Assembly: GCF_001953955.1 (NCBI RefSeq)
Contig: NZ_CP019301.1
Location: 450,501 to 514,500 of the forward strand
Reading direction: 5' to 3'
From: Prevotella intermedia ATCC 25611 = DSM 20706
GTDB lineage: Bacteria; Bacteroidota; Bacteroidia; Bacteroidales; Bacteroidaceae
Length of the DNA stretch: 64,000 nt
The notes under the pieces are model-generated. The model was given only the letters and a program-made list of their open reading frames with translations. It was not told the DNA's origin and made no database searches. The first letter of the stretch is position 1. Each line of letters opens with the position of its first letter. Below, piece after piece: positions 1 to 64,000 of the stretch. The position numbers were made by a program, and so were the translations under genes.

Positions 1-856
1 AGCTCGCAAGTTCCGTGTCTGTGTAGACGCTGTGAACTCCGTAGGCGGCATTATTCTGCCCAAATTGCTCGACCAAATCGGCGTGGAATATACATTGCTA
101 TACGGCGAACCGACAGGCGACTTCGCCCATAACCCCGAACCAATAGAGAAGAACCTCGGCGGCATTATGGACGAAATGAAGAAAGGCGGCTACGACCTTG
201 GCATTGTCGTAGACCCAGACGTAGACCGTTTGGCGTTCATACGTGAAGACGGCGTTATGTACGGTGAGGAATATACACTCGTAAGTGTAGCCGATTACAT
301 TCTCGACCACGTAAAGGGAAACACCGTCAGCAACCTTTCTTCAACACGTGCATTGCGCGATGTTACCGAGAAACACGGTGGAAAGTACTACGCTGCTGCC
401 GTTGGCGAGGTGAATGTAACTACCAAAATGAAGGAAGTAGGTGCTGTTATCGGCGGCGAAGGCAATGGCGGCGTCATTTATCCAGACAGCCATTACGGTC
501 GCGATGCGCTTGTTGGAATCGTACTTTTCCTTAGTTCTCTGGCTCAAAAGGGCTTGAAAGCAAGCGAATTGCGCAAGACTTACCCCGAATACTTCATTGC
601 AAAGAACCGCATCGACCTCACTCCCGAGACCGATGTAGATGCCATTCTCGCCAAGGTCAAGGAGCTTTACGGAAACGAAAAGGACGTACAGGTAACCGAC
701 ATTGACGGCGTTAAGCTCGATTTCCCAACAGCTTGGGTACACCTCCGCAAGTCGAACACCGAACCAATCATTCGTGTTTACAGCGAGGCAGGCAGTATGG
801 ACGAGGCCGACGCATTGGGCAAGAAACTTATGCAGGTAGTTTACGACATGCAATAA
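1..856 (+). CDS. Phosphohexomutase (GlmM/phosphomannomutase type), 3' part
   Basis: Interconverts hexose-1-phosphate and hexose-6-phosphate in the cytoplasm, probably for cell-wall or nucleotide-sugar synthesis. The reading frame is open from base 2, so the N-terminal domain with the catalytic phosphoserine lies outside the window. Visible are the metal-binding loop DPDVDR (bases 212-229), the sugar-binding loop GGEGNGG near base 450, and the C-terminal phosphate-binding motif KSNTEPIIR near base 750. The GGEGNGG loop fits the GlmM-like branch better than the GEMSGH loop of phosphomannomutases, but substrate cannot be settled from this part. engB follows 10 bases after the stop, so the two are probably cotranscribed. 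Confidence 0.9.
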
Positions 857-866
857 ATCCACCGAC

Positions 867-1481
867 ATGATAATAAAGACTTCGGAATTCAGCATATCGT
901 CGCCTACAATATCGAAGTGTCCTAACGATACGAAGAACGAATATGCGTTCATCGGTCGGTCGAACGTGGGCAAGTCGAGTCTGATAAATATGCTTTGCAA
1001 CCACAAGGGACTTGCCAAGACATCGGCAAAGCCTGGCAAAACATTGCTCATCAACCACTTCATCATCAACAAGGAGTGGTACATTGTAGACCTTCCTGGC
1101 TACGGCTATGCCAAGAATTCAAAGACTGTGCGCAACAAGCTCGAACAGATGATTGCGCAATACATCTTGCAACGCAAGCAGCTCGTGAACGTATTCGTCC
1201 TTATCGACATACGCCACGAGCAGCAAAAGATAGACCGTGAGTTCATCGATTGGTTAGGACAAAGCAACATTCCTTTCTCCATCATCTTCACAAAAGCCGA
1301 CAAACTGTCGGGCGGAAAGGCGAAAGCCAACGCTGAAGCGTGGATGAAGAAGCTGGAAGACACGTGGGAAATCACCCCACCCTACTTCATTACGTCGTCG
1401 GAAAGCAAGGTGGGCAGAGAGGAAGTACTCGGCTACATCGAGAGCATCAACACGGCATTGGCGAACGATACAGCCGAATAA
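867..1481 (+). CDS. engB: Ribosome-biogenesis GTPase EngB/YihA
   Basis: A 204-residue TRAFAC GTPase of the EngB (YihA/YsxC) family, which assists late assembly of the 50S ribosomal subunit. The G motifs are clear: P-loop GRSNVGKSS at residues 30-38, G3 DLPGYGYA at 75-82, G4 TKAD near 140, and a G5-like SSES. The length is normal for the family. It lies between the mutase gene and the ABC-F gene with gaps of 10 and 3 bases, which suggests one transcript. I see nothing unusual. Confidence 0.95.
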
Positions 1482-1484
1482 ACT

Positions 1485-3266
1485 ATGGCGCAGATACCTT
1501 ATTTAGACGTCCAAAAGCTATCGAAACGCTTCGGAGCGCAAATCCTGTTCGACGAAATATCCTTCTCCATTGCAGAAGGACAACACGTCGGACTGATTGC
1601 GAAGAACGGAACGGGCAAGTCCACCCTGCTTTCCATACTCACAGGAAAGGAGGGTTACGAGTCGGGCAGCATTGTCTACCGCAACGACTTGCGCGTCAGC
1701 TGCTTGGTACAAAGTCCGAAATTCAACCCCGAAGAGTCGGTTCTCGACGCTTGTTTCAACCATAAGGGCGACCCCGACAAGGTATTGAAAGCCAAACAGA
1801 TACTCACCACGCTCAAGATAACCGACCTAAACCAGCCTATGGGGCAGCTCAGCGGCGGACAACAGAAGCGTGTGGCACTGGCAAACGTGCTGATACTTGA
1901 ACCCGACTTGCTCATTCTCGACGAGCCAACCAACCACCTCGACCTCGAAATGATAGAGTGGCTCGAAGGCTTTCTTTCGAGAGGGAACAAGACACTCTTA
2001 ATGGTTACGCACGACCGATACTTCCTCGACAACGTGTGCAACATTATTCTCGAACTCGACGACCGCACCATCTACACCTATCGGGGCAACTACTCGTTCT
2101 ATTTGGAGAAGCGACAGGAACGCATTGCCAACACACGGGCAGAGATTGCACGTGCCAACAATCTCTACCGCACCGAGTTAGAGTGGATGCGCAGGCAGCC
2201 GCAGGCACGCGGACACAAGGCGCGCTACCGTGAAGAAGCCTTCTACGAACTGCAGGCAAAGGCACTGCAACGCATCGAAGAAAGGCAAATCCGACTGAAA
2301 GCGTCCAACGTTTACATCGGCAGCAAGATATTTGAGTGCCAGTATGTATCGAAGGCATTCGACGAAAAAGTCATACTGAAAGACTTCTACTACAACTTTG
2401 CCCGCTTCGAAAAGATGGGAATCGTGGGCAACAACGGCACGGGCAAGTCCACATTCATCAAGATGCTGCTCGGACTGGTAAAGCCCGACAGCGGCAAATT
2501 CGACATCGGCGAAACCGTCAGCTTCGGTTACTTCTCGCAAGACGGACTGAAATTCAGAGACGACCAGAAGGTTATCGACATCATAACCGACATTGCCGAC
2601 TACATAGACCTTGGCGGTGGTCGCCACATGACGGCGTCGCAGTTCCTCAACTACTTCCTTTTCACACCCGAAATGCAGCACAACTACGTGGCAAAACTAT
2701 CGGGAGGCGAAAAACGCAAGCTCTATTTGTGCACTGTGCTGATGCGCAATCCGAACTTCCTGATACTCGACGAGCCTACCAACGACCTTGATATTCAGAC
2801 GCTTCAGATACTCGAAGAATATCTGCAAGACTTCCCTGGCTGTGTCATCGTAGTGTCGCACGACCGCTATTTTATGGATAAGGTGGTAGACCATCTGCTC
2901 GTTTTCAACGGCGACGGACAGGTAAAGGACTTCCCTGGCAACTATACGCAGTTCCGCGACTACCAAGCCTTGAAGAGCAAAGAAGCAGTGGAGGAAAACA
3001 AGACAAAGGAAAAGAAAACCGCAACGCAGCGCGACTACCACAACGAAACGCGCAAACGTATGAGCTACAAGGAGAAACGAGAATACGAAATGCTCACGGC
3101 GGATATAGAAAAACTCACCAACGAAATTGCCACAATGGAGGAACAACTCTGTTCGGGCACGCTCGAGATAGACCAACTCACCGAAATCAGCAAACTCCTG
3201 CCGAAGAAAAAAGACGAGTTGGACGAGAAAGAACTGCGCTGGCTCGAACTTTCTGAATTGGAATAA
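1485..3266 (+). CDS. ABC-F family ATPase (Uup/EttA-like)
   Basis: A 593-residue protein with two ABC ATPase domains and no membrane segments. Members of this family act on the ribosome in translation or antibiotic protection. The first Walker A reads AKNGTGKST (residues 39-47) with Ala in place of the usual first Gly; the second, GNNGTGKST, is near 315-323. Signature motifs are LSGGQQKR (near 122) and LSGGEKRK (near 405). The tail after about residue 500 is Lys/Glu-rich and reads as a coiled coil, as in Uup-type members. The gene starts 3 bases after engB. Which ABC-F subfamily it belongs to needs a tree; I do not assign resistance. Confidence 0.9.
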   Translation: MAQIPYLDVQKLSKRFGAQILFDEISFSIAEGQHVGLIAKNGTGKSTLLSILTGKEGYESGSIVYRNDLRVSCLVQSPKFNPEESVLDACFNHKGDPDKVLKAKQILTTLKITDLNQPMGQLSGGQQKRVALANVLILEPDLLILDEPTNHLDLEMIEWLEGFLSRGNKTLLMVTHDRYFLDNVCNIILELDDRTIYTYRGNYSFYLEKRQERIANTRAEIARANNLYRTELEWMRRQPQARGHKARYREEAFYELQAKALQRIEERQIRLKASNVYIGSKIFECQYVSKAFDEKVILKDFYYNFARFEKMGIVGNNGTGKSTFIKMLLGLVKPDSGKFDIGETVSFGYFSQDGLKFRDDQKVIDIITDIADYIDLGGGRHMTASQFLNYFLFTPEMQHNYVAKLSGGEKRKLYLCTVLMRNPNFLILDEPTNDLDIQTLQILEEYLQDFPGCVIVVSHDRYFMDKVVDHLLVFNGDGQVKDFPGNYTQFRDYQALKSKEAVEENKTKEKKTATQRDYHNETRKRMSYKEKREYEMLTADIEKLTNEIATMEEQLCSGTLEIDQLTEISKLLPKKKDELDEKELRWLELSELE

Positions 3267-3410
3267 TATTGCCCTCGCAAACTCTGCAACAAGGCTTTTG
3301 CTATCCTTACACCTTATTATATATAGGGCTTCAAGCACAAAAACCGTCCCTCAACACAGGTAGGGACGTGTTTCATCACGCTCCTAACACCAAGAAAACA
3401 GCAAGTTCAT

Positions 3411-3450
3411 CTATAAAATCTAGAAAAACTAGAATACCTAAGAACTCTAT
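3411..3450. repeat. 9-bp phased CTAG-like array next to repeat copy 1
   Basis: CTAT, CTAG, CTAG, CTAA and CTAT start at 3411, 3420, 3429, 3438 and 3447, exactly 9 bp apart. The array lies 25 bp before composite-repeat copy 1. It is more degenerate than the array at copy 3. Confidence 0.75.
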
Positions 3451-3474
3451 CAAAAAACCTAAAAACCGCCTCGA

Positions 3475-3664
3475 TTTTGTAAAAATAATTCCGAAGAAAA
3501 ACAGTAATTTCGATTTGGCACTGCGAAAGCGGCTCTTTTGCGCTGCAAAACATACGCTTTTACCGTGCAAAACAGCCGCTTTTGGAATGTAAAACAATAG
3601 GTTTTACAAAGCTTTGATATACAGACTGTTATACAATAGTTACACTTGTGAAATATATTTACAC
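3475..3664 (+). repeat. Composite intergenic repeat, copy 1 (type G-T-G)
   Basis: About 190 bp between convergent abc-F and radA. It starts with TTTTGTAAAAATAATT and ends with a GTGAAATATATTTACAC-like box. Slot 1 is GGCTC, slot 2 is CATAC (variant of CCTAC) and slot 3 is CAGCC, so slot 1 pairs with slot 3 with one mismatch. The remaining gap 3267-3474 holds the CTAG array and no gene that I can see. Confidence 0.9.
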
Positions 3665-3686
3665 TTTCATCGTCTTGCCCGACCTG

Positions 3687-5066
3687 TTATCCGAACAGCA
3701 GGCGCAAGGCTTCTTCCACCTTCGCAACGGGGTGCGTGGCTATCTTGTATCTGCCTTTCAAGCCCTGCGCATTGTTCTTGGGAATGATGATGTGGCTGAA
3801 ACCCAGCTTCTCGGCTTCGGCAATGCGCTGCTCTATACGGCTTACGGGACGCACTTCGCCGCTCAATCCCACTTCGCCTGCCATACACCAGCCTGCCTCG
3901 ATAGGAGTATCGACGTTCGACGACAGCACTGCCGCTATCACGCTCAAGTCCATTGCCATATCCGTAATGCGCAGTCCGCCAGCTATATTCAAGAAAACGT
4001 CCTTCTGCATCAGCTTAAAGCCCACTCGTTTTTCAAGCACAGCGAGCAGCATATTGAGGCGACGCTGGTCGAAACCTGTTGCCGAACGCTGCGGAGTGCC
4101 GTAAGCAGCCGACGAAACAAGGGCTTGCGTCTCCACAAGGAAGGGGCGCACCCCCTCGATAGCACTCGAAATGGCAACCCCCGATAGGTCGTCGGGAGTG
4201 TCGGTGAGCAGCAACTCCGACGGATTGCTTACCGGACGCAAGCCGTTTTGGCGCATTTCGTAGATTCCAAGTTCGGAAGTAGAGCCGAAACGGTTCTTTA
4301 TGCTGCGCAAAATGCGGTACATATAATGTTGGTCGCCTTCGAATTGCAACACCGTATCTACGATATGCTCCAGCACTTTCGGCCCCGCAATGGAGCCTTC
4401 CTTGTTGATATGACCAATGAGAATGACAGGAATGTCGCTCGATTTCGCCAATTGGAGCAAGGCAGCAGCACTCTCCCGTATTTGAGTAATACTTCCAGCA
4501 CTGCTTGCAACTGTTTCTGTGGCAACTGTTTGTATAGAGTCTACAACCAAGAGTTCAGGCTTCACGTCCTTGATACAGCTGAATATCTTTTCCACAGATG
4601 TTTCCGAAAGTATCACGATGTTGTCAGGAATGGTTTCGGCAATGCGCAATGCACGCATCTTTATCTGCTGCGGACTTTCCTCACCGCTCACATAGAGCAC
4701 CTTTCGGTCGGTGGCGAGCAGCGTTTGCAGCGTCAGCGTACTCTTGCCGATACCCGGTTCGCCACCTATCAGCACCATACTGCCTGCCACAAGTCCACCT
4801 CCAAGCACACGATTCAATTCGCTGTCCTTCATATCAATACGGATTTCTTCTGCCGAAGAAACCACATTGAGGGCTTGCGGAACGTTGCGTTTCGGTGCGC
4901 CAAAGGTGTGTGCAACCAACTTTTCGCCCGTACTCAGCCCCGTGTTGGGGGCGATACGGATTTGCTTGAACGTGTTCCACTGTCCGCAGTTCGGACATTT
5001 GCCAATCCACTTTGCACTTTCCTGCCCGCAGTTATCGCAGACGTAGGCTGTTTTGTCTTTTGTCAT
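3687..5066 (-). CDS. radA: DNA repair protein RadA (Sms)
   Basis: A 459-residue RadA, the RecA-related branch-migration ATPase that processes recombination intermediates. The N-terminal zinc finger uses Cys10, Cys13, Cys24 and Cys27. Walker A is GGEPGIGKST at residues 101-110, and the RadA-specific KNRFG motif lies near 255. The C-terminal third matches the Lon-protease-like domain of the family. Length is typical. The start at 5066 is fixed by the zinc finger and by a -7 motif at 5077-5084 that would leave a leader of only a few bases. It converges on the ABC-F gene across composite-repeat copy 1. Confidence 0.96.
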   Translation of the reverse strand: MTKDKTAYVCDNCGQESAKWIGKCPNCGQWNTFKQIRIAPNTGLSTGEKLVAHTFGAPKRNVPQALNVVSSAEEIRIDMKDSELNRVLGGGLVAGSMVLIGGEPGIGKSTLTLQTLLATDRKVLYVSGEESPQQIKMRALRIAETIPDNIVILSETSVEKIFSCIKDVKPELLVVDSIQTVATETVASSAGSITQIRESAAALLQLAKSSDIPVILIGHINKEGSIAGPKVLEHIVDTVLQFEGDQHYMYRILRSIKNRFGSTSELGIYEMRQNGLRPVSNPSELLLTDTPDDLSGVAISSAIEGVRPFLVETQALVSSAAYGTPQRSATGFDQRRLNMLLAVLEKRVGFKLMQKDVFLNIAGGLRITDMAMDLSVIAAVLSSNVDTPIEAGWCMAGEVGLSGEVRPVSRIEQRIAEAEKLGFSHIIIPKNNAQGLKGRYKIATHPVAKVEEALRLLFG

Positions 5067-5076
5067 AATTTAACGA

Positions 5077-5084
5077 CAAAAGTA
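5077..5084 (-). promoter_or_regulatory. -7 promoter motif of radA
   Basis: TACTTTTG matches the Bacteroidota TAnnTTTG motif 10 bases ahead of the start codon, implying a very short leader. Confidence 0.7.
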
Positions 5085-5117
5085 GTTCTTTTTTTTCGTT
5101 ATTACAAAAATATTATT

Positions 5118-5125
5118 TACTTTTG
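5118..5125 (+). promoter_or_regulatory. -7 promoter motif of the 5133 lipoprotein
   Basis: TACTTTTG ends 7 bases before the ATG at 5133. A start site a few bases downstream would make the mRNA leaderless or nearly so. Confidence 0.65.
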
Positions 5126-5132
5126 CAATATT

Positions 5133-6032
5133 ATGGAGAGAATAAAATACTTGCTGCTCTTTGCAGCCATCACATTGGTTGGGTGTCAAGTATCTGACGA
5201 GGAAGATTCGCTAATCGGAAAGCGCAAGAACAAGGTAGAGGAAGTTGCCTATGCACGTGCGTTCAAGGTGGGCGTTACGCCTACTATGGACTGTCTGCCC
5301 ATATTTTTGCTCAAGGATAGCAATCTGTATAATCCCGACAACATCGACATTCGACTGAAGGAATATTCATCACAGCTGAATTGCGACACAGCTATGCAGA
5401 ACGGACGTGTACAGGCTTCGGTTACAGACCTTATTCGGGCGGAATACCTGAAAGAGGAAAAGCATATCGTACTCGACTATATGACCGAGACAAACGCCAC
5501 TTGGCAGCTCTTGGCATCACCGCAATCGGGCGTGAAAAGACCCGAAGACTTGGGCAACAAGATTATCGGTTTGACCTTCAACTCCATAATGCAGTACCTC
5601 ACGATACGCGTTTTCTCTGGACACGACATATCTTCAAGGTTCTATGGGTCGCAGATTAACGACATCTTCATTCGATTGAAAATGCTCAACAACAACCAAA
5701 TAGACGCTATCTGGGCGAGCGAACCGCAGACCACACAAGCCAAACTCTTGGGCAACCGAGAGATATACAGCTCGGTAAATGAGACTTTCATACCTGGCGC
5801 AATCGTCTATGTGAACAATCCGAAGATAGAACATCAGCGTGCTTTCGAGGCAGCTTACAACAAGGCGGTGGATATATTGAACAGTCATTCCATACAATAC
5901 TTTGCACCACTCATCAAGAAATATATGAAAGTAGACGACAAAGTGGTGGCTGCATTGCCTAAGATAACCTACAAACGAGTAATTGCACCACGCGAAAGAG
6001 CCATTAACAAGGCAAGGAATATTCTCCCATAA
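5133..6032 (+). CDS. Lipoprotein with substrate-binding (SsuA/NMT1-like) fold
   Basis: A 299-residue lipoprotein with signal peptide and lipobox LVGC (Cys18). Behind the Cys comes SDEED, an acidic stretch like the surface-export signal known from Bacteroides lipoproteins, so it may face outward. The body resembles periplasmic binding proteins of the SsuA/NMT1 type: a KVGVTPTMDCLPIF strand at the start, a hinge segment near 140, and an IDAIWASEPQ segment near 190. The frame stays open upstream to 4248, but the promoter and signal peptide place the start at 5133. No permease or ATPase gene is adjacent, so the ligand is unknown. Confidence 0.75.
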   Translation: MERIKYLLLFAAITLVGCQVSDEEDSLIGKRKNKVEEVAYARAFKVGVTPTMDCLPIFLLKDSNLYNPDNIDIRLKEYSSQLNCDTAMQNGRVQASVTDLIRAEYLKEEKHIVLDYMTETNATWQLLASPQSGVKRPEDLGNKIIGLTFNSIMQYLTIRVFSGHDISSRFYGSQINDIFIRLKMLNNNQIDAIWASEPQTTQAKLLGNREIYSSVNETFIPGAIVYVNNPKIEHQRAFEAAYNKAVDILNSHSIQYFAPLIKKYMKVDDKVVAALPKITYKRVIAPRERAINKARNILP

Positions 6033-6133
6033 ACAAGTCCGACACATAGCTGCCAACTTGCAACAACACCATAGAAGCAGAATAGGAATACCGCCGAAAC
6101 AGAACTAAAGAGAACACAGCATTGAACGTAGAA

Positions 6134-8284
6134 ATGAATATTGGCACTGCTTTCGAACATTTAAGTGCCAAACAGTTAGACGAAGCCATTAAAGTATTGC
6201 AGCCAATATACAACGGCAAACCCTCGTTGGTGGACTACGACAAGTTTATCGCCATTGCAAACGACTACAATTTAATGTGCGACTATATGCTGCGGGGCTT
6301 CAAAGACCCTGCCCGCGAAGGGCTCTACAAATCGCTCTTGGAACATCTCTACAAGGTTACTGCCAACTTGTTGCTAAGCTGGAACTGCAAGAACAAGCCT
6401 ACTTTCGTAGATGCTTTTCGCACTGCCAACCAGTTGAACCTTAGCCACAGTTTCGTGCGCTCTGTGCTCGAAAACTTCGTTTCCGACATTGCTATGCTCT
6501 CGTTAGCCCCCGAAGCGGAACGAAAAAACAAGGAAACGGAACTCTACGAACGCCACCAAACTTTCATAGAACGCCTTTTCAATGCCCTTTTGGTATCGCG
6601 CCAATGGTCTGAAAGCGATGCCAAATTCTACACCGACCTACTCACATCACCCACCATCGATGCTTCCGACCAAATGCTTATCGTCAGTGCCATCAGCCTT
6701 TCTGCGATGACAATCTACGATGTGAAGAAGTTTTCCACCCTCGTAAATGTTTACCGACACGCCCAAGAAGAGAAAGTGCGACAGCGTGCATTAGTGGGCT
6801 GCGTGCTGTCACTCACCGATGATCCGCTGTTTGTAAAGGAACAGGCATCGCTTATGGACGAGCTGACAGCCAGCGAGGATATGAAACGCGAACTGCTGAA
6901 CCTGCAAAAGCAGATGTTCAACTGTATGGACGCCGAGCGCGACAACGACAAGATACAGCGCGACATAATGCCCAACATTATGAAGAATTCCGATTTGCAG
7001 TTCAACCGTTTCGGCATTACGGAGAAAGAGAGCGACGCTTTGGAAAACATTCTGCACCCCGATGCCGATGAGCACAAGATGGAGATGATGGAGGAGAGTA
7101 TCCAGAAGATGATGAAGATGCAGCAACAAGGCTCCGACATCTATTTTGGAGGTTTCAGTAAGATGAAGCGTTTCCCCTTTTTCGACCACATTGCCAATTG
7201 GTTTATGCCTTTCAGTGCCCACCACCCTGGGCTGAAAGAGGTGGCACAAAAGCTTGGCGACAGTTCGTTTCTCGATAAAATGACAGAGCAAGGACTCTTC
7301 TGCGAGTCGGACAAGTATTCGCTTGCCCTCACAATGGCACAGATAATCAACCAGTTGCCTGCCAATATATTGGAAGTAATAAAGTCTGGCGACGGCATCG
7401 GACTGCCTGTTTCGGAACCAGTAGACTATACGCCCGACTTCCTGCGTCGCCTCTATATACAGGATTTGTACCGCTTTTTCGAAGTGAAATTGGCGTTCAA
7501 CAAAGACATTGCCAACCCTTTCAAGAAGAGTGGCAGCTACAAGGCTTTCTTTATGATGCACGACTTGTTCGTGAAAGAAGCTTACATAGAACCTAAGATG
7601 TCCTTGGCAATGTTCCTGCACAAACACAAGCACGAAGCCAACTTAGACGAAATACTCGAAACTTTTTACAGCGAAACAGCTACTTATCAAGTGTTTAGGG
7701 GGCTTAAATCCGAACGGGAAGGAGACGAAAGCGAAGCCTTGGGACACTTCTTGGCAGCAATAGGCGTAGAGCAAGACAACACTTGGGTACTGAAAACAGC
7801 AGGAGTTTTTGCCCTGAAACGCAAGGACTACGGATTCGGTTTGCACTGTTACGGCAAGTTATGCGAACTTCTGCCCGACGTTAAGCCATACGCCATAAAC
7901 CATTGTCTTTGTCTGATAGCCACAGGCGATACGAAAACGGCACTAAACAAAGCGTACGAACTCGACCTAAGCGACGAAACAGACAACCGAGTGAAGCGTC
8001 TTTTGGCATGGGCACTTATCTGCAACGGCAACGGCGAAAAGGCTTTGCACATTTACAACGCACTCACCGAAACCGACCCACTACCCGACGATGCACTCAA
8101 CATTGCCTATGCGCATTGGGTGAACGGCAATCCGAGCGAGGCAAAAAACTACCTCGTTCAGTGGAAGATAAACCACCCCGACGCCAAATTAGAGGAAGAA
8201 TTCGACAACGACTACTATATGTTCGAGCAAAACAGCATCACCGACGTAGACAGAATATTGATGTTGAGCGCATTAAAAGTGTAA
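6134..8284 (+). CDS. TPR-repeat protein of unknown function
   Basis: A 716-residue soluble protein with no signal peptide. The C-terminal third (about 540-700) shows helical repeats of tetratricopeptide type, such as DNTWVLKTAGVFALKRKDYG and the following units. The N-terminal part is helical without a family I can name. The ATG at 6134 is preferred to a TTG at 6122. The last codons and the TAA stop lie in the edge box of composite-repeat copy 2. It is 101 bases behind the lipoprotein gene and may share its transcript. A scaffold role is only a guess from the fold. Confidence 0.75.
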   Translation: MNIGTAFEHLSAKQLDEAIKVLQPIYNGKPSLVDYDKFIAIANDYNLMCDYMLRGFKDPAREGLYKSLLEHLYKVTANLLLSWNCKNKPTFVDAFRTANQLNLSHSFVRSVLENFVSDIAMLSLAPEAERKNKETELYERHQTFIERLFNALLVSRQWSESDAKFYTDLLTSPTIDASDQMLIVSAISLSAMTIYDVKKFSTLVNVYRHAQEEKVRQRALVGCVLSLTDDPLFVKEQASLMDELTASEDMKRELLNLQKQMFNCMDAERDNDKIQRDIMPNIMKNSDLQFNRFGITEKESDALENILHPDADEHKMEMMEESIQKMMKMQQQGSDIYFGGFSKMKRFPFFDHIANWFMPFSAHHPGLKEVAQKLGDSSFLDKMTEQGLFCESDKYSLALTMAQIINQLPANILEVIKSGDGIGLPVSEPVDYTPDFLRRLYIQDLYRFFEVKLAFNKDIANPFKKSGSYKAFFMMHDLFVKEAYIEPKMSLAMFLHKHKHEANLDEILETFYSETATYQVFRGLKSEREGDESEALGHFLAAIGVEQDNTWVLKTAGVFALKRKDYGFGLHCYGKLCELLPDVKPYAINHCLCLIATGDTKTALNKAYELDLSDETDNRVKRLLAWALICNGNGEKALHIYNALTETDPLPDDALNIAYAHWVNGNPSEAKNYLVQWKINHPDAKLEEEFDNDYYMFEQNSITDVDRILMLSALKV

Positions 8285-8470
8285 ATATTTTTCACAAGCA
8301 AAACTATTGCATAACAGACTGTATATCAACGCTTTGCAAAACCTGTTGTTTTGCATTCCAAAAGCGGCTCTTTTGCAAGGTAAAAGCGTAGGTTTTGCAT
8401 CGCAAAACAGCCGCTTTCGCAATGCCAAACCGAAATTACTGTTTTCCCTATAAATTATCTTTACAAAACC
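8279..8470 (-). repeat. Composite intergenic repeat, copy 2 (type G-T-G)
   Basis: Lies between the convergent TPR and WalJ-like genes. Read on the minus strand, slot 1 is GGCTG, slot 2 CCTAC and slot 3 GAGCC. The outer AGTGTAAATATTTTTCAC box contains the stop codon of the TPR gene. It is followed by a CTAG array at 8494-8534. Confidence 0.92.
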
Positions 8471-8493
8471 AAAGTGGTTTTCATGTTTTGCAC

Positions 8494-8534
8494 TAGAAAT
8501 TCTAGAGGGTCTAGTTTTCCTATATTTTTCTAAA
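8494..8534. repeat. 9-bp phased CTAG array next to repeat copy 2
   Basis: CTAG at 8494, 8503 and 8512 and CTAT at 8521, each 9 bp apart, then CTAA at 8531. It lies on the same side of the repeat, relative to repeat orientation, as in copies 1, 3 and 4. Confidence 0.75.
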
Positions 8535-8601
8535 TAACCCAGCTGCTTTTTCATTATCAAAAGCGCACCAAGCAACGCCTCCATCGGCATTCCGCATTAT
8601 A

Positions 8602-8637
8602 AAAGCCCCTTCAACCACGTGTGTTACAAGGGGCTTT
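8602..8637. terminator. Hairpin terminator after the WalJ-like gene
   Basis: AAAGCCCCTT pairs perfectly with AAGGGGCTTT across a 16-base loop. It lies 24 bases beyond the stop of the minus-strand gene and could serve both strands. Confidence 0.8.
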
Positions 8638-8660
8638 ACCAATACCTATATATATGTTTC

Positions 8661-9464
8661 TTATTTCAATTCGTATATTCCGCTGGGCGTTTTCCGCCGC
8701 AACACCTCCACCATAAAATCTACATCGGCTACCAATCCGTGGCTTGCCATCTCGCTCGTTACAGCCTTTCGAGCCAATTCGGGGTGGTTGTTTTCGTCGC
8801 TTAAGTGGCAAAGCCAAACGTGGCGCAACCCCAATGTGGCATTCTCAACGATGGTTTGGGCACACTCGGCATTGCTCAAGTGCCCTGTTTTGCTCGTTAT
8901 GCGAGTCTTCAGATACTGCGGATAGGGACCTGCAGCAAGCTTTTCGGGTTCGTGGTTCGCCTCAATGACCAAGTAATTCGCCCGCGACACGAACGTACGG
9001 ATTTCGTCTGTTATGTGTCCGCAGTCGGTTACAAGCGTGAAAGTTAGCCCTTGGCATTCTATGCAGTAGCCTACACAGTCGGTACTGTCGTGCGGAACCT
9101 CGAACGGAGTTACGGTAAACTCGCCTATTTGCTCGGTTCTGCCCTTCTCCACATATCGCACTTGCTCGGCAACAACCTTCTTTCTGACACACCAGTTGTT
9201 TACAATACCCTCGTGAACCTTCTTGGTTGCATACACAGGAATGGCTTGGTTGTCGCTCATAGAGCCCACCGATTTCACGTGGTCGGCGTGGTCGTGCGTA
9301 ATAAGTATATTGTGAATCATCGACAGATGTAGCCCATAGCTGTGCATATACTTCTTTATCGTCCGAAGGCCGATACCACAATCAATAAAGATTCCGTCGG
9401 TTTCGGTGTAAAGAAAGTAGGCATTGCCACTGCTGCCACTGCCAAAAGATATGAATTTAAGCAT
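8661..9464 (-). CDS. MBL-fold metallohydrolase, WalJ/YycJ-like
   Basis: A 267-residue metallo-beta-lactamase-fold protein. The metal motif THDHADH spans residues 56-62 and the start reads MLKFISFGSGSSGNAYF, a hallmark of the YycJ/WalJ group, which are thought to be DNases acting in genome maintenance. The frame extends 15 codons upstream, but the ATG at 9464 fits the family start and has a -7 motif at 9482-9489. It stands alone between repeat copy 2 and tamL. The exact substrate is inference. Confidence 0.88.
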   Translation of the reverse strand: MLKFISFGSGSSGNAYFLYTETDGIFIDCGIGLRTIKKYMHSYGLHLSMIHNILITHDHADHVKSVGSMSDNQAIPVYATKKVHEGIVNNWCVRKKVVAEQVRYVEKGRTEQIGEFTVTPFEVPHDSTDCVGYCIECQGLTFTLVTDCGHITDEIRTFVSRANYLVIEANHEPEKLAAGPYPQYLKTRITSKTGHLSNAECAQTIVENATLGLRHVWLCHLSDENNHPELARKAVTSEMASHGLVADVDFMVEVLRRKTPSGIYELK

Positions 9465-9481
9465 TATATTGTAATTTGCTG

Positions 9482-9489
9482 CAAAAGTA
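9482..9489 (-). promoter_or_regulatory. -7 promoter motif of the WalJ-like gene
   Basis: TACTTTTG lies 17 bases ahead of the start at 9464 and supports this start over the longer frame. Confidence 0.7.
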
Positions 9490-9586
9490 ATAAAACTATT
9501 TAACAACACAAAGCGTTGGGGCTTCGAGTTTCTCTGACATTCTTGTTTTTTCGCTTTGCTGAACGCTCAAGTGTGCTTCGGTATTT

Positions 9587-11860
9587 TTAGAAAGGCAATC
9601 CGACAGCAAAGTGGAAGGTGAAATCGCGTCCAAAACGTGGATGGAAGAGTGGGAAATGCTCTTTCAACGAAGTGTAGGCAGGGTTTATGGCTTTCATACC
9701 AGCATCGAAACGCAGTATGAAATAGTCGAAGTTAAGACGCAAACCCAATCCGTAAGCCGCTGCAATCTGCTGCCAGAACTTATCGAAACGGAACTGTCCG
9801 TCAGGCTGTTCGGCATATTCGCGCAGTGTCCAGATGTTGCCTGCATCAATGAAAGCCGCTCCGTCGAACTTCCAAAACAAACGGGTGCGGTACTCAGCGT
9901 TCAGATTCAACTTCAAATCACCTGTCTGATTGATGAAGTCAATGCGCCCATCGGTTCCACGAAAGCCACCCGGCCCCAACTCTCTGACACTCCAACCGCG
10001 CACCGAGTTAGGGCCTCCTGCAATATAACGCTTCTCGAAAGGCAACACCTTGCTGTTTCCGTAAGGATAGGCAATGCCGAAATCGGCGTGCAGCGCAAGC
10101 GAGTTGCGGGGGTCGAAACGCAATATACGTGTGAAAGCGAAGTCGAATTTAAGGTACTGTGCATAGGCAATGTTGAATATTTTCGACTGTCCTTGCTCGT
10201 TTTTCTTAAAGTTCGACAGGTTGTCGGCAAGCGAAAGGAGGTTTCCTGCCGACTCTACCTTTGCCCTGATGGCTACATCGTCGTTGCGATTATAGCTTAG
10301 ACTGAAGCCTGCACGCATAATGAAGAGGTCTTCATAGTTGTAGCGCAATATGGCGTTTCGGTTGTTTACGTTGTCGAGATAGTCTTTCTTGAAGCGTTCG
10401 CTAATCCACGGCATATAGACGTAGCTTAGGTCGGGCACCTCCAACTCGTAGCGCAGGTGGCGGCGGGCGTTGCTCCAATTGTACTTCCACGCTGCCGAGA
10501 AGACACGACGGTGAAACTCTGGGCGGTCTTGCAAATCCCAACTGACCGACAATTCGGACACAGCGTTGCTGCGACGGCGGAACTCCCGTGTAGAGAAAGG
10601 CGAAAGAAAGCGTGGGAATTGTAGGCGGGCTTGCACCCCATACTCCTCGTAATTGTGGTTGTTGTAGCCTTCCAACCCCTTTATAGCTTCAAAAGCGGCA
10701 CGTAATTCTATACTGAACAGCTCGCTTCCGTGGAAGAGATTGCGGTTCTGATAGGTAAGAACGGCAGCCGCACCAAGGTCGCCTGCAGTGTTGGTGCCTT
10801 CGGGTTGGAACGAAATCGTGTTGGGTTTGTTGCTCGAAAGCTTAATGTTAGCCTCTAAATATCGCTTTTCCGACTGCTGATAGCCTAACATTTTGCCCAC
10901 GATAATGGAGTCTACACGCTGCATTTCCTTAAATTCAATGTCGGTATAGCGTATTGCTCCCAAGCGAGCCAAGTTGTTATAGGTAGTCTGAAGGTCGGTT
11001 GCCGAGAAGTATTTTCCAGGTTCTATGAGCGTGTTGTCGGCTATAATCTCACGGCGGATATGCAATCCAGTCGAGTCGCCAGGCAGCACATTCACCCTTC
11101 CGACAATATAACGAGGGTGCAAGGCAGGCTCCGACGCAGACGATGGTTGATATTTCGTAAGGTGGAGCGTAACGTCTACCGCACGAGAACCGCGCACGGT
11201 GTCGGCAGTATAGTATATATAGTCTTTGTTGAAGCGGTAATAGCCTTGGTCGTTCAGTATTTTCGTGATGCGTTTGCGCTCGTTATCGAGTGCCAAAACG
11301 GTGAATTGGCGTGGGTGGGTGGCATCAAAGCCTTGCGAAAGGTTAGGTTTAAGAATGTCGGCAATTATCGAATCCTGAATGTCGTAGCTGAAACGGTCTA
11401 TCATAAACGGCTTACCCGGAAGCAGCGTATATATGGCTTTCAGCTTTTTGCCCCTCACTTTCGTGTTGAAAACTACACGTGCGTTCATATAACCCATATT
11501 GTTCATTGCCACACGAAGGTCTTCGCACGACAGACGAGCCTGCAATGTATCGTAGTAAACGGGCTTTTCGCCGATGCGTTGCAACGTTCTGTTTATCCAC
11601 TTGGTAGTATCTCGCCCTGCCAAAGAGTAGGTTCCGAGCGGTATTTTAAAGAACGAGAACCACCGTGAGTTCTCTTTTTGTCGCACATACTGCGCCAACT
11701 GCGTCGCATTAAAGTCGGCTTCGTCGGAGCACAACTCCACTTTGTCGAGCAAATAGCTACCGTCTGCCACAAACTTATCGGTCGAACACGACGACAAAAG
11801 CAATGCTAAAGTGGCAAAAAACAGTAGAAAATATGTATGGAAACCTTTTATCCTAAACAT
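9587..11860 (-). CDS. tamL: TamL-type outer-membrane lipoprotein (BamA superfamily)
   Basis: A 757-residue BamA/TamA-superfamily protein with a lipoprotein signal (lipobox LLSSC, Cys25). Lipidation marks TamL, the Bacteroidota version of TamA that works in outer-membrane assembly. Residues from about 30 to 320 are POTRA-like; the C-terminal 400 residues form the surface-antigen barrel, with the conserved lid-loop segment GGPNSVRGW near 640 and a terminal FHFAVGLPF strand. The usual partner TamB is not in this window. It is divergent from the TrmH-type gene, with a -7 motif at 11881-11888. Family call is firm; function is inferred from homologues. Confidence 0.88.
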   Translation of the reverse strand: MFRIKGFHTYFLLFFATLALLLSSCSTDKFVADGSYLLDKVELCSDEADFNATQLAQYVRQKENSRWFSFFKIPLGTYSLAGRDTTKWINRTLQRIGEKPVYYDTLQARLSCEDLRVAMNNMGYMNARVVFNTKVRGKKLKAIYTLLPGKPFMIDRFSYDIQDSIIADILKPNLSQGFDATHPRQFTVLALDNERKRITKILNDQGYYRFNKDYIYYTADTVRGSRAVDVTLHLTKYQPSSASEPALHPRYIVGRVNVLPGDSTGLHIRREIIADNTLIEPGKYFSATDLQTTYNNLARLGAIRYTDIEFKEMQRVDSIIVGKMLGYQQSEKRYLEANIKLSSNKPNTISFQPEGTNTAGDLGAAAVLTYQNRNLFHGSELFSIELRAAFEAIKGLEGYNNHNYEEYGVQARLQFPRFLSPFSTREFRRRSNAVSELSVSWDLQDRPEFHRRVFSAAWKYNWSNARRHLRYELEVPDLSYVYMPWISERFKKDYLDNVNNRNAILRYNYEDLFIMRAGFSLSYNRNDDVAIRAKVESAGNLLSLADNLSNFKKNEQGQSKIFNIAYAQYLKFDFAFTRILRFDPRNSLALHADFGIAYPYGNSKVLPFEKRYIAGGPNSVRGWSVRELGPGGFRGTDGRIDFINQTGDLKLNLNAEYRTRLFWKFDGAAFIDAGNIWTLREYAEQPDGQFRFDKFWQQIAAAYGLGLRLNFDYFILRFDAGMKAINPAYTSLKEHFPLFHPRFGRDFTFHFAVGLPF

Positions 11861-11880
11861 TAATACCGCTAATTTTGGGG

Positions 11881-11888
11881 CAAAGATA
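11881..11888 (-). promoter_or_regulatory. -7 promoter motif of tamL
   Basis: TATCTTTG on the minus strand, 20 bases ahead of the start codon at 11860. Confidence 0.65.
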
Positions 11889-11932
11889 CTAAAAAGTTGG
11901 GAGTAAAAGAGCGCAAACAGATAGTTTTTTTG

Positions 11933-11940
11933 TATTTTTG
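11933..11940 (+). promoter_or_regulatory. -7 promoter motif of the TrmH-type methyltransferase
   Basis: TATTTTTG ends 4 bases before a GTG at 11945. The motif lies inside the longer open frame from 11897, which argues that translation starts at or after 11945. Confidence 0.65.
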
Positions 11941-11944
11941 TAGA

Positions 11945-12697
11945 GTGATTTCAAAGAATAAAATAAAACTCGTTCGGGCACTCGAAACGAAGAAAGGGAG
12001 AGAAAAACAGGGGCTCTTTGTGGCTGAAGGACCTAAGGTGGTGGGCGATTTGCTTGCTGCGGGGTTCGAGTTGGTGGAACTTTTCGAGGAGGAAGAGGAC
12101 ATTAAAAAGGTGTCGTTCCTGCAACACCCACAAGGAAAGCTCGGCATATTCAAACTGCCTGAGCAGACGAAAACGAAGGATGGCGAGTGCGAAACGGCAG
12201 TCGGTACAGAACACAAGGTGCTCCTTGGCGAAAACGAACTGGCACTTGCGCTCGACAGCGTGCAAGACCCTGGCAATCTCGGAACGATTATCCGTGTGGC
12301 TGACTGGTTTGGTATCGAGCGCATTTTCTGCTCGATGGACACGGCAGACTGCTGGAATCCGAAAGTGGTGCAAGCCACTATGGGTAGCATTGCAAGGGTA
12401 AAGATGTATTACTTGAACCTAAACGAGTTAATCAACTCGTTGCCAAAGGACTACCCTATCTACGGAACGCTGCTTGACGGTGAGGATATTTACGAAGAAA
12501 AGCTCTCTGCAAACGGCCTCATCGTAATGGGAAACGAGGGCAACGGCATATCGGCAGCCATACGACAACGGGTGAACAGGAAGCTGCTGATACCGAACTT
12601 CTCGGTCGGAACAACACGTGCCGAATCGCTGAACGTTGCCATTGCAACAGCCGTAGTATGCTCGGAGTTTAAGCGAAGAGAGCAGAAAAAGGTGTAA
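11945..12697 (+). CDS. TrmH/SpoU-family RNA 2'-O-methyltransferase
   Basis: A 250-residue SPOUT methyltransferase that would methylate a ribose 2'-OH in rRNA or tRNA using S-adenosylmethionine. The N-terminal substrate-binding domain contains GREKQGLFVAEGPK. The three TrmH motifs are present: DSVQDPGNLGTIIR, GNEGNGI and TTRAESLNVAIATA, which form the knotted cofactor site. The GTG at 11945 is chosen because the family begins there and the promoter lies just upstream; this would give a leaderless transcript. It is divergent from tamL. The target nucleotide cannot be read from the sequence. Confidence 0.88.
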   Translation: MISKNKIKLVRALETKKGREKQGLFVAEGPKVVGDLLAAGFELVELFEEEEDIKKVSFLQHPQGKLGIFKLPEQTKTKDGECETAVGTEHKVLLGENELALALDSVQDPGNLGTIIRVADWFGIERIFCSMDTADCWNPKVVQATMGSIARVKMYYLNLNELINSLPKDYPIYGTLLDGEDIYEEKLSANGLIVMGNEGNGISAAIRQRVNRKLLIPNFSVGTTRAESLNVAIATAVVCSEFKRREQKKV

Positions 12698-12732
12698 CAA
12701 CCGAATCATAAAGGTATAAAAACGATAGAGAA

Positions 12733-13308
12733 ATGGAAGACTTGATAAAAGAACGCAGCGTGAAAAGCTGCATTGCCTTGGGCTACAAGCATTGGCAACA
12801 ACATTTGGGCGAAACTTTCCGTCGCACACGTTGGCGCATTCTTCTCAGTGCGGTTATGTTTACAGCGTTTATCATTTCTGCTTTAATGGGTGCGCCTAAT
12901 TGGCTCTACATCTTATTATTAACGTTTTCGATGAACAGTGTAGCCGTAAAGGTGCGCAGTTTGGCAGGCGAAATGGAAACAGCACAAAAGGGAAAGAAAC
13001 TGATTAAGAAAAATCTGGGCTACTATGTCTACTTCTTTTGCCTTTCGCTGATAGTAAAATTGTGCACCATACTTGTGGTGGGCGCACCGCTGTTGCTGCT
13101 CCTTTATATGTATTGGCTTGACAGCGAGACGGTGAAAATGGGCGATCCCTCTACCCTTTCTACCACTTACTGGGTGCTTACGGGGCTTACAGCCTTCGCC
13201 ACCACCATTGCCGTAAGGTTCATAGACACGTGGGAAGACTATGCCGAGCTTTATATCTTCGGCACAATGATAACCCGAAACCGTACGAGAAGGCAGGGCA
13301 AAGCGTGA
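12733..13308 (+). CDS. Membrane protein of unknown function
   Basis: A 191-residue protein with four likely membrane segments at about 37-55, 58-72, 98-125 and 144-162, a basic N-terminus (TFRRTRWR) and a basic C-terminus. I recognise no family. It begins 35 bases after the methyltransferase gene on the same strand and probably shares its transcript. The reading frame is supported by clean membrane-protein composition and by the repeat copy that begins just past its stop. Confidence 0.7.
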   Translation: MEDLIKERSVKSCIALGYKHWQQHLGETFRRTRWRILLSAVMFTAFIISALMGAPNWLYILLLTFSMNSVAVKVRSLAGEMETAQKGKKLIKKNLGYYVYFFCLSLIVKLCTILVVGAPLLLLLYMYWLDSETVKMGDPSTLSTTYWVLTGLTAFATTIAVRFIDTWEDYAELYIFGTMITRNRTRRQGKA

Positions 13309-13347
13309 TTTGTTGCGTGCTTGGCAGCGAAGAGAAAGTGTTATCGT

Positions 13348-13387
13348 CTAGAAAATCTAGTTCTCCTAGATTCTCTAGAATAACTAG
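13348..13387. repeat. 9-bp phased CTAG array next to repeat copy 3
   Basis: CTAG starts at 13348, 13357, 13366, 13375 and 13384, five times exactly 9 bp apart. This is the most regular of the four CTAG arrays. Confidence 0.9.
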
Positions 13388-13413
13388 GATAAAACCTAAA
13401 AAACTGTCTTGGC

Positions 13414-13604
13414 TTTGTAAAAATAATTCGTAGAGAAAACCACAATTTCGATTTGGCATTGCGAAAGCGGCTCTTTTGGACAGGAAAAGAGCCGCTTTTA
13501 CCGTGCAAAACCTACGCTTTTGCAACGCCAAACAATAGGTTTTGCAAAGCATTGATAGCAAGACAGTTACACAATAGATAAGCTTCTGAAAAATATTTAC
13601 ACTC
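13414..13604 (+). repeat. Composite intergenic repeat, copy 3 (type G-G-T)
   Basis: Lies between the convergent membrane-protein gene and proS. Slot 1 GGCTC and slot 2 GAGCC are perfect complements and form a short hairpin; slot 3 is CCTAC. The outer GAAAAATATTTACAC box is intact. Confidence 0.92.
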
Positions 13605-13636
13605 TTATTGCCTGTTTTTCGCCCATATAGAAAACA

Positions 13637-13666
13637 AAAGCCACGCACTTTTCGGTGCGTGGCTTT
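13637..13666. terminator. Hairpin terminator after proS
   Basis: AAAGCCACGCAC and GTGCGTGGCTTT form a perfect 12-bp stem 20 bases beyond the proS stop on the minus strand. Confidence 0.85.
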
Positions 13667-13686
13667 GCTGTTTATAAGGGTAGGAA

Positions 13687-15168
13687 TTAGTATGAACGAG
13701 CTATGAGAACACGGTGCTTAGCGGGCTTTCCGCTCACCATGTCCACGCCTTCGGTCTGTTCAAACATAAACGGAACGCAGCGAATGGTGGCTTGCGTGTC
13801 TTCTTTAATCTTCTCTTCGGTCTCCGTCGTGCCGTCCCAATGGCAGAGGAAGAAGCCGCCGTCCTTCACTTTCTCCTTAAATTCTTCGTAGTTGTCGCAC
13901 TCGTGAATGTTTGCATTGCGGAAATCCAATGCCTTCTTGAAGATGTTGGCTTGAATATCGTCGAGCAAATTCTTTATGCGTTCAACAATACCATCGAACG
14001 AAACGTTTTCTTTTTCCAAAGTATCGCGACGCATTATCTCTATGGTGTTGTTCTCCAAGTCGCGTCCGCCCATTGCCAAACGAACAGGCACACCCTTGAG
14101 TTCGTACTCGGCGAACTTGAATCCCGGGCGTTTGTTGTCGGAATCGTCGAACTTTACGCTGATGCCGAGCTGTCTAAGCTCGTCGATAACGGGTTGCAGC
14201 TTCGCCGTAAGGGCTGCCAACTGCTCGTCGCCCTTGAAGATTGGCACGATGACAACCTGCAGCGGAGCAATCTTTGGAGGCAACACGAGTCCGTTGTCGT
14301 CGGAGTGTGTCATAATGAGCGCACCCACGAGGCGTGTGCTTACACCCCACGATGTTGCCCAAACGTATTCGGGTTTGTTCTCCTTATTGAGGAAAGTAAC
14401 GTCGAACGACTTGGCAAAGTTCTGTCCGAGGAAGTGCGACGTACCGCTCTGAAGTGCCTTTCCGTCCTGCATCATCGCCTCGATGGTGTAGGTATCCAAT
14501 GCTCCTGCAAAGCGTTCAGTTTCGCTCTTTACGCCCTGAACTACAGGAATGGCGAGCCATTGTTCGGCAAAGTCGGCATAAACCTTCAGCATCTTCTTTG
14601 CTTCGTCTACAGCTTCTTCGCGTGTGGCGTGCGCCGTGTGTCCCTCTTGCCACAGAAATTCCGATGTACGGAGGAAGGGGCGGGTGCGCATTTCCCATCG
14701 CATAACGTTGCACCACTGGTTGCACATCAACGGCAGGTCGCGGTAAGAGTGAATCCAATTCTTATACGTGTTCCATATAATAGTCTCGCTGGTTGGGCGA
14801 ATGATGAGTTCTTCTTCGAGCTTTGCAGCAGGGTCTACCTCTACTCCACCTTCTTTCTCGTTGGCACGGAGGCGATAGTGGGTAACCACAGCACACTCTT
14901 TGGCAAATCCTTCTACGTGTTCAGCCTCGCGAGAAAGGAAGCTTTTCGGGATAAGAAGGGGGAAATAAGCATTCTGCGCACCTGTTTCTTTAAACATTTT
15001 GTCTAACTGGGCTTGCATTTTCTCCCATATAGCGAAACCGTAAGGCTTAATTACCATACAGCCGCGAACAGGCGATTGCTCTGCCAAATCTGCTTTTACT
15101 ACCAAGTCGTTGTACCATTGCGAGTAGTTTTCGGCACGCTTGGTGAGTTCTTTGAGTTCTTTTGCCAT
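13687..15168 (-). CDS. proS: Prolyl-tRNA synthetase (archaeal/eukaryotic-like form)
   Basis: A 493-residue class II synthetase that charges tRNA-Pro. Class II motifs are visible: [13 protein letters not shown] (motif 1 region), [13 protein letters not shown], and [20 protein letters not shown] (motif 2). The length and absence of an editing insertion identify the short archaeal/eukaryotic-like ProS rather than the long bacterial form. The C-terminus ends in a [14 protein letters not shown] tail. A -7 motif at 15270-15277 leaves a leader of about 100 bases. It is monocistronic. Confidence 0.96.
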
Positions 15169-15269
15169 AATCTATATCTATTTTTCTTCTTATTCATCAT
15201 TATAGGTAAATTCCCTGACAAAATAGGAAATTCCCTTTGCTTTGTTAGTGCAATAAGCGTAATTTTGTG

Positions 15270-15277
15270 CAAAATTA
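15270..15277 (-). promoter_or_regulatory. -7 promoter motif of proS
   Basis: TAATTTTG on the minus strand, about 100 bases upstream of the start codon. Confidence 0.6.
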
Positions 15278-15320
15278 CAAAAAAATGTTGGCAAACGACG
15301 TATGAAAACAGAAATAGTTG

Positions 15321-15328
15321 TATCTTTG
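15321..15328 (+). promoter_or_regulatory. -7 promoter motif of the OmpA-like lipoprotein
   Basis: TATCTTTG, about 110 bases ahead of the ATG at 15438; divergent from the proS promoter. Confidence 0.65.
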
Positions 15329-15437
15329 TTCTGCAAAAAGCGAACAACACTCACACAGCTTACGCAGGATAAACATTAACAAGCGAGTTCGCCGACACAT
15401 AACATATATAAGAAAAAAGTTTAAAATTACACACATT

Positions 15438-16118
15438 ATGAAGAATTTAAAGACAATAGCAGCTGGACTTTGTGTAGCTACTCTCGTAGCAAGTTGTGCA
15501 ACAAATCAGGGAACTTATAGTGCTGGCGGTGCCGGTGCCGGTGCTGTGCTCGGCGGTATCGTGGGCAACATCATCGGTAAGAATACCAAAGGCACTATGA
15601 TTGGTGCAGCGGTAGGTGCAGCAGTAGGTGCTGGAACAGGTGCGCTCATCGGTCGCCATATGGACAAGGTGAAGCAGCAAACCCAAGCACAGGTAGACAA
15701 TGCCAAGGTTGAAACAGCGAAAGACGCTAACGGACTCGATTGCGTAAAGGTAACATTCGACTCTGGTATCCTCTTTGCAACCAACAGCTCGACCCTCAAC
15801 GCATCTGCTAAAAACGACCTTGCGAAGTTTGCAGGCGTATTGAAGCAGAACAGCGACTGCGACGTTGCCATTCAAGGATATACCGATGCATCGGGCAACG
15901 ACGACATCAACATTCCGTTGTCAGAGCGTCGTGCAAAGTCGGTATCTACCTACTTGCGTGGTCAGGGTGTATCTTCAAGTCAAATTCGCACCGTCGAAGG
16001 TCTTGGAAGTTCTAACCCAATCGAAAACAAGCGTGTAAGCCAGGCAAACCGCCGCGTAGAGGTTTATATGTACGCATCGAAGAAAATGATTGAAAAAGCC
16101 AACAGTGGCAACTTATAA
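15438..16118 (+). CDS. OmpA-family lipoprotein with glycine zipper
   Basis: A 226-residue outer-membrane lipoprotein that probably tethers the outer membrane to peptidoglycan. Signal peptide with lipobox VASC (Cys20). Residues about 30-80 form a Gly/Ala-rich glycine zipper of the YmgG/RcsF-like kind that can insert in membranes. Residues about 100-215 are the OmpA C-terminal peptidoglycan-binding domain, with the diagnostic TDASG and LSERRAKSV segments. The frame runs upstream to 15318, but the signal peptide sets the start at 15438. A strong terminator follows, so it is a single-gene transcript. Confidence 0.93.
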   Translation: MKNLKTIAAGLCVATLVASCATNQGTYSAGGAGAGAVLGGIVGNIIGKNTKGTMIGAAVGAAVGAGTGALIGRHMDKVKQQTQAQVDNAKVETAKDANGLDCVKVTFDSGILFATNSSTLNASAKNDLAKFAGVLKQNSDCDVAIQGYTDASGNDDINIPLSERRAKSVSTYLRGQGVSSSQIRTVEGLGSSNPIENKRVSQANRRVEVYMYASKKMIEKANSGNL

Positions 16119-16152
16119 TCGTACTGATTAAAACTGTCAAACATCAGCAAAC

Positions 16153-16190
16153 AAGGCGCGCTCTATTCGTGGAGCGCGCCTTCTTTTTAT
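16153..16190 (+). terminator. Intrinsic terminator of the OmpA-like gene
   Basis: AAGGCGCGCTC pairs with GAGCGCGCCTT (11 bp, 8-base loop) and is followed by a T-rich run to 16190. Confidence 0.92.
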
Positions 16191-16273
16191 GTATAAGGTT
16201 GGTTGGGGATATGTGTAAGGCGTGGGGTGTTGCACCTTTGGCAGCGAGGTAAAAGCTGGTTCGCATAAGAATT

Positions 16274-16304
16274 CTAGTTCTTTTAGATTCCCTAGAAATT
16301 CTAG
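16274..16304. repeat. 9-bp phased CTAG array next to repeat copy 4
   Basis: CTAG, TTAG, CTAG and CTAG start at 16274, 16283, 16292 and 16301, exactly 9 bp apart. Confidence 0.85.
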
Positions 16305-16331
16305 TAGAAACCCTGAAAAACACCCTTAACC

Positions 16332-16520
16332 TTGTAAAGATAATTTCAAAGAAAAACGGCAATTTCGTTTTGGCATTGCGAAAGCGGCTCTTTTGCAATG
16401 CAAAAGAGCCGCTTTTACCGTGCAAAACCTACACTTTTAGAACGCAAAACAATAGGTTTTACAATGCGTTGATAATAAGCAAGTTATGCAGCAAATACAC
16501 TTGCGAAAAATATTTACACT
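16332..16520 (+). repeat. Composite intergenic repeat, copy 4 (type G-G-T)
   Basis: Lies between the convergent OmpA-like and YeiH-like genes. Slots 1 and 2 (GGCTC/GAGCC) are perfect complements; slot 3 is CCTAC. It follows the intrinsic terminator of the OmpA-like gene by about 140 bases. Confidence 0.92.
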
Positions 16521-16610
16521 ATTTTCGCTCGCTTCCCACATATATAATAAGGTGTGCAAGCGAAGCTACTTACCGCTTTGAACAAAACTTCTACCGCTTC
16601 GATTCGATAT

Positions 16611-17648
16611 TTACATCAGCATTGGAACAACGAAACGTGCCAAGCAGTAGCCGCCACCGATGAGCCAACAGTAAATAATGGCTGCCAGCAGGAAGGGCTT
16701 GAAGCCTGCCTTCTTGAACTTGTCGATGCTCGTTTCCGCACCGAGTGCCGTCATTGCCATCGTCAGCAAGAAAGTGTCTAACGTAACAATGCCTTTCACA
16801 ACCTCTTCGGGCAGCAGATTGAAACTGTTGAAACAAATAACGAGCAGGAACATTATGGCGAACCAAGGCACCTGTATCTTGTTCTTCTGCCCCTCTGTGC
16901 CCTCACGTTTCGCAACGTCTTTCGCCACGAAAAAGGCGATGACGAGCAACACGGGAACAAGCATCATTACACGAATCATCTTCACGATAATGGCATTGTC
17001 GCTGATGGCGGCTCCCATAGCGTTGCCCGCTCCCACGACATGGGCCACTTCGTGAATGGTGGAACCTGCGAAAATGCCCATCTGCTGAGCGGGCAAATCG
17101 AACACGCCAGCACGATAAAGCACTGGATAAAGGAACATGGAGAGCGTACCGAAGATAACCACCGTTGCCACAGCCACAGCAGTCTTGTAGGGTTTCGGAC
17201 GTATTGCGCCGTCCACACCCATCACGGCTGCAGCGCCGCAGATGGCACTACCGCAAGCCGTAAGCAAGGCAATGCTGCGGTCCATCTTCAGAAGTCTGCC
17301 CACGAAAAGTCCAATCAGAATGGTGGCAGTAACCACAATGGCGTCTATGATAATCGCTGGCAGTCCAACGGCGGTAATGTCTTGGAAGGTGAGCTTGAAG
17401 CCATAAAGAATGATACCGAAGCGTAGAATGCGTTTCGAGCAAAATACGATGCCTGGCGTCCACGTTTCAGGCAAGTTGTTGCGCAGGCTGTTGGCATAGA
17501 GCATACCAAGAATGATGCCGACAATCATCGGCGAAAACGACAAGGCTTTGGCGAAACGCATATCGCCGAGATAGAAAGCTGCACACGCAAAGAGTGCCAT
17601 CAAGAGCACTCCGTGAAGCATACTGCTGCGTTGTTCTGTAATTTTCAT
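16611..17648 (-). CDS. YeiH/UPF0324-family membrane carrier
   Basis: A 345-residue polytopic protein of the YeiH family (putative sulfate or small-anion exporters). About ten hydrophobic segments alternate with short loops; conserved family features include the CGSAICGAAAV segment and the GSTIHEVAHVVGAGNA segment in a membrane context. The start at 17648 (MKITEQRSS) is preferred over the track-long frame from 17714, since the extra 22 residues are Lys/Asn-rich and not family-like. A -7 motif lies at 17741-17748. The transported compound is not established for most family members. Confidence 0.85.
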   Translation of the reverse strand: MKITEQRSSMLHGVLLMALFACAAFYLGDMRFAKALSFSPMIVGIILGMLYANSLRNNLPETWTPGIVFCSKRILRFGIILYGFKLTFQDITAVGLPAIIIDAIVVTATILIGLFVGRLLKMDRSIALLTACGSAICGAAAVMGVDGAIRPKPYKTAVAVATVVIFGTLSMFLYPVLYRAGVFDLPAQQMGIFAGSTIHEVAHVVGAGNAMGAAISDNAIIVKMIRVMMLVPVLLVIAFFVAKDVAKREGTEGQKNKIQVPWFAIMFLLVICFNSFNLLPEEVVKGIVTLDTFLLTMAMTALGAETSIDKFKKAGFKPFLLAAIIYCWLIGGGYCLARFVVPMLM

Positions 17649-17740
17649 TTTGTTTTTCTTATTTTTATTCTCTGTTAAATCGTTCTTTGTAAATCCGATT
17701 TTCCGAGTTTGCAAAGCGTCATAACATCATTATTCGAGTG

Positions 17741-17748
17741 CAAAGGTA
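17741..17748 (-). promoter_or_regulatory. -7 promoter motif of the YeiH-like gene
   Basis: TACCTTTG on the minus strand, 92 bases ahead of the ATG at 17648, and upstream of the longer frame as well, so it does not decide the start. Confidence 0.6.
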
Positions 17749-17909
17749 CAGAAAAAACAACAATGCGGTTATACCAAATCGCAATAATTTAGTGCGTTTT
17801 ACTATGAAATAGTCAGGGTATGGCGAAACAAGTCTGCGACCTATCCCCATTATTAGGTATTTTCGCAAACTTTTAAGAGGGCGGTGTTATCCTTCCAACG
17901 AATTCTTTG

Positions 17910-17917
17910 TACTTTTG
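17910..17917 (+). promoter_or_regulatory. -7 promoter motif of feoAB
   Basis: TACTTTTG, 17 bases ahead of the feoAB start codon. I could not recognise a clear Fur box around it. Confidence 0.7.
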
Positions 17918-17934
17918 CATAAAAGAACAAGAAT

Positions 17935-20409
17935 ATGAAGTTATCAGAACTGAAGACGGGCGAAACTGGTATTATTGTGAAGGTTTCGGGACACGGCGGC
18001 TTCAGAAAACGAATTATAGAAATGGGCTTTATCAACGGCAAGGAGGTGAAAGTACTGCTCAATGCGCCGTTGCAAGACCCTGTGAAATATCGCATTATGG
18101 GCTACGAAGTGAGCCTGCGACACAGCGAAGCCGACCTGATAGAAGTAATGGCGGTAGACGCTGAACCCCATACGAAAACAAGAAACACCCAATACAATCC
18201 TGCCATAGAGGTAGACCAAGCCGACCCTTACGAACCTGCGCTGACGCCAGACGAGGCTGTGGCAGCGGCAAACCGACAACGACGTACCATTAACGTGGCG
18301 TTGGTAGGCAATCCGAACTGCGGAAAGACATCGCTGTTCAACTTTGCTTCAGGAGCACACGAGCGTGTTGGAAACTACTCGGGCGTTACCGTCGACGCCA
18401 AGTACGGCTATACCGACCTGCTGGGCTACCACTTTGAATTGGTAGACCTGCCTGGTACGTACAGCCTTTCGGCATATAGTCCGGAGGAACTCTACGTGCG
18501 CAAGCAAATTGTAGAGAAGACTCCCGACATCGTTATCAACGTTATAGACACTTCAAACCTTGAGCGAAACCTTTACCTAACAACGCAACTCATTGATATG
18601 CACGTGCCTATGGTGTGTGCATTAAATATGTACGACGAGGTAGAGAACCGCGGCGACCACATCGACTTCAAACAACTGAGCACCCTTTTCGGTGTTCCGA
18701 TGGTGCCTACGGTATTCAAATCGGGCAGAGGCGTGGAGGATTTGTTCCGCACGGTGATACAAAACTATGAGGGAAAGAAGGGCGACAAGCCGTTGTACCG
18801 ACACATTCACATCAACCACGGACACGAATTGGAGAACGGTATCGCCGAGATTCAAGAGCACTTGAAGCAGGAACTCGACATCAGACAGAAGTATTCTACC
18901 CGCTATTTGGCAATAAAACTACTTGAAAACGACTCGGAAACCGAGAAGCTCGTGGCTACTTTCCCCGATGCAAAGAAGATTATGGCACACCGAGACGAAA
19001 CCGCCAAGCGTGTGAAAGAAGAGACCGGAGAAGACAGCGAGACGGCTATAATGGACGCTAAGTACGGTTTCATACACGGAGCATTGCAGGAAGCCAAGTA
19101 CACGACGGGCAAAGGGAAAGACGCCTACAGTATAACGCACACCGTAGACAACGTTCTGACACACAAGTATCTCGGTTTTCCGCTCTTTTTCCTCTTCCTT
19201 TTCATTATGTTTACGGCTACTTTCACGCTCGGACAATATCCGATGGACTGGATAGAGGCAGGTGTGGCGTGGCTGTCTGACGTTGTAAGCGGGCTCTTAC
19301 CCGACGGACCCGTGAAAGCAATGATAGTAGACGGTGCCATTGCAGGCGTTGGAGCCGTCATTGTCTTCCTCCCGCAAATCCTGATACTGTACTTTTTCAT
19401 TTCCTATATGGAGGATTGCGGCTACATGGCGCGCGCTGCCTTCATCATGGACAGGCTCATGCACAAGATGGGGCTGCACGGCAAGTCGTTCATACCGCTC
19501 ATTATGGGTTTCGGTTGCAACGTTCCTGCGGTTATGGCAACAAGAACCATCGAGAGCAGACGCAGCCGACTGGTTACGATGCTGGTGCTTCCGATGATGA
19601 GTTGTTCGGCACGACTACCTATTTATATAATGATGACAGGCTCGTTCTTCGCCGCCAGATACCGCTCGGCGGTTATGATGTCGCTCTATCTCATTGGTAT
19701 TGCGATGGCAGTGCTGCTGGCGCGCCTCTTTTCAAAAACCATTGTGAAGGGCGAAGACACACCTTTCGTAATGGAACTGCCGCCCTATCGCTTTCCAACG
19801 TGGAAGGCTATCGGCCGCCATACGTGGGAAAAAGGCAAGCAATACCTGAAGAAGATGGGAGGAATCATTCTCGTTGCATCTATCATCGTGTGGGCATTGG
19901 GCTACTTCCCCCTACCCGACGACCCCAATATGGGCAAACAGGCACAGCAGGAACAAAGCTATATCGGCAGAATTGGTAAGGCAGTGGAACCCGTTTTCCG
20001 CCCTATGGGCTTCGATTGGCGTTTGGACGTGGGCTTGCTGGCAGGCGTTGGAGCAAAGGAAATCGTAGCTTCAACGATGGGAGTGCTCTACGCCAACAAC
20101 GATTCGTTCGGCGACGACAACGAATACAACGACGAAGGCGGCAAATACGAACTGTTACGACACCAGATGACTTCCGACATAGCGAAGCGAAACAACATCA
20201 GTTACGCCAAGGCACAGCCTTTAGCCACCCTCACCGCTTTCTGTTTCTTGCTCTTTGTGCTGCTCTACTTCCCGTGCGTAGCAACGATTGCAGCCATAAA
20301 AGGCGAAACGGGCAGCTGGAAGTGGGGCATCTTTGCCGCCGTCTACACCACTGCCTTGGCGTGGATAGTCAGTGCCATCGTCTTCCAAGTGGGTGCGTTT
20401 TTCCTGTAA
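17935..20409 (+). CDS. feoB: Ferrous iron transporter, FeoA-FeoB fusion
   Basis: An 824-residue inner-membrane Fe(II) transporter. Residues 1-75 are a FeoA-type SH3-like domain; a linker follows; the GTPase domain has G1 GNPNCGKTS near 124-132, G3 DLPGTYS and a G4-like NMYDE; the C-terminal half holds the FeoB membrane core with CGYMARAAFIMD and MGFGCNVPA gates. FeoA-FeoB fusions are common in Bacteroidales. It is divergent from the YeiH-like gene and has its own promoter. It is intact, and iron supply fits the iron-dependent anaerobic enzymes nearby. Confidence 0.96.
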   Translation: MKLSELKTGETGIIVKVSGHGGFRKRIIEMGFINGKEVKVLLNAPLQDPVKYRIMGYEVSLRHSEADLIEVMAVDAEPHTKTRNTQYNPAIEVDQADPYEPALTPDEAVAAANRQRRTINVALVGNPNCGKTSLFNFASGAHERVGNYSGVTVDAKYGYTDLLGYHFELVDLPGTYSLSAYSPEELYVRKQIVEKTPDIVINVIDTSNLERNLYLTTQLIDMHVPMVCALNMYDEVENRGDHIDFKQLSTLFGVPMVPTVFKSGRGVEDLFRTVIQNYEGKKGDKPLYRHIHINHGHELENGIAEIQEHLKQELDIRQKYSTRYLAIKLLENDSETEKLVATFPDAKKIMAHRDETAKRVKEETGEDSETAIMDAKYGFIHGALQEAKYTTGKGKDAYSITHTVDNVLTHKYLGFPLFFLFLFIMFTATFTLGQYPMDWIEAGVAWLSDVVSGLLPDGPVKAMIVDGAIAGVGAVIVFLPQILILYFFISYMEDCGYMARAAFIMDRLMHKMGLHGKSFIPLIMGFGCNVPAVMATRTIESRRSRLVTMLVLPMMSCSARLPIYIMMTGSFFAARYRSAVMMSLYLIGIAMAVLLARLFSKTIVKGEDTPFVMELPPYRFPTWKAIGRHTWEKGKQYLKKMGGIILVASIIVWALGYFPLPDDPNMGKQAQQEQSYIGRIGKAVEPVFRPMGFDWRLDVGLLAGVGAKEIVASTMGVLYANNDSFGDDNEYNDEGGKYELLRHQMTSDIAKRNNISYAKAQPLATLTAFCFLLFVLLYFPCVATIAAIKGETGSWKWGIFAAVYTTALAWIVSAIVFQVGAFFL

Positions 20410-20491
20410 AATGGGGTGTATCGTTCTTGTAAAATAAGGTAAAAAACGTAAATTCAGCTACGCATATAGCGCAGATAACCTGATATTTCCA

Positions 20492-20499
20492 TATCTTTG
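20492..20499 (+). promoter_or_regulatory. -7 promoter motif of the transpeptidase gene
   Basis: TATCTTTG, 27 bases ahead of the ATG at 20527. Confidence 0.7.
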
Positions 20500-20526
20500 C
20501 ACACTCAAATCAGCAATTAAAAGAGT

Positions 20527-21669
20527 ATGAAAAGATATATTATAGGGGCTGTCTGCGCACTCGTGGCAGCAGCAGCAACCGCGCAGGAATATCACGGGGA
20601 AATGGAACGGCTATACCCCGAAAAAGCAAAAACGGCGAAGACAGCCAAGCAAACCACCGCCAAGACAACCACCGAAGCACCTACGACACTGCTTCCAGAG
20701 TTGCAGCAGTTGGCAACCGAACTGCTGAAAGGGCGCAAAGGCAGTGTTGTAGCCATTCGTCCGAGCACTGGCGAGATTATCTGTATGGCGACAAACTCGC
20801 CCGAAGGTGCCAACAACGACCTTGCCATTGCCACCGCTTACGCCCCCGGTTCTACGTTCAAGACGGCACAAGCCTTAGCCCTTCTGTCGGAAGGAACCAT
20901 TACAGCCACCACAAAGCAAGCTTGCTTCACGGCTTTCCGCGAAGGCAACATCAGGATTGGCTGCCACAAACACACTTCCCCACTGATGCTACGAGCTGCC
21001 ATTGCCAACTCGTGCAACACCTATTTCCTAAAGTCTTTCCGTGCTATGATTGGCGACAAAGCCAAGTATGGCACCTATGCAGCCGCCATCGACAAGTGGC
21101 ACAGCTACATCGTAAGTATGGGCTTCGGCGGTCCGCTCGGCGTAGACATACCTGGCGAGAAGGGCGGTTTGGTGGCAAACTCGACATATCTGTCGCGCCG
21201 CTATCAAGGCGGGTGGAACCCTCTCACCATTATTTGGGCAGGAATGGGACAAGGCGACATCACCGCAACGCCGCTCCAGCTCTGCAACCTCGCAGCACTG
21301 ATAGCCAACCGTGGCTATTTCTACACACCGCACATTCACGCCAACACGGCAGAAAACCCACTTCCGAAACGTTTCCTCGAACCACGGCAAGCCCTTGTTG
21401 CTGCCGAAGCCTACACACCCGTAATAGAAGGTATGCGCAACGCCGTGATATGGGGCACCGCACGCGACATAAACACAAAGGAATACAGCATTTGCGGCAA
21501 GACAGGAACGGTGGAAAACGACGGCAAAGACCACTCTGCCTTCATCGCTTTCGCCCCTATGTACAAACCGCAGATAGCCATTGCGGTGTTCATCGAGAAC
21601 GCTGGCTTCGGCGCAGATGTAGCCGCTCCCATTGCAGCAAAGGTGATACGCAAGGCTTTGAAGAAGTAG
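20527..21669 (+). CDS. Stand-alone penicillin-binding transpeptidase
   Basis: A 380-residue exported protein made almost only of a class B penicillin-binding transpeptidase domain. It starts with a cleavable signal peptide ending AAATAQ and a Thr/Lys/Ala-rich linker (about 35-58). The serine active-site motifs are all present: STFK (near 109), SCN (near 161) and KTG (in CGKTGTVEN, near 324). Ordinary PBP2/PBP3 proteins of 600 residues have an N-terminal pedestal and membrane anchor that are missing here. Crosslinking of peptidoglycan in the periplasm is inferred. It is a single-gene unit between feoAB and the patatin gene. Confidence 0.85.
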   Translation: MKRYIIGAVCALVAAAATAQEYHGEMERLYPEKAKTAKTAKQTTAKTTTEAPTTLLPELQQLATELLKGRKGSVVAIRPSTGEIICMATNSPEGANNDLAIATAYAPGSTFKTAQALALLSEGTITATTKQACFTAFREGNIRIGCHKHTSPLMLRAAIANSCNTYFLKSFRAMIGDKAKYGTYAAAIDKWHSYIVSMGFGGPLGVDIPGEKGGLVANSTYLSRRYQGGWNPLTIIWAGMGQGDITATPLQLCNLAALIANRGYFYTPHIHANTAENPLPKRFLEPRQALVAAEAYTPVIEGMRNAVIWGTARDINTKEYSICGKTGTVENDGKDHSAFIAFAPMYKPQIAIAVFIENAGFGADVAAPIAAKVIRKALKK

Positions 21670-21702
21670 GCTGCTCGGCATTTTCCGAACATCGGCAAAT
21701 TA

Positions 21703-21785
21703 TTTACACGTAAATAAATATTTTTCTACACGTAAATAATAATTTCTTTACACGTAAATAAATATTTCCTTACGTGTAAAGAAAT
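21703..21785. repeat. 22-bp-period array 1 (ACACGTAA core) with hairpin
   Basis: Cores TTTACACGTAAATAA recur with ACACG at 21706, 21728 and 21750, exactly 22 bp apart; a fourth unit (21770-21785) is inverted. Units 3 and 4 form a perfect 16-bp inverted repeat (21742-21757 with 21770-21785, 12-base loop). It lies between the transpeptidase and patatin genes and could end the former transcript. Confidence 0.9.
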
Positions 21786-21909
21786 AAACGGAGAAAGAAA
21801 ATTGCGGAAAAAATCCGAACTTTAACGTTCTGCCGACAGTGTTTCCGCAGTATTCTCTTGTACTTTCCGCAAAATATTTCTATTTTTACAGACGATAAGA
21901 CAACAGCAA

Positions 21910-22761
21910 ATGAAGACAGGATTGGTATTGGAAGGGGGCGGAATGCGGGGCTTGTTCACCGCAGGCGTCATTGATGTGCTGATGGAAAACGGCATAGAGT
22001 TCGACGGTGCAGTGGGTGTTTCGGCAGGTGCAGCCTTCGGTTGCAACTACAAGACACGGCAGATTGGACGCGCCATTCGCTACAACAAACGCTTTGCAAA
22101 CGACCGACGGTATGCCTCGTGGTGGTCGTTTTTCACCACTGGCAACTACTTTAACGCTGATTTTGCCTACCATTACCTTCCCAACGAGTTAGATGTTGTG
22201 GACTTTGAAACCTTCCGCAACAACCCAATGGAGTTCTGGGCAGTAGCCACAAACGTGGGTTCGGGCAAGGCGGTGTATCGCCAACTGAAGGTGTTAGACT
22301 ACGAAGAACTTGAGTTTGTGCGTGCTTCGGCATCGATGCCCTTGGTTTCTAAAATCGTACAACTGAACGGTCAGCGGCTGTTAGATGGCGGTGTGGCTGA
22401 CTCTATACCGCTCGACTTCTTCCAACGGCAGGGCTACAAACGCAACGTTGTGGTGCTAACCCAGCCCATGGGCTACCAAAAGCGACCCATTGGCATTATG
22501 CCGCTGATACGATTGCAGCTGAATCACCACCCCAAAATGCTGAAAGCGTTGGCAGAACGCCACATTATGTATAACAAACAACTCGAGTTTGTGCAACAAG
22601 AGGAACGTTCTGGCAACACTTTCGTTATCCGACCGCAAGCTACTCTCAACGTCGGACGTATGACACACAACCCCGACAAGATGCAGGAAATATACGAAGA
22701 AGGACGGAAAGTAGCAACAGTCGAACTGCAAAAGCTGCAACAATTCTTATCAAAACAATAA
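21910..22761 (+). CDS. Patatin-like phospholipase (RssA/YlbK type)
   Basis: A 283-residue patatin-family lipid acyl hydrolase with a Ser-Asp dyad. The oxyanion hole is GGGMRG (residues 9-14), the nucleophile lies in GVSAG (Ser38), and the DGG motif (near 159) supplies the Asp. No signal peptide is visible, so it is probably cytoplasmic, where it could recycle membrane lipids. The length fits the small single-domain bacterial group. A perfect 24-bp inverted repeat follows the gene. Confidence 0.92.
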   Translation: MKTGLVLEGGGMRGLFTAGVIDVLMENGIEFDGAVGVSAGAAFGCNYKTRQIGRAIRYNKRFANDRRYASWWSFFTTGNYFNADFAYHYLPNELDVVDFETFRNNPMEFWAVATNVGSGKAVYRQLKVLDYEELEFVRASASMPLVSKIVQLNGQRLLDGGVADSIPLDFFQRQGYKRNVVVLTQPMGYQKRPIGIMPLIRLQLNHHPKMLKALAERHIMYNKQLEFVQQEERSGNTFVIRPQATLNVGRMTHNPDKMQEIYEEGRKVATVELQKLQQFLSKQ

Positions 22762-22798
22762 CAAAACCGAACAACAAATACACGAAGACACAACAGAA

Positions 22799-22864
22799 AA
22801 ATTTTTCTTTTTGGAAAACTTTAGCGATATAGTTTTCTAAAAAGTTTTCCAAAAAGAAAAATTT
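22799..22864. terminator. Perfect 24-bp inverted repeat after the patatin gene
   Basis: Arms 22799-22822 and 22841-22864 are exact complements with an 18-base loop. Arms are AT-rich. Terminator of the patatin gene is likely; the stem is long for that purpose. Confidence 0.75.
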
Positions 22865-23044
22865 CAACCACTCTCTTTTCATAAAAACTTTATTCTTTTT
22901 TCTAAATAATAAAATAAAGTTCTCTTTAAAGCGAATTTATTAAACGCTTATTATCAACCATTTACAATGCATTTAAAGCGATTTTGCTTAAAAAGATAGG
23001 AAATTTTTGCGCAAAAAAGTTTGCTTTATTCGTTTTCTTTTTCC

Positions 23045-23052
23045 TATCTTTG
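23045..23052 (+). promoter_or_regulatory. -7 promoter motif of nrdD
   Basis: TATCTTTG, leaving a leader of about 100 AT-rich bases before nrdD. Bases 22865-23044 hold no gene that I can see. Confidence 0.7.
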
Positions 23053-23158
23053 CATCGGATAAAGTTTACCAAAACATATTTTCCAATATTCAAAAACAGG
23101 GATATAGTAAAGCTACTATTAACAATAAAAGTAAAAAAGGATATACTAAAAAAGAAAA

Positions 23159-25258
23159 ATGAAGAATTTCACCATCACCAAACGCGACGGCTCTAAAGAC
23201 CGTTTCTCGCTCGACAAAATTATGAATGCCATCATAAAGGCATTCGACAGCGTAGGCGAACCCACCGACCTCGGCACAGTTTCTAAAGTTCTCGCGAACA
23301 TTAAGATTCACGACGACATAAAAGTAGAGGACATCCAGAACCAAGTAGAAGAGGCTTTGATGAAGGAAGGACACTACCACGTGGCTAAAAGCTTCATCGT
23401 TTATCGCCACCAACACACCGAAGACCGCGAGGTATTGGAGAAGATGCGCTTCCTTACAGACTACTGCCACGCAGAGAATGCAGCCACTGGCTCGAAGTTT
23501 GACGCCAATGCCAACGTGGAAAACAAGAACATTGCCACTCTTATCGGCGAACTTCCAAAGCAGGGTTTCATTCGTCTGAACCGCCGTTTGCTTACCGACC
23601 GCATCAAGAGAATGTACGGCAAGGAACTTTCCGACGAATATCTACACTTGCTTACACACCACTTTATATATAAGAACGACGAAACCAACCTTGCTAACTA
23701 TTGCGCTTCTATTACTATGTACCCTTGGCTCATCAGCGGCACAGCGTCGATTGGTGGCAACTCTACCGCACCTACCAACCTTAAAAGCTTCTGCGGAGGC
23801 TTCATCAATATGGTGTTCATGGTATCGAGTATGTTGGCAGGAGCGTGCGCAACACCCGAGTTTCTGATGTATATGAACTACTTCATACAGCAGGAATACG
23901 GCAAAGACTACTGGCAACACCCCGAAAAGGTGGTGGACTTGAGCTTGAAACAGCGCACCATCGACAAGATTATAACCGACTTCTTCGAGCAGATTGTCTA
24001 CTCTCTCAACCAACCAACAGGCGCACGAAACTATCAGGCTGTGTTCTGGAACATATCTTACTACGACAAATTCTATTTTGAATCGCTCTTCGGAAACTTC
24101 TATTTCCCAGACGGTTCGCAGCCCGACTGGGAAGGCGTATCGTGGTTGCAGAAACGCTTTATGACTTGGTTCAACCAAGAACGCACCAAGGCTGTGCTCA
24201 CTTTCCCTGTTGAAACGATGGCTCTGCTCTCTGAAAACGGCGAATGCCGCGACACCGAATGGGCTGACTTTGCAGCACAGATGTATGCCGACGGACACAG
24301 TTTCTTTACCTATATGAGCGACAATGCCGACTCGTTGAGTTCGTGCTGCCGTCTCCGTAACGAAATTCAAGACAATGGTTTCTCATACACGCTCGGCGCA
24401 GGCGGTGTGTCTACGGGTTCTAAGAGCGTGCTCACCATTAACTTGAACCGCTGCATACAATACGCTGTAAACAAGAACATTGACTACAAAGAGTATCTTT
24501 CGCACGTTATCGACCTATGCCACAAGGTGCAGTTGGCATACAACGAGAATCTGAAAGACTTGCTGCACCACCACATGTTGCCACTCTTCGATGCTGGCTA
24601 CATCAACATCGACCGCCAATACCTCACCATCGGTATCAACGGACTTGTGGAAGCAGCCGAGTTTATGGGCTTGGATATTACACCAAACGACGAATACAAA
24701 GAGTTTGTGCAAGGCGTTTTAGGACTCATTGAAACCTACAACAAGCAGTATCGCACAAAGGAAGCGATGTTCAACTGCGAGATGATACCTGCCGAAAACG
24801 TGGGTGTGAAGCACGCAAAGTGGGACAAAGCCGATGGATATTTCGTACCACGCGACTGCTACAACAGCTATTTCTACCGCGTAGAGGACAATTCGCTCAC
24901 CATTCTCGACAAGTTCCGTCTGCACGGCGCGCCCTACATAGAACACCTTACGGGCGGTTCGGCACTGCACATGAACCTCGACGAACACCTTTCGCAGGCA
25001 CAATACCGCCAGCTAATGCGTGTGGCTGCCGAAGAAGGGTGCAACTACTTCACATTCAACATACCGAACACGGTGTGCAACGAGTGCGGACACATCGACA
25101 AGCGCAACTTGAAAGAATGTCCACATTGCCACTCTGAGAACGTCGATTACCTCACACGTGTCATCGGATACATGAAGCGCGTCAGCAACTTCTCGGCTGC
25201 CCGACAGACCGAAGCTGGCAAACGCTACTATGCAACTAAAGAGAAATACACTGTATAA
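23159..25258 (+). CDS. nrdD: Anaerobic ribonucleoside-triphosphate reductase
   Basis: A 699-residue class III ribonucleotide reductase, which makes deoxynucleotides without oxygen using a glycyl radical. Residues 1-90 form the ATP-cone allosteric domain (TKRDGSKDRFSLDKI). The C-terminus has a zinc site (CNECGHIDKRNLKECPHC) and the glycyl-radical segment RVIGYMKRVSNF. The length is normal. The activase nrdG follows 121 bases downstream behind a hairpin. Transcription starts at the motif at 23045-23052. Confidence 0.97.
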   Translation: MKNFTITKRDGSKDRFSLDKIMNAIIKAFDSVGEPTDLGTVSKVLANIKIHDDIKVEDIQNQVEEALMKEGHYHVAKSFIVYRHQHTEDREVLEKMRFLTDYCHAENAATGSKFDANANVENKNIATLIGELPKQGFIRLNRRLLTDRIKRMYGKELSDEYLHLLTHHFIYKNDETNLANYCASITMYPWLISGTASIGGNSTAPTNLKSFCGGFINMVFMVSSMLAGACATPEFLMYMNYFIQQEYGKDYWQHPEKVVDLSLKQRTIDKIITDFFEQIVYSLNQPTGARNYQAVFWNISYYDKFYFESLFGNFYFPDGSQPDWEGVSWLQKRFMTWFNQERTKAVLTFPVETMALLSENGECRDTEWADFAAQMYADGHSFFTYMSDNADSLSSCCRLRNEIQDNGFSYTLGAGGVSTGSKSVLTINLNRCIQYAVNKNIDYKEYLSHVIDLCHKVQLAYNENLKDLLHHHMLPLFDAGYINIDRQYLTIGINGLVEAAEFMGLDITPNDEYKEFVQGVLGLIETYNKQYRTKEAMFNCEMIPAENVGVKHAKWDKADGYFVPRDCYNSYFYRVEDNSLTILDKFRLHGAPYIEHLTGGSALHMNLDEHLSQAQYRQLMRVAAEEGCNYFTFNIPNTVCNECGHIDKRNLKECPHCHSENVDYLTRVIGYMKRVSNFSAARQTEAGKRYYATKEKYTV

Positions 25259-25324
25259 CCCTCAAGCGTGAGGACATTGAAGATGCTTTGAAAATCTTCA
25301 AGGATTTATATTTTCGTTGAGAGT

Positions 25325-25356
25325 GTGTGCATACTGCGTTTGAGCAGTGTGCACAC
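25325..25356 (+). other. Hairpin between nrdD and nrdG
   Basis: GTGTGCATACTGC pairs with GCAGTGTGCACAC (13 bp, one mismatch, 6-base loop), 23 bases ahead of nrdG. No T-run follows, so it may be an mRNA stabiliser or processing site rather than a terminator. A smaller stem GAAGAT/ATCTTC lies near 25279-25299. Confidence 0.6.
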
Positions 25357-25379
25357 CATTTTAATTACAACTTCTTCCG

Positions 25380-25847
25380 ATGCTTAAATTCGTAGACACC
25401 GACATCGTTTTCCAAGAGTTTCCCGACGAGGTTACGTTGGCTATCAACCTTTCCAACTGCCCTTGCCGCTGCCCTGGCTGCCACAGCACCTTTCTTTGGA
25501 AAGATGTTGGCAACCCTCTTACAACCGAGGCAATAGAACAAATGCTGGCTGAAAACAGCGAGCGCATTACGTGTATCGGCTTTATGGGCGGCGATTCCGA
25601 ACCCGAAGCCATCGACAGCCTGGCTGCCTATCTGCGGAAACACCACGCCGAACTGAAGGTTGGCTGGTACACAGGGCGCACCACGCTGTCGCCCGATATT
25701 CAGTTGCCCCACTTCGACTACATCAAAGTGGGTCCTTACATTCGCCATTTGGGCGGATTGGACAGCCGCCGCACCAATCAGCGTATGTATCGGATAACGA
25801 ACGAAAACAAGATGAACGACATTACAAACTTGTTCTGGAAAAAATAA
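25380..25847 (+). CDS. nrdG: Anaerobic ribonucleotide reductase activating protein
   Basis: A 155-residue radical-SAM enzyme that installs the glycyl radical on NrdD. The iron-sulfur motif CxxxCxxC is Cys27-Cys31-Cys34, within NCPCRCPGCHS. The protein lacks further domains and has normal length. It belongs with nrdD just upstream, and the start ATG at 25380 lies shortly after the inter-gene hairpin. It converges on the ATPase gene across repeat copy 5. Confidence 0.95.
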   Translation: MLKFVDTDIVFQEFPDEVTLAINLSNCPCRCPGCHSTFLWKDVGNPLTTEAIEQMLAENSERITCIGFMGGDSEPEAIDSLAAYLRKHHAELKVGWYTGRTTLSPDIQLPHFDYIKVGPYIRHLGGLDSRRTNQRMYRITNENKMNDITNLFWKK

Positions 25848-25937
25848 AAACCTACCTTCAGCCACCCACATTGCTGCATTGAAAAGCGCAGAAAAAGCCA
25901 ATGCAAAGAGCAGCTCTACAATCAAAAGAAAACCCAT

Positions 25938-26132
25938 AAAACTGTAAAGATTTATCCAAACAGAAACTTTCACCTAACACGCTCGCTATCAACGCATTGC
26001 AAAACCTATTGTTTTGCATTCCAAAAGTGGCTGTTTTGCACGGTAAAAGAGTAGGTTTTGCGTTGCAAAACAGCCGCTTTCGCAGTGCCAAACCGAAATT
26101 AGCGTTTTCTTAACGAATTATCTTTACAAAAC
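25938..26132 (-). repeat. Composite intergenic repeat, copy 5 (type G-T-G)
   Basis: Lies between convergent nrdG and the ATPase gene. Slot 1 GGCTG and slot 3 CAGCC are exact complements; slot 2 is CCTAC. The outer box is a variant, CTGTAAAGATTTATCC, shared with copy 6. No CTAG array is present. Confidence 0.92.
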
Positions 26133-26208
26133 AGCTACTATTCTCAGAAGTTACCTTTACAAAAGGAAAGGAAAATAAAATCTCCGAAAAGCATCAGCAG
26201 TTTCAGCC

Positions 26209-27501
26209 TTAATCCTTCAAACAAGCCAATGGAATAACCTTTACTCCATCGGGACGGGTATAAGCCATCTGCCCTCCTGTCATAACAATCATTAGGTCAG
26301 GTTCGCGCAAAGGAACTTGTTTCTCTGTTTTGTTGTGTTCTTTTATTAAACGTTTTATCTCCAATAGATGCTTCGCACCCTCCTCTATTTCACTACTACC
26401 TAACTTACATTCAATGAGCGCATACCTGCCATCTGACAAGTGAAGAACAAGGTCAGACTCTAAACCGTATCTATCCCTATAATAAGAAAGGTGGCTATCG
26501 AAATCTGCTGCGTATACTCTCAAATCGCGGACGCACATCTGTTCAAAGATAAATCCGAAGGTTTTCAGTTGCATTTCAAGTCCATCAGCATTGATATTCA
26601 TAGCAGCAACAGCTATGGAAGGGTCGGTGAAACAACGCTTGGGTGCGCTGCGAATGGCACTTTTGCTTCGTATGGCAGGGCACCAAGCATCAATATCTTG
26701 AATAACAAACACCTTCTCCAAGGCTTCGATATAATCGTCAAGCGTTCCTTTTGATATTTCTGCATTTTCTGAACCTATCACATCTGCCAAGATATTTGTT
26801 TTCTTTGCCAACGTGCTGATATTCCTTGCATACGAACGTACGATTCGTTCAGCTATCTTAGGATTGCGTTGTTTCCCATCTACAGCAGATATATCTTGAT
26901 TGCAAACGCTCTTTACATAGTCCTTTGCAACTACCATACTTGCCTCAGCACTCAAGTGAAGCGTTGCAGGCCAGCCTCCCCGACAAGCAACACGAATCAG
27001 TTCTGGAATATCCAATGCGCTATTTGCACCATCAATATCATAATTTGGATTATTAAACAACTCGTATAACGAAACCGTACCCGAAGAGTCTTTAGACTCC
27101 CAAAGGCTCATAGGGTACATCATCATTCGCGTAATGCGACCAGTACCTGTATGTCGGATTTTCGTCTTATCAACCGTATTGCTTCCCGTTAGAATAAATT
27201 GTCCAGGAGCACCACCAGAGTTATCTATCGCCATACGGACTGCGTCCCAGATAACTGGTGCATCTTGCCATTCATCTATCAGCCGAGGCTGCTCGCCCTT
27301 TAAAAGGAGAGAAGGCTTTATCGATGCTGCTGCAAGATACTCGTTAGCCTTATCGGGGTCTTGCATCTTTACAACACTCCGCGCTTGTTGTTCGGCAGTT
27401 GTAGTCTTGCCCGTCCATTTTGGTCCTTCAATCAAAACAGAACCAAAGGCTTTAAGCCTATCACGTAGCATCTTATCTGCTACTCTTTCGTAGTACTCCA
27501 T
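26209..27501 (-). CDS. AAA ATPase with DUF4143 domain
   Basis: A 430-residue ATPase of the AAA_14/DUF4143 group. Walker A is GPKWTGKTT (residues 26-34); Walker B is LIDEWQDAP; the C-terminal part carries a restriction-endonuclease-like DUF4143 segment (GLESDLVLHLSDGRYALIE, ending IECKLG). Such proteins are frequent, mobile and mostly uncharacterised in Bacteroidales; the D...E-K arrangement recalls PD-(D/E)xK nucleases. A -7 motif (27528-27535) and a 23-bp triplicate (27562-27630) lie upstream. It sits between repeat copies 5 and 6, which suggests an accessory insertion. Confidence 0.85.
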   Translation of the reverse strand: MEYYERVADKMLRDRLKAFGSVLIEGPKWTGKTTTAEQQARSVVKMQDPDKANEYLAAASIKPSLLLKGEQPRLIDEWQDAPVIWDAVRMAIDNSGGAPGQFILTGSNTVDKTKIRHTGTGRITRMMMYPMSLWESKDSSGTVSLYELFNNPNYDIDGANSALDIPELIRVACRGGWPATLHLSAEASMVVAKDYVKSVCNQDISAVDGKQRNPKIAERIVRSYARNISTLAKKTNILADVIGSENAEISKGTLDDYIEALEKVFVIQDIDAWCPAIRSKSAIRSAPKRCFTDPSIAVAAMNINADGLEMQLKTFGFIFEQMCVRDLRVYAADFDSHLSYYRDRYGLESDLVLHLSDGRYALIECKLGSSEIEEGAKHLLEIKRLIKEHNKTEKQVPLREPDLMIVMTGGQMAYTRPDGVKVIPLACLKD

Positions 27502-27527
27502 ATACTTTAATACTTAGAAAAACACTG

Positions 27528-27535
27528 CAAATATA
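27528..27535 (-). promoter_or_regulatory. -7 promoter motif of the ATPase gene
   Basis: TATATTTG on the minus strand, 26 bases upstream of the start codon. Confidence 0.6.
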
Positions 27536-27561
27536 CATATATATAATTGATTAAACAACAT

Positions 27562-27630
27562 AATGTGCGTTTTTGTGGCATTTCAATGTGCACTTTTGCG
27601 GTGTTTCAATATGCACTTTTGTGATTCGCA
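27562..27630. repeat. 23-bp direct repeat, three units
   Basis: Units begin at 27562, 27585 and 27608 with AATGTGCGTTTTTG, AATGTGCACTTTTG and AATATGCACTTTTG. It lies just upstream of the ATPase promoter, where it could bind a regulator. Bases 27631-27762 hold nothing else that I recognise. Confidence 0.8.
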
Positions 27631-27762
27631 TACACCATTTATAAGATTGGCGAACACTGATAAACAATGCTTCATATTGTTGTTTTCTTACTTAGAAAGG
27701 GAAGACTGACCATAAATATTAAGCCTTTTCTTAATAGAAACTCAGACAAAAACATGCTCATA

Positions 27763-27956
27763 AAACTGTAAAGATTTATTCAAACGGAAACTTTTGCGTA
27801 ACACACTCGCTATCAACGCATTGCAAAACCTATTGTTTTGCGTTCCCAAAGCGGCTGTTTTGCACGGTAAAAGCGTAGGTTTTGCGTTGCAAAACAGCCG
27901 CTTTCGCAGTGTCAAATCGAAATTAGTATTTTTCTTCGGAATTATTTTTACAAAAC
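27763..27956 (-). repeat. Composite intergenic repeat, copy 6 (type G-T-G)
   Basis: Lies between the ATPase gene and the 3' end of rubrerythrin, both on the minus strand. Slot 1 GGCTG and slot 3 CAGCC are exact complements; slot 2 is CCTAC. The outer box is the same variant as in copy 5. Confidence 0.92.
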
Positions 27957-28066
27957 ATGAGCGATTTTGTAGGTGTTTTCTCATCGCACAACTTCTATTC
28001 GCTCTCCCACTCGATAGGTGGCAGAAGATTTAGAAGGAAAAGGCTTATGGAGTGTTGTTACAAAAC

Positions 28067-28104
28067 AAAAAAGCGAAACGCCGTATGCAGCGTTTCGCTT
28101 TTTT
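28067..28104. terminator. Bidirectional hairpin terminator after rubrerythrin
   Basis: AAAAAAGCGAAACGC pairs perfectly with GCGTTTCGCTTTTTT (8-base loop), 78 bases beyond the rubrerythrin stop. Poly-T follows on either strand. Confidence 0.9.
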
Positions 28105-28182
28105 GTTTCGTTTGCGATGAACCGACCGTCCGAAGAAAGAGAAATCGGAACATCGGCATCGCACGTTCGTCGCATCAGACGA

Positions 28183-28836
28183 TTAGTAGTTCTCTGCCTT
28201 TACTTCAAAGAAACTCTTTGGGTGAGCGCAAACTGGGCACACTTCGGGGGCTTTCTTGCCAACAACGATGTGGCCGCACTGGCGGCATTGCCAAATTGCT
28301 GAACCATCTTTAGCAAACACAGCCTCGTCTTCGATGTTCTTCAACAGCTTGCGATAACGCTCTTCGTGCTTCTTCTCGATAGCACCAACGCTGCGGAACT
28401 TAATTGCCAATTCTGGGAAACCCTCGTCCATAGCGTCCTTAGCCATTGCCTCGTACATATCGGTCCACTCGTAGTTCTCGCCGTCAGCAGCGTCCTTCAG
28501 ATTCTCTTCCGTGCTTGGAATGCCTGCATCGTGCAACAACTTGAACCACAACTTAGCGTGCATGCGCTCGTTGATGGCTGTTTCCTCGAAGAGAGCAGCA
28601 ATCTGCTCGTAGCCATCCTTGCGAGCCTTGCCTGCATAATAGTCGTACTTCATACGTGCCTGACTCTCACCTGCAAACGCAGCCATAAGGTTGGCTTCGG
28701 TCTTTGTACCCTTGAGGGCAGCACCGTTGAACTCTTTGAACTTGTCAGCCTTTACGTGGCAAACTGGGCATTCAGCTGGTGCCTCTGTTCCTTCGTGCAT
28801 ATAGCCGCACACGGTGCAAATAAATGTCTTCTTCAT
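28183..28836 (-). CDS. Rubrerythrin with rubredoxin domains at both ends
   Basis: A 217-residue peroxide-scavenging diiron protein. The central four-helix domain has the ExxxH-type ligand segments ([33 protein letters not shown]). An N-terminal rubredoxin-like knuckle pair uses Cys7, Cys10, Cys23 and Cys26; a second, C-terminal one reads CRQC and CPVC. Classical rubrerythrin (about 190 residues) has only the C-terminal one. It reduces hydrogen peroxide in anaerobes using electrons from rubredoxin-type centres. The promoter at 29009-29016 implies a leader of about 170 bases. It is a single-gene unit. Confidence 0.9.
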
Positions 28837-29008
28837 AATGTTTTTGTTTTTATATTAAATGTATCTTTGTTCGTGGGCAACTGGGTCGTTCCTAAATACT
28901 GTTATTACTTTTTAAAAAAGAAACAGACACAGTTCGTCTTCCTTGTCGCCCTTATTTCATAATCCTTTTACCTTATTGGAATAAATCCAAAATATCTTGT
29001 TCGCGTTG

Positions 29009-29016
29009 CAAAAGTA
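29009..29016 (-). promoter_or_regulatory. -7 promoter motif of rubrerythrin
   Basis: TACTTTTG on the minus strand, 172 bases ahead of the start. The long leader holds no ORF of note. Bases 29017-29313 contain no gene that I can support. Confidence 0.6.
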
Positions 29017-29313
29017 CGAAATATATATTGCAACAAGTAACAATTTGCAACTCTTTTTCGCCAAACAGCTATGTTTAGACAGTGGCTAAATAAGATACAC
29101 ACCACGTAAAAGGCACTACACTTTGGGTGTGTAAACAAGTGCATTAGGCTGTCGCAGTACTGAATTTCGTTCTGTTTTTCATACCCGCACCGCTTCTTTT
29201 CGTAGTCGCTACACCTTCCCACCTTATTATATATACACTTTTCAGAACCTCCCTACACTTTGCGCAGTCATAAAATCGCCTGAACAATCTTCGTTTATAT
29301 CTATTAAAAAGAC

Positions 29314-29321
29314 TACCTTTG
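29314..29321 (+). promoter_or_regulatory. -7 promoter motif of the RhuM-family gene
   Basis: TACCTTTG, 68 bases ahead of the ATG at 29390. Confidence 0.65.
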
Positions 29322-29389
29322 TAGTGGAAATTCAATACGTTACGAACGTAAAGGCATCATCGTTAGGTGTTAATGGTTAGTAGGTGGAT

Positions 29390-30367
29390 ATGGAAGAAAA
29401 GAATAAAATCATCATCTATACAGACGAAAGTGGTTCGACAAAGTTAGACGTAAGGCTTGAAGACGAAACCTTATGGCTCACCCAAGCTCAGCTATGCAGC
29501 TTATATAAAACGAGCAAATCGAATGTAAGTGAACACATAAAACATATATTCGAGGAGGACGAACTACAAGAAGATTCAGTTGTTCGGAAATTCCGAACAG
29601 CTGCCGCCGACGGTAAGATGTATCTAACTACCTTCTATAACCTTGATATGATTATTGCCTTGGGGTATCGTGTGCGCAGTATCATAGCCACTCGCTTTCG
29701 CCAATGGGCAACACAACGCCTGAAAGAATACATCACAAAAGGCTTTACTATCGACGATGACAGGCTGAAAGAGCTTGGTGGAGGCAGCTATTGGAAGGAG
29801 CTTTTAGACCGTATTAGAGATATTCGGGCAACCGAAAAGGTGCTGTATCGACAGGTTTTGGAAATCTATGCAACCAGTATCGACTATGATCCACGTGCTT
29901 CTGTATCGCAGACATTCTTCCAAAAGGTGCAGAATAAAATTCATTATGCAATTCATAAGCATACGGCAGCCGAGCTAATTGTAGAACGTGCTGATGCCGA
30001 AAAGGAATTTATGGGTCTGCTCACCTTTAAGGGAAACCAACCAACTCTGTTTGAAGCGCGTACAGCCAAGAACTATTTGAACGACAAAGAGCTTCGGGCA
30101 ATGGGACAATTGGTGTCTGGATATTTAGACTTTGCAGAGCGACAGGCTGAGCGCGAACAGCCTATGACAATGGAAGACTGGGCAAACTATTTAGACAGAA
30201 TACTTACAATGTCGGGCGAACAGCTTCTGAAGGATTCTGGAAAAGTGTCGCACGCTGAAGCAATAGAGCACGCAACAATTGAATATCGTAAATATAAGCA
30301 ACGCACTATCAGCGATGTGGAACAAGATTATCTCAACTCCATCAAACAATTGGGGGATATAAAATAG
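29390..30367 (+). CDS. RhuM-family protein
   Basis: A 325-residue protein of the RhuM family, first named from a Salmonella pathogenicity island, whose biochemical role is unknown. The N-terminal half has the conserved WLTQAQLCSLYKTSKSNVSE segment, which looks like a helix-turn-helix, then VVRKFRTAAADGKMY and YNLDMIIALGYRV, all typical. The ATG at 29390 is used rather than a GTG two codons upstream. RhuM genes are scattered and often mobile; here it lies in the same repeat-bounded stretch as the DUF4143 ATPase. A regulatory or toxin-like role would be a guess. Confidence 0.85.
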   Translation: MEEKNKIIIYTDESGSTKLDVRLEDETLWLTQAQLCSLYKTSKSNVSEHIKHIFEEDELQEDSVVRKFRTAAADGKMYLTTFYNLDMIIALGYRVRSIIATRFRQWATQRLKEYITKGFTIDDDRLKELGGGSYWKELLDRIRDIRATEKVLYRQVLEIYATSIDYDPRASVSQTFFQKVQNKIHYAIHKHTAAELIVERADAEKEFMGLLTFKGNQPTLFEARTAKNYLNDKELRAMGQLVSGYLDFAERQAEREQPMTMEDWANYLDRILTMSGEQLLKDSGKVSHAEAIEHATIEYRKYKQRTISDVEQDYLNSIKQLGDIK

Positions 30368-30549
30368 TTCTTGGCAATTTGTATGGAAAATTGTTTTCTG
30401 CTATATCCAACGACAGTGGAAACATAAATATCCTTGCAAACTATAAATCACATTACGAAGAATCCCTGTTTCTATGTTTATTGGTGTCATTTATTAGAAG
30501 GAATAAATACCCTCAAGGGTGTAACTGTCTCCTATATTTATATAGCCAT

Positions 30550-30743
30550 AAAGGTGTAAATATTTTTCACAAGAACATCTATCGCATAACTACTTCGCTA
30601 TCAGCGTATTGCAAAACCTATTGTTTGGCATTCCAAAAGCGTAGGTTTTGCACGGTAAAAGTGGCTGTTTTGCATCGCAAAACCTACGCTTTCGCAACGT
30701 CAAATCGAAATTATCGTTTTTCGTCAGAATTATTTTTACAAAA
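30550..30743 (-). repeat. Composite intergenic repeat, copy 7 (type T-G-T)
   Basis: Lies beyond the rhuM stop, ahead of the MaoC gene on the same strand. Slot 1 GTAGG is exactly complementary to slot 3 CCTAC; slot 2 is CAGCC. The flank at 30870-30900 resembles that of copy 9. Confidence 0.92.
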
Positions 30744-30974
30744 TAAAGGTGGTTTCCTTGTAAAATCACCCTATATACACTGCGGATATGCGGACAGGGT
30801 GTAGAGGAGGAATTTATTCTGTTTCTTATAGTAATGCTGGCGTTTCTTTATAACAATGTTGCTGTTTCGTTGGTGTTAGGAAGGTGATGAATCATACCTC
30901 TGCTGCACGTACTTCAAAACCATTATATAGGAAGAAGAACAGCGTAGCTTTTGTATGGGTGGCTATGGGAGGGG

Positions 30975-31014
30975 TTAAAATTGCACACTTAACACATTAT
31001 TTGTGCAATTTTAA
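30975..31014. other. Perfect inverted repeat ahead of the MaoC gene
   Basis: TTAAAATTGCACA and TGTGCAATTTTAA (13 bp, 14-base loop) lie about 45 bases ahead of the MaoC promoter. Operator or terminator; the sequence alone does not decide. Bases 30744-30974 hold only the short flank repeat shared with copy 9. Confidence 0.7.
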
Positions 31015-31059
31015 GAGGAAAGAGTGATGCAGAGGTGGCGAGATTAGGAACTTTTTTAG

Positions 31060-31067
31060 TATCTTTG
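31060..31067 (+). promoter_or_regulatory. -7 promoter motif of the MaoC-like gene
   Basis: TATCTTTG, 30 bases ahead of the ATG at 31098, which excludes the longer frame from 31035. Confidence 0.7.
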
Positions 31068-31097
31068 TCGGCAAGTAACAAAGATAAGAAGAAAACA

Positions 31098-31562
31098 ATG
31101 GAGAAACTAATAGTAAACAACTACGAAGAGTTGGCAAGTTATTTGGGCAAGAAACTCGGTGAAAGCGAATGGTTGGAAGTTAATCAGGAGCGCATCAACC
31201 TTTTTGCCGATGCTACTTTAGACCATCAGTGGATACACGTAGACACGGAGCGTGCGGCGAAAGAAAGTGCTTACAAGACCACGATTGCGCACGGATACCT
31301 TACACTTTCGCTGCTGCCACACATGTGGAACCAAACCATTGAGGTGCATAATCTGAAGATGATGGTGAACTACGGTATGGACAAAATGCGCTTCGGACGC
31401 CCTGTACTCGTGGATTCGCGCATTCGTTTGGTGTCTTGGTTGGAAAGCATCGAGAACTTGCGAGGCATCTGCAAGGCGGGCATCAAGTTCCAAATAGAGA
31501 TTGAAGGCGAGCGCAAACCTGCCTTGGAAGGCGTTGCCACCTTCTTGTATTACTTTGAATAA
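31098..31562 (+). CDS. MaoC-family (hot-dog fold) dehydratase
   Basis: A 154-residue MaoC-like protein of the NodN/R-specific enoyl-CoA hydratase type. The hydratase segment FADATLDHQWIHVD (near residues 36-49) carries the catalytic Asp and His, and IAHGYLTLSL completes the active site. Substrate would be an enoyl-thioester; no beta-oxidation genes are near. The start at 31098 is set by the promoter at 31060-31067. It converges on pflA across a shared terminator. Confidence 0.9.
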   Translation: MEKLIVNNYEELASYLGKKLGESEWLEVNQERINLFADATLDHQWIHVDTERAAKESAYKTTIAHGYLTLSLLPHMWNQTIEVHNLKMMVNYGMDKMRFGRPVLVDSRIRLVSWLESIENLRGICKAGIKFQIEIEGERKPALEGVATFLYYFE

Positions 31563-31564
31563 TT

Positions 31565-31596
31565 TTCTTTTCCGTTCCTCGAAAAGTGCGTTTTGC
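31565..31596 (+). repeat. Short repeat A (GTTCCTC..AAGTGCGTTTT)
   Basis: CGTTCCTCGAAAAGTGCG and its flanks, just after the MaoC stop, recur at 32565-32598 between pflA and pflB. The downstream 40 bases are also loosely alike. Confidence 0.75.
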
Positions 31597-31694
31597 TGCC
31601 GTGGCAATGCTTCGATGAGTTCGGACATTGCTGATTTGGATCTGCGAAAGTTTTGACTTTTCGGCTGAACGATAGTCGGTTACGACAATAAACA

Positions 31695-31738
31695 AAAAAA
31701 CTTCGATAAACCAAGTGTTCGGTTTATCGAAGTTTTTT
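31695..31738. terminator. Bidirectional terminator between MaoC gene and pflA
   Basis: AAAAAACTTCGATAAACC and GGTTTATCGAAGTTTTTT form a perfect 18-bp stem with an 8-base loop, serving both converging genes. Confidence 0.92.
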
Positions 31739-31768
31739 CGTTATATCAATATTTTAGTTTTACAGGTT

Positions 31769-32560
31769 TTACACCTTTCCCTCTAATATCTGCTGTGCGT
31801 GCTGCACTTGTTCGGGTGTAGGTTCGGGTATTCCTTTCAGCGTGTAGGGTATGTTAAGGTTTTCCCATTTGTAGATACCGAGCGTGTGGTAGGGCAACAC
31901 TTCTATCTTCTCTACGTTCGTCAGCGAGGCTATGAACTCGCGCAAACGCAGCAGATACTCGTCCTTGTCGGTTATCGTAGGCACGAGTACGTGTCGAATC
32001 CAAATGGGTTTGCCGATTTCAGACAGATAGCGTGCGCAGTCGAGAATGTTCTCGTTGCCCCACCCTGTCAGCTTTTTATGCTCGTCGGTGTCGATGTGCT
32101 TGATGTCGAAAAGCAGCAGGTCGGTATATTGCATCAGCTCTTCGAACTTTTCGAAAAACGCTCCTGTACGGCGAAAAGGCTGCGCCGATGTGTCGAGACA
32201 GGTGTGAACGCCCTGCGCTTTTGCCTTGCGGAAGAACTCGATGAGGAAGTCCATCTGCAACAACGACTCGCCCCCACTCACCGTTATGCCTCCGTTTGCG
32301 CCCCAATAGCTTTTAAAGCGAATGGCTTTCGCCAAGAGTTCGTCGGCTGTCATCAGCTGGTCGGAATGCGTATCCCACGTGTCTGGGTTGTGGCAATACT
32401 GGCAACGCATGGTGCAACCTTTCAGAAAGACGATGAAACGAATGCCTGGCCCGTCTACCGAACCGAACGATTCGATGGAGTGAACCCTTGCAAGTTTCTT
32501 GCCGTCGGCACGTTCCGTATTCTCTGTATTGTATTCTATTGTGGGTATTTGTTCTGTCAT
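31769..32560 (-). CDS. pflA: Pyruvate formate-lyase activating enzyme
   Basis: A 263-residue radical-SAM enzyme that installs the glycyl radical on PflB. The iron-sulfur motif is in GCTMRCQYCHNPD (CxxxCxxC); the glycine-rich SAM segment is GGITVSGGES. The start at 32560 (MTEQIPT) is preferred to the longer frame from 32614. It lies downstream of pflB on the same strand, with a terminator hairpin between the two, so readthrough or a separate promoter is needed. Confidence 0.95.
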   Translation of the reverse strand: MTEQIPTIEYNTENTERADGKKLARVHSIESFGSVDGPGIRFIVFLKGCTMRCQYCHNPDTWDTHSDQLMTADELLAKAIRFKSYWGANGGITVSGGESLLQMDFLIEFFRKAKAQGVHTCLDTSAQPFRRTGAFFEKFEELMQYTDLLLFDIKHIDTDEHKKLTGWGNENILDCARYLSEIGKPIWIRHVLVPTITDKDEYLLRLREFIASLTNVEKIEVLPYHTLGIYKWENLNIPYTLKGIPEPTPEQVQHAQQILEGKV

Positions 32561-32564
32561 AATG

Positions 32565-32598
32565 TTCTTTTTTCGTTCCTCAAGAAGTGCGTTTTCGC
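32565..32598 (+). repeat. Short repeat B (pflA-pflB gap)
   Basis: Second copy of the repeat at 31565-31596, sharing CGTTCCTC and AAGTGCGTTTT. It lies directly ahead of the pflA start codon and is read in the antisense direction to it. Confidence 0.75.
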
Positions 32599-32723
32599 AC
32601 TGTGCAATGTTCAAAAGGGGATTTCATTGCTCCTTTAGCTTGTCGGAAACGCTCTTGCAATTAGCTGTTTCGTGCACCGTATCAACCATTCTACACGAAA
32701 ACGATGCTGTTTCAACGTAAAAA

Positions 32724-32756
32724 AATAATTGGGCTAAACCTGTCAGCCCAATTATT
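32724..32756 (-). terminator. Intrinsic terminator of pflB
   Basis: AATAATTGGGCT pairs with AGCCCAATTATT (12 bp). On the minus strand it is followed by a T-run. Confidence 0.88.
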
Positions 32757-32794
32757 CTTTCGGTCATATATATTATATATATAATGTGTATTGC

Positions 32795-35041
32795 TTACAT
32801 CTTGCCGTGTGCCTGACGTGCAATAACGTCTTCTTGCTGCTCGCGGGTAAGGTCGATGAACTTAACTGCGTAACCGCTGACACGGATAGTGAAGTTTGCA
32901 TACTCTTCCTTTTCTGGATGTTCCATAGCGTCGATGAGCTTTTCAACACCGAATACGTTTACGTTCAAGTGGTGTGCGCCACGGCTGAAGTATCCGTCCA
33001 TTACACCAACGAGAGTGTTTGTGCGTTCCTCGTCGTCCTTGCCCAATGTGCTTGGAGCAATGGTCTGTGTATTTGAAATACCGTCGAGGGCGTATTCGTA
33101 AGGAAGTTTTGCAACTGAGTTCAACGAAGCCAACAATCCGTTTTGCTCTGCACCGTAAGATGGGTTTGCACCTGGAGCCAAAGGAGCACCCGATGGACGA
33201 CCGTCTGGCATAGCTGGTGTGTACTTGCCATATACCACGTTTGATGTGATGGTCAAGATACTTGTTGTTGGTTCAGAGTTACGATATGTGTGGTGTTTCC
33301 TAATCATTGTCATGAAGGTCTTGAGCAACCAAACAGCTATTTCGTCTGCTCTTTCGTCGTCGTTACCGTAACGTGGGAATTCGCCTTCGGTCTCGAAATC
33401 GAGTGGGAAGCCTGTTTCGTCGCGAACAATCTTAACCTTTGCGTACTTGATAGCGCAGATAGAGTCTACCACGTGGCTGAATCCTGCAATACCAGTTGCG
33501 AATGTACGGCGAACGTCGGTATCGATAAGAGCAAGTTCTGCTGCCTCGTAGAAGTACTTATCGTGCATGTAATGGATAAGATTCAAGGTGTTTACGTAGA
33601 TGTCTGCAAGCCATTCCATCATATCCATGAACTTAGGCATGAACTCTTCGTAGGTAACTACGTCGCCTTCGATTGGGCGAAGTGCTGGACCGCATTGCTC
33701 GCGTGTCTTGTGGTCTACACCACCGCTGATAGCGTAAGTCAAGCACTTTGCAAGGTTTGCACGTGCACCGAAGAACTGCATTTCCTTACCTGTCTGTGTT
33801 GCAGATACGCAGCAGCAGATTGAGTAATCGTCGCCCCAAACTGGACGCATAACCTCGTCGTTCTCGTATTGGATAGAGCTTGTCTTAACAGAAATCTTTG
33901 CAGCGTACTTCTTGAAACCTTCTGGAAGAGCTGGAGAGTAGAGTACTGTGAGGTTAGGCTCTGGAGAAGGACCCATGTTTTCCAATGTATGGAGGAAACG
34001 GAAGTCGTTCTTTGTTACCATGTGGCGGCCGTCCATACCAAGACCAGCTACTTCGAGAGTTGCCCAAACTGGGTCGCCAGAGAAGAGTTGGTTGTAAGAT
34101 GGGATACGAGCGAACTTCACCATGCGGAACTTCATAACGATATGGTCGATAAGTTCCTGTGCTTCAGCCTCGGTCAATGTGCCTTCTTGGAAGTCGCGGT
34201 TGATGTAAATATCGAGGAAAGTAGATATACGACCAACTGACATGGCAGCTCCGTTCTGTGTCTTGATAGCTGAAAGGTAGCCGAAGTAGAGCCACTGAAC
34301 AGCCTCACGAGCATTGTTTGCAGGTTTTGAAATGTCGTAACCGTAAATCTTCGCCATTTCCTTCATCTCGTACAATGCCTTGATTTGCATTGAGATTTCC
34401 TCGCGCAGACGGATAATATCGTCTACCATAACGCCGTCGCCGCAGTTTCTAAGGTCTTTCTGCTTCTCTTCTATCAAGAAGTCTACACCATAAAGAGCCA
34501 CACGACGATAGTCGCCTACGATACGACCGCGGCCGTATGTGTCAGGAAGACCAGTAAGAATGTGGTTGTGGCGCACGATTTTCATCTCGTCTGTGTATGC
34601 GTCGAACACACCATCATTGTGGGTCTTGCAATATTTTGTGAAGATTTCGTGGAGCTTTTCAGAAGGTTGGTAGCCGTATGTAGTACAAGCCTGCTCTGCC
34701 ATCTTGATACCACCGTATGGCATAAACGCACGCTTCAAAGGCTTGTCGGTCTGCAAACCCACCACCTTTTCAAGGTCTTTCAAGCTTTCGTCGATATATC
34801 CAGCACCATAAGCAGTTGCGCTTGACACGATTTCAGTTTCCATATCGAGAACACCGCCTTTGGCGCGCTCTTCCTTTTGGAGTTCTTTTAGCTTGCCCCA
34901 GAGTTTGTTGGTTGCCTCTGTTGGGTCTGCAAGAAATTCTGCATCGCCATCATAGCCAGTATAGTTTGCCTGAATAAATTCACGCATGTTTACTTCATCA
35001 AGCCACTTGGTGCCTGAGAAACCTCTCCATTCTTCTCTCAT
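32795..35041 (-). CDS. pflB: Pyruvate formate-lyase
   Basis: A 748-residue glycyl-radical enzyme that splits pyruvate into acetyl-CoA and formate in mixed-acid fermentation. The catalytic Cys pair lies in [11 protein letters not shown], and the glycyl-radical loop RVSGYAVKF is near the C-terminus. The length is normal. The start at 35041 (MREEWRGF) is preferred to the longer frame from 35074. The promoter motif at 35126-35133 gives a leader of about 80 bases. Bases 35134-35567 hold no gene, only AT-rich DNA with weak repeats of TACCTATTTTTAGGTA type. Confidence 0.97.
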
Positions 35042-35125
35042 AACAGTATTGTAATTTAGTAAATTTTTAACCAAGTGCCTCAGAAAGGCACAAAGTCGTT
35101 TGATTAATTCTCAATTTTTCAAGTG

Positions 35126-35133
35126 CAAAGGTA
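35126..35133 (-). promoter_or_regulatory. -7 promoter motif of pflB
   Basis: TACCTTTG on the minus strand, 84 bases ahead of the start codon. Confidence 0.65.
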
Positions 35134-35567
35134 GGTTCTTTCCGTATTTATTACAATACTTACTTATCGGTATTTTGAGTTGCACATGTTTTTCGAGATG
35201 TGCAAAAATGGGGTGTTTTTGCTATTTATATACCTATTTTTAGGTATTAAGGCTATTTTATTACCCTGCAAAATGCTATCTATACCTTACAAAATACACC
35301 TCTTTCCACAACCCGCATGCCCATTTATAGGTATTTTTAACTTATTGTCTCTTTATTCGTTTTTTCTGTTTCATTAAAGAAGCAGCTACCTTTCACTATC
35401 TTCCTGTTTCACATTAAAAACCCCATAGCATTTTTCTTCCACTTCTCTGCACCTATATTCTATATATAATAAAGGTATGAAAAATCGCAACAAAACACTA
35501 TCACACCCTACCAAGCATAATACGCTGATTATCCTAAACCTACTCATCCTGCCACCACAAAACAGGT

Positions 35568-35992
35568 TCATCGCATAATTGCGTTGGTTTCATCATATAA
35601 TCCGAGCAAAATTAACTCGAAGTATTTCTCATCTCTAAATCCATATGCCTTTCTCTTTATCATTTTTATCTTATTGTTTATTCCTTCGACTCTTGCATTG
35701 GATATTTGGTAATCATACCATGCTGATATTCCAGTTCTTCTGGCCATGAGTGAAGCCGCAGCCTTCTTGAAACAATAGAGCTTACTCTCTTGTGCCTGTC
35801 TGCACCAATACTCTAATTGTCCCAGAGCCTCTTCCTTGTTTTTCTGCATCCATATCTGATCTATGTCCTCATACAGGTAATATGCAGTAGCCAAGGGGTT
35901 GTTTGTTTCTAATATATTATCCAATCTCTTCTTATACTTCTTATCTGATTTTTCAGGATCCTTCCTCAGCAGTATCCATCTATTACCTTTTT
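35568..35992 (-). pseudogene. ISL3-family transposase remnant (C-terminal part)
   Basis: About 140 residues matching the C-terminal end of ISL3-family DDE transposases: ISAWYDYQISNARVEGI, NNKIKMIKRKAYGFRD and YFELILLGLYD are typical. Full-length members have about 400 residues, so the N-terminal zinc-binding part and most of the DDE domain are missing. The open frame continues about ten codons into composite-repeat copy 8 (MIIVLWHCEK), so the apparent start is a fusion artefact. No intact inverted repeats were found. It is a dead insertion-sequence end. Confidence 0.85.
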
Positions 35993-36044
35993 CACAATGC
36001 CAAAGCACAATTATCATTTTTCGATAAAATAATCTTTACAAAAC
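35993..36044 (-). repeat. Composite intergenic repeat, copy 8 (truncated)
   Basis: Only the proximal end remains: TTTTGTAAAGATTATTTT through CTTTGGCATTGTGAA. All three slots are lost where the transposase remnant begins. It is downstream of rpsP. Confidence 0.85.
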
Positions 36045-36084
36045 AGAAGGAAAACTTAATATTTGCCAACACTATATGAACACA

Positions 36085-36126
36085 AAAAAAGACTGCAAAT
36101 CTGAAATTAGATTTGCAGTCTTTTTT
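36085..36126 (-). terminator. Intrinsic terminator of rpsP
   Basis: AAAAAAGACTGCAAATCT and AGATTTGCAGTCTTTTTT form a perfect 18-bp stem with a 6-base loop, 20 bases beyond the rpsP stop. Confidence 0.93.
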
Positions 36127-36145
36127 ATTTCTGTAAAAGAAGTTT

Positions 36146-36703
36146 TTAAGCTTCAGCAGGTGCTTCAGTTTCTTCTGCTGGTGCTTCAGCTTGAGCAGCA
36201 GCTTCTGCTTCTGCAGCCTTTGCAGCCTCTTCCTCAACTTTTGCAGCAGCCTTCTTTTCAGCTACTTTCTTAGCAATAGCCTCGTTAGCCTTCTTTTCTT
36301 CTTCGAGATTCTTTGCTACACTTGCTTTCTTCTCGTCGGCAGCCTTCTTTTCCAATGCTTCTTTTGAAGATTCTTTTTCCTTCTTCCAAGCATCAAACTT
36401 CTGCTGGCATGTAGCTTCATCGAATGCGCCTTTCTTAACACCGCCACGAAGGTGCTTCATCATATAAACGCCTTCACCTCTGAGTAGGTTGCGAACAGTG
36501 TCGGTTGGCTGTGCGCCTACCTCTAACCAATAGAGGGCACGGTCGAAATTCAAATCTACTGTGGCAGGATTGGTGTTAGGGTTGTAAGTACCAATCTTTT
36601 CAGTAAATTTACCATCACGTGGTGCACGAACGTCTGCAATTACAATTCTGTAAACGGCATAGCCTTTACGACCTCCGCGTTGCAATCTGATTTTTGTTGC
36701 CAT
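36146..36703 (-). CDS. rpsP: 30S ribosomal protein bS16 with long Ala/Glu/Lys tail
   Basis: A 185-residue bS16. Residues 1-80 are the conserved ribosomal core ([17 protein letters not shown] at the start). From about residue 95 the protein is a charged, Ala-rich extension, likely helical, ending in an acidic [13 protein letters not shown] tail. bS16 in Escherichia coli has about 80 residues; C-terminal extensions of this sort are usual in Bacteroidota. It is a single-gene unit with a -7 motif at 36767-36774. Confidence 0.96.
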
Positions 36704-36766
36704 AATTTGTTTTTTATTCTTTTAATTAGGTTTGAATTTAATGCCATTATCTCGTAATAGCGGGTG

Positions 36767-36774
36767 CAAAATTA
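36767..36774 (-). promoter_or_regulatory. -7 promoter motif of rpsP
   Basis: TAATTTTG on the minus strand, 63 bases ahead of the start codon. Confidence 0.65.
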
Positions 36775-36850
36775 CATTTTTCTTTTCTATCTACCAAACA
36801 ATCTGATAATTATCTTACGCATTTTGCCATTTACCACAGCTTTTTTCTTA

Positions 36851-38134
36851 CTATTCAGACTTTGGCGTTGGCGCAGCAGCTTGCAATATCCAATTAATAG
36901 AAGTTATCTTTCCGTTTTGCATTTGCGCCTTGATTGTGTATCTGCTGGAGCCTGTTCCACCTTTTCTTTCTATTACCAAACGAGCAGGAATGGTAATTGT
37001 CTGTATGGTTCCACCACCTTCTTGCTTGTCGGTTGTAGCCTTCATAGCAGTTCCAAGATGCCACATTACATTATTAACGTCTGCCTGATAGAGCTTTTCA
37101 CGCATATACTTTGCCACATCAGCCGTTGTTGCGCCACCCGCACCGAGGAAGTTAAACGAGGGTGCCACTACCTCTTGAATCTTGGAAGTACTCTTGCTGT
37201 TGATGCCTTGCAGGAACTTTCGCACAGCTGCAACTGCGGCTTTTTCCTCGCTTGGCGTCGATGTGTTGTCGAGCATCACCTTCAATTTCTCGTCAGCCTC
37301 CTTGGTATGGATTCCTTTTGGAAACTTTTCTCTGTAACCAAGATAAGCAGCTTCTGTATTCAAACTTACAACTTCGTCCCAATACAGTTCTTCTATTTTC
37401 TTCAGAATTTCGTCCTTATGCGGTGTGTCGGGGTGCGCCTCAAGATATGCTTTGTAAGCTGCAATGGTATTTTGCTGAACCACGTGCCCCCATTCTTCGC
37501 TTTTCTGCTTGTCTTGGTTCAGTAAGTTCTTGATGCTATTGATGTGTGCCAACGGAGCGTTTGGATAGTCTTCCAAGAACTGTTCCATTACTTGTTGGTT
37601 ATTGCTCTTCAATGCTATTTCGTATTCCTCGGCTTCATGGTTCTCGTTACCTTTATTATAGAAGAACAGAAGAACGGCACACATGATAAATGCGATAAGC
37701 AAAGATACGAAAAGAGCCGTATGGTTGTTTTTTGCTGCAGGTTGTACTGTGTTGTCTACTTGCTCCCCTTCAGTGGGCGAAACTCTCTTTTGCTGTGCTT
37801 TCTGCTCTTGAACTGGCGTAGCTTTAGGAAGTTCTTCTTCGACGACAGGTTCTATCTTGATAGGAGCAACAGGTTCTTCGGTATCGTTAGATACAGCTTC
37901 TGCCACTACCTCCTCGTCATAGTTGTCAAACACATCTACGATATCGCTTTTCGTTGTGTTGCCATTTACAGGTTCAGAGTGGTGGCAATTCGGGCAAACA
38001 ACGTCTTCCTTCAGATAGATTTCGCCACAATGGAAACACTTTACGAGGTGCCCCGCAATTTCTACTCCACAACTTGGACAAACTGGTGCTTTATCGCTGA
38101 CTTGATGTCCACATTCAGGACACTTTATAATCAT
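36851..38134 (-). CDS. Zinc-ribbon membrane protein of unknown function
   Basis: A 427-residue protein with two cytoplasmic zinc ribbons (Cys5/8 with 19/22, and Cys33/36 with 47/50), an acidic and Pro-rich linker (about 60-130), one membrane segment near 143-160, and an extracytoplasmic part. The middle (about 170-290) reads as short helical repeats, with AYKAYLEAHPDTP-like units; the C-terminal part (about 300-420) looks like an NTF2/DUF4878-type lipid or peptide-binding fold. The zinc ribbon plus single helix recalls stress-sensing or envelope proteins. I do not assign a function. Confidence 0.7.
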   Translation of the reverse strand: MIIKCPECGHQVSDKAPVCPSCGVEIAGHLVKCFHCGEIYLKEDVVCPNCHHSEPVNGNTTKSDIVDVFDNYDEEVVAEAVSNDTEEPVAPIKIEPVVEEELPKATPVQEQKAQQKRVSPTEGEQVDNTVQPAAKNNHTALFVSLLIAFIMCAVLLFFYNKGNENHEAEEYEIALKSNNQQVMEQFLEDYPNAPLAHINSIKNLLNQDKQKSEEWGHVVQQNTIAAYKAYLEAHPDTPHKDEILKKIEELYWDEVVSLNTEAAYLGYREKFPKGIHTKEADEKLKVMLDNTSTPSEEKAAVAAVRKFLQGINSKSTSKIQEVVAPSFNFLGAGGATTADVAKYMREKLYQADVNNVMWHLGTAMKATTDKQEGGGTIQTITIPARLVIERKGGTGSSRYTIKAQMQNGKITSINWILQAAAPTPKSE

Positions 38135-38197
38135 TGCTATTGAATTTTAATTTTACAGTATCGTTAGTAAGTCAATGTGTATGGGCTACTTCCTTAT

Positions 38198-38923
38198 TTA
38201 ATAGTAGCGCACATTCGTTTTCCGTCGGGAGAAGCGAATTTCACGCATACTGTGCCGCCCCATCAGTCGGCTTTTGTCTACATAACCACGCACTCCGTTT
38301 ATATACCCCTTACCCGTGTACTGCCAGGCAAATATATCTCGACCATCGTTGAGTACTGGCTCCCGAGCCGTGTACTGCGCTATGAAAAGCTTATAGCCTG
38401 TGAGCGAGCCTATAAGATGCTTATTGTAGAAATTGGTATATGTATAAACCAATGGGCGAACGCCATATTCTTTTGTCATTAAATCCAAGAACTTCAGCAA
38501 GCTGTCTTGCAACGCATAGTCGCTCAGTCCGCCTGTGGTCTCTATATCGACCATCGGAATCAAGTCTTGGTCTTGCGGACGGCACTGCGCACGGAAGTTA
38601 TGCAACTGTTCCAATTGCGGTGTCTGAGGACGGTAGAAGTGGTAAGAGCCCACATTCATTCCGTTTCGCTTTGCTGCTTGTATGTTCTCGTAATACCTGC
38701 GGTCTATCAAATCCCTGCCTTCAGTAGCCTTCAAATAAACATAGTTTAGCTTATGGTTGCTGTTAGTAGCTACTGTTTCCCACCACACATCGCCTTGATA
38801 ATGGCTCATATCAAGTCCATGCACGTGGTCGCACGTATCCTCACATTGTATATTATATTGCGCCTTGACTCCTAAAAACGAAAACATACATAGGACGACA
38901 AGTATATATTTTCTTCTGCTCAT
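38198..38923 (-). CDS. Secreted GH25 lysozyme-like muramidase
   Basis: A 241-residue exported protein of glycoside hydrolase family 25, which cleaves the glycan of peptidoglycan. Signal peptide to about residue 21. The family active-site strands are visible: GLDMSHYQGDV (catalytic Asp), VYLKATEG, and PMVDIET (catalytic Asp-x-Glu). A further WQYTGKG completes the barrel. A role in wall turnover or in attack on other bacteria is possible; no immunity gene is seen. The -7 motif is at 38929-38936. Confidence 0.92.
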   Translation of the reverse strand: MSRRKYILVVLCMFSFLGVKAQYNIQCEDTCDHVHGLDMSHYQGDVWWETVATNSNHKLNYVYLKATEGRDLIDRRYYENIQAAKRNGMNVGSYHFYRPQTPQLEQLHNFRAQCRPQDQDLIPMVDIETTGGLSDYALQDSLLKFLDLMTKEYGVRPLVYTYTNFYNKHLIGSLTGYKLFIAQYTAREPVLNDGRDIFAWQYTGKGYINGVRGYVDKSRLMGRHSMREIRFSRRKTNVRYY

Positions 38924-38928
38924 ATCTG

Positions 38929-38936
38929 CAAAGATA
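38929..38936 (-). promoter_or_regulatory. -7 promoter motif of the GH25 gene
   Basis: TATCTTTG on the minus strand, 5 bases ahead of the start codon, which again implies a leaderless or nearly leaderless message. Confidence 0.6.
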
Positions 38937-39100
38937 CTACTTATAATTGATTTGCGAAAGGCATACCGCTCTTAATTAATCGTTTACTAAAAATTTTAGT
39001 ATTATTTTGCATGTAATTTGCAAGAAAGACAACCGAACAGTGGCAACGAAGAAAACAGACTTACTTCACGCATCAGCTTCCAAACAAGAAAACCACCTTT

Positions 39101-39132
39101 AGGGAAAATCCTCCCCATATTAGGGAAAATCC
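39101..39132. repeat. Two AGGGAAAATCC units 21 bp apart
   Basis: Exact 11-bp copies at 39101-39111 and 39122-39132 ahead of the secreted RGF-rich protein gene; operator-like or a minimal member of the 21-23-bp array class. Confidence 0.6.
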
Positions 39133-39222
39133 TTTTCAACAATGCAGGAAAAAGCGTTCCTTTGCACCATAAGACGTAGGTTTTGCCACACTATATAACG
39201 AAAAAAGAGAGGAGAAAGAATT

Positions 39223-40095
39223 ATGAAGAAGTACATAATTGCCTTAATGGCACTATTTACAATAGCAACATCAGCCCATTCAATGAGCTACGAACAGGCT
39301 CGTGCACAGGCACTGTTCTTGACCGACAAGATGGCATACGAGCTTAATTTGACAGAAGAACAGTACGAAGCTGCATTTGAAATAAACTTAGACTACCTGA
39401 TGAGCATAAGCAATGCAGACGACCTCTACGGTGCATATTGGAGGCATAGAAACCTTGACTTGAGCTATATACTATTAGATTGGCAGTACCGCTCTTTCAT
39501 CGAGGCTTCCTATTTCTACCGTCCGCTTTGTTGGGACGCAGGCTATTGGTGTCTCAGTATCTATTCAAGATACCCACGCCGCGACTATTATTATTTCAGC
39601 AGACCACGTGTTTACGCAGTTTACAGAGGCGGACACAGTTGGCGAATGAATGGCGGGCGCAGCTGGTATAATGGGCGCAGATATGTAACCTACAACGATA
39701 GAGAACGCTATTTTGGTATGCGCGACAGCTACCAGCGCGGATATTACGAACAGGATTACCAATATATGAACAATGGTTATCCACAAACGGACAGAACGAG
39801 GAGTTTCGGTAACCAACAAGAGAGAAACTTTGGTGGCAACAGGAACTATGGTTTCAACGACGCTCCAAGAAGAAGTTCTACACGAACAACCGTATCTCAC
39901 GGCGCAAGCCGATTTGGAAACAACACAGGTTTCAACACGTTTGGAGGCAGTCGCAGCTATGGAAGCCCTTCTAACCGCCCTGTTCCAAGTAGGTCGTTCA
40001 CCCCTTCAAGAAGCGGCAACCGCTCGTTTGGAACGCCAAATAGTGGCTTCGGAAACTTCAACAACGGCAATTCGCAATTCGGTGGCCATAGATAA
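39223..40095 (+). CDS. Secreted protein with Arg/Gly/Ser/Phe-rich low-complexity tail
   Basis: A 290-residue exported protein I do not recognise. Signal peptide to about residue 20 (MKKYIIALMALFTIATSAHS). Residues 21-75 form a helical segment with LTEEQYEAAFEINLDY, like Spy/CpxP-type domains that bind unfolded proteins. From about 95 the sequence is aromatic- and Arg-rich, and residues 190-290 are a low-complexity RSFG/NFGG tail. Composition of the tail recalls sticky, phase-separating or adhesive proteins; that is inference. The gene starts a monocistronic unit that converges on the histidine phosphatase gene over repeat copy 9. Confidence 0.75.
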   Translation: MKKYIIALMALFTIATSAHSMSYEQARAQALFLTDKMAYELNLTEEQYEAAFEINLDYLMSISNADDLYGAYWRHRNLDLSYILLDWQYRSFIEASYFYRPLCWDAGYWCLSIYSRYPRRDYYYFSRPRVYAVYRGGHSWRMNGGRSWYNGRRYVTYNDRERYFGMRDSYQRGYYEQDYQYMNNGYPQTDRTRSFGNQQERNFGGNRNYGFNDAPRRSSTRTTVSHGASRFGNNTGFNTFGGSRSYGSPSNRPVPSRSFTPSRSGNRSFGTPNSGFGNFNNGNSQFGGHR

Positions 40096-40371
40096 AAGCA
40101 AGCCTTACAGCTTGACCATACACAGATATAAATAAATAATTGATAGGTAGTAACATTTTTCAGCGACAAAGGAAAAGTTAAAGTCGCATTTAAGAAAGGT
40201 TATGTAGAGAGGAACTCCATGCGATATGGTGTTCCTCTTGTTTTTTATTCACTTAGCGCAACACAGACTACAATAAAAGCACGGAGCCATTACAAACGGT
40301 TCACAGTCCTACTTCAGAACTGTAGAAAATTAATGGAAACACCCCTTTTTATGAACAAAAAGAGAATAACA

Positions 40372-40564
40372 AAAGTGTAAATATTTTTCACAAGCCCAAC
40401 TATTGCATAACCACCTCGCTATCAAGGCTTTGCAAAACCTATTGTTTTGCATTCCAAAAGCGTAGGTTTTGCACGGTAAAAGCGGCTGTTTTGCATCGCA
40501 AAACCTACGCTTTCGCAATGCCAAATCGAAATTATCATTTTACCAACGAATTATCTTTACAAAA
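40372..40564 (-). repeat. Composite intergenic repeat, copy 9 (type T-G-T)
   Basis: Lies between convergent genes. Slot 1 GTAGG and slot 3 CCTAC are exact complements; slot 2 is CAGCC. Near-identical in slots to copy 7. Bases 40096-40371 and 40565-40707 hold no gene that I can support. Confidence 0.93.
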
Positions 40565-40707
40565 CCATTGCGTTAATGTAGGGTTACGACTCATCACATT
40601 CCCCATAGCCGTGGCGGTTTTACTTTGGTGTAGGAACGTGAAAAATCACGCCCCAATCTGCTCTATGTGTAGGCATAATTCCTACAAAATACCGACCGCC
40701 TCCTCTA

Positions 40708-41229
40708 CTATATCTTCAAAATCCGCACATCGGCATTTTTCATTACCGCAATTTCGTTCATCGGTTTGCCATAGAATACACTTTGAACAGCCTTGTTAAT
40801 GATGCCGTGTCCTACTGCTAAAACCACCTTGTCGGGATATTCACGCTTTATCCATTCTAAGAATTGTGCTGCCCGTTGCTTCAGTTCTTCCAGCGTTTCT
40901 ATGTCGTCGGGCCACTTTGAGGGGTCGTTTAGGTTGGCAAGCTCTGGTATAAACATTCCTGTGAAACTCCCCCAATCGCGTTCGCGCAATAGTTTTGTCG
41001 TAACGATGGGTACCTGCTTTTCGCTCCCAATCACCAAACGACAGGTTTCAATGCTCCGCTGAAGGTCGCTTGAAACGTATGCATCGAAATACACATCGGC
41101 AAGTCTTTGCCCCAATTCCTTAGCCTGCTGTATGCCGTTTTCGTTCAGTTGCCCCTGCGTTTGCCCTTGCATAATGCGCCTTGCATTATCAATGGTTTCG
41201 CCGTGGCGTACCAAATAGACTGTTGTCAT
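40708..41229 (-). CDS. Histidine phosphatase family protein
   Basis: A 173-residue phosphoglycerate-mutase-like phosphatase. The catalytic LVRHGET motif spans residues 6-12 (His9 nucleophile); the second conserved site, SSDLQRSIET, follows near 53, and GHGIINK carries the second His. Small members act on phosphosugars, cobalamin precursors or nucleotides; no cobalamin genes are adjacent, so the substrate is open. A -7 motif at 41250-41257 precedes it. Confidence 0.92.
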   Translation of the reverse strand: MTTVYLVRHGETIDNARRIMQGQTQGQLNENGIQQAKELGQRLADVYFDAYVSSDLQRSIETCRLVIGSEKQVPIVTTKLLRERDWGSFTGMFIPELANLNDPSKWPDDIETLEELKQRAAQFLEWIKREYPDKVVLAVGHGIINKAVQSVFYGKPMNEIAVMKNADVRILKI

Positions 41230-41249
41230 ATATTATATTTATTTTCTGG

Positions 41250-41257
41250 CAAAAGTA
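41250..41257 (-). promoter_or_regulatory. -7 promoter motif of the histidine phosphatase gene
   Basis: TACTTTTG on the minus strand, 20 bases ahead of the start codon. Confidence 0.7.
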
Positions 41258-41299
41258 ATAAAAACTTGATAGTTAGACAATAGAGTGCAAATTATTTCG

Positions 41300-41307
41300 T
41301 ATATTTG
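41300..41307 (+). promoter_or_regulatory. -7 promoter motif of the DUF308-like gene
   Basis: TATATTTG, 59 bases ahead of the ATG at 41367, divergent from the previous promoter. Confidence 0.65.
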
Positions 41308-41366
41308 CAATAGAAACGTAAAGAAAAGACCACAACGGTCTTTGTTTAAACAAGGTAAAGAAAAGT

Positions 41367-42023
41367 ATGAGATTAATTCAAAGTTCTATCATTCGTGCAA
41401 TTGTTGCGATTGTTATTGGTGCATTATTGGTAAAATACAGAGTGGAAACTATGACTTGGATAACCATTGCAGCTGGAATATTGTTCTTTATTTCGGGTGC
41501 AATTTCGTGCACCGCCTATTATTTTGAGAAAGAAAAAGCAACAAAAGTCCCACCAATAACCGATGAAAAAGGCGATATTGTAAAGGCAAATCCTCCTATT
41601 TTCCCCATCGTGGGTATCGGTTGCGCCGTGTTGGGCATTATCTTGACATTGATGCCGAACGAATTTATAACTTGGGTGGTTTATATTTTTGCCGCAATTC
41701 TTATATTAGGAGCTGTCAATCAGTTTATGAACCTTGCAAGCTCGCGCCAGTTTGCTCGCGTTCCGCTTCTGTTCTGGCTTTTTCCATCAGTAACTTTAGG
41801 TATTGGTATTTATATCATTGCTCAACCAATGGACGCTGCCGCCTTACCATTGAAGGTTATAGGCTGGTGCTTAATGTTCTACGGTGTAGTGGAATTGGTG
41901 AACGCTATCAAGATAAACCAAATGAAACGGGCATACGAAAAGATTGAGAACGCTAAAATTGTAAACGGCGTGAAAATGCCTTCTGACGACAAAATCGAAG
42001 ATGCCGAAATCGTAGAAGAATAG
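41367..42023 (+). CDS. DUF308/HdeD-like membrane protein
   Basis: A 218-residue inner-membrane protein with about six hydrophobic segments arranged as three repeated helix pairs, as in the HdeD/DUF308 family linked to acid stress in enterics. The C-terminal 35 residues are cytoplasmic and charged. Function in Bacteroidota is not known to me. It ends ahead of a clear terminator and converges on udk. Confidence 0.8.
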   Translation: MRLIQSSIIRAIVAIVIGALLVKYRVETMTWITIAAGILFFISGAISCTAYYFEKEKATKVPPITDEKGDIVKANPPIFPIVGIGCAVLGIILTLMPNEFITWVVYIFAAILILGAVNQFMNLASSRQFARVPLLFWLFPSVTLGIGIYIIAQPMDAAALPLKVIGWCLMFYGVVELVNAIKINQMKRAYEKIENAKIVNGVKMPSDDKIEDAEIVEE

Positions 42024-42105
42024 AATTGATGCTGCAAGTTGCTTGTTTCCACATTGCCATGTTGCAATGAGAAAGCAGGTTTACCACTTCGATTAAGAAA
42101 CAAGA

Positions 42106-42150
42106 AAAGTCCTGACAAGTGTTCGTTGCATACAAACTTGTCAGGACTTT
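42106..42150. terminator. Bidirectional terminator between DUF308-like gene and udk
   Basis: AAAGTCCTGACAAGT and ACTTGTCAGGACTTT form a perfect 15-bp stem with a 15-base loop. Confidence 0.9.
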
Positions 42151-42203
42151 ATTTATTTTCTGCTTGCCTTTGCTTTAAACAGACTGTTTCTTACTAAAGT
42201 TCT

Positions 42204-42836
42204 TTACTCCTTGATTTGCGGAACCAAGCCTTTGATATAGCTGCACAGAATGCCTATGCCCTTTGCATTGTCGCCACCTTGCGGAATAATTATATCTGCA
42301 TAACGTTTGGTTGGCTCAATAAACTGTTCGTGCATTGGTTTCAGAACCTTGCGGTATCGGTCTACAACCGTTGCAACGTCGCGTCCGCGTTCTATTATAT
42401 CACGCTCGACATTGCGTATCAAACGTTCGTCGGAATCGCAATCTACAAACACCTTCAAATCCATTACATCGCGGAGTTTCTTATTCAAAAGCGTCATAAT
42501 TCCCTCGATGATAATCACGGGCTTTGGCTCTACGTGAATGGTTTCGGGCAGACGGTTACAAGCCAAATAGCTGTAAGTAGGTTGCTCTATGGCTATTCCA
42601 TTACGCAAATCGTTTACTTGCTTGGTCAGCAACTTCCAATCGAAAGCGTCTGGGTGGTCGAAGTTAATGGCTCTGCGTTCCTCTTCAGTCAGTTCGGTGG
42701 TATCGTTGTAATACGAATCCAACGGCACCACTGCCACGTGGTGAGGAGGCAATGCCTCTACAACCTTCTTTACGACGGTGGTCTTTCCTGAGCCTGTGCC
42801 ACCTGCAATCCCTATTATCGTTATATTCTCGTGCAT
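42204..42836 (-). CDS. udk: Uridine/cytidine kinase
   Basis: A 210-residue kinase that phosphorylates uridine and cytidine to UMP and CMP in pyrimidine salvage. The P-loop is GGTGSGKTT (residues 12-20); the uridine-binding DSYYND and FDHPDAFDW segments are present. It follows the glycosylase gene by only 2 bases, so both are one operon with the upstream secreted nuclease gene, which gives a nucleic-acid-to-nucleotide theme. Confidence 0.95.
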   Translation of the reverse strand: MHENITIIGIAGGTGSGKTTVVKKVVEALPPHHVAVVPLDSYYNDTTELTEEERRAINFDHPDAFDWKLLTKQVNDLRNGIAIEQPTYSYLACNRLPETIHVEPKPVIIIEGIMTLLNKKLRDVMDLKVFVDCDSDERLIRNVERDIIERGRDVATVVDRYRKVLKPMHEQFIEPTKRYADIIIPQGGDNAKGIGILCSYIKGLVPQIKE

Positions 42837-42838
42837 AC

Positions 42839-43420
42839 TTAAATTATCTGTATTTCCTTAAACATCTGTTCGTAGTACACCGCCTTCTTCTCAACCTTCA
42901 TCGGATAGGCACGGCTACTGCTTGGTTGTCGGTATAGTTTCAACGTTCTGCCTTCAAAGTCAAACGTTCTGTACTCTCCCATTTTTAAATTACGAGCATC
43001 TATATTGTAGTGTTCGGTAAAGACTTTGGTGGCAAGTTGCCCTGCTGCCAGTACGGCTTTACATTCTGGTAGCGAACGCAACATTCCGTCAAGGTCGGCA
43101 GGCTCCACTATTTCCAAATCCTTATCGGAAGCCGTCCCCGTGGTTCTTCGTATGCGCAAAGCGGTATCGAAGAGTGCCACACCTTTTTCTTTTAGAAACT
43201 GTTTCAGTTCGTTCAGCCTGTAAGTCTTGTTCGCTTCATCTACGAAATGCAGCTTGTCGCCAAAGAATATCAGCCCAAATATGCGCCACATATCGTTCGT
43301 GAAGTTCGGATAATACCATTCCATTGCCCATCGTTTGGGCGCAGGTGGGAATGTTCCGAGCATCAGCAACTTGGCATTGGTAGGCAGCCACGGCTCAAAT
43401 GGGTGAGTTTCTATCTCCAT
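42839..43420 (-). CDS. Uracil-DNA-glycosylase-superfamily protein
   Basis: A 193-residue UDG-fold protein. Motif A reads LGTFPPAPKR near residue 21 and motif B is QPSSSRAYP near 164. The active-site Asn or Asp of the classical families is not evident in motif A, so activity may differ, for example toward hypoxanthine or other modified bases. The start abuts the stop of the EEP nuclease gene and udk follows by 2 bases, so it is the middle gene of a three-gene operon. Family call is firm, function is inferred. Confidence 0.8.
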   Translation of the reverse strand: MEIETHPFEPWLPTNAKLLMLGTFPPAPKRWAMEWYYPNFTNDMWRIFGLIFFGDKLHFVDEANKTYRLNELKQFLKEKGVALFDTALRIRRTTGTASDKDLEIVEPADLDGMLRSLPECKAVLAAGQLATKVFTEHYNIDARNLKMGEYRTFDFEGRTLKLYRQPSSSRAYPMKVEKKAVYYEQMFKEIQII

Positions 43421-44467
43421 TTACTTTTGTTCCTTCATCAAATAAACTACTACTGGAAGGTGGTCTGAATAGCCATCAAGCCATACACCGCCTGCAGTTG
43501 TACGCTTGGTGTTGCCTTTATAGGGACCCGTTTCTTGGAAAAGATAATCACGACGGAATATCTGATGCTTCCAATACTTCAAATTTGAGAAGTCTTTTTC
43601 ATTGTTCTTGTTCAGGAAGTTTGGCGTCATCACAATCTGGTCGAACAAGTTCCACTTGCCTTGATACTGCAAAGTACCTGTGTTTTCCTTTACCAAGACA
43701 TTGTACCAAGGGTTATACATATCGCCCGCGCCCACTTCTTCGATGTTTGCTTTAGCCGATAGGCATTCGTACATACTCTTGTTTGTCGGGTCGTCGTTCA
43801 TATCTCCCATTACAAGAACCTTTACATTGGGGTCGTCTTGCAAAAGCGAATCCTTCAAAGCCTTGACTTGCTTGCCGCCCAATTCACGATAATAAGAGCC
43901 TGCACCACGACTTGGCCAGTGGCATACAACAACGGTTACATGCTCATCTGCCATTGTTCCGCTTACAGTAAGAAATCCACGTGTAGCGTGTTTGGTATCT
44001 TCTGCACGTTCATAAATATAAGGAACAAGCTTTGTATCACGCACAGTAAAGAGCTTAGGGTTGTAAAGCAAGGCACAATCAATGCCACGCTTGTCTGGTC
44101 CTTCAATATGGACGTACTTATAACCACGAGCTGCGAGTGCTGGCTGCGCAGTCAAGTCGTCTAAAACATGCGCATTTTCAACCTCAGCCAAGCCTATAAA
44201 GGCGCAGCCAACGTTAGGAAGAACATCTGTTCCCATCTCTGCAAGCACTTTAGACATATTACGCAACTTGCTCTCATACTTCATTTTATTCCATTTATAC
44301 GAGCCGTTTGGGGTAAATTCCATATCCCTCTTGCCTTCATCGTGCGTATAATCGAAAAGGTTTTCTTGATTGTAGAAACCAACTCCGTAAACTGAAAACT
44401 TCTTTTGTGCATTAACTTTAGTGCCTAAAAGCACCATAAACATCAGGAAAAATAGATATTTCTTCAT
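43421..44467 (-). CDS. Secreted endonuclease/exonuclease/phosphatase-family enzyme
   Basis: A 348-residue exported EEP-fold hydrolase (DNase I-like). Signal peptide MKKYLFFLMFMVLLGTKVNA. Catalytic motifs are visible: YNQENLFD (Asn), GLAEVEN (Glu), VCHWPSRG (His), GDMNDDP (Asp/Asn) and SDHLPV (Asp-His). It probably cleaves nucleic acids or phosphodiesters outside the cytoplasm. The start at 44467 is set by the signal peptide. It leads the operon with the UDG-like protein and udk and is divergent from the TonB-receptor operon. Confidence 0.9.
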   Translation of the reverse strand: MKKYLFFLMFMVLLGTKVNAQKKFSVYGVGFYNQENLFDYTHDEGKRDMEFTPNGSYKWNKMKYESKLRNMSKVLAEMGTDVLPNVGCAFIGLAEVENAHVLDDLTAQPALAARGYKYVHIEGPDKRGIDCALLYNPKLFTVRDTKLVPYIYERAEDTKHATRGFLTVSGTMADEHVTVVVCHWPSRGAGSYYRELGGKQVKALKDSLLQDDPNVKVLVMGDMNDDPTNKSMYECLSAKANIEEVGAGDMYNPWYNVLVKENTGTLQYQGKWNLFDQIVMTPNFLNKNNEKDFSNLKYWKHQIFRRDYLFQETGPYKGNTKRTTAGGVWLDGYSDHLPVVVYLMKEQK

Positions 44468-44674
44468 TGTTATAATTGTATGATTTTTAATCAAATAAAA
44501 TATTTTGCCAAAGCAAAAATTAAACCACAATCGGGTATTCAATCTGCAAATATCGTGAATTTATCTGATAATAAAGCACGTTTATTAAAATTTTATTCAA
44601 AAAATCCTTTCCTTTTCCAAAAATATTTCGTTACTTTGCAACCTAAAATAATATAATTATATTTAATAAAAGAT

Positions 44675-47257
44675 ATGCAGAAAAAGTTGAAACTCGCTGT
44701 GATTGCGCTCTGCAGTTCGTCAATGGTTGTTGCACAGAACAACAATAGCACCGACACGATACGGCACGAGCAGACACAGAATGTGATGGACGAATCAGCA
44801 TTTACGTTCACAGAAGCACAGTTAGGAGAGGATAACGACAGAAGTTCGAATGTTACTATCTTAAATTCAAATAGTAATGTGTACGCCTCTGAAGTCGGAT
44901 TTTTATATTCTCCATTACGCTTCAGATACCGTGCGTTAAGTCCAAAGTACAATGATGTTTACATCAATGGCGCACCAATGAACGATATGGAGAGCGGACA
45001 ATTCCGTTATTCGTTGGTAGGCGGACTCAACCAACAAACCCGAAATGTAGACTTTGCGCTCCCATTTGAGAATAACAACTTCTCATTGACTGATATGGCA
45101 GGAAGCAATAACTACGATTTCAGAGCAGGTTCGATGGCTGGCGGAAACCGCATAACCTTATCAGGTGCAAACCGAAATTACACATTAAGAGGAATGTACA
45201 CTTACGGTAGTGGTTTCAACAGCAAAGGCTGGGCGTTTGCAACCAACATTACTTATCGTTGGGCAAACCGCGGTTATGTAGAAGGAACTTTCTACAATGC
45301 ACTCTCTTACTTCTTCGGTGTTCAGAAAAAGTGGAACAACGGACACTCGCTCAGCTTCTCTACATGGGGTAATCCCACCGAGCGTGCATCGCAAGGAGCA
45401 AGCACCGACGAGGTTTATTGGTTGGTTAACGATTACCAATACAACCCTTATTGGGGTTACCAGAACGGCCATCGTCGCAACAGCCGTGTAGTAAACGACT
45501 TCGCTCCAGCAGCTATTTTCACTTGGGATTGGAAGATTAACGACAAAACAAAGCTCACGACAAGTCTGTTTGGAAAGTATTCGATGTATAAAAGCACCAA
45601 GCTGAACTACAACAATGCCGACAATCCACAGCCCGATTATTGGAAAAACTTGCCAAGTAGCTATTACGACGTATGGAACGAGCAAAACACTCGCTACCGC
45701 ACAGCGCAGGCATTTGCCGATTGGAATACAGCTGTTAATTGGTGGAAAAACAAGGAGAACCGCCAAATACAATGGGATAGACTTTACTATGCTAACCGTC
45801 AAGCTGCTGCAAACGGACAAGATGCACTCTACTACGTTCAAGCAAAGCATAACGACAACGCTACCATAACATTGTCTTCATCGCTCAATACACACATCGG
45901 TAAAGACAAAGTGTTCAACGTTGGCTTTATGGTTAGACAGAACTTCGGCCGTCATTACCAAACGATGGAAGACCTTTTGGGTGCCAAGAGTTTCCACAAC
46001 GTGAACACATACGCTATCGGAACTTACGCTGCAAACGACCCACGCATTCAGTATGACTTAAATACAATGGGCACACAAGGGCTCGGCGCATTGGTTTATG
46101 AAGGCGATAAGTTCGGCTACGACTACAATCTGAATGTGCGCCGTGGTACACTTTGGACAAACTTCTCGCATACTTTTGGCAACCTTCACTATATGGTTGG
46201 TGCCAAAATGGGCTACGACAATATGTACAGAGACGGCCACATGCGCAACGGAATGTTTGCTAACAACTCTTATGGAAAGAGCAAACACGCCGACTTCCTT
46301 ACAGGTGGCGGTAAGTTCAGTGGTACATGGACAATTGGCGGTGGCAATGCTGTCTCTCTCGGCTTAGGCTACGAACATCGCGCACCACAAGCAAACAATG
46401 CTTTTGTATCGCCTGAAATGAACAATGACTTCGTCCAGAACTTGCGCAACGAACGCATTTTCTCAAGCGAAATAAACTATCAATATGTCGGCAGCTGGCT
46501 CCGCGCCAACTTTAGTGCATACTACAACCACCTTACACACGTAACAGAGTGGCAGAACTTCTACTTCGACGATGCCAATTCGTTTACCTATGTCAGCATG
46601 ACTGGCATCAAAAAGAATTACTACGGTATAGAATTGGGACTTGACTTCAAACTCACAAGCTTCTTAAACTTCAAAGCTTTGGGAACTTGGAGCGAAGCAA
46701 AGAACATCAACAATGCTGACGTTATTTATATGAACTCTACAAAGAGCACCTTCTATAAAGACATTGTCTACAACGAAGGAATGCGCGAAAGCGGTACCCC
46801 TCTATCTGCATACAGCGGTATTTTGAGTTTCCATCAAAGCGGTTGGTTCATTGATTTGAAGGGTAACTACTATGATAGAATCTATCTTTCTTATGCTCCA
46901 AGCCTCCGTTATGGCAGCACTTTGCGCACAATGGGTACAAAATTTGGCGGTATTGATGCTGAAGGCAACTACACTCCATACGCTCAGAGCGAAGGAAAAG
47001 GCGGCTTTATGCTCGATGCTTCCGTTGGTAAGAACATCTATTTAAAGCGCGGAAGCCTTTCTATCAACTTGATGATAACCAACATTCTAAATAATCAGAA
47101 GATTGTTTCAGGTGGTTACGAACAGAGCAGAAGCAGCTATACAATCAATCAAACCACAGGCGAGGCTACCGCACGTGCATACGATTTCAACAAGAATCCT
47201 AAGAAATACTATGTAAATGGTATCAACGGAATGTTGAATATAGCCTATAAATTCTAA
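44675..47257 (+). CDS. TonB-dependent outer-membrane receptor, nucleic-acid locus
   Basis: An 860-residue outer-membrane barrel with signal peptide and a short plug. The early region (about 60-160) has plug-like segments (NDVYINGAPMND), and the rest is rich in aromatic, amphipathic strands, with a C-terminal NGINGMLNIAYKF strand ending in Phe. It lacks the carboxypeptidase-like extension of SusC. Two OB-fold lipoproteins follow immediately (gaps 12 and 37 bases) and a secreted nuclease gene stands divergent upstream, so uptake of nucleotides or oligonucleotides is a plausible cargo. Cargo is inference. Confidence 0.85.
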   Translation: MQKKLKLAVIALCSSSMVVAQNNNSTDTIRHEQTQNVMDESAFTFTEAQLGEDNDRSSNVTILNSNSNVYASEVGFLYSPLRFRYRALSPKYNDVYINGAPMNDMESGQFRYSLVGGLNQQTRNVDFALPFENNNFSLTDMAGSNNYDFRAGSMAGGNRITLSGANRNYTLRGMYTYGSGFNSKGWAFATNITYRWANRGYVEGTFYNALSYFFGVQKKWNNGHSLSFSTWGNPTERASQGASTDEVYWLVNDYQYNPYWGYQNGHRRNSRVVNDFAPAAIFTWDWKINDKTKLTTSLFGKYSMYKSTKLNYNNADNPQPDYWKNLPSSYYDVWNEQNTRYRTAQAFADWNTAVNWWKNKENRQIQWDRLYYANRQAAANGQDALYYVQAKHNDNATITLSSSLNTHIGKDKVFNVGFMVRQNFGRHYQTMEDLLGAKSFHNVNTYAIGTYAANDPRIQYDLNTMGTQGLGALVYEGDKFGYDYNLNVRRGTLWTNFSHTFGNLHYMVGAKMGYDNMYRDGHMRNGMFANNSYGKSKHADFLTGGGKFSGTWTIGGGNAVSLGLGYEHRAPQANNAFVSPEMNNDFVQNLRNERIFSSEINYQYVGSWLRANFSAYYNHLTHVTEWQNFYFDDANSFTYVSMTGIKKNYYGIELGLDFKLTSFLNFKALGTWSEAKNINNADVIYMNSTKSTFYKDIVYNEGMRESGTPLSAYSGILSFHQSGWFIDLKGNYYDRIYLSYAPSLRYGSTLRTMGTKFGGIDAEGNYTPYAQSEGKGGFMLDASVGKNIYLKRGSLSINLMITNILNNQKIVSGGYEQSRSSYTINQTTGEATARAYDFNKNPKKYYVNGINGMLNIAYKF

Positions 47258-47269
47258 AAGAAACAGGAT

Positions 47270-48598
47270 ATGAAGAATATAAAATATATAATGATGGCAG
47301 CAGTCTGCACCCTCTTTGCTTCGTGCATGGGCGACAGATATGCAGAAACCGATGAGGCTATGCCAGCGCCATACGGCAACAACGAACTGACAGAAACAAA
47401 TGTAATTTCCATTGCCGATCTCAAAACGAAGTTCGCAAAACCTATCAACACCGATTATCGCGAGGGAGTAAGCTATGAGCAAGTTACCGAAAACCTGCAA
47501 ATAAAAGGTATTGTTACAAGCTCGGACATAGCAGGTAACTTCTATAACGAAATAGCACTGCAAGACAAAACAGGTGCTATCATCGTTTCTGTTGGACAAA
47601 GTGGGCTTTACGGTATCCTTCCTATTGGAACGGAAGTGCTTATCGACTTGAAAGACCTTTATATAGGAAACTACGGTAAGCAAGCACAAATTGGAGTTCC
47701 AACAATGAATGCGAAGGGCACAACCTCTATCGGGCGCATTAGCCGCATCGTCTGGGACAAGCACTATAAGATTCTTTCTTTGGGTAATCTCGTAGAGGCT
47801 GAAGAGTTTGCAAATGGTTCTGCCAGCACCAATTGGACGCTTGAGAAAGATGCTGGTAAGCTCGGCATCATTCGCAACGTCAGCTTCAAGTCGAGCACAC
47901 CTTCCGTTAACGGTACCTTCGCTAACACAACAGGTGGTCCAGGCAGCGTTTCGTGGACTCTGAACGAGCAAGACGGCAAAAAAGTAATTGTCTACAACAG
48001 TAACTTCGCTAAGTTTGCAAATGCCAAAATCCCTACTGGCAAGGTTGATATTACAGGTATTTTCAAGCGTTTCAACAATCAATGGGAGATTATTATCCGC
48101 TCTCTTGATGATATCAAGCCTGTTGCACCAGCAGAGAAAGCGATTTACAGCAACTCGTTCGCAGAAGCACCAACCGACTGGATACTCGACCAAGGCACAC
48201 TTCCATCTGGCATAACGTTCGTTTGGAAATGGGTTTCTCCAACCTACGGAATGAAGGCTACGGCTTACGTTAATGGCAAACGATACGAAACCCACGCTCG
48301 TGCTACATCGCCACTTATCGACCTTACACAGGTGAAAAAGGCTACACTTATTTTCGACCACGCAGCTCGCTACTTCGGCGACTTCGACAAAGAACTGAAA
48401 GTACAAGCCTCTACCGACGGCAAAAACTGGAAAGACCTCGTCATCGACAAAAAGCCAACAGGCGAGAATTGGGACTTTGTAACTGCAAAAGCCGACCTGA
48501 CAGCTTACTGTGGTAAGAAGATTTACATTAGTTTCTTCTACAACAGTACGGAAACAACAGCTGCTACGTGGGAATTCAAGAACCTCATAGTAAAATAA
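47270..48598 (+). CDS. DUF5689-type lipoprotein with OB-fold and jelly-roll domains
   Basis: A 442-residue lipoprotein; lipobox FASC near residue 17. Residues about 60-150 form an OB-fold-like domain of DUF5689 type (VTENLQIKGIVTSSDIAGN start); the middle (about 160-280) may be a second OB-like domain; residues about 285-440 are a choice-of-anchor-J jelly-roll. OB folds often bind nucleic acid, which fits the nuclease neighbours. It probably sits on the surface next to the receptor of the preceding gene, 12 bases upstream. It is paralogous with the next gene over the C-terminal domain. Confidence 0.82.
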   Translation: MKNIKYIMMAAVCTLFASCMGDRYAETDEAMPAPYGNNELTETNVISIADLKTKFAKPINTDYREGVSYEQVTENLQIKGIVTSSDIAGNFYNEIALQDKTGAIIVSVGQSGLYGILPIGTEVLIDLKDLYIGNYGKQAQIGVPTMNAKGTTSIGRISRIVWDKHYKILSLGNLVEAEEFANGSASTNWTLEKDAGKLGIIRNVSFKSSTPSVNGTFANTTGGPGSVSWTLNEQDGKKVIVYNSNFAKFANAKIPTGKVDITGIFKRFNNQWEIIIRSLDDIKPVAPAEKAIYSNSFAEAPTDWILDQGTLPSGITFVWKWVSPTYGMKATAYVNGKRYETHARATSPLIDLTQVKKATLIFDHAARYFGDFDKELKVQASTDGKNWKDLVIDKKPTGENWDFVTAKADLTAYCGKKIYISFFYNSTETTAATWEFKNLIVK

Positions 48599-48635
48599 GA
48601 CATTAAGCATAGACAAACAAAACAGTAAAACAGAT

Positions 48636-49616
48636 ATGAAGAAATTAATTAATTCAATGTTCGCATTGGCTATCGCTGCTTTCACACTGACAAGTTGCGA
48701 AGATGTACCAATGCCATACGACATTACGTTCGAGAAAGACAACAAGACACCAGACCCTTCTGATATGGAGGCTAAAGGCACTGGTACGAAGGACGACCCT
48801 TTCAATATTGTAGCTGCACAGAACTATATTACCAAAGGAGAAGGGCTCGACAAGGAAGTCTATGTAAAGGGTATCGTCGTAAGTGTTCAGGAAATCAACA
48901 CCCAATACGGCAATGCCACCTACTACATCTCTGACGATGGCACCACTACCAACCAGTTCTACGTTTTCCGTGGAAAAGCTTTGGGCAATGTGAAGTTCAC
49001 AGACAGCAATAAAATCAAGAAGGGCGACAAGGTTATTATTTGCGGTAAGCTGATGACACATACCAATGGCGTCAAGCAGCTTGGTCAAGGCAACTACATC
49101 TATTCGCTTAATGGACAGGTGCAAGAAACCACTCCACCTACCAATACAGGCTTAGATGTAACGTTCGACAACAACATTGCCAACTTCACTATCGTAGATG
49201 TAAAGGCACTCCCCGAAGGTTTGACAAAGGTATGGTTCCACGATGCCAACTTCAAACAAATGAAGGCAACAGGCCGTGCCAACAACACCAACTATGAAAC
49301 GCAAAGCCGCCTCGTCTCTCCTGCATTCAGCTTAAAGGGCATGAACACAGCTACCCTGACTTTCAACAATGCCTTGAACTATTTGAAGTCGGCGGCTCTC
49401 AACGATGCTGTCAAGGTACTTGTTTCTACCGATGGCAACAACTGGAAGCCATTGGCTATCAACAATCCTCCTTCAGGCAAGAATTGGAACTTCGTAGATT
49501 CTACTTGCGACTTGAAAGAGTATGCTGGTCAGGAAAAAGTATTCGTTGCGTTTGAATACAACAGTACCAAAGAAATCGCCACAACATGGGAAATTAAGAA
49601 AGTTACGGTAAAGTAA
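48636..49616 (+). CDS. Lipoprotein with OB-fold and jelly-roll domains
   Basis: A 326-residue lipoprotein, lipobox LTSC near residue 21. Residues about 50-165 form an OB-fold of the YhcR/DUF6359-like sort (GTGTKDDPFNIVAAQNYI, then EVYVKGIVVSV). Residues about 175-326 are a choice-of-anchor-J domain that clearly matches the C-terminus of the preceding protein (STDGNNWK versus STDGKNWK; EYNSTKEIATTWE versus FYNSTETTAATWE). This is a shortened paralogue and the third gene of the operon. Capture of extracellular nucleic acid or nucleotides is inferred from fold and neighbours. Confidence 0.8.
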   Translation: MKKLINSMFALAIAAFTLTSCEDVPMPYDITFEKDNKTPDPSDMEAKGTGTKDDPFNIVAAQNYITKGEGLDKEVYVKGIVVSVQEINTQYGNATYYISDDGTTTNQFYVFRGKALGNVKFTDSNKIKKGDKVIICGKLMTHTNGVKQLGQGNYIYSLNGQVQETTPPTNTGLDVTFDNNIANFTIVDVKALPEGLTKVWFHDANFKQMKATGRANNTNYETQSRLVSPAFSLKGMNTATLTFNNALNYLKSAALNDAVKVLVSTDGNNWKPLAINNPPSGKNWNFVDSTCDLKEYAGQEKVFVAFEYNSTKEIATTWEIKKVTVK

Positions 49617-49656
49617 AAAACTATCCTGAATATTTGGCAGGGTGCAGAATTATTCG

Positions 49657-49664
49657 TAATTTTG
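49657..49664 (+). promoter_or_regulatory. -7 promoter motif of rpmE
   Basis: TAATTTTG, 91 bases ahead of the ATG at 49756, so rpmE is not dependent on the TonB operon. Confidence 0.7.
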
Positions 49665-49755
49665 CACCTTGTGAGTATATGGTGGCGAAATGCTACTTAT
49701 ACGACACGCTGCAAACAGCGAAATTTTTATTAATAATAAAACATATAAAAGTAAA

Positions 49756-50007
49756 ATGAAAAAAGGTATTCACCCAGACAACTATCGCCCCGTCGTATTC
49801 AAAGATATGTCCAACGGCGATATGTTCCTTTCAAGATCTACATGCAAATCTAACGATACTGTAGAGTTTGAAGGCGAAACTTACCCATTGGTTAAAGTCG
49901 AAATCTCAAGCACCTCTCACCCATTCTATACAGGTAAGAGCAAACTTGTGGACACTGCAGGTCGCGTAGACCGCTTCATGAACCGTTACGGTAAGTTGAA
50001 GAAGTAA
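49756..50007 (+). CDS. rpmE2: 50S ribosomal protein bL31, type B
   Basis: An 83-residue bL31 of the Cys-poor type B form, which lacks the zinc-binding CxxC pair and is favoured when zinc is scarce. [17 protein letters not shown] at the start and [13 protein letters not shown] are diagnostic. The start at 49756 replaces a longer frame from 49690. It has its own promoter and terminator, and its place inside the nuclease locus is probably chance. Confidence 0.95.
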
Positions 50008-50032
50008 AACGATATACCCACAACAGTATAAG

Positions 50033-50075
50033 GTGCGGTCAAACGTAGTTGCATATGCGTTTGCCCGCACTTTTT
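50033..50075 (+). terminator. Intrinsic terminator of rpmE
   Basis: GTGCGGTCAAACG pairs with CGTTTGCCCGCAC (13 bp, one mismatch) and is followed by TTTTT. Confidence 0.85.
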
Positions 50076-50131
50076 CTTTTCCAGCAATATAAAATTAGAA
50101 TCAACAGACAATAACCAAACCATCAGGACAA

Positions 50132-51070
50132 ATGAATCCTACAAAACCTTTATCAGGTATCTTCTCTCTTCTTTTCGTTGCAGCTATTTTCCTCTCGGCT
50201 TGTGGCAGCGACAACAGTAATTCGCCCGACGATGACAACGGCAAAGCCATTGCCAACAACAAGAATTCCAATCTAAAAGAGGGCAACCAATATACACATC
50301 GCTTGGAGTTCCCGAAAGTTAAAGGTAGCAAAAACATCGTTGTTACACATATAGACCAAAGCACAGACGAAGTAAACTATAGCATTGAATGGGACGGTGA
50401 AAAGAAATCGAACCGCTGGACTTGCTATCAGCTATACCAAAGCAACAGCAAATGGAACGTAGGCAGATGGTATGGCAACCCACAATATCCTTCCGACCCT
50501 TTGATTCCTGCTTCTATGGCATTCAGCTACGACCCCTATTGGAACACTGGCTACGACCATGGGCACCTTTGTCCTTCAGCAGACCGCAGAAATACAGAAG
50601 AAGCACAAAAGCAAACCTTCTACATCAGCAATATGCAACCACAGCTTAGCGCATTCAACGGCAGTGCGAAAGGTGGCGGTATTTGGCTGACAATGGAAAA
50701 CAAAATACGTGCTGCGTTCAATATAAACTCAAAAGACACAATGTTTATATGCCGTGGCGGCACCATCGACGAGTCATCTAAAGTGAAAGCCTACCTACGC
50801 AATGGCTTCATCGTGCCAGGCTATTTCTTCTCGGCAGCACTGATGAAATACTATAACTATGCGCACAAGAAGTGGGAATACAAAGCCATCGGATTTTGGT
50901 TTAAACACGAAAACAACCAAGATTCATCGCTTAAACCTTATGTTGTAAACATAAAAGAGCTTGAAGAACTCACCCATATAGACTTCTTCTGCAATCTCCC
51001 AGACGACATAGAGAAGAAAGTTGAGGGACTGAACAAGGACATTATCATAAACTTGTGGAACATTAAATAA
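50132..51070 (+). CDS. NUC1-family (DNA/RNA non-specific) endonuclease lipoprotein
   Basis: A 312-residue lipoprotein, lipobox LSAC near residue 24, followed by GSDNSNSPDDDNG, an acidic stretch suggesting surface export. The NUC1 active-site motif is YDHGHLCPSADR near residue 148, with His as general base; a downstream Asn in ISNMQPQ helps bind the metal. It would degrade DNA and RNA at the cell surface and feed the neighbouring receptor. A DHGH rather than DRGH motif is common in Bacteroidota members. It lies 124 bases beyond rpmE. Confidence 0.93.
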   Translation: MNPTKPLSGIFSLLFVAAIFLSACGSDNSNSPDDDNGKAIANNKNSNLKEGNQYTHRLEFPKVKGSKNIVVTHIDQSTDEVNYSIEWDGEKKSNRWTCYQLYQSNSKWNVGRWYGNPQYPSDPLIPASMAFSYDPYWNTGYDHGHLCPSADRRNTEEAQKQTFYISNMQPQLSAFNGSAKGGGIWLTMENKIRAAFNINSKDTMFICRGGTIDESSKVKAYLRNGFIVPGYFFSAALMKYYNYAHKKWEYKAIGFWFKHENNQDSSLKPYVVNIKELEELTHIDFFCNLPDDIEKKVEGLNKDIIINLWNIK

Positions 51071-51097
51071 CGAAACGACAAGCGAAAAAACAACCCA

Positions 51098-51293
51098 TAA
51101 AGCTGTAAATATTTTTCATAAGAATATCTATTGCATAACACTCTCATTATCAACGCAATGCAAAACCTATTGTTTTGCATTGTAAAAGCGTAGGTTTTAC
51201 ACGGTAAAAGCGGCTCTTTTGCATCGCAAAACAGCCGCTTTCGCAATGCCAAATCGAAATTATCATTTTCCTTACGAATTATCCTTACAAAAC
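51098..51293 (-). repeat. Composite intergenic repeat, copy 10 (type G-G-T)
   Basis: Lies between convergent genes. Slot 1 GGCTG pairs with slot 2 GAGCC with one mismatch; slot 3 is CCTAC. Same slot set as copy 11. The outer box starts CTGTAAATATTTTTCA. Confidence 0.92.
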
Positions 51294-51372
51294 CAAAGAA
51301 TTTCTTTAGCATTTGAAATAAGCAATAAAAAGAAAACCACACTACTGAAACTCCACTGTGCCCACACATAAA

Positions 51373-51404
51373 AAGCCTCGTTCAGACTTCTCCAAACGAG
51401 GCTT
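51373..51404. terminator. Hairpin terminator after the 51430 lipoprotein gene
   Basis: AAGCCTCGTT pairs with AACGAGGCTT (10 bp, 12-base loop), 26 bases beyond the stop of the minus-strand gene. Confidence 0.8.
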
Positions 51405-51429
51405 CTTAATAATTTTAGAATCAGAAGTT

Positions 51430-52251
51430 TTATCTTTCTCTCAAGCCACTAACAGCTTTTGCCTTGTGCTCGGCTGCATCATTCAGCGTTGCTTTACCAA
51501 ACACTTCGCCTGCAATCTTTCCTGTTGCGGTGCGCGACTTCACCATTCTGCCCTTACCATTGCTGGTTGCTTGGCGTGCTAAATCTATAACAAATTCGTC
51601 GGTAGTATTCGTGCTGACCCCGTAACCGTAGAAGGTATCGTAGCCTTTTGCTTTTTCATAACCAAGGTGGAAGCCTTTTTTAGAAGATTTTGCGTCCATT
51701 CTAAAGATAGTTCCCGACTTGGTATACTTAATATAAATATCGCCATTCTTATCTACAAACCACGAGAAGTCTAACGTTTGTGTTGCACCGTTGTCTGCCG
51801 TATCAACCTCTGTACCGTGTCCACTCAACGAATTCTTTGACGATTCGTACTGGAAGAACTTCATATTGGCATGGAAAGTTTGCGACATGCGCTTCCCTTT
51901 TTCATCAAAATAGATGGTCATATCGCCAGCCCACTCTCCCGTAAGCATCTGAACTTCTGCCATTAATGGGTCGTTTTCTTTTGGGTTGTAGTTGTCTATA
52001 TAGCCGTAATTTACTGCTTCCATAAACTTTGCAAGCTCTACTGCCGTAGCCGACGGATAGTGGTACAAGAACCAGTCTCGGGTTGTATAGTAATCAGCTC
52101 CACTGGGATACGTATACCAATAACTCCGAACAGCCTCTGTTACAAGGTCATTGTAATAGTAATGATACTCTTCCTCGTTATCACAACTTGTAAAACCTGC
52201 GGGGACAGCCACCAACGTAAGTGCCATTAAAAACTTAGTAATCTGTTTCAT
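51430..52251 (-). CDS. Lipoprotein of unknown function
   Basis: A 273-residue lipoprotein I do not recognise. Lipobox FTSC near residue 23 followed by DNEEE, matching the acidic surface-export signal. Residues about 30-90 are Tyr-rich (EEYHYYYNDLVTEAV), and the rest reads as beta-rich. No catalytic motif is evident. A -7 motif lies at 52290-52297. Composition and length resemble many Bacteroidales surface lipoproteins of unknown role. Confidence 0.75.
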   Translation of the reverse strand: MKQITKFLMALTLVAVPAGFTSCDNEEEYHYYYNDLVTEAVRSYWYTYPSGADYYTTRDWFLYHYPSATAVELAKFMEAVNYGYIDNYNPKENDPLMAEVQMLTGEWAGDMTIYFDEKGKRMSQTFHANMKFFQYESSKNSLSGHGTEVDTADNGATQTLDFSWFVDKNGDIYIKYTKSGTIFRMDAKSSKKGFHLGYEKAKGYDTFYGYGVSTNTTDEFVIDLARQATSNGKGRMVKSRTATGKIAGEVFGKATLNDAAEHKAKAVSGLRER

Positions 52252-52289
52252 AATCGTAACTTTTTATGTTTATAATCTTTTCAATACCG

Positions 52290-52297
52290 CAAAATTA
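52290..52297 (-). promoter_or_regulatory. -7 promoter motif of the 51430 lipoprotein gene
   Basis: TAATTTTG on the minus strand, 38 bases ahead of the start codon. Confidence 0.65.
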
Positions 52298-52435
52298 GAG
52301 AATATAACAAACTATTGAAATTCTTTTTCTCTATTTTGCAATAGGGAAATCCCTACGAAGATATATTGAAAATGGTTCTTTAAACTTTTTAATGAATTTT
52401 TACAACCATGAAGTAGTGTTTTCAAAATAATTCTG

Positions 52436-52443
52436 TAATTTTG
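52436..52443 (+). promoter_or_regulatory. -7 promoter motif of the T9SS CxxC gene
   Basis: TAATTTTG, leaving a leader of about 150 bases that contains a hairpin AACAATATA/TATATTGTT (52489-52514). Confidence 0.65.
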
Positions 52444-52595
52444 TATTTAATACATAGTACTATCTAAAGAGAGGAGCAAAGAATTTACAACAATATACTA
52501 AGAAATATATTGTTACCTCAAAATAAAGATAAAAAAACGTGTTAAATAATGCCGTAATAACCAAATACGGAATATTAACTTAAATTTTCACAAAT

Positions 52596-54560
52596 ATGAA
52601 AAAACTTTTATTTTTAACCTTTGCAGTTGTACTGGGCATCTCATCAGCCCATGCACAAACGAGAGTATTACAGCGGGACCTAAGTACAGCAGGAAGCGCA
52701 CAGTTGTTCACCTCGCATAAGACACAGGTCAAGAAGATTGACCCTGCTGCCAATCAGATTTGGTGGGGATATGGAACCGAAACTGAAAACCGTGGTGGGC
52801 TCGGTGTGAGAGCAGCAGAAACCCACGACGTTGCTATCTTCGTTGCCCCTGACAACAGTGCTATTGTGGGAAAGACCATCAAGGCAATTCGCTTCTATCT
52901 CCGCGACAAGGCAAACACGAATAACGTTAAGGTGTGGATATCAAAGAGTTTACCTGATGACATCAGCAGTGCAGACTATGTTCAAGACGTTGACCAATCG
53001 GCTCTGAAGGCTGGCGACGAGAGCGGTAAAAAACAAGGACTTGCCAATGACATTGCACTGAACAAAGCATACACTATTGGCTCTGAAGGTGTTTATATTG
53101 GCTATTCTTTCACTCTTACCAGTGCTTCAGACGAAAAAACACAGTACCCTATCCTTACATGGGAGGGCAAGAAGACAGCTAATAGCTTCTACCTCCGCAC
53201 CTCGAAATCTATAAATAAATGGGCTAACTTTTCAAATGAAGATTATGGCAGATTGTCATTGCAGATACTCGTAGAGGGTGATTTTGTCCAGAATTCGGTA
53301 ACTCCTAGTTCTATGCAAGACCTTGTCGTAGTAAAGAACACTACAGGCAAGAGCAAGCTCATTGTAACCAATGGTGGTAGTGCTGGTATCAGCAGCATTG
53401 ATTATACTATCGCTACCGATGGCGCAGTAGGCGCAGAACAGCATCTTGACATTAACCCACCGTTCAAGACATATGGCGGTCAATTCACTATCGACCTGCC
53501 TCTCGCAGCCGATGCCAATACAGGTACAACTACGAAAACCATCACTATTACCAAAGTGAACGGCAAGACCAACGAAGCTAGTAACAAAACTGTAACTTGT
53601 AAACTGACTACTGTCGGAAAGCAAGTGAAGAGAGGTGTAGTTGTTGAAGAGTTCACAGGCACAGGCTGTCCTTGGTGTCCACGTGGCTTGGCAGGTATGA
53701 AGAAGCTGCGCGACACTTTCGGTGAAAACTTCATAGGTGTTGGAATTCATCAATTCAACCAAAGCGACCCTATGTTCTGCACTAACTATGCAAAGATTAA
53801 CTTTGGCGGAGCACCTTCTTGTAAGATAGACCGCAATGAAACCATGGATCCTTTCTATGGTACAGGCAACGACATCTGCGACGACTTCAAGGAAGCACTC
53901 GCACGCGTTGCAGGGGTAGGTGTATCGGTTACAGGTAAACTAAATGCTAATCGCACCGAAGTAACAGCAACAGCTACTATCGATCCTTTGTTGAGTGGAA
54001 CATATGAAATTGCCTATGCTCTTATTGGCGACGAACTTACAGGAACAGGCAGTGTATGGAAGCAGAGCAACAATTATGCCACACGCACTCCTGCTCAATG
54101 GGGCACTGATGACCCATACCTCACTCCGTTCTGCAAGGGCGGTAAGTATGGCAGTACCAAGGTTACATTGGCTTACGACGATGTATTGCTCTCAAGTTCT
54201 TATGTTTCAGGTACCAACAAGGCAAAGATCGACCCACTACAGGAAGGTAAAGTTGTAACCAACACTTACACACTTACGTTGCCAACCAAGACTGTTCTGA
54301 AAGAAGCTATCGAGAAAGCAGGCTACACAAAGCTCACAGTCATCGCAATGATTATTCGCAATGACGGTAAGATTGAGAATGCCGCTAAGTTCTGCTTGTC
54401 TGACGACCCAGCTGGCGTTGAAGGTATATCTGAAAACAAGAGCGAACTCAAAGAAGTAGCACGCTACACCATTGACGGTCGCAGAATCAGCACTCCACAG
54501 CGTGGTCTTAACATCGTCAAGATGTCTGATGGCTCTACCGTCAAGGTATTGGTAAAGTAA
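52596..54560 (+). CDS. T9SS-secreted Omp28-like protein with thioredoxin-type CxxC
   Basis: A 654-residue exported protein. Signal peptide to about residue 20. Residues about 60-230 form a beta-rich domain. A thioredoxin-like Omp28-type domain around 345-500 contains EEFTGTGCPWCPRG with the CPWC redox pair. The last 30 residues (ARYTIDGRRISTPQRG then LNIVKMSDGSTVKVLVK) match the sorting tail of type IX secretion cargo, so it is probably moved to the cell surface. Disulfide exchange on surface proteins is inferred. It has its own promoter and terminator. Confidence 0.85.
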   Translation: MKKLLFLTFAVVLGISSAHAQTRVLQRDLSTAGSAQLFTSHKTQVKKIDPAANQIWWGYGTETENRGGLGVRAAETHDVAIFVAPDNSAIVGKTIKAIRFYLRDKANTNNVKVWISKSLPDDISSADYVQDVDQSALKAGDESGKKQGLANDIALNKAYTIGSEGVYIGYSFTLTSASDEKTQYPILTWEGKKTANSFYLRTSKSINKWANFSNEDYGRLSLQILVEGDFVQNSVTPSSMQDLVVVKNTTGKSKLIVTNGGSAGISSIDYTIATDGAVGAEQHLDINPPFKTYGGQFTIDLPLAADANTGTTTKTITITKVNGKTNEASNKTVTCKLTTVGKQVKRGVVVEEFTGTGCPWCPRGLAGMKKLRDTFGENFIGVGIHQFNQSDPMFCTNYAKINFGGAPSCKIDRNETMDPFYGTGNDICDDFKEALARVAGVGVSVTGKLNANRTEVTATATIDPLLSGTYEIAYALIGDELTGTGSVWKQSNNYATRTPAQWGTDDPYLTPFCKGGKYGSTKVTLAYDDVLLSSSYVSGTNKAKIDPLQEGKVVTNTYTLTLPTKTVLKEAIEKAGYTKLTVIAMIIRNDGKIENAAKFCLSDDPAGVEGISENKSELKEVARYTIDGRRISTPQRGLNIVKMSDGSTVKVLVK

Positions 54561-54601
54561 AAAGAAACGCATAAGGCATCTTTGAAATGCCATTAACAAA
54601 G

Positions 54602-54641
54602 AAAAAGCCCTAACCAAATACAAGTTTGGTCAGGGCTTTTT
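54602..54641 (+). terminator. Intrinsic terminator of the T9SS CxxC gene
   Basis: AAAAAGCCCTAACCAAA pairs with TTTGGTCAGGGCTTTTT (one mismatch, 6-base loop), with a terminal T-run. Confidence 0.88.
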
Positions 54642-54760
54642 AAAGTTAATGCCGTAAAGAAGTTAATCGTTGAATGAAAGCAAATTACAGAAGCCTATCT
54701 TTAAACAACACATATAAGATTTTTTAATGCTTACAAAATTGATTATTCGGAATAATTTTG

Positions 54761-54768
54761 TATATTTG
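54761..54768 (+). promoter_or_regulatory. -7 promoter motif of the glutathione peroxidase gene
   Basis: TATATTTG, 40 bases ahead of the ATG at 54809. Confidence 0.7.
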
Positions 54769-54808
54769 CAGATACTACAAGGTATTCATTTAAAATAGAA
54801 AACAAGAA

Positions 54809-55363
54809 ATGAAAACAGTTTATGATTTCACTGTCAAAGACAGAAAAGGCGGTGATATTTCTTTAAAAGCGTTTGCCAACGAAGTGCTGTTAATTGTAAA
54901 CACAGCTACAAAATGTGGGTTCACACCAACTTACGATGAACTCGAAGCTACTTACAAAAAGTATCATTCACAGGGCTTTGAAGTGCTCGATTTCCCTTGC
55001 AACCAATTTGGACAGCAGGCTCCGGGAACCGACGAGAGCATTCACCAGTTCTGTAAACTTACATACGGCACTGAATTTCCACGCTTCAAGAAGATTAAAG
55101 TAAACGGCGAAGATGCTGACCCGCTTTACAAATTCTTGAAAGAACAAAAGGGTTTTGCAGGTTGGGACGAAAGCCACAAGCTCACACCTATACTCGACAA
55201 GATGTTGTCAGAGGCTGACCCAGACTACAAAGAGAAGTCGGACATTAAGTGGAACTTCACAAAATTCCTTATCAACAAGAAAGGTCAAGTTATTGCACGC
55301 TTCGAACCAACTGAAAAGATAGAGAACATTGAGAAGGAAATAGAGAAGTTGCTCGCAGAATAA
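54809..55363 (+). CDS. Glutathione/thioredoxin peroxidase (BtuE-like)
   Basis: A 184-residue Cys-type peroxidase that reduces peroxides. The active-site segment NTATKCGFTPTYDELE carries the peroxidatic Cys (near residue 36); LDFPCNQFGQQ and KWNFTKFLI (Trp-Asn) complete the tetrad. A Cys replaces the selenocysteine of animal enzymes. The length is normal and there is no signal peptide. With the rubrerythrin at 28 kb it belongs to the peroxide defences of the cell. It converges on the symporter gene across repeat copy 11. Confidence 0.95.
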   Translation: MKTVYDFTVKDRKGGDISLKAFANEVLLIVNTATKCGFTPTYDELEATYKKYHSQGFEVLDFPCNQFGQQAPGTDESIHQFCKLTYGTEFPRFKKIKVNGEDADPLYKFLKEQKGFAGWDESHKLTPILDKMLSEADPDYKEKSDIKWNFTKFLINKKGQVIARFEPTEKIENIEKEIEKLLAE

Positions 55364-55515
55364 AGCATTCGCACAATAAATAAAGAGAGTAGAAAGAAAA
55401 CCGTAAAACGGACAGTCTTTCTACTCTTTTTTATTTTCAGCTTTCTCATTTCAGCTTCTTACAGACCAGTAAAACTCAATGGAAACAACCTACTTTATGA
55501 ACGAAAAGAAGACTA

Positions 55516-55710
55516 TAAAGCTGTAAATATTTTTCACAAGCACCACTATTAAATAACAATCTGTGTATCAACACATTACAAAACCTATTGTTTTGCATTC
55601 CAAAAGCGTAGGTTTTACACGGTAAAAGCGGCTCTTTTGCATCGCAAAACAGCCGCTTTCGCAATGCCAAAGCGCAATTACCACTTTTCAATGAAATTAT
55701 CTTTACAAAA
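55516..55710 (-). repeat. Composite intergenic repeat, copy 11 (type G-G-T)
   Basis: Lies between convergent genes. Slot 1 GGCTG pairs with slot 2 GAGCC (one mismatch); slot 3 is CCTAC. Near-identical in its slots to copy 10. Confidence 0.92.
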
Positions 55711-55785
55711 ACAAAGCTATTTTTCGACAAAATCCTAAAGCAGAATAAAGAAAATCAACCCACCGAAAACATCAACTTTTCCTTC

Positions 55786-57204
55786 TTATCTCAGTTTTCT
55801 TGTAGCCAACAATCCCATAAACGTTAATAGACCATTGAGCATCAACAGCTCGTAACCGAACTTATAGTTCCATAACTGTAAAGCCATATTGTCTAACAAG
55901 AAGCAAAGCAACGGACTCGCCACAACTACGTAAGGCACCAAGCGGTCGTTCACTGTCTTACGTGTCAGCAAACCATAGGCAAACAAGCCGAGAAGCGGGC
56001 CATAGGTATAAGAGCACAATATATAAACTGCATCTATCAGACTTGTAGAGTTTACTACCCTGAACACCAAGATAAAGAGCACAAAAACCACCGCCATACC
56101 TATATGCACTCGCTTACGCAGGCTTTCGTTCATTGGTTGTTCGCAAATATCTACACAGTAACTGGTAGTGAGAGAGGTAAGTGCAGAGTCGGCACTCGAA
56201 AAGCAAGCAGCCACCACACCTATGGCAAACAGCACCTCTACCCCACTGCCCAACATTCCACCAGCTACGGGCAACAACATCAGTTCGTCGGGCGAAGCAG
56301 GCAAAGGGTTTCCTCCTTGCTGTAAAAACATCATAAGCAGCACGCCCAAAGCCATAAACAACAAGTTGGCAGGCAAAAAGGCCACGCCATAAGTGCACAT
56401 ATCCTTCTGTGCATCGCGCAAGGTTTTGCACGTCAAGTTCTTTTGCATCATATCTTGGTCAAGCCCCGTCATCACCACAACGATGAACACACCGCTGAGG
56501 AATTGTTTCCAAAAGTTCTGCTTAGAAACCCAATCGTCCCAGACAAATATCTGCGAATGGCTATCGTTTACTACGGCAGTAAAGGCTTCCGACAGGTTCA
56601 AGTCCAATGCGCCCATCACCTTATATATAATAAGGAGTAAGGTTAGAAACATACACAGCGTCTGAAAAGAATCGGTAAACACCAACGTTCTGATGCCGCC
56701 CTTGCGCGTATAAAGCCATATTAGCAATACCAACACGACAACAGTAAGCGGAAAAGGAACGTTGAAAGCGTCGAGAACGAAGCGTTGCAATATCATACAG
56801 ACAACATAAAACTTTACGGCAGCCCCCGACATCTTGGACAAGATGAAAAACGAAGCTCCCATTTTGTAACTCCGCACGCCTAACCTTTCTTTCAAGAAGG
56901 AATATATCGTTATCAGGTTCAAGCGATAGTAAATAGGCAATAACACAAAAGCCACCAACACATAACCGAAGATAAAGCCCATACAAGTTTGTGCGTAAGC
57001 CATATTCTGCCCTATCACCATACCGGGCACACTGACGAATGTTACGCCCGAAATGCTTGCACCTATCATACCAAACGCCACCAAATACCAAGGCGACTGG
57101 CGGGTTGCACGGAAGAACGAATCGTTGCTGCTTTTCTTAACTGTCAGTTTGCTGATGAACAAAAGCAGAAGGAAATAAACGAGTATGGTTCCAATAATAA
57201 TCAT
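55786..57204 (-). CDS. Sodium:solute symporter (SSS family)
   Basis: A 472-residue polytopic protein of the SSS family with about 13 membrane helices. Family features include GMIGASISGVTFVSVPG near residue 47 (sodium-site region) and FSSADSALTSLTTSYCVDI near 330. The solute cannot be told; relatives carry sugars, sialic acid, amino acids or pantothenate. Since the type II pantothenate kinase gene ends 215 bases upstream, pantothenate is tempting but unproven. Confidence 0.88.
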   Translation of the reverse strand: MIIIGTILVYFLLLLFISKLTVKKSSNDSFFRATRQSPWYLVAFGMIGASISGVTFVSVPGMVIGQNMAYAQTCMGFIFGYVLVAFVLLPIYYRLNLITIYSFLKERLGVRSYKMGASFFILSKMSGAAVKFYVVCMILQRFVLDAFNVPFPLTVVVLVLLIWLYTRKGGIRTLVFTDSFQTLCMFLTLLLIIYKVMGALDLNLSEAFTAVVNDSHSQIFVWDDWVSKQNFWKQFLSGVFIVVVMTGLDQDMMQKNLTCKTLRDAQKDMCTYGVAFLPANLLFMALGVLLMMFLQQGGNPLPASPDELMLLPVAGGMLGSGVEVLFAIGVVAACFSSADSALTSLTTSYCVDICEQPMNESLRKRVHIGMAVVFVLFILVFRVVNSTSLIDAVYILCSYTYGPLLGLFAYGLLTRKTVNDRLVPYVVVASPLLCFLLDNMALQLWNYKFGYELLMLNGLLTFMGLLATRKLR

Positions 57205-57263
57205 TGCACAATAAAAAGAAGAAAATAAGTTGGTATTTTAGTTGGTATATAAAACCTTTTTTG

Positions 57264-57271
57264 TAACTTTG
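57264..57271 (+). promoter_or_regulatory. -7 promoter motif of the candidate small RNA
   Basis: TAACTTTG on the plus strand, with a TTGG about 20 bases upstream. The only plus-strand gene nearby is far downstream beyond a terminator. Confidence 0.6.
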
Positions 57272-57275
57272 CTAA

Positions 57276-57414
57276 CATAAATCAAGCCACGATGGTGGCA
57301 CATTATGGAATGCAATAATACGTTAATAAAACGATAAGAGCATAAAACAATGCTATGACACACACTTTTTCAGCTCGTTAAAAGTATTTATCTACTTTCA
57401 CGAGCTGATTTTTT
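57276..57414 (+). ncRNA. Candidate small RNA of about 139 nt
   Basis: A plus-strand promoter motif at 57264-57271 is followed after about 140 bases by a strong hairpin (57370-57378 with 57400-57408, extended by AAAGTA/TACTTT) and TTTTTT at 57409-57414. No ORF of more than about ten codons lies between. A smaller stem GCCAC/GTGGC is near the 5' end. T-runs follow the hairpin only on the plus strand, so it is not simply the terminator of the minus-strand kinase gene. It matches no named RNA family that I recognise. Confidence 0.5.
57370..57414 (+). terminator. Terminator hairpin of the candidate small RNA
   Basis: TCAGCTCGT/ACGAGCTGA with inner AAAGTA/TACTTT pairs, then TTTTTT on the plus strand. 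It abuts the stop of the pantothenate kinase gene. Confidence 0.8.
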
Positions 57415-57418
57415 ATTC

Positions 57419-58252
57419 TTAACCGAGCTTTAACTCATTGCTGGCTTGCAATGCACAACCAATAGCAGTGCAGTATTCCGAGTATTTAGGAATAATGAAA
57501 TGAACATCGTAAAGGCGTTCCATCATTGGGAAAAGAATCTTACATTGAGGAAGGCGCGAAAGGTTTCCAATCATTACAAAGTCCTTTATTCCGCTGTTCA
57601 ATGCACTTAAAATCGCTGAAGAACCTATGGACTGCAACACTAAACAGATAAGTCCCAACGCCACATCTTCGCTCCGTGCATTGCCACGTGCATTGGCAAA
57701 AAGCGACGCAGTGGCATTCATTGGCAAGCCAGGCAAGGGCTTTGCCGATATATCACTTATCTGCAGGTTTATATTTCCTATATCTCCTTTCTTTGCCAAG
57801 TCGGATATTTGATGAATATCATCGGTGTTCAGCAACAATCGGGAAAGCCCATTCAGCGTGCCACCTCCTATTCCAATGCCGCCAATATGGCGAATATCGT
57901 CGCCGTCGCACAAAACGAGCGAAGTACCAGTACCCATCGAAACTACTATCATACGATTAAGATTTGCCTCGAATCGAGCACCCAATCCGTCGGCTAAAAA
58001 CTCGTCAGCCTTTTCTGTAGGCAGTCCGTAAACAGGCTTGTCTATATAGGCAGAACCCACGCCCGTAAGCATTACCTTACCAACGTCGCTCAACTCTATC
58101 TTGTTGTCGTACAGATACTTTCCAAATGCACCATAAAGAGAAGTTACAGGGTCGGTAGCCTTGATGCGCAAGGGGCGCACCACCTCTCCGTTTCTTATTC
58201 CAACTATCTTCGTCGTCGATATTCCTACATCAATTCCAATAGCTATTTTCAT
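57419..58252 (-). CDS. coaW: Type II pantothenate kinase
   Basis: A 277-residue ASKHA-fold kinase that phosphorylates pantothenate, the first step to coenzyme A. The phosphate-1 loop is GIDVGISTTKIVG (residues 6-18), the phosphate-2 loop is SMGTGTSLV (near 109), and GGIGIGGGTL and the AIGCALQA end follow. Sequence and size fit the type II (Staphylococcus-like) group. It has a -7 motif at 58276-58283. A BadF-type ATPase is a less likely alternative. Confidence 0.85.
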   Translation of the reverse strand: MKIAIGIDVGISTTKIVGIRNGEVVRPLRIKATDPVTSLYGAFGKYLYDNKIELSDVGKVMLTGVGSAYIDKPVYGLPTEKADEFLADGLGARFEANLNRMIVVSMGTGTSLVLCDGDDIRHIGGIGIGGGTLNGLSRLLLNTDDIHQISDLAKKGDIGNINLQISDISAKPLPGLPMNATASLFANARGNARSEDVALGLICLVLQSIGSSAILSALNSGIKDFVMIGNLSRLPQCKILFPMMERLYDVHFIIPKYSEYCTAIGCALQASNELKLG

Positions 58253-58275
58253 AACACCTTATATATAATTATGGG

Positions 58276-58283
58276 GCAAAGAT
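58276..58283 (-). promoter_or_regulatory. -7 promoter motif of coaW
   Basis: TATCTTTG on the minus strand, 23 bases ahead of the start codon. Confidence 0.65.
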
Positions 58284-58368
58284 ACAAAAAAAGTAGATTG
58301 TCAGACAGCTTATGAAAGAGTTTTTGCAAAAAAAGCGAAAAACATTTCTCTATTTATCTGAAAATGAG

Positions 58369-58376
58369 TATCTTTG
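58369..58376 (+). promoter_or_regulatory. -7 promoter motif of the HU gene
   Basis: TATCTTTG, 57 bases ahead of the HU start codon; probably drives HU, the COX24-type gene and perhaps the RNase gene. Confidence 0.7.
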
Positions 58377-58433
58377 CAGTCCGTTATAATGAGATAACAA
58401 GATTAAGTATAATTAATAGATAAATAAAACAAA

Positions 58434-58712
58434 ATGACAAAGGCAGATATTATCAATGAGATTGCATCTTCGACAGGTATATCTAAGAAAGATGTGTCAG
58501 CAGTTGTGGAATCTTTCATGGACGCAATAAAAAACAGCTTGTTAGAGAACAAGGAGAACGTTTACCTTCGTGGCTTTGGTAGCTTCATCGTTAAACACCG
58601 CGCCGAGAAGACTGCACGCAACATTTCAAAAAACACAACAATTACTATCCCTGCACATGACTTCCCCAGCTTCAAGCCAGCGAAGACATTCATCGAGGAT
58701 ATGAAGAAATAA
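58434..58712 (+). CDS. hup: HU-family DNA-binding protein
   Basis: A 92-residue histone-like HU/IHF protein that bends and packs DNA. The N-terminal helices (MTKADIINEIASSTGISKKD) and the core GFGSFIVKHRAEKTARN are typical; the DNA-binding arm carries TITIPAHDFPSFKPAKT, with the intercalating Pro. The length is normal. It is the first of three plus-strand genes with short gaps. Confidence 0.95.
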   Translation: MTKADIINEIASSTGISKKDVSAVVESFMDAIKNSLLENKENVYLRGFGSFIVKHRAEKTARNISKNTTITIPAHDFPSFKPAKTFIEDMKK

Positions 58713-58750
58713 TAAACAAAACAATATAAACAATTTAAACATTTAAAGCT

Positions 58751-58840
58751 ATGCCAAACGGAAAGAAGAAAAAGGGACACAAGATGGCTACGCACAAGCG
58801 TAAGAAGAGATTAAGAAAGAACAGACATAAGAGCAAGTAA
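58751..58840 (+). CDS. AURKAIP1/COX24-domain mini-protein (29 residues)
   Basis: A 29-residue, very basic protein (MPNGKKKKGHKMATHKRKK then RLRKNRHKSK), with 16 Lys or Arg residues. It matches the short AURKAIP1/COX24 (DUF1713) proteins of Bacteroidota, related to mitochondrial mS38 and bacterial bS22, and so is probably a small-subunit ribosomal protein near helix 44. It lies between HU and rng and is easily missed by gene callers. Confidence 0.85.
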   Translation: MPNGKKKKGHKMATHKRKKRLRKNRHKSK

Positions 58841-58983
58841 GCCCCATCGGGCTGAAGACTCATATTAAGTCTTTCAACATGACGGGGCATGTCATCGCAT
58901 TAAACTCCTATTATGGAGTGCGACGGCACGTCTCGCTTTTTATTGGATAAGCGTCGCAAAGATGCTTATAAGAACAGAAGAAA
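58841..58983 (+). promoter_or_regulatory. Structured leader ahead of rng
   Basis: A 143-base stretch between the COX24-type gene and rng with nested pairs: GCCCC (58841-58845) with GGGGC near 58884, an inner GAAGACT/AGTCTTTC stem, ATGAC/GTCAT, then TCGCA..ACTCC with GGAGTGCGA. No ORF fits. RNase E of Escherichia coli controls its own mRNA through a folded leader; a similar device here is inference. Confidence 0.55.
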
Positions 58984-60555
58984 ATGACAAGCGAAATAAT
59001 TATTGATGCCCAACCGAAAGAGATTTCGATTGCATTGCTTGAGGACAAGCGATTGGTGGAATACCAACGCGAACCAAGAGAAGCCAATTTCTCAGTTGGA
59101 AACATCTACATTGCGAAGGTCAAGAAATTAATGCCAGGGCTTAATGCCTGCTTCGTAGATGTTGGTTATGAACGCGACGCATTTCTTCATTATCTTGATT
59201 TAGGAAGTCAGTTCAACTCCTTTGCTAAATATCTCAAACAGGTACAAAGCGACAGAAAACGACTTTTCCCCATTGAAAAAGCCAACAGACTGCCCGACTT
59301 GCAAAAGGATAGCAGCATTCAAAACACGCTGCAAGTGGGTCAGGAGGTAATGGTACAAGTAGTAAAAGAGCCCATTTCAACAAAGGGTCCACGCCTGACA
59401 GGCGAAATTTCTTTTGCAGGACGCTATATTGTACTCATTCCATTTGGGGATAAAGTAAACGTTTCTACCAAAATTAAAAGTGGAGAAGAGCGCGCCCGCC
59501 TGAAGCAGCTCATACAGAGCATTCGCCCAAAGAACTTCGGGGTGATTGTCCGTACGGTGGCACAAGGCAAAAGGGTGGCGGAACTCGACGCTGAGATGAA
59601 AGTACTATACGGAAGATGGCACGATGCCATAACGAAAGTACAGAAAACTCAAGAGCGACCACAACTCATTTTTGAAGAGAAAGGACGTGCGGTAGGTATG
59701 CTTCGCGACCTCTTCAACCCCACCTACGAGAATATTTATGTAAACGACGAGGAGATTTGCAATGCCGTAAAGAACTATGTTACTCTTATTGCCCCTGAAA
59801 AGGCAAACATAGTAAAGAAATATACAGGCAAGTTGCCCATCTTCGACAACTTTGACGTAACGAAGCAGATTAAGTCGAGCTTTGGAAAAACGATAAATTA
59901 CGGACACGGTTGCTACATCATCGTTGAACATACCGAAGCTATGCACGTTGTCGATGTGAATAGCGGAAACAGAACAAAGGAGAAAGGACAGGAACAAAAT
60001 GCTCTCGATACCAATCTTGGCGCAGCCGACGAGATAGCTCGACAACTCCGCTTGAGAGATATGGGAGGTATTATTGTAGTAGACTTCATTGATATGAACT
60101 TGGCGGAAGACCGGCAAATGCTCTACGAGCGTATGTGCAAAGCGATGCAGAAAGACCGTGCCCGCCACAACATCTTGCCATTGAGCAAGTTCGGACTAAT
60201 GCAGATAACACGCCAGAGAGTCCGTCCTGTTATGGACGTTGATGTGGCAGAAGATTGTCCAACTTGTTTTGGTACAGGCAAAATCCGTTCAAGTTTGCTA
60301 TTTACCGACCTGCTTGAACGTAAGATAGCCCAACTTGTGAATAAGGTTGGCATTAAGAAGTTCTACTTGCACGTGCACCCATACGTTGCTGCTTACATCA
60401 ACAAAGGCGTTGTTTCCCTGAAAATGAAGTGGCAAATGAAATATGGTCTCGGCGTTAAGATTGTACCATCGCAGAAACTTGCTTTTATGCAATACGAGTT
60501 CTACGACAACAAACGTCAGTTCATTGATATGAAAGATACCAACGACAAGTTGTAA
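58984..60555 (+). CDS. rng: Ribonuclease E/G
   Basis: A 523-residue endoribonuclease of the RNase E/G family, which processes rRNA and starts mRNA decay. The S1 domain is at about 35-125 (VGNIYIAKVKKLMPGLNACF). The catalytic Asp residues lie in MHVVDVNSGN and GGIIVVDFIDM, and the zinc-link Cys pair in CPTCFGTGK. The length matches RNase G, without the long RNase E scaffold tail. It follows HU and the COX24-type gene on one strand behind a folded leader. Confidence 0.95.
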   Translation: MTSEIIIDAQPKEISIALLEDKRLVEYQREPREANFSVGNIYIAKVKKLMPGLNACFVDVGYERDAFLHYLDLGSQFNSFAKYLKQVQSDRKRLFPIEKANRLPDLQKDSSIQNTLQVGQEVMVQVVKEPISTKGPRLTGEISFAGRYIVLIPFGDKVNVSTKIKSGEERARLKQLIQSIRPKNFGVIVRTVAQGKRVAELDAEMKVLYGRWHDAITKVQKTQERPQLIFEEKGRAVGMLRDLFNPTYENIYVNDEEICNAVKNYVTLIAPEKANIVKKYTGKLPIFDNFDVTKQIKSSFGKTINYGHGCYIIVEHTEAMHVVDVNSGNRTKEKGQEQNALDTNLGAADEIARQLRLRDMGGIIVVDFIDMNLAEDRQMLYERMCKAMQKDRARHNILPLSKFGLMQITRQRVRPVMDVDVAEDCPTCFGTGKIRSSLLFTDLLERKIAQLVNKVGIKKFYLHVHPYVAAYINKGVVSLKMKWQMKYGLGVKIVPSQKLAFMQYEFYDNKRQFIDMKDTNDKL

Positions 60556-60606
60556 ACAACACTTATTTGTTTAAGATAATGTAAGAACTTTGCGGTTCTA
60601 TTTAAA

Positions 60607-60641
60607 AGATGTTATATCATTCGGATATAACATCTTTTTTT
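60607..60641 (+). terminator. Intrinsic terminator of rng
   Basis: AGATGTTATATC pairs with GATATAACATCT (12 bp, 5-base loop), then a T-run. Confidence 0.92.
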
Positions 60642-60683
60642 ATAGACTTTTTGTTTTAAATGAACTTATACAAACACCTCTTC

Positions 60684-60783
60684 AAAAGATACCGAGCAAT
60701 CTATAAAAAGATACCGAGTAATCCGCAAAAAGATATCGAGCAATCTGCAAAAAGATACTGAGCAATCCACAAAAAGATACCGA
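60684..60783. repeat. 22-bp-period array 2 (AAAAAGATACCGAGCAATCT unit)
   Basis: Four and a half units starting at 60684 (first one base short), 60705, 60727, 60749 and 60771, each 22 bp. Units differ at a few sites (ACCGAGCA, ACCGAGTA, ATCGAGCA, ACTGAGCA), with AGAT/ATCT ends that are partly palindromic. It lies between the terminators of rng and the TonB receptor gene. Confidence 0.92.
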
Positions 60784-60793
60784 CAAGCAAAAT

Positions 60794-60830
60794 AAAAACC
60801 GCCAAACTCGTAGAAAGCTTGGCGGTTTTT
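60794..60830 (-). terminator. Hairpin terminator of the 60905 TonB receptor gene
   Basis: AAAAACCGCCAA and TTGGCGGTTTTT form a perfect 12-bp stem with a 13-base loop, about 75 bases beyond the stop codon. Confidence 0.9.
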
Positions 60831-60904
60831 AGATTTCCAACAGTATATTTAAAGCATTGTAGCCCTTTGATTTTCGCTACAAACAAACAATTTTTTGTTT
60901 TTCC

Positions 60905-63400
60905 TTAGAAATGGAAAGACAAATCAACACCTATTTGGAAAGGGTTTCCAAGTTGTCCGAAGGTGTGCTTTGTGCCCGTTGCAGCACTCTGCACAGCAAA
61001 GGTGTTGTACTTTGTATCGGTGAGGTTCCGCACCCAAAGGTTAATATGTATCGGTCCGAAGTCGGCGTCTGCGTGTGCGCCCAATGTTGCATAGAAGTTC
61101 TGCGATATGGTATTCAATTCGTCCCAATAGGTATTGCCTTGTGCCGACAAGTTCAATCCCACTGTAACAGAACGCAGATGGAACTTGTTCGATGGGTCGA
61201 GTAAAGCTGCAGGGTCTACATCAATACGATAATCGGTATTGGCTGCGAGCGTATGCTGTGGAACAAATGGAACTCGCTTACCTTTATAATCCACTGCTAC
61301 TCCAGCAGCGGTAGTTTCGCTATATTCGTCGAATGTTGCACTTGTAAAACCATAACTCAAAGCATAAGACAGCTTGTCGTTGAGCGCACCGCCACGCAAC
61401 GTTGCTTCCAAACCACACGAATGGCTCTTACCCGCATTGGTCATCATACGGCCAAATCCGTAGTTGTTTGCCAATACTGATAGTTGCTGATTACGGATTT
61501 GCATATAGAAAGCAGCCAAGTCGAGCTTCATCTGTCCGCCCATTAAGTTCAAATGAGCACCTGCTTCATAGTTGAAACTTGTTTCGGGCTTATACTCTAT
61601 GGTTTTTGCAATCTTATTATAGTACGCCTCATCGTGCTCAATGTCAATATCACCACGCGCCTTTTGAGCTGCTGCAGCAATCTCCGTTTGCAATATATCC
61701 GAGAACATTTGAATGTTATAACCACCTGCACGATAGCCTTTCGACCAAGTTGCATAAACGTTGCTACCATTGTCGAGGCGATAAGTAAAACCTATCTTGG
61801 GCAACAATTCCTTGAAATGGTTGCTCTCGTGATGGGCAAGCGACGATGTAATTGTAGGCTTAATCTTCACGCCCATTACATTTTCGTCCATAAGTAAGCG
61901 GGCAGATGTCTTGTAGTCGATTGCCACGTGCGAGTAGTCGTAGCGCAAGCCAAGCGTTGCTCGCAAGCGGCTGGTAATGTCAATATTGCTTTCGTGGTAG
62001 AAACCCATATTGAAAGTTGGCGTGCGGAAAAGTCCTAAAATAGGTTGCATCTGCATATTTATCTTTATACCGCCAGCCTTTGCTATTGCTGCCTTGGCTG
62101 CTATTGCTGCTGCCTGCATGGCTTTATCTTCAGGTATACCTTTCTTTATCATCTCAGCGGCTATTCGCTTTGTCATTGCCGCAAGCACGCCATTATAGGC
62201 AATGGCTGTGATACGGCGCGAAAGATATTTGTTCATATCGCCATCAATATAAACGGGTGCATCGGTCTTCAGCCATTGATAAGCACCGAATGCACCGAAT
62301 GCCCACTGCCAACGACTATGGTTTTTGCTCTTTACAGACAACTCCTCGGTGAGTGAGTTTTGCAATTGGCGTTGCTCCAAATGCAGGAAATCCTGCGGAA
62401 GATAATCGTTGTCCATCATCATATAGTCGCGAAGAAACTGCCAAGAGGTCATAGAGTTAAGCACAAAGCCATTGCCGTTGTACTTTACACCTACTCCCGT
62501 GTTCAGCATATTGCGCCTGTAAACACTCTGACGGTTCTGGCTCGGACTTTGTGTTCCAGCTTTCAAGGCATAGTAAGGCGAGGTTATATCGGCAGTAGCT
62601 ATCTGCTCTTTCGTTACTATCTGACCGTATGGGAAACCATTTTGGTTCACATACTGATAATCGGCTACGAAACTGAGATTCAACCGATGGGTTGGATTCC
62701 ACAGCAAACGGGCTTTTCCACCAAACTCGTTGAACTTATCGGCACGCTCACCATTGAACTTATTGGTGAAGAAACCGTTCTGTCCGCCGTAGAAAGCCGA
62801 AAAAGCGAAAGCCGTTTCGTCGCTCAACTTTGTGTAATGTCCTATCTCTGCCTTGCGCCAGAATTTGTTTCCGAGCGAGAGTTTAAGGTCTGTGCCTTGA
62901 TAAACAAACGGATTCTTACTATAAAGACGTATCAATCCGCCTTCGGTATTCATTCCATAGAGCGTCCCTTGAGGGCCGTGGAGCACATCAACACGGTCTA
63001 TATCGTAAGTATGGAAGTTAAACGCACTCTTGCTCTGAATGGGCATATTGTCTACATACATTCCCACCGCAGGCGAATTTATACGCGAACCTATGCCACG
63101 CATATACATCGACGATGTGTAACGCGAGCCATATTCGGGCATTACAAACGAAGGAACGAAAGCCGAAAGCTGCCGAAGGTCTTGTGTGTTAAGGCTCTTC
63201 AACTGCAAATGACTGAACGAAGTGCTGTTCAACGGTTGCTGACGCAGGCGATAAGCCTCTTTCGGGTTATCGTAGACATATACTTCTTCAATGTCGTAAA
63301 TGCGTACAGTGTCGTTAATCTCTTCATTGTTATCTGCCAACAATGAAGTTGGTAGGAATGAAGCACATAAAAATGTAAGTAAAATCTTGTTCATTACCAT
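60905..63400 (-). CDS. TonB-dependent receptor
   Basis: An 831-residue outer-membrane receptor with signal peptide (cleavage near LLADNNEE). The plug domain (about 45-165) shows RGIGSRINSPAVGMYVDN and DRVDVLHGPQGTLYGMNT, the classical plug core; the barrel ends in a QIGVDLSFHF strand with terminal Phe. It resembles receptors for siderophores or vitamins rather than SusC. Odd features are an Ala/Ile/Lys-rich loop near residues 405-445 (KAMQAAAIAAKAAIAKA). A start at 63394 is equally possible. 22-bp arrays lie on both sides. Confidence 0.93.
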   Translation of the reverse strand: MVMNKILLTFLCASFLPTSLLADNNEEINDTVRIYDIEEVYVYDNPKEAYRLRQQPLNSTSFSHLQLKSLNTQDLRQLSAFVPSFVMPEYGSRYTSSMYMRGIGSRINSPAVGMYVDNMPIQSKSAFNFHTYDIDRVDVLHGPQGTLYGMNTEGGLIRLYSKNPFVYQGTDLKLSLGNKFWRKAEIGHYTKLSDETAFAFSAFYGGQNGFFTNKFNGERADKFNEFGGKARLLWNPTHRLNLSFVADYQYVNQNGFPYGQIVTKEQIATADITSPYYALKAGTQSPSQNRQSVYRRNMLNTGVGVKYNGNGFVLNSMTSWQFLRDYMMMDNDYLPQDFLHLEQRQLQNSLTEELSVKSKNHSRWQWAFGAFGAYQWLKTDAPVYIDGDMNKYLSRRITAIAYNGVLAAMTKRIAAEMIKKGIPEDKAMQAAAIAAKAAIAKAGGIKINMQMQPILGLFRTPTFNMGFYHESNIDITSRLRATLGLRYDYSHVAIDYKTSARLLMDENVMGVKIKPTITSSLAHHESNHFKELLPKIGFTYRLDNGSNVYATWSKGYRAGGYNIQMFSDILQTEIAAAAQKARGDIDIEHDEAYYNKIAKTIEYKPETSFNYEAGAHLNLMGGQMKLDLAAFYMQIRNQQLSVLANNYGFGRMMTNAGKSHSCGLEATLRGGALNDKLSYALSYGFTSATFDEYSETTAAGVAVDYKGKRVPFVPQHTLAANTDYRIDVDPAALLDPSNKFHLRSVTVGLNLSAQGNTYWDELNTISQNFYATLGAHADADFGPIHINLWVRNLTDTKYNTFAVQSAATGTKHTFGQLGNPFQIGVDLSFHF

Positions 63401-63437
63401 TTCTTTATTGCATTAATCTAATATCGTTTAGTGGATG

Positions 63438-63445
63438 CAAAGGTA
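63438..63445 (-). promoter_or_regulatory. -7 promoter motif of the 60905 TonB receptor gene
   Basis: TACCTTTG on the minus strand, 37 bases ahead of the start codon. Confidence 0.7.
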
Positions 63446-63599
63446 GTGAAAACCTAATAACTACACAATCCTTATTTATTAGGAAATACAAACAACACTG
63501 TAATGAGACCGCTACAAAGGCAACGTTCCGATGTTCTTTCGAAGCGTTAAGAAGGAGAAAAAGCACGGTTCCGAAGATATTTATGCCTATTAAAACTGA

Positions 63600-63687
63600 A
63601 TTATCAAAGCTTTGAGAAATATTTATCAGAACTCTGATAATAATTTATCTAAGCTTAGATAAATACTTCTCAAAGCTTAGATAAATT
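63600..63687. repeat. 22-bp-period palindrome array 3
   Basis: Four palindromic units with centres at 63609.5, 63631.5, 63653.5 and 63675.5, exactly 22 bp apart. Cores are TCAAAGCTTTGA, ATCAGAACTCTGAT, ATCTAAGCTTAGAT and an AAAGCTTAGAT-like unit, joined by AAATATTT, AATAATTT and AAATACTT. It lies about 200 bases upstream of the TonB receptor gene. Bases 63688-63881 hold nothing that I recognise. Confidence 0.92.
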
Positions 63688-63881
63688 AAAAATATACATC
63701 GAAAATTATATTATATACGGTTTCTCGTGAAAGCGAAACCTAACAAAAACAATGTCAGAACCTTTGCAAGCCCCACATATTAACATTGAAAACAAGAATA
63801 CGACTTATTGATTAACGATTTAACAAGACAATGGTTTTGCAGCGGTTTCTCTGCAAGAAGAAAGAAAAGTAAGCCGAAAAA

Positions 63882-64000
63882 CTATTCGTTTACTACACCA
63901 CAATGGGGGCAACGCCCTTTCCTGTGAAGACGAGAGCCGCAGTTGCCGCACTCGTAGGCGTCGCTGCTCTTCTTGAACCAAACCCGAATACCATAATAAA
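63882..64000 (-). CDS. Zinc-ribbon protein, C-terminal end
   Basis: The last 39 codons of a minus-strand gene that runs off the window. The visible part ends YECGNCGSRLHRKGRCPHCG then VVNE, a four-Cys zinc ribbon with CxxC pairs 15 residues apart. Membrane-associated zinc ribbons of this sort also occur at 36.9-38.1 kb. No family call is possible from the tail. Confidence 0.7.
   Translation of the reverse strand, partial: YYGIRVWFKKSSDAYECGNCGSRLHRKGRCPHCGVVNE

Follow-up and report, generated by a model that had tools for sequence, protein, structure and literature searches.

Repeat copies in the window

The window, a 64,000-nt stretch of the Prevotella intermedia ATCC 25611 genome, contains ten full copies and one fragment of an intergenic repeat, in agreement with the number and positions in the first-pass annotation, and the full copies score 193–209 bits with a profile of the repeat. 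Our own gene calls likewise reproduce the 11 convergent gaps of the window, eight of which hold a copy: 3475..3670 (+ strand, gap 3266/3687), 8274..8468 (−, 8284/8661), 13414..13608 (+, 13308/13687), 16332..16524 (+, 16118/16611), 25936..26131 (−, 25847/26209), 40370..40564 (−, 40095/40708), 51097..51292 (−, 51070/51430) and 55515..55710 (−, 55363/55786). The two other full copies lie in tandem gaps, one (27760..27955, −) past the 3′ end of the gene at 28183–28836 (−) and one (30548..30743, −) past that of the gene at 29390–30367 (+). The three copy-free convergent gaps had been credited with hairpin terminators, which are present in 31562–31769 and 60555–60905; none was found in 42023–42204. 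The fragment (35990..36043, −) comprises 54 bp of the head and is directly joined to an ISL3-family transposase remnant. Across 70 copies, conservation continues outside the proposed limits, for about 15 bp on the head side and 28 bp on the tail side, which brings the unit nearer to 240 bp than to 190 bp.

Identity of the repeat

Judged by its species group, length, location and copy number, the repeat appears to be PINSR, which has already been named, and is not new. PINSR was described in 2015 from the P. intermedia/nigrescens group as a "188-bp" intergenic repeat, present in hundreds of copies (177 and 184) without coding capacity; its sites are common to strains, rearrangements occur between copies, and its function and source were left open (PMC4755523). 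The repeat described here shares the species group, the length of about 188 bp, the intergenic location, the noncoding nature, the copy number, the shared sites and the rearrangements between copies with that account, as far as its available text goes. The sample of the same genome covers 724 kb including the window (about 27% of the genome; 660 kb of it systematic) and contains 73 full copies, 63 of them in the systematic part, which extrapolates to about 255 copies in 2674 kb. None of 89 distinct elements lies inside a gene according to our own hexamer-based, uncurated gene caller; 11 at stretch edges were left unassigned.

The published hosts P. nigrescens, P. falsenii and P. disiens (PMC4755523, in the text available) all yielded PINSR. 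The P. nigrescens match is 86% identical over 193 bp, and an exact 26-nt pattern occurs at 17 loci in P. falsenii and at one each in P. disiens and P. ihumii, the latter two scoring weakly with the full profile. Rfam gave no matches over the whole window, and eight matches with E values up to 1 for the copy at 51050–51340, all under the gathering score. A phage origin was rejected on the basis of zero matches in a phage collection. Among 16 viral contigs with the short pattern, the profile confirms PINSR in four; each of these copies sits close to the end of its contig, and they are read as host flanks.

The available portion of PMC4755523 gives neither internal structure and gene-end placement nor out-group relatives and insertion of insertion sequences (IS). 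The present analysis adds the conserved length of about 240 bp, the hairpin array with its 22-bp period, the exchange of cassettes, and the occurrence of related arrays in other members of the genus.

A 22-bp hairpin array forms the core

In the PINSR core, 15-nt palindromes (TTTTGC-N3-GCAAAA and variants) alternate with 7-nt spacers to form an array with a period of 22 bp. This array is new here and absent from the first-pass annotation. An example is seen at 51173..51253 (−), where palindromes start at 51239, 51217 and 51173, with 7-nt spacers between, and a more diverged palindrome at 51195 is placed by the 22-bp period. In the sample of the same genome, AAAA-N7-TTTT-type units are 22 bp apart in 292 counts, against at most 2 at each distance from 16 to 21 and from 23 to 30 bp. 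The same distance was counted 49 times in P. nigrescens and 29, 27 and 12 times in the genomes G629, G078 and G053.

Three types account for 63 of the 73 full copies (gTGA 38, gGTA 17, tGTA 8). The spacers s1 and s2 belong to the same class in only 6 of 72 copies, compared to 34.8 after shuffling (0/2000 shuffles). Mean z values for folding of the core are −5.3 on one strand and −5.5 on the other (40 of 72 copies folded), and no single secondary structure suits all types. Pairing of s0 with s1 or s2 is not above expectation in P. intermedia (64/72 vs a shuffled mean of 66.7; 1938/2000 shuffles at least as high as observed), but it is in P. falsenii (44/49 vs 39.3; 6/2000 shuffles). The heart of the repeat is a set of small hairpin pieces that are swapped between copies while foldability is mostly kept.

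Related arrays in other Prevotella genomes

Several other Prevotella genomes contain arrays of the same grammar whose arms differ in sequence and covary, a finding that is new here. The units of other species have an A4-arm-core-arm-T4 layout. Typed listings include all places in G629 (37/37), G610 (9/9) and G078 (18/18), with G053, G194, G183 and G039 left aside; 55 distinct 37-mers out of these 64 places were used for covariation. They contain 122 double-change cells compared to 54, with a covariation score of 0.274 compared to 0.081 (0/500 shuffles in both cases), and the variable arms covary in G629 and G078. Arm complementarity in G610 is no better than shuffled (1739/5000). With a strict pattern, complementarity exceeds shuffling at 22 places at other loci (0/2000) and does not in the same genome as the window (9 places) or in P. 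falsenii (5 places). G194 contains one 22-bp pair, and control matches there exceed true ones 9 to 1. The reversed pattern is itself enriched in some genomes (113 in G058, 48 in G194), which we attribute to CGNNNCG spacers in arrays of the related kind, as seen at one locus, L033.

Inheritance of sites and exchange of cassettes

Fourteen P. intermedia gaps with a copy have an alignable gap in P. falsenii, and 13 of these are occupied there as well; the element pairs in the aligned gaps have the same orientation in 14 of 14 cases. Within the window, the copy at 3475 is also present in P. falsenii and G629, and that at 16332 is found in G629 and absent from P. falsenii and P. nigrescens. The copy at 40370 has a P. 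falsenii ortholog with identical cassette classes, that at 13414 a counterpart with a changed s0 spacer, and those at 51097 and 55515 have orthologs with two cassettes changed.

Fifteen orthologous pairs were compared (12 of the 14 same-orientation pairs and three others; the gap at 30367 of the window, with two P. falsenii copies, was left out). Their ends are more alike than those of permuted partners (0/1000), while neither s0 (662/1000) nor the core segment P1 (617/1000) retains ortholog memory. In 12 of the 15 pairs, at least one cassette class is changed as a block. The s2 word CCTACGG occurs in 26 of 51 P. falsenii copies and the s0 word CCGTAGG in 13 of 51, and both are found in 0 of 72 copies in P. 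intermedia. Other core parts are nearly identical between orthologs, with 3/225 mismatches in P2 and 3/105 in s3. The ends diverge like the flanks (5′ end 0.85, 3′ part 0.73, 3′ end 0.84, compared to 0.82–0.87 in flanks and 0.856 in empty gaps), as determined from the 6 of 13 doubly occupied gaps with a length difference of at most 60. Most of the compared sites and their orientation are vertically inherited, with spacers replaced as blocks between orthologs. Block changes of core cassettes, combined with ends that diverge like flanking DNA, point to concerted evolution of the PINSR core.

The rigid period could also reflect a DNA-level function, in which palindromic sites about two helical turns apart bind a nucleoid-associated or other DNA-binding protein. 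The 22-bp period, the palindromic conserved core and the lack of strand bias are consistent with such a site, but a double-strand binding site would not need the covarying arms of G629 and G078, and P1 and the spacers are freely replaced between orthologs; this explanation is quite unlikely. Alternatively, the spacers might act as the 7-bp crossover regions in a site of the tyrosine-recombinase type, and cassette exchange would then be site-specific recombination. The inverted arms around 7 bp (GCAAAA-N7-TTTTGC), a layout that we take to resemble tyrosine-recombinase core sites, and the exchange of spacers as blocks would agree with this. P1 between the spacers is also without ortholog memory, however, which suggests exchanged tracts longer than 7 bp, and recombination at such sites is highly improbable.

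Placement relative to genes

The first-pass annotation described the repeat as confined to gene 3′ ends. This is valid in the window, with eight convergent, two tandem and no divergent gaps, but not genome-wide: the 64 placed copies of the 724-kb sample occupy 25 convergent, 32 tandem and 7 divergent gaps. Placement is biased to convergent gaps, for which 11.8 copies are expected by length, and the bias persists without the window (17/54 vs 9.6 expected). Only 3 copies lie within 150 bp upstream of gene starts, compared to 15.7 expected, and 28 of 32 tandem-gap copies are closer to the 3′ end. PINSR avoids gene starts rather than being held to 3′ ends. Tandem clusters are also closer to the 3′ end in P. 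falsenii (10/11), G078 (6/6), G053 (4/4) and G629 (3/4). In the P. falsenii stretches that were read, 8 of 28 core clusters lie in divergent gaps, which show no depletion there: the 28 divergent gaps hold 8 clusters and the 27 convergent gaps also 8. The stretches of P. falsenii, G629, G078, G053 and G194 were picked around known matches, and their placement counts do not represent a random sample. The mirrored pattern also matches the palindromes themselves, and its counts were not used for placement. A replication-strand bias was rejected, with 42 copies oriented with and 31 against the local GC skew sign (p 0.24).

This distribution raises the question of a functional 3′-end element, i.e., a terminator or an mRNA 3′-protecting hairpin that is selected at gene ends, especially convergent ones. 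The convergent enrichment, the position of tandem copies in P. intermedia and its relatives, the strong hairpin on both strands and the resemblance of the A4-arm-core-arm-T4 units to a two-way terminator argue for it. Yet a consensus terminator is present inside just 3/73 and 2/73 copies on the two strands in a scan that needed at least 5 T in 7, and on this basis an intrinsic terminator was rejected. An own terminator precedes PINSR at 36 of 81 facing gene ends, the distance to the stop codon is broad, copies occur in divergent gaps, and the orientation in tandem gaps is unbiased (18 copies run in the direction of the genes, 16 in the opposite one). The transcript-end role that had been suggested earlier is not supported in its simple form, and a functional 3′-end element is unlikely.

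An ISL3-family insertion sequence at PINSR

The ORF at 35568..36017 (−) encodes the C-terminal half of an ISL3-family transposase (PF01610, profile positions 114–239 of 240). One IS end, GGTTCATCGC, is located at 35565 and is itself not flanked by PINSR. All four copies of this IS touch a PINSR, and the IS inserts into PINSR with ends that differ from those of the repeat. The PINSR hairpin core is the landing site of the ISL3-family IS. Breaks in gene order were also observed to adjoin PINSR copies.

PINSR could itself be a MITE that is mobilised by a transposase in trans. Its copies are dispersed, 2 of 16 compared sites are occupied in P. falsenii alone, and the ends show a short imperfect symmetry (TGTAAA-N-AT), read by eye. 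Against this, 13 of the 16 sites are common to both species, and at the two sites occupied in P. falsenii alone the similarity of the flanks does not stop at the element, so that clean edges are lacking. Target duplications, which the first-pass annotation had named as a sign against its own reading, were not found among 70 copies with both flanks (best z 3.5 of 819 offset/length combinations), and terminal inverted repeats are not reported for PINSR in the available text of PMC4755523. The search for transposases covered Y1_Tnp and ISL3; no RAYT/IS200 was found, and the ISL3-family IS, the one found beside PINSR, has different ends. A MITE origin is distinctly improbable.

Comparison with other interspersed repeats

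BOX, with its A-B-C modules, and ERIC are intergenic, modular or long imperfect palindromes that occur in many copies. Compared by structure rather than sequence, PINSR differs from both in its fixed 22-bp frame and its swapped complementary cassettes, which neither is known to have. The earlier likening to REP/BIME elements in the absence of a RAYT is borne out, as the RAYT domain (Y1_Tnp, PF01797) has 0 matches in the same genome, while the control search detected it in 5 of the 14 named genomes; a RAYT-driven REP was accordingly rejected. PINSR is also not a GTAG-end-tagged palindrome of 20–40 bp but a unit of about 240 bp with several core palindromes, and where GTAG occurs it is internal to a spacer instead of tagging an end. 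REP/BIME elements with GTAG or CGTC tags are described as intergenic hairpins that mostly lie between convergent or tandem genes (PMC3733652), and REP elements as IS targets (PMC1525189); PINSR shares these features, as far as the available text of both sources goes. PINSR is longer, with a 22-bp multi-unit array, no RAYT gene and variable covarying arms.

The BrickBuilt MITE of Porphyromonas gingivalis has a 23-nt unit, AGAYCATARTATCCTCTCRTRTG, and terminal inverted repeats most similar to ISPg1/ISPg9 (PMC4596501). According to the accessible part of that paper, it resembles PINSR in its occurrence in oral Bacteroidales and in its short unit repeats inside an interspersed element, but its unit differs by eye from the 22-bp unit. 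Among candidate structured RNAs of the human microbiome, 250 of 3161 are palindromic, 230 of those are predicted terminators, and some palindromic ones are mostly found in Bacteroidetes (PMC8040213, in its available text). These candidates, known here by description rather than sequence, could include PINSR-like arrays.

A proposed model of PINSR maintenance and its implications

The data are best explained, with a probability of roughly 55%, by a REP/BOX-like hairpin element whose copies are kept alike through ectopic gene conversion and are tolerated where no promoter is close. What is maintained in this noncoding intergenic element is a rigid array of hairpin cassettes. As units are spaced by 22 bp, a spacer with its flanking palindrome arms can pair in register with a complementary spacer one or two units off, forming a long stem on either strand. 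Copies would be rewritten by ectopic gene conversion via near-identical palindromes, a process reportedly proposed for REP evolution by Higgins in 1988, and this would preserve a uniform core that can fold, whereas the ends would drift. Copies may persist mainly away from promoters because insertion near a gene start is presumably harmful. Past gene ends, the element would probably serve as a 3′ UTR hairpin that acts like REP, ERIC or BOX rather than as an intrinsic terminator.

Conversion is deduced from patterns, and selection for hairpins or template switching within hairpins could account for part of the signal. It is very doubtful that PINSR is a branch of a class of rewritable 22-bp hairpin arrays, present in several Prevotella species, in which a dedicated mechanism swaps 7-nt cassettes among hundreds of loci in a fixed palindromic frame with complementarity kept, be it through a recombinase acting at specific sites or through template switching directed by the hairpin.

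The analysis also serves as a warning that a placement rule drawn from a single window can be overstated. It provides a known repeat with an anatomy, groups it with further hairpin arrays of Prevotella whose arms covary, and shows concerted exchange of short cassettes between copies inherited at fixed positions; PINSR also offers a concrete IS landing site. The conversion of very short tracts between dispersed copies, and the reason why the hairpin must be kept, are now testable.

Identity and Copy Number of the Repeat

The ten full copies and one fragment of an intergenic repeat that the first-pass annotation had located in the window were all recovered in place. The repeat matches PINSR, a 188-bp intergenic repeat reported with 177 and 184 copies in Prevotella intermedia OMA14 and 17, respectively (PMC4755523); the match is based on length, copy number, intergenic location and species range, not on the sequence of the printed consensus. 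According to that report, most strain-specific regions of the two strains lack PINSR, and its function and source are left open. A literature search on PINSR in P. intermedia found nothing beyond this report. PINSR is already named, and what is new here is its architecture, its relatives within the genus, the exchange of its cassettes and its use as a target by an insertion sequence (IS).

The P. intermedia genome analyzed here comprises a 1.97-Mb and a 0.71-Mb contig (2674 kb in total), and its nrdD gene is 92% identical to that of P. falsenii (G017) and 90.5% identical to that of P. nigrescens. The window and a systematic sample of 660 kb, together 724 kb, contain 73 full and 16 partial elements, and extrapolation from the 63 full copies in the 660-kb sample gives approx. 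255 per genome.

Architecture of the PINSR Core

The PINSR core is an array of 15-nt palindromes (TTTTGC-N3-GCAAAA and variants) alternating with 7-nt spacers. The unit-to-unit distance of 22 bp was counted 292 times in the 724-kb sample, versus at most 2 counts at distances of 16–21 and 23–30 bp. Conservation among 70 copies reaches about 15 bp upstream of the head and 28 bp beyond the tail, and some copies carry an additional head extension of about 80–100 bp. The successive spacers, or cassettes, draw on a small vocabulary: s0 is GCGGCTS or GCGTAGG, s1 and s2 are CCTACGC or SAGCCGC, and s3 is CAATAGG. Three orders of cassette classes, coded gTGA (38 copies), gGTA (17) and tGTA (8), account for 63 of the 73 full copies, while the remaining 10 have rare orders or are untyped. 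Cassette order was not associated with the columns flanking it: among 198 columns tested, the lowest p value outside the spacers was 0.007.

Strong folding is predicted for the core on either strand, with mean z values of −5.3 and −5.5 for the 40 of 72 copies that were folded. In all six predicted structures examined, s0 is paired with s1 or s2, with predicted uninterrupted stems of 16–19 bp in five and of 11 plus 8 bp in the sixth. The spacers s1 and s2 belong to the same class in 6 of 72 copies, versus 34.8 after shuffling. Where they differ, pairing of s0 in P. intermedia follows automatically and is not above shuffling (64/72 versus 66.7), which counts against a simple pairing rule. In P. 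falsenii, s0 pairing exceeds shuffling (44/49 versus 39.3; 6/2000 shuffles).

Placement Relative to Genes

Sixty-four copies lie in gaps with two called neighbors, and nine more lie at stretch edges. The 64 copies are distributed over convergent (25, versus 11.8 expected by length), tandem (32 versus 36.1) and divergent gaps (7 versus 16.1; p 4e-5); without the window, the numbers are 17, 30 and 7 of 54 (p 0.012). From the window, the repeat had initially been described as confined to gene 3′ ends and absent between divergent genes; this holds there, but the seven copies in divergent gaps of the larger sample contradict it as a genome-wide rule. The divergent gaps used are long (680–1513 bp). 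The 150 bp next to gene starts hold only 3 copies, versus 15.7 for random positions within gaps (0/2000). Tandem-gap copies are closer to the 3′ end in 28 of 32 cases. Orientation in tandem gaps is unbiased (18 with the genes, 16 against).

In P. falsenii, where the stretches were selected around PINSR copies, the 28 core clusters comprise 8 convergent, 8 divergent, 11 tandem and 1 at an edge. Tandem clusters are closer to the 3′ end in 10 of 11 cases in P. falsenii, 6/6 in G078, 4/4 in G053 and 3/4 in G629 (three further genomes). Across the genomes compared, distance from gene starts is thus general and the convergent bias is not; the convergent-gap preference noted at first pass is supported in the P. 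intermedia sample but is not seen in the P. falsenii stretches. The simplest reading is promoter avoidance rather than attraction to gene ends.

In a terminator scan, terminators inside PINSR were scarce (3 and 2 of 73 copies), and of the 81 gene ends that face PINSR, 36 carry a terminator of their own ahead of it. Among gene ends without PINSR, 36/62 convergent and 38/152 tandem ends have one.

Orthologous Sites and Concerted Evolution

Alignable gaps between P. intermedia and P. falsenii comprise 13 occupied in both, 1 in P. intermedia only, 2 in P. falsenii only and 42 empty in both; element orientation is the same in 14/14 element pairs within the shared gaps. The P. intermedia-only site is window 16332, where G629 does have a copy; P. 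falsenii has therefore probably lost its own, although P. nigrescens has none there either. Compared with G629, two gaps are occupied in both and one, with a partial element, in P. intermedia only. Among 20 gaps alignable with P. nigrescens, one is occupied in both; two are occupied in P. intermedia and empty in P. nigrescens, where the entire gap is much shorter.

In 15 ortholog pairs between P. intermedia and P. falsenii, the ends resemble each other more closely than those of permuted partners do (0/1000 for the 5′ end and for the 3′ part, 1/1000 for the 3′ end). Likeness is partial for s1 (44/1000) and not above permuted partners for s0 (662/1000), the palindrome P1 (617/1000) and s2 (330/1000). 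At least one cassette class changed in 12 of the 15 pairs, and the s2 word CCTACGG, for example, occurs in 26/51 copies in P. falsenii and 0/72 in P. intermedia. The palindrome P2 and s3 are nearly unchanged (3/225 and 3/105 mismatches), and the ends diverge no slower than intergenic flanks (6 of 13 doubly occupied gaps). The core shows the pattern of concerted evolution, which would proceed through ectopic gene conversion, through selection acting on the hairpin, or through a combination of the two.

Rearrangements and the ISL3-Family Insertion Sequence

Within window 1–20000, two gene-order breaks relative to P. falsenii, near 8.5 and 13.4 kb, both adjoin PINSR copies, in agreement with rearrangements published for PINSR (PMC4755523). 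Another PINSR site (L063:6358, contig C1) unites the flanks of two separate P. falsenii PINSR loci (L021, L027) and, judged from these flanks, is a rearrangement at the repeat. An AAA_14/DUF4143 ATPase gene (window 26209–27501) has a PINSR copy on each side; the matching P. falsenii site (L109) seems to lack both the gene and one PINSR.

The PINSR fragment in the window is a head joined to a remnant of an ISL3-family transposase, its C-terminal half. This IS (1.31 kb) has four copies in the genome, two of them intact, and all four touch a PINSR. A genome-wide search that tolerated up to 2 mismatches located six IS ends. Four of them adjoin a PINSR at GCGAAAGC (in one case offset by 1 bp), whereas two, including one in the window, lack a PINSR flank. 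The clean insertion is flanked on both sides by the 8-mer GCGAAAGC. This 8-mer is present in 62 of 73 PINSR copies and occurs 139 times in 724 kb, so that these few events may reflect a preference for the palindrome rather than for the 8-mer alone. Within the eight ISL3-type loci taken from G629, G676 and P. falsenii, a PINSR profile match was found in 0/8. REP elements are known IS targets (PMC1525189).

Related Arrays in Other Genomes

Among ten chosen genomes, PINSR-like matches fade with relatedness: they are strong in P. falsenii, reach 81% at best in G629, 76% in G676 and 75% in P. ihumii (G162), are short and weak in G610, G671, G602 and G603, and are absent from G075 and G123. TTTTGC-N3-GCAAAA stands out in a minority of 249 genus genomes (228 sites in the P. 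intermedia genome, 145 in P. falsenii, 44 in G078, 35 in G053, 29 in G004), the bulk having few at most. Outside the genus, a few of the 295 genomes searched also have raised counts: 27 exact sites in G249, 19 in G515 and 12 in G347.

A stricter array pattern, AAAA-N7-TTTTGC-N3-GCAAAA-N7-TTTT, matched 1 to 37 times in each of the 12 genomes chosen for it; its reversed control matched 0 or 1 times per genome, but 9 times in G194. The arms are perfectly complementary in 16/37 matches in G629 (shuffled 3.9) and 12/18 in G078 (shuffled 1.5); in G610, perfect complementarity is found in 2/9 and the mean is not above shuffling. The 17-bp hairpin covaries in 55 distinct units from these three genomes, with 122 double-change cells versus 54 shuffled (0/500) and a score of 0.274 versus 0.081 shuffled (0/500) and 0.04–0.08 for slid versions; only seven arm pairs are informative here, since the pattern used to choose the units fixes the core. 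A literature search with limited coverage, especially of subscription papers, found no prior description of such 22-bp arrays. The candidate structured RNAs that PMC8040213 describes for human microbiomes include 250 palindromic ones, among which such arrays might be present.

AAAACG-N3-CGTTTT is enriched in G058 (113), G194 (48), G183 (20), G235 (15), G132 (15) and G088 (10), probably reflecting CGNNNCG spacers of related arrays. A second array of 22-bp period with different palindromes (TTTACACGTAAA type) and AT-rich spacers lies at window 21697–21783, and a similar one is found near the end of P. falsenii L109. The repeat finder groups the window array with a AAGCTTAGATAA-type palindromic repeat at window 63642–63684.

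Nature of the Element

PINSR lacks the tested defining features of REP elements, MITEs and intrinsic terminators alike. The favored reading is a hairpin element that would be tolerated, made uniform by conversion and similar in its working to REP/BOX elements. Its function, if any, most likely resides in the hairpin core, which would act either at the DNA level or through RNA within 3′ UTRs.
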